Assembly: GCF_037975245.1 (NCBI RefSeq)
Contig: NC_092577.1
Location: 37,068,898 to 37,132,897 of the forward strand
Length of the DNA stretch: 64,000 nt
Direction: 5' to 3'
Source: Apostichopus japonicus
Taxonomy: Eukaryota; Echinodermata; Holothuroidea; Aspidochirotida; Stichopodidae
In this document: positions 1 through 64,000 of the stretch, one piece after another
Position numbering within the stretch: position 1 is the stretch's first letter
Layout: the number at the start of each line of letters is the position of its first letter
Translations under genes and position numbers: made by a program
The notes under the pieces: model-generated
Database searches by the model: none
The model's input: the letters and a program-made list of their open reading frames with translations, nothing else
Told to the model about the DNA's origin: nothing

Positions 1-430
1 ACTTGGTAAGAAGGTGTATATCATTATGTAAAAGAAGCCTATTAATTTTGGTGGAGGTTAAAGGTCAGTTGAAGACAACAAATACCAAACGTTTGTTTCA
101 CTCCCCTCTTACCTGTCCCTCTACACTAAAGTTCCTTCCTTAACATAATATCGCAAAGGAAGCCAGTTGGACAGATCGTATATTTGGTATGTATTTGTAC
201 TACATTAAGTACAAGAAGCCCAATGTTGTGGGGGGAGGTCAATGGTTGTTTGAGTTCACCAGGGGTCAAACTGTGTAAATCATATTTTAGACAATATTTC
301 AACAAGAACAGATTTCGTATTTAGTATGTTGATGTATCACATTTAGTACAAGAAGCCTGTTGTTGAGGTCAACGGTCATTTCAGGACAGCCTGTGTCACA
401 CTGCTTGTGACCGTTACATTATATGATTGA
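1..430. repeat. Dispersed 'GGTCAAAGGTCA' satellite-like units
   Basis: Several diverged units carry 'AAGAAGCC', 'GGTGGAGGT' and 'GGTCAnnTGAnG' in the same order as the cleaner tandem copies at 4829-5410. They are part of a family also seen at 28790-28980 and 42640-42870. Confidence 0.55.
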
Positions 431-459
431 TAATATTAACATCCCGAATCCCAGATTTA

Positions 460-1136
460 TGGAACGCCAATAGGACCACAATGATGATGGTTTTATATGG
501 CTATGTAGTCATTTTATACTATAATATACTGATTATGCATGAACATGTAGGATACACGACGATAATAAGAATCTACACAATCATAAAACAGTTCATGATA
601 ATAATAAGGAATTGTATGTCTATAATAAGAAAATGAGTCATCACTCACTTTAATCTTGGAGTGACTCGAACTCGGGACCTTTTGATTGAAGGGCACCGGC
701 GTTTTAACGCCGGTTATAACCACTGAGCAAAAACTCCCTTATCATAAGTTCATAAGTAGTAAGTTGTGCTTGGTTATACGAGTAAACGCGTCACACACAC
801 GAACAACATTCTACGTCAGTGAAACAACAACAATAAGCTAACCTGTATGTGAGTCGTTAGGTCCACTTTATGATTAATATGAATACGCGTCTTCAACGGA
901 TATGGATATCCGTGTTTTATATCGTGAGCAGCTTTAATAGTATCGTATATTTCGATTATTATCATCGTGTATTTTCTTATTAATATCGTGGACTTATTAT
1001 TGTCATCGTGTAAAATGTTATTATAACCGTGTTAACTTAATATATTATGTTGTATTTTCTGTGTATTATCATATAAATTTATATTATTATCATATATTAT
1101 CACATTATCATCAGTTGGGGTCCTTTTGGCGTTCCA
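460..1136. mobile_element. Mariner-type MITE with TA target duplication
   Basis: Terminal inverted repeats TGGAACGCCAATAGGACC (left) and GGTCCTTTTGGCGTTCCA (right) match at 17 of 18 positions and are flanked by TA on both sides (458-459 and 1137-1138). The element is 677 bp and has no transposase ORF. A SINE head sits inside at about 640-738. A similar, degenerate end occurs near 27500. Confidence 0.7.
620..738 (-). mobile_element. tRNA-derived SINE head
   Basis: On the minus strand, 'GCTCAGTGGTTATAACCGGC' resembles an A box and 'GAGTTCGAGTCACTCCAAG' contains a B box. It matches the SINE at 11322 on, but with an inserted GCCGG-type hairpin. It is a retroposon fragment, not a functional tRNA gene. 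Confidence 0.65.
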
Positions 1137-3053
1137 TACAGATTTGGAAACACTGGTTTACACAATGTGTCGAAATCTTTTGACGTCATGTCCATTGCGT
1201 AATCAAGAATGGCCTAATAATTTACATTTTACTTTCCCAGCTGCGTATACGTACATACAGTACTATGGTACATACACATTGTATAAACGTTTATGTGTAC
1301 AATATTTTATAGCATTGGCCTAGTTAGACCTGTAGCTTCTTCGTTACACTACCGCATTATCCTCGCGGCCACGGCTGTCATCACCTGCTTTTCAAACCTG
1401 AAATACCTTACTCGGTAAGTAGACTAAGTTGTGATTAATGCGGAACAATGGCATAACGACGTAGGAAAGACGCGTTCATAATTAATATACCTGCAAAATA
1501 AGATTCATAAGACTAGAACTTAAATCACGGAGACTGACTTCGGTCAGCTTGTGGCTTTGATAAGCCAATGATAGCTTCTTCGCGAGTTCCTGCTTGCAGG
1601 AGGATCTAAAATATATACTTTAGGCAAGACCTGCAGTGGCCTAACTTAGGCCTACCGCCTACTGTAGGCTAGCGTATATCGACATCACTATTCAAAAGGA
1701 TTGTCTGGTAGCCATAAGAAGTTACCTTAAAAAACGATCAATAATTTTCCAAACATGTTGTCAAAGTATGAGAACGCTAATGTTGCGTTTGACAGAGAAA
1801 CGATTTGTTAATCGTTATAGGATGGAAATTCAAATATGATTTGAACAGTAACGAACGTGACGTCACCTTCGCAAATGCAGATTGCGACATAACCCACGCT
1901 CCGTAAAGTACCTACAGTAATCACGACAAAAACCGCGTTTGTATACAGATTAAATTCTTCCTTAATTTTCGGGGGAAATTTCTTATAAATAAGATGTTTT
2001 AAAAACTCCTTAAGCCGCCATATATGTAGTAGATAGGTGGTTTTGTGGTCTTAACACAAGATAAGTTTGAACAGCAGACTCTTCGTTGTTTACATTGCGA
2101 TGTCCAGCTCCAAAACGCAGACAGTTATGAATACCTTGTTATCTTTAGCTGGACCTGAGATGTCTATCGCTGTATCGTTTGTAAACTGTGCTGTGGGTAT
2201 TGACCGCAGCTGTATGTACTGACTGTACACTAGTGTCTAATTACCGACGATAGCAAGCTGTGTGTGTGTATTTTCTGGGATCGATAGTGGTGTCTAATAC
2301 TTCTGTTATACCTCATTCGAAACTAGGTCAGATTACCAGCATTAGACGTTTCTTTTTGCGCGAGTCTTCACACCCTTTAATCCCGGCCGAGCGGTAGCGT
2401 GGGTTATCAGACAGCTGGAGGCCACCGGATGTCAGGGAGGGGAAAGGGGGAGGCGAAGACTAATGCCAGCAGGGCTTGAACCAATACACAAAAATAGAGA
2501 AGAATATAGTCTAGAGAACTAGATCTCATTCACCAATTAAATTAATTAACTTAAAAAAACACTTGACCAGAATAAGGCAGTGTCTTTCTGCCTTACACAA
2601 ATAAGAGCAATCTACGAGCAGAGATTCAAGTTAACTAAATAACAAATAAACTACGGCTCGTAAATACCCGACACGGGGTGCCAAAGGTAGACTGTACAAA
2701 TACTGTGCAATGTGGTCCCGCCCCGATTAGCTTGTACAACACCTCGGGGAGGGCCCTTATTTGACCCTAACTCCGGTGTCTATAACATGCAACGAGGCCA
2801 ACCAGGACGGGAAGTTGTCAATTACAAAATACAATATAAGAAATGGCGCCCCGTACTTCAATTTCAACCTGTGATGATCTATTGCATCCCTCACCCCAGC
2901 CCTGCCTCCTCCCTACCTCAAACAAAGAGGAAGGTTATAATTTGTAGGTTAATTAAATTCTTCAACATTCCAAAGTGCATGTTATTAGTTTTCATTCAGG
3001 TACTTAACACTACTAGGATTTTAATTATGATTGCAATCATCACTTCTCTGCAG
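1137..3053. other. RIOK3 upstream region
   Basis: Apart from the SINE fragment at 1497-1615, I see no convincing exon. A GC-richer patch near 2380-2470 (CCGGCCGAGCGGTAGCG) is a conceivable promoter area, but no core element is clear. Confidence 0.3.
1497..1615 (+). mobile_element. SINE 3' body fragment
   Basis: 'GACTTCGGTCAGCTTG', 'GATAAGCCA' and 'GAGTTCCTGCTTGCAGGAGG' match the 3' body of the SINEs at 11322 and 55868. The tRNA head is missing. Confidence 0.6.
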
Positions 3054-3076
3054 ATTGTACAGAATATTTACAAAAT
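3054..3076 (+). other. RIOK3: RIOK3 5' UTR part of first coding exon
   Basis: A 3' splice site (CTTCTCTGCAG) ends at 3053, followed by 23 nt and then the ATG at 3077. This implies that the promoter and first exon lie further upstream; I could not place them. Confidence 0.55.
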
Positions 3077-6000
3077 ATGGAAGCTAAAGGAGAAGTGAGA
3101 GTAGCACACCCATCACCCAACCCAGTTGGGCAGAGGAGCCCATGGGGTACCCCAGTGACGGCACCAGAACCATGCTCCTTAGCTGCTGTAATGGATGAAG
3201 AATTTGCCAAAACACTTCAAATAGAAGAGGAGGCTGCACTTAAGGACCAGTTTGGGTAGGTTGAAGGAGATTAAACCCAACCAACATGACTGGTCTACAG
3301 TATGTAATAGAGATAACCAGCATTAACAGCTTCCCAAACAGCTAAGGAAAATCTTATTCCATTTGAAGATACCATAGATTTAATGTTTCCTCACACACAC
3401 TGCCGTGCCTAAATATGACACTTGATCAAATCTTGATCAAGCATAATATTAACATCTGATGGGTTTTCCAAATGCAGAAAATAAAATATTGAATCTCTGA
3501 ATTGAAGTTGGTTTGAGTATCAAACTGTTTATATTCTACCAGAAACCTAAACTGACAAGCAGTACAAGTGTGTAAAAGTAAGTTGACCTGACGTTTCGAT
3601 AGTAGCAGGATCTTCTTAAGAGGCTAAATGACAAGTAATGTAGTAACAGGTATTACCCTACTTCTATCGCGTTATAGAAAATCCTCACCTGTATTCACTT
3701 GTATCCCATGGCAGCAATCAGGAAGATTACTCTTCTGCACTGGAGCTTGGCAGTAGCACAGAGACAGATACATCCAATGATATGTTACTAGCACAGATGT
3801 TACAGCTACAATTTGACAGGGAGCACGACAACATGCTAGCAAAGGAAGAAGCCAAATATAATGGAGAGAGCAAAGGTACGACACTCTGTGAATTTGCTCT
3901 AGACTAGCAATCTGTGGTAGGAGTAATAAGGGTGGTGGAGGGGAAGGGTGTGGTATTGGTTACAGGACAGGTTGGCAATAGCTGAGGTGATACATGTACA
4001 AATTGCTTGCCTGAGTACAGTATGATTTATCCTATATCTATTCTGGTTTCTATATATTCACCTTTAAAATATCCAGAATGCTCCTAAATAAATGATGATG
4101 TCAGCTCCTCAGTACAGGTGTAAATGTTAAATTGTTAATCCTCTGTTTAAGTCATTTTAATAACTCAAACAAGACATGGTCCTTTGAACTAACAAAGCAC
4201 TGTTAGGTGACATTCAATGCCATTCTTCTTTGACAAAGCTGTAATGTATAGTAGAGATATCATTTGCAGCCTGGGTTAAAAACTAGAAAGTCTCTTGGTT
4301 TGGTGTTGATATTTCTGTTGCTGGTCTGAGGAAATGACCTAATGATTTTGTGCTTTACACTAAAGTATCTCAGCCACTCGATGAGCCTTGCATGTTTGAA
4401 AGGTCATTATGTCACTGTTCTCACAAAGTGGCTTAGGATACAACCTGGACTGATAACAGTGTTTAATACCATGTAGTGTTATGTAACCATCTACAGCTGC
4501 ATATTCAAGTTACTTGAGGTCCTTATGTGCAGTCATCCTTTAATTTGGATAAGCTAGTAACCAATGGCCAGTAATGAGAATATTCCATGAGATCCATATT
4601 TAACACAAGCATGTGCTTTGTGTCCTTCATGGTATGGTTTGCTATCTCTTCTCCCAGTTTCAATCTCATGGTCAAAGTACAAGACAGCCTCATCTTCTCT
4701 TAAAGACCCTGATTATGAAGAGGATGATGTTAGCTCAGAGGATGATGGTAGGTTTTTGGTTTGGATGATAATCGAAACATATGCATTTATGATGACATGT
4801 GTGGGTGTGTGTGTGTGATTCCCAGCTTGTAAACACGATATCTCAAGAAGGGAAGGTCAGACCAATTTCATGTTTGATGTGTCGAAGTACCACATTGAGT
4901 ACAAGAAGCCTATTGTTTTCGGTGGAGTTCAAAGGTCATTTGGGGTTACCAGGGGTCAAATTGTGTAAACCTTGTAAACACGATATCTCAAGAAGGGAAG
5001 ATCGGACCAACTTCATACTTCGTGTGTAGAACAACCACATTGAGTACAAGAAGCCTATTTTTTAATGGAGGTCAAAGGTCATTTGGGGTTACCACGGGTG
5101 AAATTGTGAAAACCTTGTAAACACGATATCTCAAGAAGGAAAGCTTGGGAGGACCTCATATTAGTGTGTTGAAGTACCACATTGAGTGCTAGAAGCCTTT
5201 TGTTTTTGGTGGAGGTCAAAGGTCATTTGGGGTCACCAGTGGTCAAATTGTGTAAACCTTGTAACAGGATATCTCAATGCTGGAAGCTTGGGTGACCTTT
5301 AATTTAGTATGTAGAAGTACCAAATTGAGTTAAAGAAGTCTATTGTTTTTGGTGGAGGTCAAAAGTAATTTGGGGTCATCAGAAGTCAAATCATGAAACC
5401 CTTGTAAACATGTACACCCTCACTATACATTACGTCAGATTCATGAAGAAAATTGCTCATGTTACATCATCGAAACCACAATGCATATTTGCATTCTGTT
5501 TGTTTATAAAGTCTTCTTATTTTTTCAGTAATTTCTCCATCCCTGTATGTAGAGTGGGGGGGGGGGAGATGGGTTGGGAGGGTAGAGAGGATAAGTAGGG
5601 GATGCTGATGAGGGTATTGAAAGGATCTCGACTGGAGAGATCTATATAAGTGCACATGTTGCATTTCAATGTCTCATGAATATGTGATTAATTCATTATT
5701 CTAGTTGGTTTAATGAATCATTAGGAAAGATTGATTAATGATACAAAACATGAAATTCAGCATTATAAGTTGATTTTCGTGACCACCTATCATTGTCAAT
5801 CATCGTTATTCTGATTTCCACTAATTGTTCAGCAGATTTTCCAGTCATGAATTCATCTTCTTCAATGAAGAAAGGAATGTCTCCCTCCAAGAGCAAATCC
5901 ATCCTCACCAAACATGATGCTGGTGTTTGTGGCAAGAGAAATGCATCTCGCGTGATGGAAGAGGTAGTGTATAAACCTGTCAATGCATGTACATGGCATT

Positions 6001-9000
6001 TTCTTAAGTGTATGCATATATATGTAATATATATGCTAATTTCCATATACCATTATGTGTGATAAATAACTCACATATATGTGCATTTTGCCATTTCTAG
6101 GTTGTGACTCTTGCTAAGCCCCTCCCCCTCTAAACCCCATTCCCCCTCTCTCCTCCCTCAAGTACCATTTGGTTACAAGAAAACTTCAGAAGAGTTCCTC
6201 TGACCAACTGCAATCCTAGTTTTAGTCAAAAGTTTTGGAAACCAAATGAAACAGCTTTTTATGCCAAAAATATTTGTTTTCTCTATTTTGGATAGTTTCC
6301 ACCAGAATTTGCATCTGGGAAAGATCTGGATAAAGATATCAAGCTATCCAACTCTGTGTACAACTCTTTGAAGCTGCATTCATTAGAAGAGGAGAAGAAA
6401 TCACATCGTGTTCATGAGAAGAAGGAACATTCAACTGTGGTATGTGGCTAGGTATGGTTAGCTGGGGGGGGGGGGGTGGGGGGGGGGGGGGTTTGGTTAG
6501 TGGGCGTGGTAACTGGTAAGGTGTGTTGTAAGTGGGCGTGGTAAGGTGTGTTGTAAGTGGGCATGGTAAGGGGTGTGGTGAGTGGGTAATTATGGCAGAA
6601 TACTAATAAGAGTACAGGTAACTATGGCAGAATACAAATATGAGTACAGGTAACTATGGCAGAATACAAATATGAGTACAGGTAACTATGGCAGAATACT
6701 AATATGAGTACAGGTAACTATGGCAGAATACTAATATGAGTACAGGTAACTATGGCAGAATACTAATATGAGTACAGGTAATTATGGCAGAATACTAATA
6801 TGAGTACAGGTAACTATGGCAGAATACTAATATGAGTACAGGTAACTATGGCAGAATACTAATATGAGTACAGGTAACTATGGCAGAATACTAATATGAG
6901 TACAGGTAACTATGGCAGAATACTAATATGAGTACAGGTAACTATGGCAGAATACTAATATAAGTACAGGTAACTATGGCAGAATACTAATATGAATACA
7001 GGTAACTATGGCAGAATACTAATATGAGTACAGGTAACTATGGCAGAATACTAATATGAGTACAGGTAACTATGGTAGAATACTAATATGAGTACAGGTA
7101 ACTATGGCAGAATACAAATATGAGTACAGGTAACTATGGCAGAATACAAATACAAGTATCATCTCACTTTCAAGTCTGGTAAGATGGTGTGGTAAGTGGA
7201 CATAGGTGTGGTGAGGGGTTATGATAGGTGGGCATGGTAAGTGGACATTGAGTTTGCATCTTTTGTTTTCTTAGCCTGGTTTTTCTGTTTTTGACTTTCT
7301 TTTTACTGTACAGCACTTCAAGATTTTTGGGAGGCGCTTTATAAGTAGTATTTATTATTATTATTATTATTACATATGTGTGGTGAGCGGTTATGGTAGG
7401 TGGGCATGGTAAGTGGCCATAGTGGGTGCGGTTAACGGTTATGGTAGGTGGGTATGGTAAGCGGACAAAGTGGGTGTGGTAAGCAGTTATAGTAGGTGGG
7501 CCTGGTAATTGGATATGGTGGGTCTGGTGAGCGGTTATGGTAGGTGGGCATGGTAAGCGGCCATAGTGGGTGTGGTAAGCGGTTATGGTAGGTGGGCATG
7601 GTAAGTGGACATAGGTGTGGTTAACGGTTATCGTAGGTGGGCATGGTAAGTGGACATAGGTGTGGTGAGCGGTTATGGTAGGTGGGTATGGTAAGCGGAC
7701 ATAGTGGGTGTGGTTAACGGTTATGGAAGGTGGGCATGGTAAGTGGACATAGGTGTGGTGAGCGGTTATGGTAGGTGGGTATGGTAAGCGGACATAGTGG
7801 GTGTGGTAAGCAGTTATGGTAGGTTGGCATGGTAAGTGGATATGGTTGGTGTGATGAGCGGTTATGGTTGGTGGGTATGGTAAGCGGACATAGTGGGTGT
7901 GGTTAACGGTTATGGTAGGTGGGTATGGCAAGTGAACATCATGGGTGTGGTTAGCGGTTATGGTAGGTGGGAACGGCAAGTGGACTTGGTAAGTGGGCAT
8001 AGTCAGTGGGAGTTAGGACATTGCAAAATTGTTAAGTTTACTTTTTCAACATTTAATTTCATTTTAATTGTAAACCTGCTCATTTTATAATTTGGACAGG
8101 AAATGGCAGTGGATCCCAGGACTCGAATTCTTCTTTTCAAACTGGTCAATGGTGGTATCTTGGAATCAATAAACGGTACCATCAGCACAGGCAAAGAAGC
8201 TGTTGTCATACATGCCAGTGGAGGGAGGTCAGTAGTTGAATAAAAATAAAATCAATTTAAATTAAATGCTTACATTGCAACATCCGTTCATGTTGAGAGA
8301 TATCAGTGGTTGAAATAAAAAATTGAAGAATTCATTCCTAACATTGCGACATGCGTTCATGCTTGAAGATCTGAAATTTGTTATTAATCAGTATATCTTT
8401 ATATAGTTACTTTTTGTTGTTGTGTCCCTTTCATTATTTTTATTATTCATATCTGTAACTGATTAAATGATAACATTCATGGACATCAACTGATTGACCA
8501 GTTGTACCAGATCTCCATTCCAACATTATTGACCTGAGCCATATCCTGTCTTTGTACAGGAGGATTTCCCAAGTTGTGGTTTTTTAGCTCATACCAGCAT
8601 GCTGGTGTGAGCTATTGTTACAGTGCGGTGTCTATCACTCTATCATTCTATCACTCTATCACTCTATCCGTCAACAATTGGTAAAACCGCTCCCACTCGC
8701 ACAATGTTTGATGGAATTTCATGAAACTTGGACACAAGGACCATTGGGTCAGAGATGGTCCGAAATATGGGGTCAAAGGTCACCTGTGGGCCGTAATGGG
8801 CCATTTTGTGGAAATACGCAAAATGCTTCTTCTCCTACAGATTCCATGGTACAATGTTGAGGGTTTGTCACGATAGTTCTATGGAAGTTTTACCTTCAGG
8901 GTGTTCATGAATTTCAGATCAAAGATCAACTAGGGGTCTTTTGTGGCCCGGGCCGGGGCCCAATATTTTCAAATTGCTCCTGTTCGTACAGTGTATGGCC

Positions 9001-12000
9001 AGTGATAATGAAACTTGGTCACAACGTTCCTCGGGATAGGAGTTACGAGGGTTGTTCGGAAAATTGAGGTCAAATGTCATTTAGGGGGTCATCGGGGATC
9101 ATTCTTTTAATATTTTCAAATATCTCAATCTCCTCAAGATTTTGATGGATCATATTCAAAGTTGAACTGATGATTGTTGGATTGTGTATGAATAAGGTGA
9201 TGCCTAATAATTTTTGGTCAAAAGTTAATTAATTACAATTAATCCCCATTGTTTATAAAAATCTGAGCCTTCACCTTTTGCTAAAGCTCCTTTAATTTGT
9301 CTCCCAGTTTCTGCAGTGTTTGTTTACATTTGTGGTTAAGCTCTGCAGAGGCTGTTAGTGGAATTAAAGCAGGACTGGGAGTTGTTATTAACTGTTGAAC
9401 TGTAAGCGTGAGAGCCTTACAGCCAATCAGCACTTGCCGATTCTTAGAAGTCTTTGAGCCTGAGGTATGTAGGCAGCCAGCCAAAATTTTGGCAAGGAGT
9501 GCTTCAGGTCTGCTCAGGTAGAGGGGAGAAAGTTTAATAGGGGAGGTCAGTGGTATTGTTTGAGAGAGTGGGTAAAATAGGAATTAAAGGGGGAAAATAG
9601 GAATTATAGCCAGTGGTGTGGCCAGGATTCTGCTAACGGAGGGAGGGGGGGGGGGGTTATCCCTCATGGGCCCAAAATTGGTGGAATCTGAAAAATGGCC
9701 TGAAATTTGGTGGGCTATAAATTTTTGTGGGCCCTACATATTTAAGCTCGAAAAGGTATGAGCTTCTGCACCATTGGTGCTCTAGTCTTAAAGTAATGAT
9801 ACATCTCTTCTCCTTCCCCACATTCTCCCTTTTTCTTCTCTCTCCCTATTTCTCCCCTTCTCCATCTCCCCTCCCCCATCCCTTTCTTACTTTGGTCGGT
9901 TCAGATTTTCGGGGTTTACACAATCCTAACGTGTACACATCTTCAGTTTATTGTAGCAATGAACTGTTAACTGTCAATGAGAATTATGTTACTTAATTGC
10001 ACCACAGACTAGATCAACAAATTGTGCCAGTTGAGTGTGCCCTGAAGGTCTTCAAGACCACCCTGAATGAATTCAAGAACAGACAGAAGTACATCAAGGA
10101 TGACTACCGATTCAAGGACAGGTTCTCCAAGCAAAACCCAAGACGGACAATCAGAATGTGGGCTGAAAAGGAAATGCATAATTTGAACAGGTGAGAAACC
10201 TGCATCTCATTGATAATATGATTACTATGACTACAGTCTATGATAGTATGAAATGGAAATATGCATAATCTGAACAGGTGAGAAACCTGCATCTTATTGG
10301 TAATAATGGTTACTATTACTACAGTCTATGATACTGTAGTATGAAGTGGAAAAAAGCAAGGTTAACGTGCTGTTACACTAAGAATGAAATGTATTTTATT
10401 GTGCTATTAGGTAATTGTTTCATTCCCATTACTGTCTACCTGAAAATGTTGTTATTAATCTTTCACCAAAACTTTCTTTCGCCCGATTTATCCCAACGGT
10501 CTCACAATCTATCAGTAATATGGTTAGTATTGTGTAACTGTTGACACTAATTATTAAGTACATGATCCAGTTTGATGAAACTAAGAAAACCCTCATGTTC
10601 CTCCATGACAGGAATTCGTAAAATAAAGCATATTTTAGGACCATTTCTTCTAAGAAAAACACATGGTCAATATGAAAAGGTTAGCCAAGGTAAATGTTCA
10701 TAGAAAGGTTTCTTGGAGTGAGTTTGGTTAAACTTCAGAAGATTTTACTCAAAGTGATTTGAATTGTTGTGACTGTTTCACTCCTCCTTCAAATGTTTTC
10801 TTCATCAAATGTTTATGAAACTCTGCTTTTCCTTGCAAAGTTGAAAGAGAATTGTCAGATTAAGGGCTGAGAATGAAATGTGTATTAAAATTGACCTCAC
10901 AATGAGAATTGAATTAATCTTTCAGAATGAGGGAAGCTGGTATTCGCACACCAGATGTAATTCTTCTGAAGAAACACATTCTGGTGATGACTTTCATCGG
11001 TGAAAACCAAAAGGCTGCACCTAAGTTGAAGGATGTACCATTGTCCACTGCTGACAAACAAATTGCTTATGAGCAATGTCTGGAGGTAATTATGGAGAAA
11101 TGCTTTTCACCAAGTTTTTTTTTTTTTTTTGAGTTTAAGAAAAATAAAGAGAAGGTATTATTTGTATGTGAAATTAGATAAAAATTACATAACATCTATA
11201 GATTCACTTTGCTTTTCACTCACGAAACTATTGTGCTGTTTGGTACAAGTATTTATTCTCTCATAAAGTTATGCAGCAAATGGCTGGTACTTAGCCTTAA
11301 TCCCTTGGTGACAACTGTGGTGTGGAGTGTTAGCTCAGTGGTTAACGCCGGTGGCTTCCAATCATAAGGTCCCAGTTCGAGTCACTCCAAGATTAATGTA
11401 TGTTGTCCAGTTACAGGGTTGTTGACAATTCATAATCATGGACGTTAAATATGAATCTAAGAGACTGACTTCGGTCAGCTTGCGGTTTGATAAGCCACTG
11501 AGGCTTCTTCGGGAGTTCCTGCTTGCAGTAGGTTCTAAAATACATACATACAACTTTAGCCCCTTTTCTTATATGCAAAGGTGGCTTGTCCCTTGTACAT
11601 ATGCTTTGAAGGTGTTGACAATTAGCCAACATTTTGTAAGAGAATGTTTCAGAGAATCAAGCTTTTGTTCCGACACCAGGGCACAAAACTAATGTGGCAT
11701 TTTGAGCTTTAACTAACTTGTCAATTGGGTTGAATTAATGATGAATATTAATGACCTCCTTCCACAGATGATGGAACGTTTATATCAAGTCTGTAACCTT
11801 GTTCATGCTGACCTGAGCGAGTACAATATGCTCTGGCACCAGGGTCAGGTATGGTTTATTGACGTCAGCCAATCAGTGGAGCCAAACCATCCACATGGAC
11901 TGGAATTCCTGTTGAGAGATTGTACCAATGTCAGCACTGTGAGTGTAACTAATGTAAATCTATTAGCTATCTATTATGTCAGTCGAAGTATAGTGATACA

Positions 12001-13518
12001 AAGATTATATGGCCAATAAACTGCAAGATGGCAACTATATGTATGGTAGCATATGGTAACTTTGTGTGTCCCTCAAATTTCCATATATCTATCTATATAT
12101 ATTTGTTGCATGTTCTATGACAAATGAATAATAAAATATTATAGATCAACACACCAGAAAATTCCACATCTCTACCAGTTTTGTAGTATTAGGATTGATC
12201 AGGGGAAAGTATGAATCAAACCTTGGACCTTTGAGTCTGTAGTAAAATTTTATATATATATATTCATATTCATATATATTTGGCTGAAGAAAGCTGAACA
12301 GTAAACGGACAGCTTCTGATATGTGCATTGTGTCATCCGTCGTTATGTTGTTGAGTTTCACTTTCCATTTTACACAAGATTCTGCATTTGCTGAGTTTGA
12401 AATCAAATTGTAAGCATTATTTTGTACAATATTTAAATATAATTGCTTTTCATGTTAGTTAACATTTGCAGAATATCCTGGTAGGATCCCAACTCCAGAC
12501 CCCCTCAACCTTTACTTATATACCTACAAAGGCTATTGCAGTAGATTATAGCAGTCTGTTAGCAGTTGTTTCTCTCTTAGTCACAATGTCAACAATTTAA
12601 AGCACTTGCTAATACAACATTAACTGTTTATGCTGCTAACTGTAAAATCTTGAGGTTTGTTGGAACTGCTTCGGAGATTTTCAATAACCTGATACTTGTC
12701 ATTTTGTTATTTTAGCTGTATTATTTATTTTATATTAAATCACATTGAATTATCAGTTTCCCAGCAAACTCTGATAAATTGACAAAATTTGATTGGATTT
12801 TCCATTGATGATGTTTCCACTCTGTCACGTTTTCCTTTCCTTTTGCAGTTCTTCTCAAACATTGGAGTTCATGGAGTTTTAAAGCCTCATGAATTATTCA
12901 ACAGAGTAACAAAATTGGATTTGAAACCTGGAGACCACCAAGAATTTTTGGCACAGGTCAGCATCGTCTTTGATTATTTCCCTTTAAAGAAACTGTTGAA
13001 TTTATTTGCCAATGTCTGGCAAATTTTCACTCATTCATTAATCTGAGACCCCACAAAGAGTTCATCATCAAACTGTTGTTCTTTGAAGTGTGAAGTTTTT
13101 CTATTGTTTCCATACCTTAATTTCTATGTTATAGACAATGCTATCAGGTGAGGTATTTGCATTTTTCTAAGCATTCTGCTCGAATCATCCATTCACGACC
13201 GTATATTTGGACAATGCTATGAGGATGTGGTATTTAAATTTTTCGAAGCATTGTGCTTGAACCACCCATTCATGACCTTATGAACCATTCATGACCTTAT
13301 GACCTCATGAACCATTCATGACCTCACATTTTCTTTTCACGCAGATCGAATCTCTTCAGAAGTTTGCTGATGATGAGAAGCAAGGAAAGGATGTAGACAA
13401 TTTTGCTTTTGACTATTTCTTTGAACAGACAAGAGCAGAACAAGAAGTGAACGAAAGGTCTGCAAGAAAGAAGCAATCAGCAGACCAAACAGAGCGGGAA
13501 CATTTAGAAGGGGATTGA
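3077..13518 (+). CDS. RIOK3: RIO kinase 3 (RIOK3), 11 coding exons
   Basis: Atypical serine/threonine kinase of the RIO family, which acts in cytoplasmic late pre-40S maturation (family knowledge). Coding exons: 3077-3255, 3715-3875, 4658-4747, 5836-5963, 6296-6439, 8100-8227, 10008-10190, 10926-11085, 11768-11938, 12849-12956, 13345-13518. All junctions are GT-AG and phases agree, giving 541 aa (human about 519). The nucleotide loop STGKEA lies at residues 263-268, the ATP-site lysine in ALKVF at 290, the catalytic HADLSEYN at 404-411 (D406, N411) and the metal-binding IDVSQ at 422-426 (D423). The N-terminal half carries the RIOK3-specific blocks ([37 protein letters not shown]), which separate it from RIOK1 and RIOK2. 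The start ATG follows a 3' splice site at 3053, so at least one non-coding 5' exon lies upstream. The sequence around the exon 7 donor and the stop codon are each tandemly duplicated. Confidence 0.95.
3565..3640 (-). mobile_element. Short dispersed element, degenerate hammerhead-like core
   Basis: The minus strand reads AAGAAGATCCTGCTACTATC then GAAACGTCAGG and 'CAACTTACTTTTACAC'. It is a diverged copy of the elements at 25378 and 54688. It lies in RIOK3 intron 1. Confidence 0.5.
4829..5410. repeat. Tandem ~145-bp satellite units in RIOK3 intron 3
   Basis: About four units each begin 'GTAAACACGATATCTCAAGA', continue through 'ACCACATTGAGTACAAGAAG' and end 'GGTCAAATTGTGTAAACC'. They are the cleanest copies of the dispersed family. 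Confidence 0.75.
6460..6500. repeat. Poly(G) tract
   Basis: A run of G broken by single T bases lies just after the RIOK3 exon 5 donor. It leads into GT-rich minisatellites. Confidence 0.8.
6590..7165. repeat. 32-bp minisatellite, ~18 copies, RIOK3 intron 5
   Basis: The unit is 'GGTAACTATGGCAGAATACT' plus 'AATATGAGTACA'. Copies are nearly identical. Each contains ACAG|GTAACT, a donor-like sequence, but the unit has no exon sequence. Confidence 0.9.
7170..8000. repeat. ~45-bp GT-rich minisatellite, RIOK3 intron 5
   Basis: Irregular units combine 'GGTTATGGTAGGTGGGCATG' with 'GTAAGTGGACATAG' and 'GTGGTAAGCGG'. The 276-codon open frame on the minus strand here is only translation of the repeat. 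GGTAAG occurs in most units. Confidence 0.85.
8587..9240. mobile_element. Palindrome-headed repeat in RIOK3 intron 6
   Basis: It opens with a near-perfect 28-nt palindrome at 8587-8614 (arms AGCTCAtACCAGC and GCTGGTgTGAGCT). This is followed by an array of TATCACTC and then 'GGTCAAAGGTCA' type sequence. It is probably a transposon fragment; the right end was not found. Confidence 0.45.
9608..9720. mobile_element. Possible fragment of G-run MITE
   Basis: 'GTGTGGCCAGGATT' followed by a poly(G) tract resembles the left end of the elements at 20294 and 46190. No second end was found. Confidence 0.3.
10171..10345 (+). repeat. Two-copy duplication across RIOK3 exon 7 donor
   Basis: Exon 7's last ~20 nt, its donor (GAACAG|GTGAGAAACCTG) and ~65 nt of intron are repeated once, offset 87 bp. 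The second copy has a donor-like site after 10277. Use of that site would add AGG then an immediate in-frame TGA. Confidence 0.85.
11322..11560 (+). mobile_element. tRNA-derived SINE in RIOK3 intron 8
   Basis: The head is GTTAGCTCAGTGGTTAACGC (A box) and AGTTCGAGTCACTCC (B box). The body has CTTCGGTCAGCTTGCGG and ends at GAGTTCCTGCTTGCAG. It is the same family as the copy at 55868. Confidence 0.8.
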
Positions 13519-13583
13519 TTATGTATCCCATCATGCATCACTGTATTTAGAAGGGGATTGATTATGTATCCCATCATGCATCA
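13502..13583 (+). repeat. 43-bp duplication spanning the RIOK3 stop codon
   Basis: The block starting ATTTAGAAGGGGATTGATTA is repeated with a 43-bp offset and includes the TGA. The first copy is coding up to TGA and the second is 3' UTR. Confidence 0.85.
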
Positions 13584-13762
13584 AATGAATCAAGTGCTGG
13601 TTCCTTTCTGGTTACAGGTACTCAGGCCTGTCTCTTGAAGAAGAAGGCACAGACAATGCCCCTCTGAAATGTTAGGAATTAAGTGGTTACTAACCAGCTT
13701 TCAGACGACTACATGATCAGCATCTGTAAATTACGTAGTAAACCCCATTCATAAATTCTGGT

Positions 13763-13768
13763 AATAAA
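13763..13768 (+). terminator. Candidate RIOK3 polyadenylation signal
   Basis: AATAAA lies about 245 nt after the RIOK3 stop codon in an AT-rich context. Another AATAAA at about 14625 is an alternative. Confidence 0.45.
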
Positions 13769-15420
13769 ATTAAAATGTTGTAATGTCAAAGGTCATTTGC
13801 ATGTCATTAATAGCTTAATGAATACTTCACAAAGTGGTGGAAAGAACAACTTATGGCAAACCTAGGACTATTATGTTTACCCAAAGTTGTTGGACATAAC
13901 AAATTACCATACTGTGTTCTAAAATCTTTTATCCTCATTATGAAATAAGATTAGTATGTATATCATAGTTTTATTCTGTTGACAAACCATTATGGTGTCA
14001 TTGTAGTAAATAGGGACACAAACTCAGCAAGAAAATATTTGTAGGCATTTGAAATGGTATATTCCAATACTATTGTTGTTTGCACTAAATATGTCATATT
14101 ACATCACTTGTGATAGTGTAACAAATTAACCAGAACATGATGTCCGAATGTTCACTCAACAGTCTCAATCACAATTGGGTATAAGTTATCTTGGGTTATC
14201 TGTTCTGTAAATGTCCAGCTGGAACGATGGCTTGTGGCTTGTTTTAACGATATCCTCATAAAGTGTCAGTGCTGTTATATAGTGCACTGTGTTTTATTGG
14301 CTCTTTAAACTCGATGGATTGACTTAGTTGTGCCATCTTCTTGACAAAGGGAAATCATTTCTCATGCCAAATCTCTTTTCTTTTTACAGTTTTAAATGTT
14401 TGAAACTAGCCTACAATTTAGTATAATATCGTTGTTCTACAAATAATACTTTACCTGTGATACTGTTTCCAGGCTCGTTCATAGAAAGAAGAGACATTTA
14501 GGATATATTAGGAAAAGTATTCGGTCTCTTAAAATAGATGACCATATAAATGAAGTAAGTATTACTGGATTGAATTGTATTTGAAATTAGAATTTAGTAC
14601 TTTGTAAGGCTTGAAATGAGAGAATAAAAGATTAGTACATTTTAAGGCTTGAAAAGAAAGAATGAAAGATTAAACATAAGTGACATAAATTGTACTTCTT
14701 GTTTGTTTTATTTACACAATTTTTGTACATCTTTACTTTAACTAATTGCAAAATGGAACTAGTTGCTGAGTGTAACTAATGCTTACCCAGTCCCTATCAG
14801 TGTTCAGCCCAAACCACTTTTCAGAAGTTTATAATACCGAATCATATCAGTAAACATTGGTTGCTATGGAGACACCTAATGAGTTAAAGATGATTATTAG
14901 TAATTGCAAAATAGAACTACCTGCTGAATGTAACTAATGCTTACCCAGTCACTATCACTGATCAGCCCAAAACACTTTTAAGGAGTTTATAATACCCAAT
15001 CATGTCAGTAAATATTGGTTGCTATGGAGACACCTAATGAGTTTAAGATGATTATTACTCCTATAGGGAAAGCATTTCTTATCTGTATATATCTTTAACT
15101 TTGTCCATTCCCTATTCTTCCTTGACCCCCCCAACTCCCCCCCCCCTTAGAAAAATATCCTAAGTAAAAACCCTCCATCACTTGGCAATGACCACCACTT
15201 CTCTCCCCTTGGTAAAATCCTACCCTCTTCTTTCATAAAAAAAACCACATTCCCTCCCCTTTGTGAACAAAAATCCCCATCTCCTTCCCTCAATTCCTTT
15301 ACCCCTTTCCAAAATCAGGTAAATAGTATTTTAGCCACAGGTATTGATTTGTGACTAATGCATGTCATGAGCGTCACTGTAATCACTATCAAAATGGCTG
15401 TATGTGATGGCGCCATTGTA
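13769..15420. other. Region between convergent RIOK3 and SNRNP40
   Basis: AT-rich, with no exon that I can support. A ~157-bp segment is present twice (14751 and 14908). C-rich low-complexity sequence spans 15120-15310. Confidence 0.5.
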
Positions 15421-15464
15421 CCTTCACACTCTATAACAGCAGCTGGTTTTTTGCCATCACTTCA

Positions 15465-15615
15465 ACTTCAGCTGACCACACAAGGCCAGCAGTAGGAGAC
15501 ACTTGAGCTGACCACACAAGGCCAACAGTAGGGGATGCTTCAGCTGACCATAATGCCAGCAGTAGGAGACACTTGAGCTGTCCACGCAAGGCCAACAGTA
15601 GGAGACCTGGCACTG
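15465..15615. repeat. ~33-36-bp tandem repeat, four copies
   Basis: Units of 'GCTGACCACACAAGGCCAGC' plus 'AGTAGGAGACACTT' lie 3' of SNRNP40. The short open frames here are repeat translations. Confidence 0.75.
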
Positions 15616-15739
15616 CTCATCATACTCCACCTTCAGTACATGGAAAATCATGGAGGAAAGTACCACAGTTTGCCTGTGCTTGAAGACTACTGATCAAGAT
15701 CAAGAACTGATCAAGATATTGCCACCTTTAAGTCATGTT

Positions 15740-15885
15740 GCCCCCATAGCCACAAATGGACAGCATTTAACATCCCAGGCCACAGCATTGGGCCCCAATA
15801 GCCACAAATGGACAGCACTTAACATCCCAGGCCACAGCATTAGGCCCCAATAGCCACAAATGGACAGCATTTAACATCCCAGGAC
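15740..15885. repeat. ~50-bp tandem repeat, three copies
   Basis: The unit 'GCCACAAATGGACAGCATTT' plus 'AACATCCCAGGCCACAGCAT' repeats three times, the last copy diverging. Confidence 0.8.
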
Positions 15886-16041
15886 ATTGGGTGTACTAAA
15901 AGCAATGTCTCAGAGACCAATGCTACAGCCCTTCCTAGATGGTGCAGTCCAAAGCAGGCTCAGTTTGTAACTTGAAAGTCAAGTATGGGATTTCTATCAC
16001 GATTGAGGTTTAGCAACCAAAAGAATGCTTGCACAATCATT

Positions 16042-16402
16042 GATGCTTGACAGGTAGCTACTGAACTGATGCTTGACAGCCATTGACCGGTAGCTACTGA
16101 ACTGATGCTTGACAGCCCTTGACAGGTAGCTACTGAACTGATGCTTGAATCCCTTGACAGGTAGCTACTGAACTGATGCTTGAATCCCTTGACAGGTAGC
16201 TACTGAACAGATGCTTGAATCCCTTGACAGGTAGCTACTGAACAGATGCTTGAATCCCTTGACAGGTAGCTACTGAACTGATGCTTGACAGGTAGCTATT
16301 GAACTGATGCTTGAATCCCTTGACAGGTAGCTACTGAACAGATGCTTGAATCCCTTGACAGGTAGCTACTGAACTGATGCTTGACAGGTAGCTACTGAAA
16401 TC
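16042..16402. repeat. 35-bp minisatellite beside the SNRNP40 stop codon
   Basis: The unit 'AGGTAGCTACTGAACTGATG' plus 'CTTGAATCCCTTGAC' has about 11 copies, some shortened by ~10 bp. It ends 27 bp from the SNRNP40 stop codon, so it probably lies in the 3' UTR. Confidence 0.85.
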
Positions 16403-16428
16403 AATGGCATCTCACCTATATCTTCTTT

Positions 16429-19400
16429 CTATGCGATCTCGCCGAGATAAATCTGCTTATCACTGGACCCTGATACAACTGCAGGTGAAACAATGGAACA
16501 GAATTAATTACATCACAGGTACTTCAAGAAACGAAAAGAACAAGAAAAGTATCCATGGACTGTTCTTACACATGTTTAGAAACAATTCCGGCTCAGTACT
16601 GTAAACAGACTAAATATGTAAAAATATTTGTGATTATTTTCATGCTGGTTATTCATTTCTTTACAGAGAAATAGTTTGACTGTACTTACTAATGGGAGTA
16701 ATGGATTCCGTTGGGTGTAAACTGTGTTACAATTATTGTACTGGGAGCGTCCTGGTTTGACTGTACTTACTAATGGGTTCCGTTGTGTGTATACTGTGTT
16801 ACATTTATTGTACTGGGAGCGTCCTGGTTGGACTGTACTTACTAATGGGTTCTGTTGGGTGTAAACTGTGTTTCATTTATTGTACTGGGAGAGTCCTGGT
16901 TTGACTGTACTTACAAATGGGTTCCGTTGGGTGTAAACTGTGTTACATTTATTGTACTGGGAGAGTCCTGGTTTGACTATATTTACTAATGGGTTCCGTT
17001 GGGTGTAAACTGTGTTACATTTATTGTGTTGGGAGCGTCCTGGTTTGACTGTACTTACTAATGGGTTCCGTTGGGTGTAAACTGTGTAACATTTATTGTA
17101 CTGGGAGCGTCCTGGTTGGACTACTTACTAATTGGTTCCGTTGGGTGTAAACTGTGTTACATTATTGTACTGGGAGCGTCCTGGTTGGACTGTACTTACT
17201 AATGGGTTCCGTTGGGTGTAAACTGTGTTACATTTATTGTACTGGGAGCGTCCTGGTTTGACTGTACTTACTAATGGGTTCCGTAGGGTGTAAACTGTGT
17301 TAAATGATTGTACTTGGAGCGTCCTGGTTGGACTGTACTTACTAATGGGTTCCGTTGGGTGTAAACTGTGTTACATTTATTGTACTGGGAGAGTCCTGGT
17401 TTGACTGTACTTACAAATGGGTTCCGTTGGGTGTAAACTGTGTTACATTTATTGTGTTGGGAGCGTCCTGGTTTGACTGTACTTACTAATGGGTTCCGTT
17501 GGGTGTAAACTGTGTTACATTTGTTGTACTGGGAGAGTCCTGGTTTGACTATATTTTTTAATGGGTTCCGTTGGGTGTAAACTGTGTTACATTTATTGTA
17601 CTGGCAGCATCCTGATTTGACTGTATTTACTAATGGGTTCCGTTGGGTGTAAACTGTGTTACAATTATTGTACTGGGAGCGTCCTGGTTGGACTGTACTT
17701 ACTAATGGGTTCCGTTGGGTGTAAACTGTGTTACATTTATTGTACTGGGAGAGTCCTGGTTTGACTGTACTTACTAATGGGTTCCGTTGGGTGTAAACTG
17801 TGTTACATTTATCGTACAGGGAGAGTCCTGGTTTGACTGTATTTACTAATGGGTTCCGTTGTGTGTAAACTGTGTTACATTTATTGTACTGGGAGCATCC
17901 TGGTTGGACTGTACTTACTAATGGGTTCCGTTGGGTGTAAACTGTGTTACATTTATCGTACAGGGAGAGTCCTGGTTTGACTGTATTTACTAATGGGTTC
18001 CGTTGTGTGTAAACTGTGTTACATTTATTGTACTGGGAGCATCCTGGTTGGACTGTACTTACTAATGGGTTCCGTTGGGTGTAAACTGTGTTACATTTAT
18101 CGTACAGGGAGAGTCCTGGTTTGACTGTATTTACTAATGGGTTCCGTTGTGTGTAAACTGTGTTACATTTATTGTACTGGGAGCATCCTGGTTGGACTGT
18201 ACTTACTAATGGGTTCCGTTGGGTGTAAACTGTGTTACATTTATTGTGTTGGGAGTGTCCTGGTTTGACTGTACTTACTAATGGGTTCCGTTGGGTGTAA
18301 ACTGTGTTACATTTGTTGTACTGGGAGAGTCCTGGTTTGACTATATTTTTTAATGGGTTCCGTTGGGTGTAAACTGTGTTACATTTATTGTACTGGCAGC
18401 ATCCTGATTTGACTGTATTTACTAATGGGTTCCGTTGGGTGTAAACTGTGTTACATTTATTGTGTTGGGAGCATCTTGGTTTGACTGTACTTACTTATGG
18501 GTTCCGTTGGGTGGAAATCAACGTCATTGACTGACCCAGAGTGGCCAGGTAGTTTGTACAAGAGTCTTCTTGAAGTGGTATCCCAAACATACACAAACCT
18601 ATCTGCGGATCCAGCAGACACTTTACTGCCGTCTGGAGACCAGGCACATCTTAATAAATTCTGAAAGATAAATAAATGACTTAATTAATAAATCATAAAC
18701 TAAATGAGTGACACACCAAATGACACAGAAAGACCAATGGTAAAATCCTTCAGCAACTGTCCAAGATACACTAACATTGCTATTATACTTGTAATCAAAC
18801 AAGGACTAACATTGCTATTGTACTTGTAATCAAACAAGGACTAACATTGCTATTATATTTGTAATCAAACAAGGACTAACATTGCTATTATACTTGTAAT
18901 CAAACAAGGACTAACATTGCTATTATACTTGTAATCAAACAAGGACTAACATTGCTATTATACTTGTAATCAAACAAGGACTAACATTGCTATTATACTT
19001 GTAATCAAACAAGGACTAACATTGCTATTATACTTGTAATCAAACAAGGACTAACATTGCTATTATACTTGTAATCAAACAAGGACTAACATTGCTATTA
19101 TACTTGGAATGAAACAAGGACTAACATTGCTATAATACTTGTAATCAAACAAGGACTAACATTGCTATTATACTTGTAATCAAACAAGGACTAACATTGC
19201 TATTATACTTGTAATCAAACAAGGACTAACATTGCTATTATACTTGTAATCAAACAAGGACTAACATTGCTATTATACTTGTAATCAAACAAGGACTAAC
19301 ATTGCTATTATACTTGTAATCAAACAAGGACTAACATTGCTATTATACTTGGAATGAAACAAGGACTAACATTGCTATAATACTTGTAATCAAACAAGGA

Positions 19401-22400
19401 CTAACATTGCTATTATACTTGTAATCAAACAAGGACTAACATTGCTATTATACTTGTAATCAAACAAGGACTAACATTGCTATTATACTTGTAATCAAAC
19501 AAGGACTAACATTGCTATTATACTTGTAATCAAACAAGGACTAACATTGCTATAATACTTGTAATCAAACAAGGACTAACATTGCTATTATACTTGTAAT
19601 CAAACAAGGACTAACATTGCTATTATACTTGGAATGAAACAAGGACTAACATTGCTATTATACTTGTTATGAAACAAGGACTAACGTTGCTATTATATTT
19701 GTAATTAAACAAGGACTAACATTGCTATTATACTTGTAATCAAACAAGGACTAACATTGCTATTATACTTGTAATGACACAAGGACTAACATTGTTATTA
19801 TACTTGTAATCAAACAAGGACTAACATTGTTATTACACTTGTAACAAACAAGGACTAACATTGCTATTATACTTGTAATCAAACAAGGACTAACATTGCT
19901 ATTATACTTGTAATCAAACAAGGACTAACATTGCTATTATACTTGTAATCAAACAAGGACTAACATTGCTATTATACTTGTAATCAAACAAGGACTAACA
20001 TTGCTATGATACTTGTAATCAAACAAGGACTAACATTGCTATTATACTTGTAATCAAACAAGGACTAACATTGCTATGATACTTGTAATCAAACAAGGAC
20101 TAACATTGCTATTATACTTGTAATCAAACAAGGACTAACATTGCTATTATGCTTGTAATCAAACAAGGACTAACATTGCTATTATACTTGTAATCAAACA
20201 AGGACTAACATTGCTATTATACTTGTAATCAAACAAGGACTAACATTGCTATTATACTTGTAATGAAACAAGGACTAACATTGCTATAATACTCAGCGAC
20301 GTAGCCAGGAATTTGAAAGGGGGGAGCACTTTTTGCATTTGATATGGGGGAGGGGTCTAAGGGGAGGGGATAATCAAACAAGGACTAAGTCTACGGGGCA
20401 CCAAAAGGACACACAGTTATTGTTGTTCCTTTGAAATGACAGTTTGACAGAAATAAGGCAGTTTGGTAAGATTGTACACAATGTACAGTATTTATCATAT
20501 TATTATGCGATCTGGATATTTACCTTCTCAAAGTTATGTGTATGACCTTGAATCAACTTTACACATCTCTCAGCCGGAGCAAATGGTCTGATGTCCCATA
20601 TACGCACTGTATAAGAACAAATGTTTCTTTTGATGAAAGAGTGAACAAACTTATGGGAAACATTTTGTTAATTTTGCTGAAATTCCAACGAAAGAATGAA
20701 AGAGATTATGGGATTTACGTGTGATTACAGTGATTACTAAGAGCATGAGAGGCTTGCCTGAAAAGAAAATGAGAAGGAATGTGTTTTCTCTCCATGAATT
20801 TCAAGATTTCTTTATCTGTTGTCAGAGAATATTTGCAAGCTACAAGATTCAAGGCGTCATAACCAGAACAAGCTACCACCTAAACGAGCACTGGCTGATA
20901 ACAGCAAATAAATATATGAACTGGGCAAACTGGTTGTCCCTGGACAATCAGGTCTAATGCAACTGGGCAAACTGGTTGTCCCTGGACAATCAGGTCTAAT
21001 GCAACTGGGCAAACTGGTTGTCCCTGGACAATCAGATCTAATGCAACTGGGCAAACTGGTTGTCCCTGGACAATCAGGTCTAATGCAACTGAGCAAACTG
21101 GTTGTCCCTGGACAATCAGGTCTAATGCAACTGGGCAAACTGGTTGTCCCTGGACAATCAGGTCTAATGCAACTGGGCAAACTGGTTGTCCCTGGACAAT
21201 CAGGTCTAATGCAACTGGGCAAACTGGTTGTCCCTGGACAATCAGGTCTAATGCAACTGGGCAAACTGGTTGTCCCTGGACAATCAGGTCTAATGCAACT
21301 GGGCAAACTGGTTGTCCCTGGACAATCAGGTCTAATGCAACTGGGCAAACTGGTTGTCCCTGGACAATTAGGTCTTACTTTCTGGTTATAATCTAAACAG
21401 CAAATTCCATATAGAATCTCACCTGTGTTATCCATAGAATTTGACATAACGTATGAGCCATCAGGACTAAGAGTGAGACCTGTTATGGAATCCATGTGAC
21501 CTGTCATCTTATACAGAACATCATTCTTTCTCATGTCCCATATCTACATAGACAAATAAACAGACAGACAGATAGATGAAAACGATTATGATAGACCTAT
21601 ATGCAGCGATGGTATGCTACAAGAAAACAATGGTACTTTCAAACTTGCTAAAAACCCACTAAAATATATCAATTTACATTCTTTTACATTTATCCAATAT
21701 TCTTCCCAACTTTCATAAACTTTATTAACTGAATCAATATGCAAATATTTATGAATATATTAGAATACCAATCTATGACATCCAACATCATATCACCTTG
21801 GCAAACTTTTCATACATTGTAAAAATCTCATTTAAGAATGTGAACATCCTGATTAGCAATGAGACCTTGATTCATGACCCTCTTATTTTCAAAAGCAAAG
21901 TGGTACAAGCCACCTCGACTGATAGCTGCAGCTCTTAATATCCTGTCACACATAGACTATACAGCTGAGAGAGTGATCAAAAGCACCTTGATTTATGAAC
22001 CTCTAATGTTCACAGGGTCATTATCAACAACAAAAAAAGAAAGGAAAATGGTGCAGAAAAGCCATCTGGACTGATAGCTGCAGCTCTTAACAGCCTGCAA
22101 AACATAGACTTTATGTTTACAGCTGATATATTTAATTTGGACTGATAGCTGCAGCTCTTACCAGCCTCAAACATAGACTTTATGTTTACAGCTGATATAT
22201 TTAATCTGGACTGATAGCTGCAGCTCTTACCTGCCTGTCAAGCATAGACTTTATGTTTATGTCCAAATATGGACCATATTATTAGAGTCGTTATTTATTC
22301 TGTTGAGAAGGGGAATCTGGTTATATTCCTTTGGTCATGAGAAATGAACGAACGTGGCAGAGACAAAATATGAATAAAATAGCCACTCACTTTAATGGTG

Positions 22401-25400
22401 TTATCAATGCCTCCTGATATAATTTGGTCACTGGTATCATTAAATGACACAGCTAGAACTTGGTAGGTATTCTGGAATGATTGGATGTCTCCTTTTCTTC
22501 TACTGTCCCAGACCTGGAATGAGGAAGTCATTTTTGAGGGAATAATAGGTTAACAGTTTCTTTTTCTTGCACATTACGTACATAATATTACAGCATGGCA
22601 TTACATGGATGGAATAATAGCATTACATGGAATTGCAGTATGACAATACATGTATGGAATAACAATACATGAATTTACACATTGAAGTACTCTGCAGGTT
22701 AAATACATGAAATATTAGCATGTATATTACACAAGTGAAATTACAGAATAACATTACATACATGGAATTATCTTATCTATGACTCACAAACATGGAATTA
22801 TCTTATATATGACATCACATACATGGAATTATCTTATAAATATATGACATCACATACATGGAATTGTCTTATATATGACATCACATACATAGAATCATCT
22901 TATATGACATCACATACATGGAAATATCTTATGTGACATCACATACATGGAATGATGGAATTATCCTATATATGACATCACATACATGGATGCATCTAAT
23001 ATATGACATTACATACATTGAGTATGATAACTCACATACTTGCACATATGACATCACATACGTGGAATTATCTTATAAATATATGACATCACATACATGG
23101 AATTATCTTATAATATGACATCACATACATAGAATCATCTTATATGACATCTCATACATGGATACATCTATGACATTACATACATTGAGTTTGATAACTC
23201 ACATACTTGCACACAGACGTTTTAAGTTTTCTTTCAAGACTTCATAATGGAGTTGTTCATCACAATCCAAAAACAGGGAGATGATGTTTGGATTTCTAAT
23301 TTCTATAAGACAATATCATGACAACCTATTTTAATACATCATGTGGGCATAACTTTAATCACTGAAATAGTGCAAGCTACTTCTTTTCACACCCATGGAC
23401 TAATGTCTATTTATAAGTAATTAATTATAAACAATACCAAAACAAAGATTGCCAATTGGTTGTAGTTCAATTGAACACTAATATGCAAACCCCTTAAGGT
23501 ATTTATCTCTAGAGGTCTAAATACTTTCCATCAGCTTTATCACAGACTCTAAGCTACTAATTGTCGGTAACAAAATTAGCATCAACATTCATGGGTCCAA
23601 ACACCAACAAACCTTCTTTGTACAGTCATACCGACTAGACTTGGCCAAAAATTGTGCAAATTGTTTGACAAACTCTTTAAGCAGCTGGAAACTGTGAACA
23701 TGTTTCATTCTTCCAAATGAACTCATTGATGGGATGCAACCTGCACTGTGTAACCAGTATCACTATATAATAAACCGAGGATGTCAATTTACATGTCTGA
23801 TTTACAATCTGAGAGGACAATCAAAGACTTTCCTGCAGACTTTTCTTGGATATTTCCAACTTACTTTAATAGTACTGTCATCACTTCCACTGACTACCAG
23901 AGGAGGACCTCTCCTTGCAGCCTTACAAGAGTTGACAAAAGAGGTATGACCCTTCATCTGTTTGATTCTGCTACCTGACTCCAAATCCCATAAACAGACC
24001 AGCTTATCTGTACCGCATGTCACAATGTTGCTGCCAAAGGTAAAACATATTTGGCAGAAGTCAATAAATTACTGGAAATTAAATAGGTGGATTTGAACTG
24101 TATCAAAGGATAATCAACGTTTTGATTGCAACTATCAACTGACAAAGGGAAACTGCAGGAAGAAAGTTAGTTTCAATGTTTTCTTAAAAGCGTCAAAGTT
24201 GCTAACATCAGTACATGTTGCATTTCTACACTATTCTATACCACTGTTACACTTCCAGAAACGACAGTTTATCGTCCATTTAAGTGTATGGGCTTCTACA
24301 GTAACTTTACCTCACAGACCATTCAGATAGAAGTTAAGTCAAATCAAATGGCAAATTAGCCATCTTTCGTTTTCTGAATACAGTAAGTATCAAGAAAACA
24401 AAAAGGCTCTGGAATAAAACTATTTTAATCCTTGTTATATATTTTCATTGATAGCGTTGAGTTGAATGAACATAGTCACACAACTGTTTAAGGATGCTTC
24501 TCAGTTTAACATTGAGTATATTAAAGACATCAAGCAGTTAATTGCTTTTCTTAGCAAATAATGGTTAGATGTTTGTAACATAAACCATGTATAAAGATTC
24601 AGGGAGATTATTTTGAATATTGTCCTCACAGTATAAGAGCTATTAAAAGTCCTATAATTAGTAGATTCAATGTTTTCCTTCATTTTTTACTTCAGGTCTG
24701 TTATGTAGAAGGGGGACTGCTGAGATCCAAATGTTTATTGCTCAATGTTTGTGACATTACATAATGCAATACTGGTATTTTTAAACAAAATGAAATTATC
24801 TGTTGCACACTTGTATAGGTACAGTAGTCTCTAGGCCATAACTGAAGCTGTACAAGATGGGGGAGATCTGTTCTAGACTTTAACATACTACATGATTGGA
24901 TGAATTCCTCTCCTTCATACATGCTATCTTACCTTCCATCTGTGTTAAACTGTAATTCCATGATGGCTCCTTTATGTCCTCTAAGCACTGCATAGTTCTC
25001 ACAGTCCCCATAAACATTCCACAAAACTAGAGGTACAGTAACAAAGACAACAAATATGAAATGACCAGTATCACTGGCAGAGGAGGTAAAACCTCAATAA
25101 AGACAATTATAACAATAACAAGAAAATATACAATATTTAGTAAATATGCAGCAGTTAAACCAAATGGGAAATGATGAACTTTCATAATCTATTTATCTCT
25201 TTGTCCCTCCACTGTTTATCTCCTACCTCTCCTCTTCCCCTGTTGGTTTCTTTCTCTCTTCTCTCCATCCCTTGTCTACTAATCCCCTTACATCTATCTC
25301 TTTGTGTTCACCATGCTCATTAACATGTCTGTATTCTGTGCATGTTTTTGTCCCTTCTGTTGCTGTTACTTGTCATTTAGCCTTTGAAGAAGATCCTGCT

Positions 25401-27350
25401 AGGATCGAAACGTCAGGCCAACTTACTTTTACACAATCTATTGATATCAAAAGGTTTTTTTCTTTGCAGCCCAAATCTGACAAGTACTCTACTTATGTCC
25501 TGTGTAATTTCTCTGGATCAAAAGCCTAACTCTAAATCAAAACTGTAAGCAAATGATTTCACTGTAACATAATTGCTTTTAATTTGTATGCATTTTGGAA
25601 TGAACATGTTTCCTGCTTAATCATGCCCCTCTCATTGACTGTTTTCTTAAACTGTAAAGTTTGATGAAGAATCAATAGTACAACCAACCAATTGTAACAT
25701 GTTTTGCAGTATAACTTACATATAGTTCTATCAAAAGAAGCCGAAGCCAGGAGTTGTCCATCAGGATGAAATTTGCAACAGAATACTTCTCCTTCATGTC
25801 CATTGAGTACAATTATGGGTGAATGTAGACCAGACGTTCTTGGTGGACCCTGGGCAAATAAACATAACCACATGTAAACTTCATATGTTGTAGAGCTGGA
25901 GTATGGGAGTTCACGATAAACTTACAGGTCATCTAACATGAGACATAAACAAGCATACAGTTTAATGTACCACTCTCAGTTTTACCACAGAGGTTGGGAG
26001 CACCTCAGTCTGAGGAGTCTGTTTTGGCAGGTTTGTAGGTCCTATGGCTAGTCTGTGCCAAGTGAGAACTATTACTATTAGTACTAGTAGAAGCACATCT
26101 GCAAGGTAGTATAGCCATAGGCCTATGAAGTATCATTAGCAGGGTTTTCGTTAGTAGCCGGGACCCGGGTCAAATGACCCGCTTACTGCACGTACATGAC
26201 CCGGCTACTTTGCGACGCTCAGTAAAAAAAAAATAAACTTTTAGCTACGGCTAACGTTTTTGGCCCATTCACGAAGTACAGGCAGTGACACGCTCACATC
26301 TTTACAACTACACTTGAAAAAGTAGTTCATCATACAATAGGCCTAAACGCAATTGGTGTTCGATCGGGACGCAAGCTTTTTTTTAACAAAGTGGCTATTG
26401 TTACGACTAGTCGTAAGAATAATTCCCGACTACGCATGCGCAGTTGCTATTTTCATTACCAGGAGTACTATTTTTACGACGAGGAGAAACAATAATTTCC
26501 GGTTAGGGTTAGGTTAAGGGTTAGGATTGAGGTTTAGGGTTATGTTTAGGGTTAGGGTTACCCCTACTACGTGCGCAGTTGCTTTATTTACTTTACTGCG
26601 CTTGAATTTGCCTTTGTCGTAAGAATAGTTTATAAATAAGGCCGTGGCTATTCTTACGACTAGTCGTAACAATTATTTATAAACTATTCTTACGACAAAG
26701 GCGAATTCAAGCGCAGTAAAGTAAATAAAGCAACTGCGCATGTAGTAGGGGTAACCCTAACCCTAACTTTAACCCTAAACCCCAATCCTAACCCTAACAC
26801 TAACCCTTACCGGAAATTATTGTTACTCCTGGTCGTTAAAAATAGTGCTCCTGTCATAAAAATAGTAACTGCGCATGCGTAGTCGGAAATTATTCTTACG
26901 AACAGTCGTAAGAATAGCCACTTTGTATAAATAATTGTTACGACTCGTCGTAAGAATAGCCACGGCCTTTTTTTAATGGAACGCAAACTTCTTGGGGGGC
27001 TTGCATCCCTTGGATGCAAATTTTTTTCTCTAGTACATTACTGAGACTACTGAAACCCGGCTTTTCCGTTCAAACTCAAAGCCTAAATCAGGCTAGGATC
27101 CTACTCCTAGTCCAAGCATAGTCCTAACATTAGGCTATAGGCCAAGCGTATTGCTTAGTCTAGCCTACGTCTTACAGTTATACTACAGTACTGCAGACAA
27201 GCGTAGTGCGATTGGCAACGTTGAGAGAAATGTATTCACCGAATTTGCAAGTGCCTGAGAACCTTTATCGACAGCGACCAAATCGTGTCTAGGCTTCTTC
27301 AATGGAACGAGTGCCCCTGATTCCATAGATCGCTTGTTTTCAACTGGCAT
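16429..27350 (-). CDS. SNRNP40: U5 snRNP 40 kDa protein (SNRNP40), 9 exons
   Basis: WD40 propeller protein of the U5 snRNP and spliceosome (family knowledge). Exons read on the minus strand: 27350-27240, 25849-25720, 25026-24933, 24030-23865, 22513-22391, 21543-21423, 20606-20524, 18660-18495, 16478-16429. They total 1044 nt, 347 aa (human 357), and all are GT-AG with consistent phases. The N-terminus has the family's LVPLKKPRHDL. The WD repeats are diagnostic: LNGHEGEVFCCKFHPDG, KGHTSFVNSC, DTSDQIISGGIDNTIKVWD, TGHMDSITGL, RPFAPAERCVK, GSADRFVYVWDTTSRR. The C-terminus reads SSDKQIYLGEIA then TAG. The last exon has only 50 nt and is split from exon 8 by an intron almost wholly filled with a 72-bp minisatellite built from the exon 8 donor. 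Introns 5, 6 and 7 also hold tandem arrays. The gene converges on RIOK3. Confidence 0.95.
16672..18509 (-). repeat. 72-bp minisatellite seeded on SNRNP40 exon 8 donor
   Basis: About 25 units. On the minus strand each holds CCCAACGGAACCCATTA followed by GTAAGTACAGTC. This is the last 17 nt of exon 8 (18511-18495, with one A to T change) plus its real 5' splice site. The array fills nearly all of the last intron. Copies differ by a few bases and show blocks of shared variants such as CGTACAGGGAGAG. Confidence 0.95.
18768..20293. repeat. 35-bp minisatellite, ~43 copies, SNRNP40 intron 7
   Basis: The unit is 'GGACTAACATTGCTATTATA' plus 'CTTGTAATCAAACAA'. Variant units (GGAATGAAAC) recur 245 bp and 280 bp apart, that is every 7 and 8 units, showing higher-order duplication. 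There are no spacers, so it is not a CRISPR-like array. Confidence 0.95.
20294..20375. mobile_element. Fragment of G-run MITE at end of 35-bp array
   Basis: 'GCGACGTAGCCAGGAATTTG' then AAAGGGGGGAG resembles the left end of the element at 46190. Confidence 0.4.
20919..21376. repeat. 42-bp minisatellite, ~11 copies, SNRNP40 intron 6
   Basis: The unit is 'AACTGGGCAAACTGGTTGTC' plus 'CCTGGACAATCAGGTCTAATGC'. As 42 is divisible by 3 and stops are absent, it is open on both strands. The minus frame is continuous with exon 6 through its donor. Confidence 0.95.
21915..22260. repeat. ~70-bp tandem repeat, SNRNP40 intron 5
   Basis: 'GACTGATAGCTGCAGCTCTT' occurs near 21920, 22070, 22140 and 22209, followed by AACATAGACTTTATGTTTAC in the later copies. 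Confidence 0.8.
22560..23215. repeat. Degenerate 'ACATCACATACATGGAAT' repeat, SNRNP40 intron 4
   Basis: Irregular AT-rich units of about 30-45 bp with ACATCACATACATGGAATTA and CTTATATATG. Part of it (about 22990-23070 and 23150-23215) is itself duplicated. Confidence 0.75.
25378..25441 (+). mobile_element. Short dispersed element with hammerhead-like core
   Basis: TTTAGCCTTTGAAGAA is followed by a GATCC-TGCTA-GGATC hairpin, then GAAACGTCAGGCC and 'CAACTTACTTTTACACA'. It is nearly identical to 54688-54742. The order TGAAGA, hairpin, GAAA resembles a type I hammerhead core with its first C changed to T. Confidence 0.55.
26387..26967. mobile_element. MITE copy A, interrupted by copy B
   Basis: It runs from CAAAGTGGCTATTG to AATAGCCACGGCC in inverted orientation and is flanked on both sides by the 9-bp duplication TTTTTTTAA (26378-26386, 26968-26976). 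Copy B sits between 26639 and 26935; without it copy A is 286 bp. The core contains GGTTAGGG-type telomere-like repeats. Confidence 0.85.
26640..26925. mobile_element. MITE copy B, nested in copy A
   Basis: 286 bp, from GGCCGTGGCTATTCTTACGA to AATAGCCACTTTG. It is flanked by the 9-bp duplication TATAAATAA (26631-26639, 26926-26934). It contains 'GTAACCCTAACCCTAACTTT', a telomere-like block. Confidence 0.85.
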
Positions 27351-28780
27351 GGTGAAGTTTGAATTATAGAAAAGCGTGAACACAATGTCAGGTTTCGTTA
27401 CAAAGTTCAATGTGATACTAGCCTAGCTAACGTTATTATAATACCTAACTTACGGCTAGGCCTACGCTTCGGAAACGCGATTGTTGGTTGTAAACTATGG
27501 GACGCCAAAAGACCGTCCTTTGTAAATGTACACGTTTGAAATTTCGATATGAAACATCCCCAAATCGCGGAATACAAAGTCGAAGTTACGTTCTAATACA
27601 AAGAAATAGTTAAAAATTAGGGGAGACAAAATGTCAACCTCGATAAAAAGCTGACATTTTTAGATTTAAGAGTCTTCATTTGGAATAAGAAGTCGAAAGT
27701 TTGATTCAAGTCGGAAATCGAAGTTCTGAGATCAATAGTAGCAGATTTTCGATATAAACATCGAAATTTTGACATTCTATAAGGAAAAACCGTGTAAAGG
27801 TAAAATATAATTTGGAGTAATTAGTCAAAGTTTGATAAGAAAATAATTCGAACTTTGCAGAAAAATAAATGCAATGAATAGGTTGAAATTTTAACATAAA
27901 ATCACAAGAAAAAGCCGAGAGTTTGAGGATATGGTAGAAATATCAGAAAGAAGTAGAAATTTCGAGATTTTAGTCCATGTTCCATCCGGCATATTCGCAA
28001 AATATATTAAAATTGAAGGATTTGTGACACAAGTTTGCTGCTAGTTATTTACTGCTAGGATTTTTTGGGAAGATAGATGCCCTTTAAACCATAGATTTTC
28101 ATCATGCGTGAAAGATCGATCGCCTTCGCTTTGATTTAGGCAGTGTAATGGATAATAGCGATAATATTCGCACACCAATCTGCAGCTAAAAAACGAGATA
28201 AATAATTGGGAAATCGTACGAATCGCACTTATCAAGTAGCGTTTCAAAGTAGCAGTGAGCTATACTGTATAGGCTTATATCTCGCACACCCATAGCACAC
28301 TGTAGTATATGCCTATACTAGTTGAGCCATGGTGTAACGTTACTGTACAGAAGCCAATTAGCTATCTTCGTGAATATTTTGGCAGATGTTTTATCTTTAT
28401 TTGTTTGAGACACTACAGTAGACCTAGCTGCGTATTACAATTCGGCGACATGTTTTACTTTGTTCATAACTTACTTTTTGTGGAAAAAAGTTTATAATCC
28501 AGACGGCACAGAAACATACTTTTCCAATGTGCAATTACTTATCACCATGTCACTGTCCAGGTGCCTAGCATTTTGCTCATATAGAAAGTATTGATGTTGC
28601 AGATATGTACTATGCATGGAGATTTGAACAGCAGTCTAGCGGCGAGTGAATTTTGCGTTTTGCCGAGTAGATTTTTAGTCACGGTCGCCAAATAGCGCCT
28701 ACATTTAAGAACATTTGTCAGACCTGAAAATCTTTAAAACATGATTTATCATGGCTAGTCTTGGATACTTTTCATAGGCT
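27351..28780. other. SNRNP40 upstream region
   Basis: No further exon seen. A degenerate mariner-MITE-like end (GGGACGCCAAAAGACC) lies near 27500. AT-rich purine-biased sequence fills 27530-27960 ('GTCGAAAGTTTGA' type). The promoter presumably lies just above 27350, but no core element is clear. Confidence 0.35.
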
Positions 28781-28789
28781 ACATATGTT

Positions 28790-28980
28790 CAATGGATTTG
28801 CCATATAGTATAAGAATCCTGTTGATTGTGAGGTCAAATCTCATTTGAGGTCAAACTGAAATCTAAAAAGCCTTTTCCAAATATATCTAACGATTGGAAT
28901 CGTTGATACTTCTCATACTTGGTGTATGGATGCATCACATTGAGTACAAGACTGTTGTTTTTGATAGAGGTGTGTATTGC
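28790..28980. repeat. Diverged copy of the GGTCAAAGGTCA satellite
   Basis: 'GAGGTCAAATCTCATTTGAG' and 'CACATTGAGTACAAGA' match the tandem units of 4829-5410. Confidence 0.5.
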
Positions 28981-29509
28981 CACGTGTGTTTACAATGTCA
29001 TAGTGTAATTGTTCATCAACATATTGGTTCGGGCCATTCATATTGTAACATTTATTTCAGTGGTTAACAAGCAGGAGTCTAGTGCAATGAAGTCATCGAA
29101 ACCTCAATGCATTTTGCGCTGACAATACCAGTGCTTTGAGAAGGGAGTTGTTATGGAACTCTCTGCTTTGAGAGCATGATATTAGAGTACAGTTTAGAGA
29201 GGTACCAGCATTAGGAAATTGTCCCAACTGGCTGAATTGTTTGTCACCGTATCTGAATATTCAATGTGACATCACCATGGTTTGTTGGTTACCGTGTCCA
29301 AAGAATGCAATAGCTTCATGACATATAGTTGTCACATCGATTAACATGTGATAGCATCACGGGCAATTGGGGTCATCTACTAAATTTTACAATATTTTAT
29401 GCTCATAGAGCACCATAACGACAAGTTTACGGTCTCTTCACTTATAATGAACATGTCAAGAAAGGGGATTTCCATCCATCTGTGAAAAATAGTTAATTTT
29501 TTCTTCTTT

Positions 29510-30620
29510 ATTCCAGTATGAAAAATTTATACAAAATTTATAAAAAGGACACGTAATAATGATACATAAAAGACGTAAAAATGTACAATCATGAAAACAT
29601 GAGCAAATAAGAAATAAGATGGAGGATTAGAAGTTTGAAAGATTAAAAGGATTATAACAGAGATTCTAAAAAAAAACATTTTGAATATAAATGGCTGCTC
29701 TGTAGATAAATGAGTTCTTAAAAAGCATAATTCTTAAAGTTGGCAAGATAGTAGGATTTCGTAAATTGTACTTGTTGGTTCTATTGCACAGAGAGATCAA
29801 CTCGGAGTGAAGTGGGTGATCTTTAGAACTATGTATATTCTTAGCTAGTCTTATGAATTCATTTTTCCAGCAGTGTTTACAATTACCAACCAGGCTTTCA
29901 TAGTCAAGTAGAAGGTGATACCAGACAGGAACTGCATACACAATGACTGGCAGAATTGATGAGTTGAAAACCTTATCTCTTACATTAGAAAGAAAATAAG
30001 GAGTAATGTATGCCAACGTTGATACAATATAATACAACTTGGCGTCAATGTCAACTCCTAAGTACATAGTATGAGATACCCGCTCAACAATGGAGCATTG
30101 AACATAAGTTTTTTGATCCCTGGTCTGAATGAGACCTTGATGTTTAATGTTAATGTTCTCAAAAATGATTTCTTTAGATTTCTTAGGATTAAGTAAGAGG
30201 TTCTTCTGCTCATATACAAATTGGCCATATTATCAATACATGATTTATAGTCATTTTGATTTTCAAGGTGTGTCTGCTTTGAAATGGTACGGGATATAGC
30301 TGTATCATCAGCGTACTTAATTACATTACACCCCAGAGAAGAACGTATATCCTTTGTGCATATTGTAAAGAGTAGCGCAGATAGAGGACCTCCCTGGGGG
30401 ACTCCCACTGTAATCTTTGATTCCCCTGAATAACCTTTCTGTAGCTGCCTTGACTTGTCGGGACCATCCTTGTACAAAATTAGCCTATAATAAGCCATGG
30501 CTCATCGATAAAACTACACAAACCTTGGATTAAACGATTTGGTAAACCCGTATTAAAAGCACTTGAAAAATCTAAAAATTAAAACTTTAGTGACTGTTGT
30601 GTCACTCTGATTTAAACCAG
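29510..30620 (-). mobile_element. LINE reverse transcriptase fragment (broken)
   Basis: A non-LTR retrotransposon remnant. On the minus strand the motifs come in order: DFSSAFNTGLPNRLI (about 30585-30540), then after a frameshift GVPQGGPLSALLFTI and KYADDTAI (30400-30290), then another shift to YLGVDIDAKLYY and a thumb-like region to about 29666. The FSSAFNT and ADD motifs suggest a CR1/L2/Rex-type clade. It is inactive: 5' truncated, with at least two frame breaks. Confidence 0.85.
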
Positions 30621-30889
30621 AAACAACAAAATGTACGAGCTTGAGTATAGCATCTGTGCAGGACACGTCTTAATGAAATAAACAATCAAATATCATTAAT
30701 AATTGCGACACGAGTTTATTGAAAGCACAAGGCACTGTCCTCTTGCTGCAATGTTACCAGATTCAAATATTGCAATTAGTCACCATCACTCATAGGCTGT
30801 GATATCACTAGAATAAAAAAACAAATCGCTGTTTTTCCCAGCAACTAGATCGCAGTAGAAATAAGCAGGCAGCAAGCACACATACTTAT

Positions 30890-31182
30890 TCACATATGAA
30901 AATGAGAACTTACATGCAAAAAGTTTGTCAAACTAAAACTCAACCAGCTATGGTATTTCCTAAATACATTTGGCATGGCAAAGTTTTGTCGAAAGCTACA
31001 AACTGCCTTACACGAAATGCACATAAATTTAGGTTTGCTGTTGTGTTTTGATCCAGGAACAATGCAACATGACATTTCTTGTTAATTAAACAAACATGTC
31101 TTTGCATGGTGACTTGACTGTCAAGATTGACTGAAACAACATGATATGTTTGACAAACAATGGTTGAGTTCATTTTCTGCAA
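30890..31182 (-). pseudogene. Possible piggyBac transposase C-terminal remnant
   Basis: The minus-strand frame at 31075-30890 reads CCIVPGSKHNSKPKFMCISC then KAVCSF and FRKYHSW. The Cys pairs followed by YH resemble the C-terminal cysteine-rich domain of piggyBac-like transposases. Open frames in two phases suggest a frameshifted relic. Confidence 0.35.
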
Positions 31183-31672
31183 CGTTCAGAAGATAGCATA
31201 ATATGAACCCTGCTGAAGGATAACTAGTTCATGCCACAACAAATTCCTTTTCACAGTGAAGGAAACCATTTTAGACTAAATTGATCTGTCAATAAATGAA
31301 CATAACATATGACACCTGTGATTTGCAAAGGGCATATTTCTAGAGCAATTTATTTTAATATTTAATGACTTATTTTAACATTGTTTACTAATAATTAGGC
31401 TAGTAGCAAACTTCTTCTTGATTAACTATATGATTAGTTGGCAAAAATATGATAATTATGACGGTAACATGAGCCTACCTACATACCTACAAATATCTAC
31501 AAACCTTTTCTGCCACCCCCTTTTCTAATCATCATTGAACAACCATTGCAATTGTTATTCTGCGGCATGCATACAGTGTTTTCTCAATTGACTTGAATTG
31601 CAATAAATAATAACATTGAGTTGCTCACAACCAAAGAAATTCCATGAGGACTTAGACAGGACCCACCGGGAC

Positions 31673-32327
31673 GCGAATTTGTTTTTCCCAAACAGGTTTG
31701 CAATTACGGAGTTTTCAGCCAATCAGATTGCCCGTGACGTCAGCATCAATAATGACCATCGCTTGGAAGTTCGAAGACATATACTGAGTTACACACTGAC
31801 ACTTGATTCAGTCTAGTTAAGGGGTTTCCCTTCAACGCCCTAACTTTACTTTTAATGATTGGATTGCATGTTGACCTCACTTATATGATACATATACGCT
31901 ACATTCTATTTGGTTCGTGTTTACGTGATCCAAGTGAATATACGAAAAACAGTATAGTGTATAGTATGATATATTTCCGTCACTGCACTGTGTACATAGT
32001 TATAATACATATAGGCCTACAGCGCATGTGTGATGCACCCTGTACGAAACTTTCACTGTGCGATGTTATCGATTAATGCCTTCACAGAAAACTCGCGATC
32101 AAAGTAGATCATAAATACTAGTGTGCTAAATATGTCTAAACCAATTTCAAACATATCTAAACATGTGCGAAAAGCTACGGATAATATTGAACGGGTATAT
32201 CTTCGTTGCAACAAATGGATGCAGAACCTCGAAGTGAAGGTTTCTATGGTGATGACGTAGCTTTTCCGACCAATCATGAACGACTATTTACGCACACTTG
32301 CAAACCTGTTTTGGGAAAAAAAATCGC
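31673..32327. mobile_element. 655-bp MITE with 9-bp target duplication
   Basis: Inverted repeats GCGAATTTGTTTTTCCC-AAACAGG and CCTGTTTTGGGAAAA-TCGC continue to TTTGCAA, about 30 bp in all. The flanks CACCGGGAC (31664-31672) and CACCGGGAC (32328-32336) are identical 9-bp duplications. No transposase ORF. Confidence 0.8.
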
Positions 32328-32463
32328 CACCGGGACACTTAACCATCAGAATTAATCAATACTCTGAATGTAAGCTAGGTTAGACTATGAAAGTGATGTT
32401 AAAAGAATAAATAATTGATCTCCTTCAGCAAGCTTCGAAAAATGTAGATGTATTTTCAGACGT

Positions 32464-32664
32464 CTAGAAGAAAGCCTGGGGTCGCGCCTCATGATAATTT
32501 GCGTACCGTCGATCTAAATAAACAAAAACGGCTTGCCATAGTTGCTCCCCGGATGAAAACAAACCACCCTGGCTAGCACATGCAGACGACGCAGCAATGT
32601 TAGCGTTTAGGTACGAGCGCAACTTCTCTACGTTGTCTCGTGTACATTCAATGTTGCGAGACAT
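32464..32664 (-). CDS. Orphan open frame, possible first exon of an unknown gene
   Basis: A 66-codon ATG-initiated frame with coding-like composition (NVEKLRSYLNANIAASSACA and ends in EARPQAFF). It matches nothing I know. A donor-like CGACG|GTACGC occurs inside. It could be a first exon, a lone microprotein or chance. Confidence 0.25.
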   Translation of the reverse strand: MSRNIECTRDNVEKLRSYLNANIAASSACASQGGLFSSGEQLWQAVFVYLDRRYANYHEARPQAFF

Positions 32665-32906
32665 AAAATTAAGTCTAGAACCACAGACTGCTAATGAAAT
32701 TAATGCATTATTCAGGTGATGAGATCACAGCTGGGTATCTTAGTACATAGACACAATGTTAATTGACCTGAATAAGGGTATTGCAGTTTAGGCTAGGTAA
32801 TAGTAACAAGGCTACTGATATTCATGCAATACTAGCTTAGGCCTAGCCTGTCAGTGTTACTTTTTACTAGGCTTAACTAATAATACTCAAATAGTAATAC
32901 TAATTT

Positions 32907-33181
32907 GGCCGTGGCTATTCTTACGACTAGTCGTAACAATTATTTGTAAACTATTCTTACGACAAAGGCGAATTCAAGCGCAGTAAAGTAAATAAAGCAA
33001 CTGCGCATGTTGTAGGGGTAACCCTAACTTTAACCCTAAACCCCAATCCTAACACTAACCCTAACCGGAAATTATTGTTACTCCTGGTTGTAAAAAAATA
33101 GTTCTCCTGTCATAAAAATAGCAACTGCGCATGCGTAGTCGGAAATTATTCTTACGAACAGTCGCAAGAATAGCCACTTTG
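32907..33181. mobile_element. MITE copy C of the telomere-like family
   Basis: 275 bp, from GGCCGTGGCTATTCTTACGA to AATAGCCACTTTG, in the same orientation as copy B. It is flanked by TACTAATTT (32898-32906) and TACTACTTT (33182-33190), a 9-bp duplication with one mismatch. Confidence 0.85.
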
Positions 33182-33624
33182 TACTACTTTTGCCAACCCA
33201 GGCTATTTCATGTTTTTTTTGCCTCTTTGAAGGATGGGTTGGGGGGGGGGGCTAGGGAAAGGAGGGTGCTAGGCTATAATCTCTCAACCTCGGTCCTCCC
33301 CCAGCTCCTTGGAACAAAAGCATACATGGTTTTAATTTCTGAATAATTTCACAAAGTGTCAAGCATTCTTTTCTTGGAAGTTCTTATGCACTTGTTATTA
33401 GGAAATGTGCTTTGAGGATGGTAGTAAAATGCTCGTTTAAGTTTGAATATGGGTGACCATGATTTGATTGCATATTTTATCTGTGGGCAATGCTTTTGAA
33501 CTTTGAACACTGTCATTGCCATCCAATGTAGCAAATAGACTAAAACTGTCTGACAGATTATATGACAACTTTGGTGCTTCAAATACAAGTGCCAAAGTAA
33601 CATCGTCAATATGTTTCTTTGTAG

Positions 33625-33694
33625 CTGATTGAATAAAGCTGAAGTACTACTTCCTGGCACTTGCATGGTATCATTAGTATGGTCTTTTGTGAGA
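33625..33694 (+). other. 5' UTR of exonuclease-like gene, first coding exon
   Basis: A 3' splice site (GTTTCTTTGTAG) ends at 33624. An in-frame TGA at 33626-33628 limits the start codon to 33665 or 33695. Any upstream exon was not located. Confidence 0.4.
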
Positions 33695-36600
33695 ATGGAG
33701 GCTGGTGCCACAAGTGGGATCTACCATGAAACTTCACTAGAAGTAAGCTTTGGTACTCCCCTCTTCCTGTTTTGCTGTTTTCGAACTACTGGCTCAAATC
33801 TCTTAACTGATGAAGTATCCGAAGTTGCAATGAAATGTTGGCCATATCAAGAGCATGTCCCCAGCTTCCACTACCAAATTCTTACTCATCAGACCACATA
33901 CATTGGTAAGCAATTGTACTCTACTCTTGTATGTGGTTAGAAGAAATGCACAGCTACTGGGAGTTATTGAAGAGATTATGTGTGTGGAGGACCATTCTCC
34001 CACTGTGATCCTGCTACGTGGACTAGTTGCAGGTTTAGCCAGTCAAAATAGATTGTGTTCAATCAACCATATTTCGAGTTATGGAAAATGTATTGAGATG
34101 GGGTTTTCAAGTTTTATATTGTTTGCCACCAGAGAAGCCCTTTAAGCCATGTAGAGGATTGGGCCACAAACACTAAATTGTCTTCAAAGGTGATATCTTT
34201 GCTGCCTAACCATGATGCATTGCACAAGTTTATAACTAGTTCTTCTGTAGTTATATATCCGGGCAAAATAAAAACCTATGAGGAAGGATGCACATTTTAA
34301 ATACCACAAAGAAACATGAAATTCTTACTTTTTTGATTAAATGATCAAGTTTCTTTCTGTTTCTGAGCCTCTGGATTTTGGCAACATTTGATCCTTAATT
34401 GTACCCATTCTCCTTCAGCAAAGCTTTCTGTTGAGAGTGCTTTCATTCAAAATGGTTGCCTCTTACATGTGTAGCTTTTCAAGCTGTCAGAATCTTGTGA
34501 ATTCTACTTTATATTAGTTCTTTCTCATAACATACATATATCACCTTTGTGTCTTGGCTACTTTTCTAGACGCTGCATCAACATGAAAGTGCATCACTGC
34601 TTCATTATGGGTGCATGTACTTTTACCTCAATAATTACAATTTATATATTGAGATATGTCATATAGATGGTCAACGTCCATGGGAATTACTAATTTCTCT
34701 GCTTTTTTAACAATTTGTGATCATTTAGCTAGTAATTGTAAGAAACATGGCCGGTTACCGCATGCTGTGAGGGAGCTGTGCTTGTGGATAGAGAGAACTG
34801 TGAAGGAGGCGAGTGTGACCTTGCAAGAAAACCTGTACCCAGGTAAGCATATAGAAGGTAGACATGATAAACATCATCTTGTTTATTCTCTTGACCGAAA
34901 ATTCAAACCTCTATCTAGTTTATATCTTACAACAGGAATTTCTAAGAATTCACTCTCATGTACATAAAATAACACCTAACTTGACATAGACTATCAGAAA
35001 AAAGGAAAATACATAGGTAACTGTGCTTTAGAGGATGGATTTTTTCCTGCATTTTAAGCATCTATAATGACAAAATTTTCAAGTTATTATCAGAATTGAT
35101 CATTCATTTTCTTTTCTGTTTTTTCTTTCTTTTATCATCTATTCATATGACATCTTGATTTGAAGTTTTGCTTTCTCACGGGGGCGATAGTGTGGATTTC
35201 CTCTTTTTCTTCCGGAGTCTTGCCAAGCAAGGACTAGATTTGTCATGTTTGGCCAACTTGAAGATTCATTTCACTGATCCTGTCCCACTTTTAGAGTTGG
35301 TAAGTCCATTGATATCAAAATGAACTCTGCTTTGAATTTCTAGTTTTTTTTTTATTTCTAATTTAAGGAGTGTATTTAATTTAATAAAAAAATTAAAACA
35401 TTTGACAACCTGTCATCATGAAACATAAAAATATTGCAAAAGTGGGACAATAACTGCAGGAAAATGACCCTACGAATACATATCTCAGAGGTGATGAGAG
35501 TCTAAATAAGGAGCTTGGATTTGGCATTTTTACCAGACAACAGCGTTTTTTGGACATTTGTAGATATTTTTGTGATTCCTTTTGCATTCCTTCATGTTAT
35601 ACTCCTTACTCTATGAGTCTGTCTATCTTTGCAGCTGAAACTTCGACGCCATCCTCTGATTGTTGAAAGCAAATACCTCACACTGGGATCCCTCCTAAAT
35701 GACTGGTTTCCAGGTCACTTTGACCCTGCAGGTAAGACATACTTCAACACTGAATGGCAGTGATTCCTAGTGCTTTGACTCCTGGTGCCATATTACTTAT
35801 TCAACTGCATGGTTTTCAGCTTTTCTTGAACCCTGGCTATAAGGCATACTGATCAGATACTGATAGTTGATTTTTTTTAAATCTCGCCATATGGAGTCTC
35901 TACTCCATGACAGCTCTTCCGCTGATCTCTGACCTCACAGGTAGAACAAACTTTATCTCTGATCTAAAGTCATTTTGAATATCTTATCTCCCGGTGTCCA
36001 AAATTCAGTGGACCCCAAAATATGATATACTTTACTTGTGATCAGGGTGACCCAGGATCTATATCTGTCCACAGAAATGCAAGAAACAAAAGAAGGAAGA
36101 ATTGTTCCTCTTCAGTTATTATTTGAATGTAATCTTTGGGTAGTTGTTAGTTAGTCATAGCTAGCTCTCTGACTGTCCATCTCTATGCCAAAAGAAAATG
36201 AGTACGTAACTGAATTAACTGAATTAACAAATAAAATGAAAGAAACGGTCTTGAAATGATTAGAAGACTATCAGTTATTTATAATTGCATGTGAATTGCA
36301 GGTAAATACTCTTTGCCTTTCAGATTTGAATCATCTTCCATCCAGAGCTGCTCTGACTGCCCAGCTATATACACAGACTTCTCTTTATCCAGTACTAAAT
36401 AAAGTGCCAATATACAACATTGCCGAATGGAATCAATACTATCAAGACGCAGTCAATTACAAACAGGATAAAAGAGAACTTGAATGTGAGTAAAGGTCAA
36501 GTAGTCAGCTCCTTCAGGGAGTACTTTATCTGGTGACGTATTACAAAGTGCAAAATGTTGATGTCGCATGACTTGATCAGAGTAACCAACGGATACGACC

Positions 36601-39600
36601 CAATGAGAAAGTAGTACTTTAATCTTTTAAAAGCAAAAGTAAAAGGGTCACCCTATTTCTGTAGGATTTTGTTGATCAACACCAAACTGAAGACATGTTA
36701 CTATAGATATACACCTATGCAATATAAAATGGATTTCATGATTATCCAGAAAAAAAATGTTCAAGTTATGCAGACAGGGGTGTCAATAGCCAGGTTAGAA
36801 CCCTAGGACAATTATATTTTCAGATCCCCGTAATTTTTCCTTAGGTATATTTTGAAAACACCAGTTATAATGCCTTGTTACAGTCGTAGACTTTGTACAT
36901 GACAGTTATTGTTCCTATCCAAGTTATTTAGGTATACGTGCTAAGTGCAATATTTTAGTAAAGAAAGAAATTCCTTCTTTGGTTTACAGCTCATATGCCT
37001 AAACACATCAAGGAGGTTCAGTCAAAGTTTGCTGTTCGCTCAATACTGAGGGCGGGCTATAACTGGACAAAGTTGTTGGAGCTTTACAAGTCGTGTTCTT
37101 CTCCGCTGCAATTCCGCCAAGAGCTACGTGACATGGATGTTCAGTCTTCCACTGCTCGAGCTATTGCTTGGATGGTGACCGACATGAAACTGGAACAAAA
37201 TGGATCAAGACCAGTAAGTCATTTAGTAAACTTAAAAGGTACTTGTGTGTCCCTGTATCTACTTCTACTGCTGTAATGGATCAAGACCAGTAAGTCATTT
37301 AGTAAACTTAAACGGTTCTTGTGTGACCCTGTATCAACTTCTACTGCTGTAATGGATCAAGACCAGTAAGTCATTTAGTAAACTTAAACGGTTCTTGTGT
37401 GTCCCTGTATCTACTTCTACTGCTGTAATGGATCAAGACCAGTAAGTCATTTAGTAAACTTAAACGGTTCTTGTGTGTCCCTGTATCTACTTCTACTGCT
37501 GTAATGGATCAAGACCAGTAAGTCATTTAGTAAACTTAAACGGTTCTTGTGTGTCCCTGTATCTACTTCTACTGCTGTAATGGATCAAGACCAGTAAGTC
37601 ATTTAGTAAACTTAAACGGTTCTTGTGTGTCCCTGTATCTACTTCTACTGCTGTAATGGATCAAGACCAGTAAGTCATTTAGTAAACTTAAACGGTTCTT
37701 GTGTGTCCCTGTATCTACTTCTACTGCTGTAATGGATCAAGACCAGTAAGTCATTTAGTAAACTTAAACGGTTCTTGTGTGTCCCTGTATCTACTTCTAC
37801 TGCTGTAATGGATCAAGACCAGTAAGTCATTTAGTAAACTTAAACGGTTCTTGTGTGTCCCTGTATCTACTTCTACTGCTGTAATGGATCAAGACCAGTA
37901 AGTCATTTAGTAAACTTAAACGGTTCTTGTGTGTCCCTGTATCTACTTCTACTGCTGTAATGGATCAAGACCAGTAAGTCATTTAGTAAACTTAAACGGT
38001 TCTTGTGTGTCCCTGTATCTACTTCTACTGCTGTAATGGATCAAGACCAGTAAGTCATTTAGTAAACTTAAACGGTTCTTGTGTGTCCCTGTATCTACTT
38101 CTACTGCTGTAATGGATCAAGACCAGTAGGTCATTTAGTAAACTTAAACGGTACTTGTGTGTCCCTGTATCTACTTCTACTGCTGTAATGGATCAAGACC
38201 AGTAAGTCATTTAGTAAACTTAAACGGTTCTTGTGTGTCCCTGTATCTACTTCTACTGCTGTAATGGATCAAGACCAGTAAGTCATTTAGTAAACTTAAA
38301 CGGTTCTTGTGTGTCCCTGTATCTACTTCTACTGCTGTAATGGATCAAGACCAGTAAGTCATTTAGTAAACTTAAACGGTTCTTGTGTGTCCCTGTATCT
38401 ACTTCTACTGCTGTAATGGATCAAGACCAGTAAGTCATTTAGTAAACTTAAACGGTTCTTGTGTGTCCCTGTATCTACTTCTACTGCTGTAATGGATCAA
38501 GACCAGTAAGTCATTTAGTAAACTTAAACGGTTCTTGTGTGTCCCTGTATCTACTTCTACTGCTGTAATGGATCAAGACCAGTAAGTCATTTAGTAAACT
38601 TAAACGGTTCTTGTCGGTCCCTGTATCTACTTTCTACTGCTGCAATGGATCAAGACCAGTAAGTCATTTAGTAAACTTAAACGGTTCTTGTGTGTCCCTG
38701 TATCTACTTCTACTGCTGTAATTTCTAGGACAACTTCCTTAATGTTTTTGAATGCCCCCATACACCTATCATTTGCCCCATAGTCAGTGTTGTAGCCGAG
38801 TACAGCACATTTAGAGTCATATTCAATGTCTGAGTCCTTGACGTCTGAGGTTGATCAGAGTCCGATCAGAGTTGAATCTAAATCCTTATTGACTGAGTCC
38901 AATTACCAGTTAACAATTCTTCAAGTGCTGACTGTACATGTCTCTGTTTCTACAAGTCCCAGTCCTGATTCTTCACCTAAGTCTGTTGAAGTATTTTAGT
39001 AAACTTGTTCAAAGTACAACAGTTGTAGCCTGTATATAGTCAGAGAACACAAATAATGCATTGTCTGGGAGTAATGTCTGTTGTGTATACACCAGTTACT
39101 GAAATCCACTGATCAGCAGATATCTAAAATATTTGACCAAGGGCACTATACACAGCATGTGTTGGAGACAATAGGAAGGAGATGGGGGTGGGGTGGGGTA
39201 ATGAAATATCTGGCTTCATGTCATCATTGAGTTTGATACTTTAATATTCTTTTCTGACAACCTTTTCATATATGTTTCCTTTTTCCCCCTCTTTTACAGT
39301 ATGTTTTGAGGATCAGAAAGCAGATGTCTCCCCAGGAATATATTGGATTTAAGGATCCCAGGGCTTACTATTTTGTATTAAGAGTTGCTAATAAGTTTCC
39401 AAAGTGTTTTCTGACCTTGGCAGATTTGGAGTTTTCGCTTGAGGATAATCCTATCGACACTCCTGAAGGGTTTTCTTTCACTCAACGTCTCTCACCAAAG
39501 TCCTTCTGTGCTACTTGTGGAGGTACCAGCCCAACTAATCCATATGGATATGACGTCAATGGCAGTAAGTGGAGAATGTTACCCACAAATCATTATTCTT

Positions 39601-41597
39601 TGCTATACCATGGTGATGTCATCTGTGTGGGTGTGTCGTATATGACTCCCAAGCTTGTTAAGATGTAAACTATCTCAAAGTACATCTTGGTTGAAGTTCA
39701 TACTTTTATAGATATTATATTATTATTATTATTAGAGACCCTCCATTGTGAGTAGTAGAATCCTATTGAAATGGTTGGAGTTCAAAAGTCAAAGTCTGAA
39801 AAACTCATAACATAAAGCTTGAATTTAATTGATAGTTGATGTGGAGTTCTTAATGCCCCTTGTTGATTTCTTTGTATGTGTAAGTGAAGTTGTGGTATGC
39901 TGCTTCATATTAAAGCCTCACATCCCTCAGCCCCTCAAATTTTGTACCCCTTCCCCTAACCTTGCATCAACCCTCCTCTGTTGCCTCTTGTTGATGTCTG
40001 AAAGTTCTTTGAATGTACTGTCATTGTTTATCTGGTACAAACCTTGCTTTCTTAATTATCTTTTCTACCTGGAAGATGAAGTCTTTGGTCTGAATTTTGT
40101 TGATCCTGCAACATCTCAAGAATGGGAAGAAGAGGAAAAGGGTTCAATAGAAGATGTCGAGGAGAGGTTTGAGGCTTACTGTCGTTTTCAGCTAGAGAAG
40201 GAAGAGAAAGAACACAAAATAACATCCTTTGTGATGGGTTCCACGTTCAAGAAGAGCTTGCTGCTGAATCGGATGGAAGAAGAGGACTTGGAAGATGACC
40301 CAGAACCAACAGGTAGTTTTATTAAATGTCATATACACACAATTCCCTTTTCTCTATCCCTCTTACTCCCACCCCTTCGCTCTAATCTTCCCACCTCCCC
40401 CCCCCGCCCCAAAAAAAATTAGAATAGAAAGTCTTCATTGGAATACCAAATGAGTGTCAGTTATCGCCTACAAAAAAGATTTAAAAAAGTTTTATGAACA
40501 TTTCTAAAAGTTTTATTTACTTCTGTGTCTTAATTTATATTGACAAATTGTTTGGAATGTGCTCCAGTGTAGTGATGACATGATTCACTCGGTCCACTGT
40601 TTAGAATGTGCTCCAATGCAGTGATGAAGTCATTCACTCGGTCCACTGTTTAGAATGTGCTCCAATGCAGCGATGACAAATTCCACTCGGTCCACTGTTT
40701 GGAATGTGCTCCAATGCAGTGATGAAATCATTCACTCGATCCACTGTTTAGAATGTACTCCAATGCAGTGATTACATGGTTCACTCGGTCCACTGTTTCA
40801 AATGCACACATAATCTGAAAATCACTGAAATAAAAGAAAACATTTCAAACTTTTACCATACAAGTCTTGTAGTTTGAAACATAAAGATGCTTAATAATTA
40901 CAAGCAGTCTTGTGTTTCTTTTAAGATAAGATCTATCAGTTTCTTATTCTTCTTATCTTCAGTTTCAGAGGAGGTCAGACAGAGAGGACTTCAGGCTTGG
41001 TCATCAATGATGGAGTCCATTACAAAGCATGCAACTTCTCAGCCTAGCAAAGTACTAGAATGTGACCTGAGCTATTCTAAGAAAGGTGCAAGTAATGTTG
41101 AAGAAAGTCAGTCAAAGCCATCAAGAAAAGGTTCACGGAAAGGTGCGAGAAGAAACTTTACAAATGTCAAAAAGTGGAATAATTGCCAGGATATGAATAG
41201 GAGTAAATTGCATCCAAATCTGGAACTGGCCAAGAATGTGCCAGTGGCATTACCAAAGGAAAGAGTGGGTTGTTGGAACATTGTGAATCAATCAGAAACA
41301 GAAGAAATGTCGGTAATGAGCAAACCATCTGGGATGAGCAGGTCTGTAGGTGATAGTGGTGCATCAAAGACAGTAAGTAATAACAGAGGGAAATTATGCA
41401 AGGTCAACAAGGTCATAGAGAAGCAGAGAATTCTATTCGTGGAACATCAGTTTGGTTTAGGGGTGGACATCATATACCCTTCACTCATGAAGGTTGAATC
41501 TGAGAAATGTGAGCAAGAAAGTATTTCACTGGTCAATAAGCATCAGGCAGCAGGAAAAGTTGTTGGACTTAAGCAGATCCGCAGTCAAATTGGTTAG
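33695..41597 (+). CDS. Uncharacterised protein, degenerate DEDDh-exonuclease-like N-terminus
   Basis: Exons: 33695-33905, 34729-34842, 35166-35299, 35635-35731, 36324-36485, 36990-37213, 39300-39564, 40076-40312, 40963-41597; GT-AG, phases agree, 692 aa. I do not recognise an orthologue. Residues 21-46 (LFLFCCFRTTG then DEVSEVAMKCWP) sit where DEDDh exonucleases have D-x-E-T-T-G and DEI-Q-A. The stretch from AVRELCLWIERT through LLSHGGDSVDFLFFFRSLAKQGL and TDPVPLLELLKLRRHP to LTLGSLLNDWFPG follows the exonuclease order of NA-FD-FL, D-LPL and LG-L. The motif I aspartate and glutamate are replaced (C, R), so it is probably a pseudoenzyme, like the exonuclease-like domain of PML isoform I (inference). 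Beyond residue 190 I see a CxxC (384-387), an acidic coiled-coil-like stretch (about 415-450) and a basic S/K/R stretch (about 534-548). An in-frame ATG at 33665 could also start it. Confidence 0.8.
37199..38722 (+). repeat. 76-bp minisatellite seeded on exon 6 donor of exonuclease-like gene
   Basis: About 20 units. Each starts AATGGATCAAGACCA then GTAAGTC, the last 15 nt of exon 6 and its true 5' splice site. The rest of the unit is intronic (ATTTAGTAAACTTAAACGGT and TCTACTTCTACTGCTGT). The first copy is the functional junction at 37213/37214. Copies are almost identical. Confidence 0.97.
40555..40800. repeat. ~60-bp tandem repeat, four copies
   Basis: The unit contains GAATGTGCTCCAATGCAGTG and CACTCGGTCCACTGTTT. 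It lies in the last intron of the exonuclease-like gene, away from splice sites. Confidence 0.8.
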
Positions 41598-42117
41598 TAT
41601 ATCAGTATACCCATTGTTACCATGGTAACTGGTATTAAATAACATTCCTCCATCTGATGCAACTTGTTTTCTTTGTATTTTTGTTTAATCCGAGCAGGTT
41701 CTGTCAGTATATTTACAGCAGCTGTATGGTTTTGTTATCATTCCATATTTATCATCATAATCATCTTCCACTTATTCTCATGTTTTGGTAGATTTCTACT
41801 GAACTGTCAGCTGCATACAATTAAGCTCTGTGACTGGACACATTTGGGCAGTTTGTCATTATACCTGTAGAATCTAACCCATGTATCAGATTGATACCTA
41901 AGTATAACTCGAGAAAGATATATATTTTGCACTTTTTGTTGATGTCATGAAATATTAAGCAATCTTTCCTCAAGTTTTTCATTTGGATTTTGCCACACAG
42001 AGGCAGATTTTAGGGAAAAAATGATTCTTAACATTAAATTACTCAAAATTAGATTATATTTGATCAAGCTAGGGTACTCATCTAGAGTCTCAACCAATGA
42101 AGTTTCATTAATAGGTA

Positions 42118-42123
42118 AATAAA
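42118..42123 (+). terminator. Candidate poly(A) signal of exonuclease-like gene
   Basis: AATAAA lies about 520 nt past the stop codon on the gene's strand. It is a weak call because the region is AT-rich. Confidence 0.25.
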
Positions 42124-42639
42124 GAACTTGAGTCAAACCTGAACATTTTGTCATCCCAGAACTTCTCATTGTAACATTAAATGTAGATTAAAACAACATT
42201 GAATATTTCAAATATTAAACTGTTACCATTTGAAATGAAGTTTGAGTAGTGAAGCCAATGAACCCTAGATCTTTAATATTAAACAGGACTCATAAAATAT
42301 AAGAACCAACTCAGAAAGCTGCTTTAAAAAGGGAGAAATATGTTAACAAGATTCATATCTATAATCATCATAATAACAGGGAGCAATGTCATCTTTATCT
42401 TCCATTTATTCTCATTTTCTTTTAATTACAAGTTTTATGGTTTACCTTTAGCTCTGTGACAGACCACATATTTGCAGTCTGTCATAATCTGCAAAATCAA
42501 ACATATATATATATAACATGAGAACATAGGTGTCATCACTTTGTTGAACCCACAATAGTTCAAACCATAGACATCCTTACTTTTATCGCTACGATTTTGC
42601 CAAATGAACTAAAACAGCATTTCAGGTAGTAACAGTTGG

Positions 42640-42870
42640 TGATGTCAAAGGTTATTTAAGGAAATAACAGTTGTCAAATGTGAAAACTATATGTATCTCT
42701 CAAAGACCAGAATTTGGTCAAGGTTTATATGTGCACGGAAGGTTACTCTTATGATGGACAAAATGTTTACATATATTTATGCAGGTCAAACGTCATATGA
42801 AGTCAACAGAGATGAATACCTGAAAACAGAGTAAACATGATATCTCAAAAAGGGAATAGTGACAGTCATA
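42640..42870. repeat. Diverged GGTCAAAGGTCA satellite units
   Basis: 'GATGTCAAAGGTTATTTAAG', 'AGGTCAAACGTCATATGAAG' and 'CATGATATCTCAAAAAGGGA' match the family at 4829-5410. Confidence 0.5.
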
Positions 42871-43512
42871 TTTTACACCAAGGTTATAAGGATTCACAGT
42901 GTTAAAGATTTTGATACCTTATGGAAATTCATCTTCATCATGTGTGCTGCACCTAATGTTGATCAGTGTTGGCAACTTTTATCACCTGGTAGTGCAAAAA
43001 AATGGTAAAAGAGATCATTTTAAAGTTTCCTTAAAATTACTCAAACTTACTTCTGACTTAGAGACATGCTCAGGTAATGATAAGATAATGTCTTGGTTTC
43101 AATGCTCCAATATCTGAAAAGACACAGTCTATAGTAAATAACATTCATATGATATCATGACTTAATTGTATTTACAAACATCTACTTTCAGTAGTATTTC
43201 CCTCTCACTATACCATATCACTGTACATAACAGCTGTATGTCGTTGCTTATTTCAGCTAACCAAGATTAACAGCAAATTACTATTAAAGGAGATTTCCTT
43301 CTGACCATTAAATACAGGCGGTATCCAGAAGTCATTTCAGCAATTTTCACCACTTGACAGATCAACCATTATCTAATCATCTGTAGATGTAGTGACAGAA
43401 ATTGTCACAATATTTTCTTTCTGATAGAAATGGGATGTCCATTCTGGTGGCAGACTTCATGTGTTAGCCAATTCTGACAAATTAGACAAAACTGATACGA
43501 TGAGCTAGTGAG

Positions 43513-45312
43513 TAAACTGGTTCCTTTAGAGCAATTGGGTCATTGATAATGATCTTGTTGACAGTGTTTATAAACTGGTTCCTTTAGAGCAATTGGGTCA
43601 TTGATAATGATCTTGTTGACAGTGTTTATAAACTGGTTCCTTTAGAGCAATTGGGTCATTGATAATGATCTTGTTGACAGTGTTTATAAACTGGTTCCTT
43701 TAGAGCAATTGGGTCATTGATAATGATCTTGTTGACAGTGTTTATAAACTGGTTCCTTTAGAGCAATTGGGTCATTGATAATGATCTTGTTGACAGTGTT
43801 TATAAACTGGTTCCTTTAGAGCAATTGGGTGATTGATAATGATCTTGTTGACAGTGTTTATAAACTGGTTCCTTTAGAGCAATTGGGTCATTGATAATGA
43901 TCTTGTTGACAGTGTTTATAAACTGGTTCCTTTAGAGCAATTGGGTCATTGATAATGATCTTGTTGACAGTGTTTATAAACTGGTTCCTTTAGAGCAATT
44001 GGGTGATTGATAATGATCTTGTTGACAGTGTTTATAAACTGGTTCCTTTAGAGCAATTGGGTCATTGATAATGATCTTGTTGACAGTGTTTATAAACTGG
44101 TTCCTTTAGAGCAATTGGGTCATTGATAATGATCTTGTTGACAGTGTTTATAAACTGGTTCCTTTAGAGCAATTGGGTCATTGATAATGATCTTGTTGAC
44201 AGTGTTTATAAACTGGTTCCTTTAGAGCAATTGGGTCATTGATAATGATCTTGTTGACAGTGTTTATAAACTGGTTCCTTTAGAGCAATTGGGTCATTGA
44301 TAATGATCTTGTTGACAGTGTTTATAAACTGGTTCCTTTAGAGCAATTGGGTCATTGATAATGATCTTGTTGACAGTGTTTATAAACTGGTTCCTTTAGA
44401 GCAATTGGGTCATTGATAATGATCTTGTTGACAGTGTTTATAAACTGGTTCCTTTAGAGCAATTGGGTCATTGATAATGATCTTGTTGACAGTGTTTATA
44501 AACTGGTTCCTTTAGAGCAATTGGGTCATTGATAATGATCTTGTTGACAGTGTTTATAAACTGGTTCCTTTATAGCAATTGGGTCATTGATAATGATCTT
44601 GTTGACAGTGTTTATAAACTGGTTCCTTTAGAGCAATTGGGTCATTGATAATGATCTTGTTGACAGTGTTTATAAACTGGTTCCTTTAGAGCAATTGGGT
44701 CATTGATAATGATCTTGTTGACAGTGTTTATAAACTGGTTCCTTTAGAGCAATTGGGTGATTGATAATGATCTTGTTGACAGTGTTTATAAACTGGTTCC
44801 TTTAGAGCAATTGGGTCATTGATAATGATCTTGTTGACAGTGTTTATAAACTGGTTCCTTTAGAGCAATTGGGTCATTGATAATGATCTTGTTGACAGTG
44901 TTTATAAACTGGTTCCTTTAGAGCAATTGGGTCATTGATAATGATCTTGTTGACAGTGTTTATAAACTGGTTCCTTTAGAGCAATTGGGTCATTGATAAT
45001 GATCTTGTTGACAGTGTTTATAAACTGGTTCCTTTAGAGCAATTGGGTGATTGATAATGATCTTGTTGACAGTGTTTATAAACTGGTTCCTTTAGAGCAA
45101 TTGGGTCATTGATAATGATCTTGTTGACAGTGTTTATAAACTGGTTCCTTTAGAGCAATTGGGTCATTGATAATGATCTTGTTGACAGTGTTTATAAACT
45201 GGTTCCTTTAGAGCAATTGGGTCATTGATAATGATCTTGTTGACAGTGTTTATAAACTGGTTCCTTTAGAGCAATTGGGTCATTGATAATGATCTTGTTG
45301 ACAGTGTTTATA
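43513..45312. repeat. 58-bp minisatellite, 31 copies
   Basis: The unit is 'TAAACTGGTTCCTTTAGAGC', 'AATTGGGTCATTGATAATGA' and 'TCTTGTTGACAGTGTTTA'. Its length is exactly 31 x 58. Copies 6, 9, 22 and 27 share a C to G change (GGGTGATTG) and the rest are almost identical. It lies in the intergenic region, with no link to an exon. Confidence 0.95.
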
Positions 45313-46185
45313 ATCCTTCACCTAAAGATGATTGAGAAGAATGTTTGAAGAGTTAACTCCCAAGTAGCAGTTCCCTGATATAACATTCTGCGAGACAAAC
45401 ATGTTTTAAACATTGTATACAGACTTTGCCTTAGGTAATTTCTTTGTACTGTTTGCTTATTGATTAGCTGTCTTCTGTAATTAAAGCAATTCACACTGAT
45501 GTGTTTTGTTTTGTTTTGTTGATGTGAAGTGGGTGAGTAGTTGTGAGGTGGGTGATGTCTTCCAATTTCCAATTATTTTCACATGTTTCATAGTACCAAA
45601 ACTTGTGTTCTTCAAACTTTTACATAAACTTTATTATTTGATGTAAATAATTAAGCCAAAATCCAGGGTTTAACCTTCCAAATAACTATTCTAAGATATA
45701 TTTTGTGTTAATTTTTTGTTCTACAGACAGATAAGAGTGTTGCCTAATTGTGTGTCTTCATAAATTACACAGTAGTTGGTTTAATAACTGTTGATACAAG
45801 GTGACAAGATAAATATGGAAACATTACTCCATTGCTTTGTACTTGTCTTGTCAGCTTGATTTGCTGAAAGTAAACATAAAATGTTTCTTGTAATGAGTAG
45901 CAGAAAGTGACTATAAATGAAAGTCAAATAATGTAGAGGAAGTGAGGTGTCCTCCTCCTCCTCCTCCTCCTCCTCCTCCTCCTCCTCTATCCTTTCAGCT
46001 GATATACTGTTATACAGTGTAAGGTGACACAAACCAACCATCATCTTGGCTTATATGACACAGATCTATGTTAAGAAGTCCCCAAAACCCCGAAGACAAA
46101 ACAAAGTTATATTTGGGAGATATTCTCGTTTCAAAAGCATGTGTTGTAATTTTGTAAATTATCTGTGATGTCATAGTGCCACTAG
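45313..46185. other. Intergenic sequence with (TCC)n
   Basis: No gene seen. A (TCC)n microsatellite lies at about 45950-45987. Confidence 0.5.
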
Positions 46186-46189
46186 CAGG

Positions 46190-46497
46190 TGCGTAGCCAT
46201 GAATTTGCCAAGGGGGGGGCGAAAATGTAGAAAAATGATCAGAGCCGTAGATATGGCATCGCAGACTATCTAAGCGTAGCGCCACCATGGTTGGCGCGAA
46301 ACGTACAAGAAAATTTTGGCTAAAAATGCCTCCCAGATCGCTGGAAATGGCACTTCCCAGGCCTTGTAAGTTGCATCTTGGCATTTTCTCTTTTGAAATT
46401 ACTAGCGATATCCTAAAAACATGAATTAAAAAAATATATATATGCTCAAGGGGGGGGCGGCTGCCCTCTTCGCCCCCCCTCCCTTTGCTAGCGCCTG
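46190..46497. mobile_element. MITE-like element with G-run inverted ends
   Basis: The left end is 'CAGGTGCGTAGCCATGAATT' then a G run and GCGAA. The right end is a C run then CTTTGCTAGCGCCTGGCCA. The ends are imperfect inverted repeats around ~230 bp. Confidence 0.5.
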
Positions 46498-46499
46498 GC

Positions 46500-48591
46500 C
46501 ACTAGGATCTTACACTGTTGCTTTCTCTTTTGTCTTTTATTTTGAGCTTGAAAATTTTCAAGGGAAGAAATGATATCATTATGTAACATACTACCTGAAT
46601 AACAAACATTCCAGTAGTTTTTTATATACATTTTGCTTACAACTGATCATTGTCATGCATGTATGCTCTTTGTTCCTTAAGAATCACAACTAAATTATGC
46701 ATGTTGCCAGTAAACTAAAGATCAAACCATCATTATGTTATATAATATGTATGTTATATACTATCATCGTGTAACTTAAAGCTTGAAAATATTCAGCAGG
46801 GCATTGTTTAGCCATTTATATTCACTTTTTATGTCATATTAATGCAGACATTTAAGTCAATCTTTCTCAGGCTTCATTTGAATGTGACTAACAAAAGACA
46901 TTGAAGAAAAAGAAGAGAATGTGTTGAAGTTGAGATGAAATCAGAAATGTGTTGTCTTTGTGTGTTTTTATAGTACTAGCTGCTAACAGGCAGACTTTAT
47001 ATTTAGTGTTGAAACTCAAATAATGGTCACTCTTGAGCTAACTGAACCTTAGTCTCAGCATTCATACCCACCTGCAGTATCCCCCTCCTGCCCTCCCGCC
47101 TTATTTCACTTTCGAAGATACCTTAAAAAATACATAAAGCAAACTGCTCATTTAATGAAATTGTTTTCCCTATATTTGGCTAAACCTTTGAGCTCTGCAG
47201 TAAAGAACTAAAGTTGTGATGTCCTTCACACATTCAAAAGTTTTCCGGGGCGTTTTAGCGCAGCAAAGACAATCAATGTTCGGTAGCATAAAGGACCGTT
47301 CGTCCCCCGGCTGCTTAAATATATGCCCTTTTAGACATTAAAATCAATTACAGAAAAACAGAATTTTCCCTTATTTTGGAGAAGGCGGGGGGGGGGGGTG
47401 GTGCAGCCTATTGACACATAAACAGAATAGTCTTTGTCAGCTGATGTCTCGTTGATGCTTGGTTTACCATGAGAAACCTTTCCATGTATAAACGTCCATG
47501 GTGAAACAGTACAGTTCGCAAGAAAAGTTTGCTGATCATGTCTGTTAGTTGATGGCCATGATAATCCTCATATTGCTAGGTACTGTTCTTGAAAATGTTC
47601 TCTTAGGTCAGAGAACACCGAGTCGCCGACGGTGTGAAACACTTCTAACTGAATTGACTTTATTATTTCATTGGATGTTTTCAGCGGTAAATTGCGGGAC
47701 GTCACTAACGTTATTTGATGTTAAAATCGAATGAACGTTTTTGTAATAATCAATCTGCAAAGCTGGGGGAAATGCGTGCACGCTTGGGTTAGAAATGTTA
47801 ATAAAAATCAATAAGAAGAAGTGATAAACCCGTTTTACCACATGCACTCAGAGATTTATTGAAATGGCATTTTCGAAAGATTACCTATCCGGGCCCTCCC
47901 CCCTCACTCTCCCACTTCCTCACTCTGAAAAGTGCATAACTAGTGAGAAATAACTGATATGCGTCGCCAAATTAATGGCTTTCGCGTTTATCTTTTCATT
48001 TCAAAAGATGAGAGGGAGAAAAAGAAACTGGTTTTTCTTTTTGGGGGGAAAGGAGGGGGGAGGGGGTATAGGAGATAATGCTACCAGCAGATTGATTAAA
48101 CATCGTTCATCCACCGGAATATCACATTCATTAACTTCGCCACAAAGAAGGATACCTTGTACGCCAACCTTAAGAAAGACATAAAAATGAATTACAATTG
48201 TTTTTAAAGCTATAATGAGACTTTACACATATATGATATTATGCTAATATCCTTACACTTATGAATGGAAATACCACTTCCTCTACTTCCCCAGATGGTG
48301 CAACCGAATGCAATGCAAGATTCGGGCAAATTCTGCGAACAACTAACGACAGTTTGGTCAGTTGTTAGTAACATTACTGTGTGTTGAACATAAACAGTAC
48401 GTGAGCAGACGACGCTCACAACTTGCCCGGTTTGGTAATGGCGGCGGGGTCTCGATATTATTTCGGTCAGTCCGCCCTCTATTCTTATATTCTGCTCTAA
48501 GCCCACTGATCTACATAGATCAGTGTCTAAGCTTAACCCTGAGTACAACATTATTGCGCAATTGTACGTTTGACAGAAAACTTAAACAGCA
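46500..48591. other. Intergenic region upstream of BYSL
   Basis: No exon supported. Poly(G) tracts lie at about 47386 and 48043-48066. The last ~200 bp before 48592 are GC-richer and presumably include the BYSL promoter. Confidence 0.4.
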
Positions 48592-51500
48592 ATGGGTAAA
48601 TCAAAGAAAAGGCAGAATTCACGAAAGGTTGGGGATCCAGTCGCAAAATCTGAACCTTTAGCAGAGCAAATTTTAGGAGATGCTTCAGTGAGAGATTCTC
48701 AACGAGTAAAATTTAGGCAACATGCAGAAGAAGATACGGTAATAAGCGTGCTGACCACGTTTTTAATTGACAGTGCTGTTCATATACTAGGTTGTTAAGG
48801 GTGTAGTTTCGCGACATATCAAACTTTTACTTTTAAGACATGGTTACAAGCCCCGTCTCTCTTTACTCTAACAAAAAAAGTTGCGTCATGTTATTCAGTC
48901 GGCCGAGTAAAAAGAATTTCCTACAATATGACAATGTTTCACTGTATATAATATTCTTTATTTCTTGAAGGCACTACTACTTCCAGTTATTCACCTAGCC
49001 GAAGCTAGTTGTAGGCTACTACTACTAGTACTAGTACTGCAGTAGTACTACCTAGTATAGGCCTGTATTATGACATTGTCAATGTGGTTCCAACTGACTT
49101 TCAGCTGTTTGCTGATGATTGTGTCTGCTATTGGGAAATAAATAGCGTCAGCGACTGTCATAAGCTTCAGGATGATATAATTACTGAGGACAGTGTGCTA
49201 ATTTTTTTCCATAAATTTATTGTACATTTCAAACTAAGGAATACTCTACACTACAGATTGCCCATGCCAGGGTCCAAGATAAATAACACACAGGTAATAA
49301 CTACATTGGCATGTAATATTATCAGGCTAATTTGTTTGGCAAATTTGCTATACCCAGGCATAGATTTCTTTCACCATTTGAAGATACAAAATGTATGTAT
49401 TCCACATGCAATCAATAAGCTACACTATGAGTATGACTGATTCACCTTTGCAAACAGCACTATACAGAGATTTAAACAATGATAACAAAACAGGGGGTCA
49501 TGCGAATGACAGCAAATACCAGCAGATTACAAACCATAAAGGATAGCATTAGCTAAATGTTAATTGGAACATACAAATAATGCATTGTGATTATTCTTTC
49601 TCTCTTTTGCAGTTTGTTGATGACAAATTATCCAAAAAGATTCTCGATCAAGCGAGACAACAGCAAGAAGAACTTGAAGAAAATCATGGAGCAAAAAGGT
49701 TAGAATTTGTACAACCAATACTGTAGTACATAGCAAATGCAGTGTGTTATAGAAAACTCGATTCATCTGGATTTTATGACACCTGATCAACCTGGGCAGG
49801 TCCAAGCTATTGTATCCCTAGAAGCCAAATTTCAAACTTTACTGAAACACCCTAAATGTGGTCTCATGTTAAAGCTGAATTATTGAAGTTTCAGATTTTC
49901 ATAATTTTTTTGAATTTTTTTCCCTATTCAAACAATTACAGCCAGCTAATTTGCATAAACTCAAATTGCAGTGTGACGTACGGGACATTTGGAATCCTAT
50001 TTCGCTGCCAGCAATATGAACTTATTGAATATAAGTTATGTGGGACATGATACACAGTTCCTTCCAATAAGTTTGACATATTATGTTTGGGGGTTCATTA
50101 ATTAAATATGCTAATTAGCTAGTGTCCAAATACTGATGTCCCGTACGTCACAATTTTCAGCACTTTTTTCAAGTTTTGATATGGAGGAACAATTTTTTTT
50201 TTGGTGATATTCTATAAAGTTCTAATTAAGAACATTGCTCAACAATTTCCATCCCCAAAAAATTGAAATAATATTCACTGCAAATCTAATTATCAAATTT
50301 TAAAATGTGACGTACGGGACAAAATGTGACGTACGGGACATAGTGTGGTGGAAACCCTGTATTTATACATAATAAACATGCATGGGCTCCAATGGGGACC
50401 TCTACTGGAAACCTTCCAACGCTTACAAGTTTATTTTGTTGAAAGCTGGTAGTTGCAACTTATAATCCCTGCATGCCTGAAGAGCACATCATGGCAGCAA
50501 ATAAACTATTGACTGATGACCACCAACAGCCCGGGTGTTGTTTGACTATTGGGAAGTCAATTGTGCGTGTGGGGGATACAGAATCATCTACAATGCTATT
50601 CAACATTGACACTGAATGAGGACGACTTCAAGAATGTTGAGTTTGCATTTCGTAGGCCTATTGTGAAGTGTGACTATGATAATGTGCAACTATGTTCTTG
50701 TTTCCTGAACTTAGATAGTAGACATTGAGATTTTTAGTTACAAGTGTAGAGTTTCCCATTAGTGGGGAGTATGGTACAGTGTTGTACAGTATACTGTACA
50801 TACCAAAACAGTTTTGCACCAAAACTTTGCATCTTGAATCATTTGTGGTCTAACAAAGCAAGAATTGATGTTCTGACTATTTGGTCTGGTAACCAGTATT
50901 AGGTCTATAGAGTTTTCTTTGTTGTACTACTGTAGTTTCATATATGGACATTATGTGGCATTACTGTGGACATTTAGGTATATTTTGAATGGGATGGATC
51001 ATATTTCAACTTCAGGGTCAATAGTGGGGAGTATGATACAGTGTTGTACAGTATACATACCAAAACAGTTTTGCACCAAAACTTTGCATCTTGAATCATT
51101 TGTGGTCTAACAAAGCAAGAATTGATGTTCTGACTATTTGGTCTGGTAACCAGTATTAGGTCTATAGAGTTTTCTTTGTTGTTCTAGTTTCATAGATGGA
51201 CATTACGTGGCATTACTGTGGACATTTTGGTATATTTTGAATGGGATGGATCATATTTCAACTTCAGGGTCAATAGTGGGGAGTATGATACAGTGTTGTA
51301 CAGTATACATACCAAAACAGTTTTGCACCAAAACTTTGCATCTTGAATCATTTGTGGTCTAACAAAGCAAGAATTGATGTTCTGACTATTTGGTCCGGTA
51401 ACCAGTATTAGGTCTATAGAGTTTTCTTTGTTGTACTAGTTTCATAGATGGACATTACGTGGCATTACTGTGGACATTTTGGTATATTTTGAATGGGATG

Positions 51501-54500
51501 GATCATATTTCAACTTCAGGGTCATTAGTGGGGAGTATGGTACAGTGTTGTACAGTATACTGTACATACCAAAACAGTTTTGCACCAAAACTTTGCATCT
51601 TGAATCATTTGTGGTCTAACAGAGCAAGAATTGATGTTCTGACTATTTGGTCTGGTAACCAGTATTAGGTCTATAGAGTTTTCTTTGTTGGATATACTAG
51701 TTTCATAGATGGACATTACGTGGCATTACTGTGGACATTTTGGTATATTTGAATGGGATGGATCATATTTCAACTTCAGGGTCAATAGTGGGGAGTATGA
51801 TACAGTGTTGTACAGTATACATACCAAAACAGTTTTGCACCAAAACTTTGCATCTTGAATCATTTGTGGTCTAAAAAAGCTAGAATTGATGTTATGAGTA
51901 CTTGATGTATGTGTAGAGTAGATTAATACTTTATGCATTCCATTTTTTATGTGGAATGATCTCACAAGTACAGTCACTGCTCTTTTCCGTATCCCAGAAA
52001 GAAGGAAATATGGCATGAAATTACCAATGACATTGTTCTGGCATATCCAAATTAATTTTTTTATGTAGAAATCAGCTTGTTATGGTATATTCAGGAATAA
52101 AAATATGAGTTTTCATAGTCAATTTGTATATGGACAAATTGTCCCGTACGTCACATGTCCCGTACGTCACAGGACAATTTTCATTTGTGTAACCACTGTA
52201 CTGGAATGGCTTCATATTTTTTTCTAATATGTTACAGCTTAGCCCTTGGAAGTTTAGGCTATTCACTAGTTATAACAGCTTGATCACTGCCCTCCTAATT
52301 TCAGAGCGGTTTCAGCTTTGTTCTTTAGTAAAAAAAACACAAAATTCTCTGGTCCCGTACGTCACACTGCACATTAATTAAGATGGGACCTAATTAAAGC
52401 AAGTGTAGGAAATCTTCATGAGTTTGTAATAAAGTAGCAGCAATAACAAATATAAAAAACTGAAAAAGTTTCTGGAAAATAGATTTTATGTAACTTTTAG
52501 ACAAATTTAAGTCTCTGAAATGTCCCGTACGTCACAGTTCAAATAGCTTGGACCTGCCCACCTGCTGTGTGTGTATATGATGTTTATGATCCATATATAT
52601 TCCTGTACCATATTTGGCAAGAGAAAACATTGCTCTTTTCTTCTAATCTGCATGATGTAATTTGTGCTAGATTGTGAAGGAATTCATCAAATGTAGGCCT
52701 ATATTACTCGCATGTGCAACAACAGTGTATAATATGCCTACAGTATAAATCAGTCGCTATTAGCTCTCCATAGAGGTAAAGTATGTTTTCGTAACACATT
52801 TTACATGCAATCTCTCATGGTTGGTTTGCAACGAAAGCAAGGAAATTCTAAAATGAAATATCCAAATTCCTAGCTAACTACTGTAGTATCAAAAACATCT
52901 TGATAGCTTACTTTAAGATATCTTTTCAGTCAATCTCTGAAGAGAAAGACAAATCTAGGTTCCGTAGATGCAGCATCGGATGAAGAAGATGAAGATGGCT
53001 TACCAGAAGATGATCCTGAGGATTTCTCCGAAGGGGCCGTTGTAAGTCCATCAAGATACTCCCTTTTCCCCCATTTTTTTGGTAATTACAGGTAGCTACA
53101 AGCAGTTGAATTTGATCAAATAATACATCAAAAGATTAAAGACAAGAAAACAGAAGTATGAATTTGTTTATGTCTTTCTTAAAAGTGAATCACTAAAGTT
53201 CTATTTAAGTTGGTTTAGATCTAAATAGAATAAATGTTGATATCATGTCACACAATTAAGAGCCATGTTGAGTTATCCAATGTGTCATTCTGTATTTTCC
53301 CATATATGCAAACGACCTACATATTAGTTTGTGCCTTCTACATTGTGTGGCAGGCAAATCCTATATTACTGCTACCTCCAAATTAGGACAATTTACTGAA
53401 TAATGTACTTTCATATCCTAAGCATATTTCAGAGCATTTGTACTACAATATGAGTATCATTTTTCTATCAGATAAAGATTAGGAACTGTTCACACTGTCA
53501 GTACAGGTGTTTTGAAGCATGATATGCCAGGACAGTACAGAGTAGTATAAGCATTAGAATCAGATAAAGGTTAGGAACTGTTCATACTGTCAGTACAAGT
53601 GCTTTGAAGCATGAAATGAGAGGACAGTATGGAGTGGTATTGGCATTAGAAAATTGTCCCATCCGGCTGCTGCTACTGTAAAACTAGTTACTTTCTGAAG
53701 AAATAATCAGCTAAATTTCTGTTGCAATTGTTATCTTTTTTTGCCTGCTAGGAAATTGACAAAGAGGATGAAGCAGCCCTGGAACAGTTTATGAATAAAG
53801 ATGCTCCTCCAAGGCAGACATTAGCAGATATAATCATGGAAAGATTAACAGAAAAGAGAACAGAAGTTGCTTCACAAATGTCTGGTAGGGTTTATATTCA
53901 TGAGAGGTAGAAGAAGCTGTGTATTGTGTGTAGAGTTCTTTATCTACAAGACAGCATTTCAAGAATATTCAAACCACCTTAACTGATGAATCTAGTTTTG
54001 AATTTTGATAAAAAAAAAAAACATTTGTGCTGTTCCATGTGTTATCATTCATTCTAAAAGAGATTCAGGTTTAGCAAATAATGTTCAGTAGATGGGATCA
54101 TTAATGAGGTCACAACAAATGTTATTTCTTGTTTGGCAGGATATCTCACAAGTTTTATCATTCTGTTTGTAGTAAAAGACCACAATGGGCAAGGTGTTGT
54201 CTGACTTGTTTACAAGAAAATATGCAAATGTTGATGTTTTTTAGTAGTTCAAGTAATATTTCTGGTCACATTGATGCATGGAATAATATCACAGCATTCC
54301 TTTCATTTAAATTAAGATTCAAGTTTATATCTGGATTGGAATACTCTCAGTTATAGTATTTTGCCCTTGTTTCTTTGACTAGAGAGTGGTGTATCACTAC
54401 CAGAAGTTGATGAAAGGGTTGTTCAGGTTTACAAAGGGGTGGCGCAGCTTCTTTCAAAGTACAGGAGTGGCAAATTACCAAAGGCCTTCAAAGTTCTACC

Positions 54501-57500
54501 ATCTCTAAGATCATGGGAACAGGTAAGCACTCACAAAACAAGTTAGTTAGCATTTTTTCTTGTATATATTCTGAGAGCTTGTAATGAGGCCTTGTTTAAG
54601 TTAGCTAGAATTATATCCTAATAAAAATATAATAAAACTGTTAGCAAACTGCTTATCCACTAGAGAGCCTGTGTAATAGAATGTTTAGCCTTTGAAGAAG
54701 ATCCTGCTAGGATCGAAACGTCAGGCCAACTTACTTTTACACAGAATTATATCCTGTTTGAATTGAGCAGAGAATTACACAATTTTTCATCTTTTTATAA
54801 ATTTATATAGATCCATTTCATTTAAATATCTGTCCAACTTGTGAGAATTTAGGTTTCCACATTACAGTAAATCATGTGCAGTTCTGATATATATTACTTT
54901 TTGAATGACATAGTGACATTGTTTTGAAAGAACTGAAAGACTTTCATGACATAAAACCCATTCTTACCATCAGCCCTGCCCTTATTAAATGATCCATAAT
55001 ACTGAATTGAAACTTGCTTTGTATTAAAGAAAGGATCAGGAGGGACACTTAAGTCCCCATCAAGGACCCAATAGGAGAGAAAAAAACTGAAGCCACAAAC
55101 ACTCAGACCCGATAACAATGATTAAAGTGCTTGTCCAAAGCATTCTTTAACCCATTCACACTATTTGCAAGTACTACTTTCTCAGGCAAACCGTTCCACT
55201 CATTTACAACCCTATTAGAAAACATTATGCTGAATATTAATCCTACTTTGTGACTTGTGGAGTTTGAAACAATGACCTCTGGTACAACTACTATGAGCAA
55301 ACATGAAAAGTCAGTGAAGAATAAATTGTCAGAACCATACACAATCTTGAAAACCTGAATCAAGTCACCAGGCAACCTCCTAAGCTCCAGTGTGGTGAGA
55401 TTCTACAGCTGTAACCTCATATAATAATGAACACCCTCTAAGGAAATATCTTCGCATTTACTTTTACTATAGATTTTGTACATCACTCAACCAGACAGAT
55501 GGACTGCTGCTGCAGTATTCCAAGCTACCAGGTTATTTGCCAGCAACCTAAATGCAAAAATGGCACAAAGGTTTGAACTTAACATCAGTTAAACTGTTTT
55601 CATAAACTCGGTTTATCTCCTGTCTTTATTTCATCTTCTATGTATTGTCTCCTTTGTTCATTGTACGTTAATATCTGAGAGGATGTATTGTTCACATAAT
55701 CATTCATATTCATGTTGTTTATTGTATGTTAATATCTGAGAGCATGTATTGTTCACATAGTCATTCATATGCATGTTGTTCATTGTATGTTAATATCTGA
55801 CAGGATGTATTGTTCACATTGTGATTCATATGCATGTTGTCTATTGTATGTTAATATCTGAGAGCATGAGGCGGAGTGTCTAGCCTAGTGGTTAACGCCG
55901 GCGTCTCCCAGTCATGAGATCCCCGGTTCGATTCCCCGCCGACAGCAATGTGTGTCGTCTGGCAAGGGTGTTGTTCAATAACAACTTCCCGACATGGACG
56001 TTAAATGGATGTGTGCCGAGAGATTGGCTTCGGTCAGCTTGCGAGTCTATAAGCCTCCATGGCTTCTTTCGCGAGTTCCTGCTTGCGGGAAGATCACATA
56101 TACATACATACATACATACATGTATTGTTCACATTGTTATTCATATGCATGTTGTTCATCGTATGTTAATATCTGAGAGCATGTATTGTTCACATTGTTA
56201 TTCATATGCATGTTGTTCATCGTATGATAATATCTGAGAGGATGTATTGTTCACATTGTGATTCATATTCATGTTGTTTATTGTATGTTAATATCTGAGA
56301 GGATGTATTGTTCACATTGTGATTCATATTCATGGTGTTTATTGTATGTAAATATATGAGAGGATGTATTGTTCACATTGTGATTAATATGTATGTTGTT
56401 TATTGTATGTTAATATCTGAGAGGATGTATTGTTCACATAGTCATTCATATGCATGTTGTTCATTGTATGTCAATATCTGAGAGCATGTATTGTTCACAT
56501 TGTTATTCATATGCATGCTGTTTATTGTATGTTAATATCTGAGAGGATGTATTGTTCACATAGTCATTCATATTCATGTTGTTTATTGTATGTTAATATC
56601 TGAGAGGATGTATTGTTCACATAGTCATTCATATTCATGTTGTTCATTTTATGTCAATATCTGAGAGCATGTATTGTTCACATTGTTATTCATATGCATG
56701 CTGTTCATTGTATGTTAATATCTGACAGTATGTATTTGTTATCAATTGTGATTCATATTCACGTTGTTTATTGTATGTTAATATCTGAGAGGATGTATTG
56801 TTCACATTGTGATTCATATGCATGTTGTTTATTGTATGTTAATATCTGACAGGATGTATTGTTCACATTGTGATTCATATGCATGTTGTTTATTGTATGT
56901 TAATATCTGAGAGGATGTATTGTTCACATTGTGATTCATATTCATGTTGTTTATTGTATGTTAATATCTGAGAGGATGTATTGTTCACATTGTGATTCAT
57001 ATTCATGTTGTTTATTGTATGTAAATATATGAGAGGATGTATTGTTCACATTGTGATTAATATGCATGTTGTTTATTGTATGTTAATATCTGAGAGGATG
57101 TATTGTTCACATAGTCATTCATATGCATGTTGTTCATTGTATGTCAATATCTGAGAGCATGTATTGTTCACATTGTTATTCATATGCATGCTGTTTATTG
57201 TATGTTAATATCTGAGAGGATGTATTGTTCACATAGTCATTCATATTCATGTTGTTTATTGTATGTTAATATCTGAGAGGATGTATTGTTCACATAGTCA
57301 TTCATATTCATGTTGTTCATTTTATGTCAATATCTGAGAGCATGTATTGTTCACATTGTTATTCATATGCATGCTGTTCATTGTATGTTAATATCTGACA
57401 GTATGTATTTGTTATCAATTGTCATTCATATTCACGTTGTTTATTGTATGTTAATATCTGAGAGGATGTATTGTTCACATTGTGATTCATATGCATGTTG

Positions 57501-60500
57501 TTTATTGTATGTTAATATCTGACAGGATGTATTGTTCACATTGTGATTAATATGCATGTTGTTTATTGTATGTTAATATCTGAGAGGATGTATTGTTCAC
57601 ATTGTGATTCATATTCATGTTGTTTATTGTATGTTAATATCTAAGAGGATGTATTGTTCACATTGTGATTCATATTCATGTTGTTTATTGTATGTTAATA
57701 TCTGAGAGGATGTATTTGTTACATTATGATTCATATATGCATATTGTTCATTGTATGTTAATATCTGAGAGGATGTATTGTTCACATTGTGATTCATATT
57801 CATGTTGTTTATTGTATGTTAATATCTAAGAGGATGTATTGTTCACATTGTGATTCATATTCATGTTGTTTATTGTATGTTAATATCTGAGAGGATGTAT
57901 TTGTTACATTATGATTCATATATGCATATTGTTCATTGTAGAATTGCTTTGTGGTACTAATTGAAGGTTTCTTTTCTTTCTTAGGTTTTACAATGTCGTA
58001 TTACTTCCAAGGATACGAGATGACATATGTGAATACCAGAGGTTAAATTATCATTTATATATGGTAAGTGTAACAGAGGTTAAATTATCATTTATATATG
58101 GTAAGTGTAACAGAGGTTAAATTATCATTTATATATGGTAAGTGTAACAGAGGTTAAATTATCATTTATATATGGTAAGTGTAACAGAGGTTAAATTATC
58201 ATTTATATATGGTAAGTGTAACAGAGAAGTGTGGGAGAGATAAGTTATTCAAAGCTTCATAACTAAGCCTTTGATGCTGCTTACACATATGTTATTGAAG
58301 CCAGTTTATTAGTGATTAATTGGAACATATATACATATATAGTCTGTTCAAATTATCTTTGGAGATCCGGCTTAAGGAATCACAATGACTTCGAGTTGGT
58401 AAGCATCATGCTTGATCTCTAGAGTAAGGCAAATATTTCACCAAAACAGAGCTAGTATTATTCGATACTGGTGACAAACGCCTACAGTGGAATTAAAACC
58501 TTCTTTGCTGGTTTTCAAACCTATGCATATACAATCAGCATCCATAGCCTAGTGGGAGGCCGGGGTTCGAATCCCGGTGGAGGCTAGAAGTTTTTTCACT
58601 GTTCTGGATTTTCCAGCTCACTACAATTTCAATTATATATATATATTGATATATATCTATGTTTATTTGAAAGTCCAATAAAGTTGGAAAAAAGTCACAT
58701 TTTCTTTACTTTGGTTTTCTCCATTTAGTCTCTGAAGAAGGCACTGTTCAAACCTGCTGCATTCTTTAAGGGTATTCTTTTACCTTTGTGTGAGGTAAGT
58801 GGATTAGGGTAGTGTCCTCATTATGCCTTTTATCCTGAATCACATTGATTTACCAGTGTGATATAAGCCTTAATGCATCATATTACATTTAGGTATTGTC
58901 AACAATGCCTGATTTCTACCTTTGCAGCAATTTATCTTAGTTTATTGGTAACTAATGGGAACATATCCTATTGTAAGTTGATCGTATGTTAAGCTGTACA
59001 GTCTGCATTTTAGATGTGTTAATTATGAAAGAAATCCAATAGATATCGTTCTGGGCTCATTTTGAAGAAAATGTTATGGTTGTTTAACTTGTTTTTCGGA
59101 CATATTTGGTTGTCCGAAGGATTTTTTTTGTTGTCCAATGAAAGCACCCAAAAATACTACTGTAGTTGCATGATATGGTATATTGCACTCATCCTGTGCA
59201 CAAAAGTTACTAAATATTTGCTCAGGGACAATTATGTTAGTTTATACGTACGTCCTGCGATTTTCCAACGCTTGGATTTTTAAGTGGCGCCAAGCGCCAT
59301 ACATATCTGCAATGCATAAACTTTGCCTTGTAGGTGAGTACCATAACGTTAGGCTGCGCAGGCCTAGTCCATCGGCCTGAGGCTTAAGTCTAGTACTCTT
59401 AGTGACTAGTCTTACCGAGATTGACTTTGTGGAAATTTTGGACAGAATTGTAGTGTATGGCATTGTTACGAAAGCAGGATTCTGCATCTGGGATGCAGTC
59501 TTTTAGCCAGTGGCGCAAAACCATCATATTGCTGCCATCCGGCAAACATTTGGAGGAAGCAAACCCCAAGAACACACTCACAGCTAGGCCTATAAAAAAC
59601 GTAACAAGCAAATTTTTGAATGAATATATTTCTTCCTTTTCAAAACACCACAACTTCTTGTTAAAAGAACCAAAATTCCAGTACTTTGCTCAGATGATTG
59701 AATTTGTTTGCAAACAAATAAATCATAACAATCAACTGCAAGTACAGAGTGAATACAGAGATTTTCATGGTAAAAATAGTCAATGGTGGTTTCCAAATTT
59801 CCTGTGATTCGATTGGCTAATAGCCATTACCATTGTTCACAAGCATTCTTGCATCTATATGCTCAATGAATGCAAAGGGTGTTGTTTAAATGCAACTAAT
59901 TGTAACTATGGTAACTAGTCTACGGCAAACTGTCCGCTTCAGGATTTGACAATAATTTTGTTGTTGTATACTAGTTACAGCTTTCATCATTTGATTTATT
60001 TGTTCACATTATATACATATCACTTTAGGCTTCCGTTTCATACAAGCCAATGTGTGTCTGGTGTTATTATAACTAAGTATTCTGCGTTCCTATCGAGGTA
60101 TTTTAAAGTGCATGTTTTCATGGAGGACTGGTGACGCAAGTTTTTCTGACTGACGCAAACATTGTTAAGACGTTTTAAGTTTAATAATCCTGGCAACAAT
60201 AAATGAATGCAGCAACATAAAAGAACATACGTATGCCCACATTTACAGTATATAACTGCATACACTTTGTACTCCAGCTAGCCTGTCATATGTGGGTGCA
60301 GCTGCCAGGGTCTGTAGTGTACAAAGTATACCATACTTTACGTAACCATTAGTGCTTATGTACAGTTTCCACATTCTGTCTTTACTAATAATGAAAGAGC
60401 TTACTGCATGTTAGGGATGCGAAGGGGTTATGGAACATTCCAAAATGTGATTTATATCTTACGTTGTTTCTAGTATGAATGGGGGCGATACCATCACTAT

Positions 60501-62114
60501 CACTACCACTTTTTCGGGGCTGATTTTGATTTGAAAGAATAGGGATTTTCTGAGCTTTGTTTGAGGTGTTAAACACTTACGACAAATGCTAGTCTTCTGT
60601 CGGACAACAATAAGCAATGTTTAAGGTTGTCCGACGTGCTTTTGGTCGTTCTCGGACAATCGAACGACTATTAAATTTGAGCCCTGCCGTTGCTGAAGTA
60701 TTGTAAGATAGATGCATTGTTGGATAATCAGTTTTTATAATGCCACAATGTGAGTTGAACATGATTGAGTTGGCCTTAAGACTGACATATTTTTCTGTAT
60801 TCTGTAGAATCATGAATTAAGAAGATACATATGATTTAAGTGAGACATTTGTTTTCAAAACGGAAAAGAAAGAATGCACCTTGCATATACCAAACTAGTT
60901 GCAAATATGTTAAAGATAATGAATTTGTGCATTTAGTGATTTTCACATTCCTGTGACTTGATTCTTTGCTCCTTTACAGTGCCCCGTCCTTCCATAGAAT
61001 GTTTTTATCACTTTGTGGCACTTTACTTACCCTTTTTGTTTACAGTCTGGTACATGCACTCTTCATGAGGCTCACCCCCCTCCTTTCCCTAGAATGTTTT
61101 TATCACTTTGTGGCACTTTACTTACCCTTTTTGTTTACAGTCTGGTACATGCACTCTTCGTGAGGCTATCATTGTCAGCAGCATCCTAACTAAGTGCTCC
61201 ATCCCTGTTCTGCATTCAAGTGCTGCTATCTTGAAAGTAGCCGAGATGGATTACACAGGAGCGAACAGCATCTTCTTGAGGACACTGCTGGAGAAGAAGT
61301 ACGCCCTCCCATACAGAGTGATTGATGCACTAGTGTATCATTTCCTACGGTGAGAATTCTTAATCCCCGCCCACGTCCTGGCAGCCTTTCATGGTCTCAC
61401 TTGATGAGATTATCCTAAACCCATGGCAACTAATCATATTAAAATAGGCAAAGTAAACCAAAGAAATTCTTGTCCTCTACTTCAATGCAAAAATAAAGCT
61501 GAATTTGATTCAGAGTGAAAATACCAAACAGTTGAAAACCTGGCATACAGAAAAGAGAGTTCATTTGGAAATGATTTGGGATACATATCTTACAGAAGTT
61601 CCTTTAATATGTCAAAGATTCACGAGGAGAGTAGGATCAGGTCTCAGACCCTTCAAATTATTCAGTTTCTTAATATTCATAACTGCTGATATGGCATTGA
61701 AGGTTGTGTATCTCAGTTTGTAGTATGTGTTTTCTGTTTTGACAAACTGAGGCTCCAATAAAGATGAACATTAGGTTTGAACCATCTTTTATATAACTTT
61801 TGTTGCTTTCAACTCTTTATTCTTTCCCATACTCTTATTTGTCCAGTACTTTTCTCGCTCAATATCTGCACATTTGATTTCTTTGATGTTTTCATTTAAA
61901 TAGGTTTGTGATGGACAAGAGAGAGTTACCTGTTCTCTGGCACCAGTCTTTGTTAACCTTTGTTCAGAGATACAAGGAAGACATTTCTAGCGAGCAAAAA
62001 CAGGCCCTGTTAGATCTCCTTAGGTCCCAGACACACCCCAGCATTACCCCTGAGATCAGGAGGGAGATCATAAACTCTAAATCAAGAGACTCTGAAGAAC
62101 CAATTGTGGGCTAG
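48592..62114 (+). CDS. BYSL: Bystin (BYSL), 10 exons
   Basis: Bystin (yeast Enp1) is a nucleolar and pre-40S assembly factor (family knowledge). Exons: 48592-48738, 49613-49698, 52930-53041, 53752-53884, 54383-54522, 55473-55570, 57985-58063, 58729-58794, 61141-61349, 61904-62114. They total 1281 nt, 426 aa (human 437); all are GT-AG and in phase. Diagnostic stretches: [28 protein letters not shown], an acidic [135 protein letters not shown]. The introns are heavily invaded: a LINE fragment in intron 1, a 2.8-kb inverted-repeat element in intron 2, a LINE tail in intron 5 and a 61-bp minisatellite with a SINE in intron 6. Exon 7's donor is repeated five times and exon 9's acceptor twice. Confidence 0.96.
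49060..49440 (+). mobile_element. LINE reverse transcriptase fragment, BYSL intron 1
   Basis: The frame [19 protein letters not shown] then DCHKLQDDI matches the FADD catalytic block of CR1/Jockey-like reverse transcriptases. Only this block is clear; the rest is decayed. Confidence 0.7.
49793..52560. mobile_element. 2.77-kb TIR element with subterminal GTCCCGTACGTCA motifs
   Basis: Perfect 19-bp inverted ends: TGGGCAGGTCCAAGCTATT at 49793 and its complement ending 52560. The 13-bp motif TGACGTACGGGAC or its complement occurs eight times: 49974, 50138 (inverted), 50308, 50327, then inverted at 52141, 52157, 52352 and 52522. They lie only in the outer thirds. No transposase ORF is seen, so it is probably a non-autonomous DNA transposon. 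A clear target duplication was not found (at most 2-3 bp). Confidence 0.85.
50750..51890. repeat. ~255-bp tandem repeat inside the TIR element
   Basis: About 4.5 copies, each containing GTGGGGAGTATG, TACAGTGTTGTACAGTATAC, CAAAACTTTGCATCTTGAAT and GGTAACCAGTATTAGGTCTA. It fills the centre of the element at 49793-52560. Confidence 0.9.
54688..54745 (+). mobile_element. Short dispersed element with hammerhead-like core
   Basis: Near-identical to 25378-25441: TTTAGCCTTTGAAGAA, a GATCC-TGCTA-GGATC hairpin, GAAACGTCAGGCC, CAACTTACTTTTACACA. It lies in BYSL intron 5. Confidence 0.55.
54860..55440 (-). mobile_element. LINE ORF2 C-terminal tail, BYSL intron 5
   Basis: Minus-strand residues [20 protein letters not shown] then [17 protein letters not shown] and [13 protein letters not shown] match the conserved end of CR1/L2-type LINE ORF2. 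It is a 5'-truncated remnant. Confidence 0.85.
55661..57950. repeat. 61-bp minisatellite, BYSL intron 6
   Basis: About 34 units of 'TGTTAATATCTGAGAGGATG', 'TATTGTTCACATTGTGATTC' and 'ATATTCATGTTGTTTATTGTA', interrupted by a SINE. A 673-bp (11-unit) block is duplicated: the stretch from 56637 matches that from 57310 almost base for base. A smaller ~184-bp duplication lies near the 3' end. Confidence 0.95.
55868..56122 (+). mobile_element. tRNA-derived SINE inserted in the 61-bp array
   Basis: The head has TAGCCTAGTGGTTAACGCC (A box) and GGTTCGATTCCCC (B box). The body has CTTCGGTCAGCTTGCG and GAGTTCCTGCTTGCGGG. The tail is a (CATA)n tract. The minisatellite resumes right after. Confidence 0.85.
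58038..58222 (+). repeat. 37-bp minisatellite seeded on BYSL exon 7 donor, 5 copies
   Basis: Five perfect copies at 58038, 58075, 58112, 58149 and 58186. Each is the last 26 nt of exon 7 (AGAGGTTAAATTATCATTTA, TATATG) plus GTAAGTGTAAC from the intron. The first donor (58064) keeps the bystin frame (LYM then SLKKAL). Later donors would add multiples of 37 nt. Confidence 0.97.
58540..58620 (+). mobile_element. Possible SINE fragment with B box
   Basis: 'CATAGCCTAGTGGGAGGCCG' and 'GGTTCGAATCCCGGTGGAGG' resemble a tRNA-derived head with a deleted A box region. It is too short and rearranged to be a tRNA gene. Confidence 0.4.
59051..60686. mobile_element. Possible hAT-like non-autonomous element, BYSL intron 8
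   Basis: The left end CTGGGCTCATTTTGAA and right end TTAAATTTGAGCCCTG are imperfect inverted repeats. TTGTCCGA-type motifs recur near both ends (about 59096, 59109, 59132; 60600, 60635, 60652). No matching 8-bp flank was found. The 116-codon frame inside (59457-59807) is unassigned. Confidence 0.45.
60995..61170 (+). repeat. 95-bp duplication across BYSL exon 9 acceptor
   Basis: The block TAGAATGTTTTTATCACTTT ... TTTGTTTACAG|TCTGGTACATGCACTCTTC occurs at 60995 and 61090. Only the second acceptor (61140) gives the bystin frame. The first (61045) would add 95 nt and shift frame. Confidence 0.92.
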
Positions 62115-62136
62115 ATGAGGTTTCTTTCATCCGTGA

Positions 62137-62142
62137 AATAAA
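62137..62142 (+). terminator. Candidate BYSL polyadenylation signal
   Basis: AATAAA lies 23 nt after the BYSL stop codon (TAG at 62112-62114). That would leave a very short 3' UTR. Confidence 0.4.
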
Positions 62143-63600
62143 AGACAAGTACAGACATTTTCATCATCCCCTTTCATCGGAACTATTCAATGATTTCTAA
62201 ATTGGTAGAAGAGCATTTGCCCGAAAGGAATACTTGATGTGCTGTCCACACACTGGCAAGAATGAATTGGCTTGGGAAGTATTCAGAAGTTTATTCAATG
62301 CTTCCAATATCTTTAGAAGAACTTTTCAGATTTAAAAACGAGAGGATTGCAACTTGCTGTACATCAGGTTGAGATGCTCGCTTGTATGATTGAGGAGTAC
62401 ATAAGAGGCAGAAAGAGCGAGATGGAATTGTCGCTCAAACCTTTTCATTCTATGAGCAAAACTCATAAGTCTTGAGAAACAACTGACTTTTGTTCACTCC
62501 GGAACAGTGGGAAGGTTTAATAGTAACAGAACCAGATGTTTCCATTAAAGATCATTAACTTCAGACATTACGGTCATGCTAAAATATCGTAACAATATGG
62601 TCCATGGACTTAACTAATCAGGTTCATTGCACAAAGTGAAGATTAAGTCACAAAATGTCTTAAATGGAACAGTGGCTGTTGTGACGAATTGAAAGGTATG
62701 AGACTGTTTGAAGTTGTCATTGATGTTTTAAATAATAGTGGCTTGGTTTGGTAAATAGGTGAACAAATGCACAGTATTAACTTTCAAAGTTTATAGAAAG
62801 GTTACCTTGTATAAAAAAGGCTATGAAGAAAGTCCCAATTATCAGGGTGGGATTACTAGAGAGTGATAACATTACCTTGGTACTTATAGTTTAGTAGTTT
62901 AATAAGTGTAATATTCTAGAGAAAGGAATTGATTTCAAAATGTCAGATGTTCTTCAAATGTGGTAATATTGACAGAAAAAGGAAATGAAAAGTTTCAGAG
63001 GAACCTCACAACTTTATCGTTGACGTCCAAAGCTGTGCGTGGTGCATTTGAAGGGCTATAAAGATGCTCTTGATGCATGGTGTAATGGAAGTGGTGGTAG
63101 TCAAAACATGTCTTAAGTAGAAAATTAACAGTGCCCATCTGTGGCTGTTTTGTCTGCATAATGAACCGTCTTCTAGTTCCATGTCCTTTCTCTTGGAGAA
63201 ATAGACCTCAATATGGAGTCGTCTAGTGTGTAATATATGACCAGAAGAACTCTAATATTGTCCTCACTATGTATGATTCCTTTTTGTATCGACATCGAAA
63301 TTAAACTGATGAAAATATTAAGTTGGCGTGATTTAGTAATAATTGCTATCAATTTAAAATGTTGGTGATGTTTGGAAATTTTTGACATGTGTCTGTTCCA
63401 TGAAGGATTTATGAAAACAAAATTGAGCTGGTAAAGTTTATGTTCGTAGCATAATATAAAATTAAGTGTAAATGTTCGTCATTTTACTGCTCAAGTCTAA
63501 CTCAGTGACAATTTATATACCACATTGAAGAAATAAAGCAGGAGAAGGTACAGGCATGTAAAGGTGACAAACACAAAATAATTGTCCTTTAATTCATGAA
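62143..63600. other. BYSL downstream region
   Basis: AT-rich sequence; no further gene or clear element seen. Confidence 0.45.
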
Positions 63601-63604
63601 TCCA

Positions 63605-64000
63605 TCAGCTTCATTGGATAATATAATATCTTATGAAAAATGATCTAACACAGCATGCAAGAGATGATCAACACAAGCGACATCATGCACAGCTTCATTG
63701 GATAATATAATATCTTATGAAAAATGATCTAACACAGCATGCAAGAGATGATCAACACAGGCGACATCATGCACAGCTTCATTGAATAATATAATATCTT
63801 ATGAAAAATGATCTAACATAGCATGCAAGAGATGATCAACACAGGCGACATCATGCACAGTTTCATTGAATAATATAATATCTGATGAAAAATGATCTAA
63901 CACAGCATGCAAGAGATGATCAACACAGGCGACATCATGCACAGCTTCATTGGATAATATAATATCTGATGAAAAATGATCTAACACAGCATGCAAGAGA
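63605..64000. repeat. 84-bp tandem repeat running off the window
   Basis: At least 4.5 units of 'TCATTGGATAATATAATATC', 'TTATGAAAAATGATCTAACA' and 'CAGCATGCAAGAGATGATCA'. The open frame on the minus strand is repeat translation. Confidence 0.9.

Follow-up and report, generated by a model that had tools for sequence, protein, structure and literature searches.

Tandem repeats spanning exon-intron junctions in four genes of an apparent echinoderm window resemble the mirages of amphioxus

Five of the 56 exon-intron junctions modelled in a 64-kb window, which is the whole stretch of DNA analysed here, have a close local copy that matches at 22 of 30 positions or better in a direct comparison within the window, and all five belong to tandem repeats that span the junction. 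The structure itself is already known from amphioxus, where such repeats have been called mirages; the literature that could be searched contained no report of it from echinoderms. We consider it likely that the five repeats are minisatellites of this type, founded by chance tandem duplications that happened to straddle a junction and were tolerated, some of which then expanded and homogenised, and that they can be accounted for without a site-directed process.

The repeats lie in four genes, in which 31 exons were modelled, giving 27 donors (GT) and 29 acceptors (AG). Exon ends were picked on GT and AG and their canonical form is therefore by construction. The junction list is incomplete, with the 5' exons of RIOK3, which were not found in the window, and possibly the first exon of BYSL missing from it. 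The genes as modelled are the following.

10008 to 13518, plus strand: RIOK3, five 3' exons (10008-10190, 10926-11085, 11768-11938, 12849-12956 and 13345-13518)
16429 to 27350, minus strand: SNRNP40, nine exons, the last coding exon at 16429-16478
33695 to 41597, plus strand: third gene, nine exons, modelled by homology to a Holothuria leucospilota protein (P0121)
52930 to 62114, plus strand: BYSL, eight exons

The identities of BYSL, SNRNP40 and RIOK3 proposed in an earlier note made from the sequence were confirmed by matches to solved structures and, for RIOK3 and BYSL, also by Pfam. The remaining gene, referred to here as the third gene, had been labelled exonuclease-like, a label that we do not retain, as no recognisable exonuclease domain was found in it. 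The four exon-bearing stretches tested gave no Pfam match, no solved relative was found, and a homologue search (E up to 0.01, 949 candidates) yielded a single homologue. This protein, from Holothuria leucospilota, is 683 aa long and uncharacterised, covers 97% of the 272-aa query at 53%, and itself has no Pfam match up to E = 1. The end of the eighth exon of this gene is the least certain of the modelled ends. For SNRNP40, the best named matches among the best 120 of 1334 are those of Amphiura (80%), Lytechinus (78%) and Patiria (78%), Branchiostoma lanceolatum stands at 73%, the nearest relative is 89% identical, and no named sea-cucumber SNRNP40 occurs among these listed matches. In a maximum-likelihood tree of 26 rows, SNRNP40 of the window stands beside this 89% relative in a group that has support 100/99 and also holds the brittle star, sea urchin and sea star, whereas the crinoid falls outside it; the exact placement within the echinoderms appears less sure. 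An amphioxus affinity of the window was considered and rejected on the SNRNP40 identities and on the grouping of this protein with echinoderms, away from Branchiostoma. The DNA is therefore taken to be echinoderm, probably from a sea cucumber, as the Holothuria homologue of the third gene suggests.

The five junction-spanning repeats were located by Tandem Repeats Finder, except for the RIOK3 pair, which came from the direct comparison.

10170 to 10346 (right end approximate), plus strand: RIOK3 donor-spanning duplication, 87 bp, about 2 copies, direct comparison
16699 to 18517, minus strand: SNRNP40 donor-spanning array, 72 bp, 25.3 copies, Tandem Repeats Finder
37199 to 38722, plus strand: third-gene donor-spanning array, 76 bp, 20 copies, Tandem Repeats Finder
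58037 to 58226, plus strand: BYSL donor-spanning array, 37 bp, 5.1 copies, Tandem Repeats Finder
60982 to 61167, plus strand: BYSL acceptor-spanning duplication, 95 bp, 2 copies, Tandem Repeats Finder

The repeats are thus present where the earlier note had placed them, with the units and the copy numbers (about 2 to 25) that it gave, and its phrase 'ladders of decoy splice sites' describes the sequence fairly. The share of exon in each unit, put there at 15-75 nt, measured only about 15-27 nt. In RIOK3, the unit takes about 21 nt of exon (10170-10190, the exon ending at 10190) together with the donor GTGAG. Its copy at +87, which places a decoy donor after 10277, is 84% identical over 90 alignment columns, matches the 15 nt on either side of the junction at 29 of 30 positions and is possibly followed by a degenerate third piece; the pair is absent from the Tandem Repeats Finder output, even at a score of 30. 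The SNRNP40 unit takes in 23 nt of the eighth modelled exon, which ends at 18495, and the donor, with a 91% match between copies as reported by Tandem Repeats Finder, and the third-gene unit takes in 15 nt of exon (37199-37213, the exon ending at 37213) and GTAAGT. In the BYSL donor array, 27 nt of exon (58037-58063, the exon ending at 58063) are followed by GTAAGTGTAA, the copies are identical (100% match), and CAGAG flanks the array at both edges. The BYSL acceptor duplication also carries 27 nt of exon, with the real exon start at 61141 and the decoy at 61046. A sixth junction (third gene, donor 35731) has a local copy matching at 21 of 30 positions only and was left out of the count. Judged by eye, the five units (87, 72, 76, 37 and 95 bp) are mutually unrelated in sequence, and the divergence between copies ranges from none in the BYSL donor array to that of the RIOK3 pair, in agreement with the earlier proposal of separate origins. 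Four of the 27 donors and one of the 29 acceptors were hit, and this bias of 4 to 1 toward donors is not significant (P = 0.19).

All five loci retain an intact outer junction that continues the frame of the conserved protein, and it is the outer copy that is conserved. The last, outer copy of the BYSL acceptor duplication encodes CTLREA, as in human, and the first, decoy copy encodes CTLHEA; likewise, exon-part changes that are common to the later SNRNP40 copies are missing from the first copy. Use of the first inner site would lead to a frame shift (units of 37, 76 and 95 bp) or to a stop (the 72-bp unit and RIOK3). The donor of the SNRNP40 array reads GTAAGT in 17, GTAAAT in 6 and AAAAAT in 2 of 25 copies, one partial copy of 26 being excluded, and GTAAGT is kept in 19 of the 20 third-gene copies and in all 5 BYSL copies. 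The presence of a canonical donor in most copies favours the idea that the ladders are functional, in that spare donors or acceptors recruit U1/U2, tune splicing or expression and are selectively kept. We nevertheless regard this idea as very improbable. The SNRNP40 donor hexamer does not exceed the remainder of the unit in conservation (mean mismatch 0.083 vs 0.041, mostly owing to one column) and its variability, which ranks 14th of 67 hexamer windows, is not unusual, so that the SNRNP40 copies carry no clear signal of selection for or against decoy donors. The identity of the third-gene and BYSL donors is uninformative in this respect because their whole units are near-identical. In addition, no sequence common to the units is evident, and the frame shifts and stops that use of the first inner sites would bring also speak against a function.

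Chance duplication followed by tolerance, the reading that we prefer, would work as follows. In a genome highly prone to short tandem duplication, whether by slippage or by end joining, a chance duplication may have its two ends on opposite sides of an exon-intron junction, and some of the resulting arrays may subsequently expand and homogenise. Duplications confined to coding exons would be purged by selection. A duplication that crosses a donor would leave the original exon end and donor at the upstream edge of the array, and one that crosses an acceptor would leave the original junction at its downstream edge. If this outer site is the one used, a normal mRNA would still be possible, and junction arrays could survive as intronic ones do because of this. 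Some details of the arrays are consistent with these steps. The CAGAG that bounds the BYSL donor array on either side is what slippage between short repeats would leave, and copy types recur in pairs along the SNRNP40 array, a pattern that probably reflects expansion and homogenisation of the array. A further duplication in RIOK3 crosses a coding boundary that has no splice site.

13502 to 13583, plus strand: 43-bp tandem duplication across the modelled RIOK3 stop codon, Tandem Repeats Finder

The final 17 nt of RIOK3 coding sequence as modelled, up to the end of the stop codon at 13518, are part of this duplication, which extends 3' from there; its first copy retains the reading frame and the stop. 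Such a case is as tolerance predicts and supports it. The two copies are separated by an apparent 4-nt filler, of the kind that end joining leaves, which would fit an origin by that route.

Minisatellites are abundant in the window outside the junctions as well. Tandem Repeats Finder returned 64 rows, which were reduced by hand to 26 arrays: overlapping rows were merged, and simple repeats, one telomere-like 25-bp row and all units below 25 bp were discarded. Of the 26554 bp of intron modelled, 9330 bp (about 35%) fall within arrays. Local copies of 30-mers (24 of 30 or better, at most 300 bp away) were found at 1220 of 3683 intron positions, a figure that counts positions so that one long array scores many times, at 5 of the 56 junctions, at 20 of 240 mixed positions and at 2 of 581 coding positions, both of the coding positions belonging to the exonic portions of the two junction repeats in BYSL. 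No array lies wholly within modelled coding sequence; about 1.5 of 15 founders would be expected there without removal, and the observed zero, which is not significant alone, gives weak support to purging. This minisatellite-rich setting explains most of the pattern well enough.

To compare the number of crossings with chance, founder units were dropped randomly in the gene spans, with one founder per array and wholly coding placements excluded. For the 14 arrays in the gene spans, 1.05 crossings would be expected and 4 are observed (P = 0.016), and over the whole window the figures are 4 of 26 against 1.14 (P = 0.022). When the RIOK3 pair is added, 5 of 15 cross against 1.19 expected (P = 0.0025); the count without it is the fairer one because the pair was found by inspecting junctions. 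With the minimum exon share set at 4, 12 or 15 nt, P ranges from 0.0018 to 0.006 for the 15 arrays and from 0.014 to 0.031 for the 14 arrays, and a rate derived from the nine purely intronic arrays gives 0.8-1.0 expected crossings. All expected numbers are somewhat too low because the junction list is incomplete. The earlier statement that crossings are more frequent than random placement would suggest therefore stands as far as the excess itself (4-5 vs about 1.1-1.2) is concerned, but the excess is small, comes from one window and concerns a pattern picked post hoc; it is modest and does not demonstrate targeting. The argument on which that statement was based, that exons make up a small part of the window, does not apply. 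A duplication that crosses a junction keeps an intact outer junction, whereas one lying wholly within a coding exon would alter the protein, which makes the smallness of exons irrelevant, and the relevant quantity is the number of junctions multiplied by the unit length.

The same excess, the involvement of donors as well as an acceptor, and the existence of like structures in several amphioxus genes could also be taken to indicate that junctions are hot spots, at which transcription-coupled breaks, R-loops or short repeats shared by AG/GTRAGT sites direct duplication. We find this explanation unlikely, given that the cases are few, come from a single window and were selected post hoc. Moreover, arrays show no pull toward the 5' end of introns, the nine purely intronic ones having a mean distance to the donor, relative to the free intron length, of 0.61; no motif is evident that is shared by the exon-side edges of the units, 15-27 nt into the exon; and the duplication at the RIOK3 stop codon arose without a splice site. 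It is likewise doubtful that splice junctions are preferred birthplaces of minisatellites genome-wide, in this echinoderm lineage as well as in amphioxus, beyond what tolerance and chance would produce, and that they feed new exon ends or introns in this way. If the excess of crossings holds genome-wide, tolerance alone would be insufficient.

Because long near-identical arrays assemble poorly, their copy numbers may be wrong, and one amphioxus mirage was misassembled in a draft genome according to the available text of its report (PMC3087553). That the assembler made the arrays or their copy numbers is nonetheless hardly probable. The copies carry point changes and small indels, leaving 91% match in SNRNP40 and 84% identity in RIOK3, which are not usual assembler inventions, the two-copy cases have diverged, and the same structures have been verified by others in amphioxus.

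Chance duplication with tolerance thus remains our preferred reading, and the closest known relatives of the resulting structure are the mirages. As described in the available portions of two reports (PMC3087553, PMC3902484), mirages are minisatellite-like tandem copies of an exon-intron boundary, on its 5' or 3' side, with units of about 10-160 bp and many copies bearing AG/GT signals, and they occur in several genes per genome, including Adh3 (Canestro et al. 2002), globins (PMC3087553), PGBD5 and troponin C (PMC3902484). The Adh3 data and RT-PCR of globins are said in the accessible part of the former report (PMC3087553) to suggest that mirages leave splicing undisturbed. Length instability, in the germline or in somatic cells, also counts among the features of mirages. 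Like mirages, the repeats described here have units that span the boundary, on both 5' and 3' sides, these units are of minisatellite length and unrelated between loci, and many copies, though not all, keep the splice signals (17 of 25 with GTAAGT in SNRNP40). Unlike mirages, they occur in an apparent echinoderm and not in a cephalochordate, a difference of taxon that we treat as a matter of history and not as a defining feature, and they number five in 64 kb, with up to about 25 copies.

Several structures in human genes are also related, as far as the excerpted texts of their reports go. The 31-bp VNTR of human CBS, c.1444_1467+7(16_21), lies at the border of exon 13 and intron 13 and has been described with population data (PMC2630376, PMC1395315). 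By its name, its unit consists of 24 nt of exon and 7 nt of intron in 16-21 copies, the same layout as that of the 37-bp BYSL unit (27 nt of exon and 10 nt of intron), but it is a single locus as opposed to the five loci found here. Minisatellite expansions also occur at exon-intron boundaries of human segmentally duplicated genes, in a paper that reports 27 intron modifications after manual inspection (PMC2812944, in the part available); splicing is altered by those repeats and new introns can arise from them, whereas the window shows intact outer junctions and no evident new intron. An intron can also be gained when an exonic AGGT segment is duplicated in tandem (Rogers 1989, as cited in the accessible text of PMC4974935), and new splice sites are supplied in this case too, but the extra copies described here sit in existing introns beside conserved exons and no intron is added. 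For echinoderms, no report of junction-spanning repeats was found in the open-licence literature searched, which is weak evidence of absence, and one sea cucumber genome paper, in the portion available, states only that tandem repeats were analysed (PMC5638244).

The five repeats therefore extend the amphioxus phenomenon to an apparent echinoderm, and at high density. If they are general, they would provide natural sets of near-identical donors, from 2 to about 25 in number, with which the rules of splice-site choice can be tested, as well as a steady raw material for shifting splice sites. Gene predictors applied to minisatellite-rich genomes may set exon ends on the wrong copy.

Other features of the window were noted along with these repeats. 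Scans for tRNA and Rfam families gave no matches in the window, Pfam gave none on the plus strand at 1-10 kb or at 25.9-35.9 kb, and its only yield for the minus strand at 42.9-52.9 kb was a single sub-threshold coiled-coil family. Upstream of the modelled RIOK3 exons, at 6514-7985, adjoining arrays with units of 25, 32 and 48 bp occur, the first and last of which are rich in GGTAAG/GGTAGG, and the missing 5' exons of RIOK3 may lie near them. A 35-bp array at 16046-16399 starts about 30 bp past the SNRNP40 stop codon and probably sits in the 3' UTR of this gene. The first modelled SNRNP40 intron contains, at 26400-26900, a fold-back element with 169-nt arms that are 92% complementary and 33 nt apart, which includes telomere-like GGTTAG/TAACCC repeats. 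Between the third gene and BYSL, at 43513-45313, lies an array of 31 copies of a 58-bp unit with 99% match, which is either very young or strongly homogenised. Finally, at 50299-52543, an array of 4.5 copies of a 252-bp unit is flanked by several inverted copies of TGTGACGTACGGGACA, which resemble the termini of a DNA transposon or MITE.
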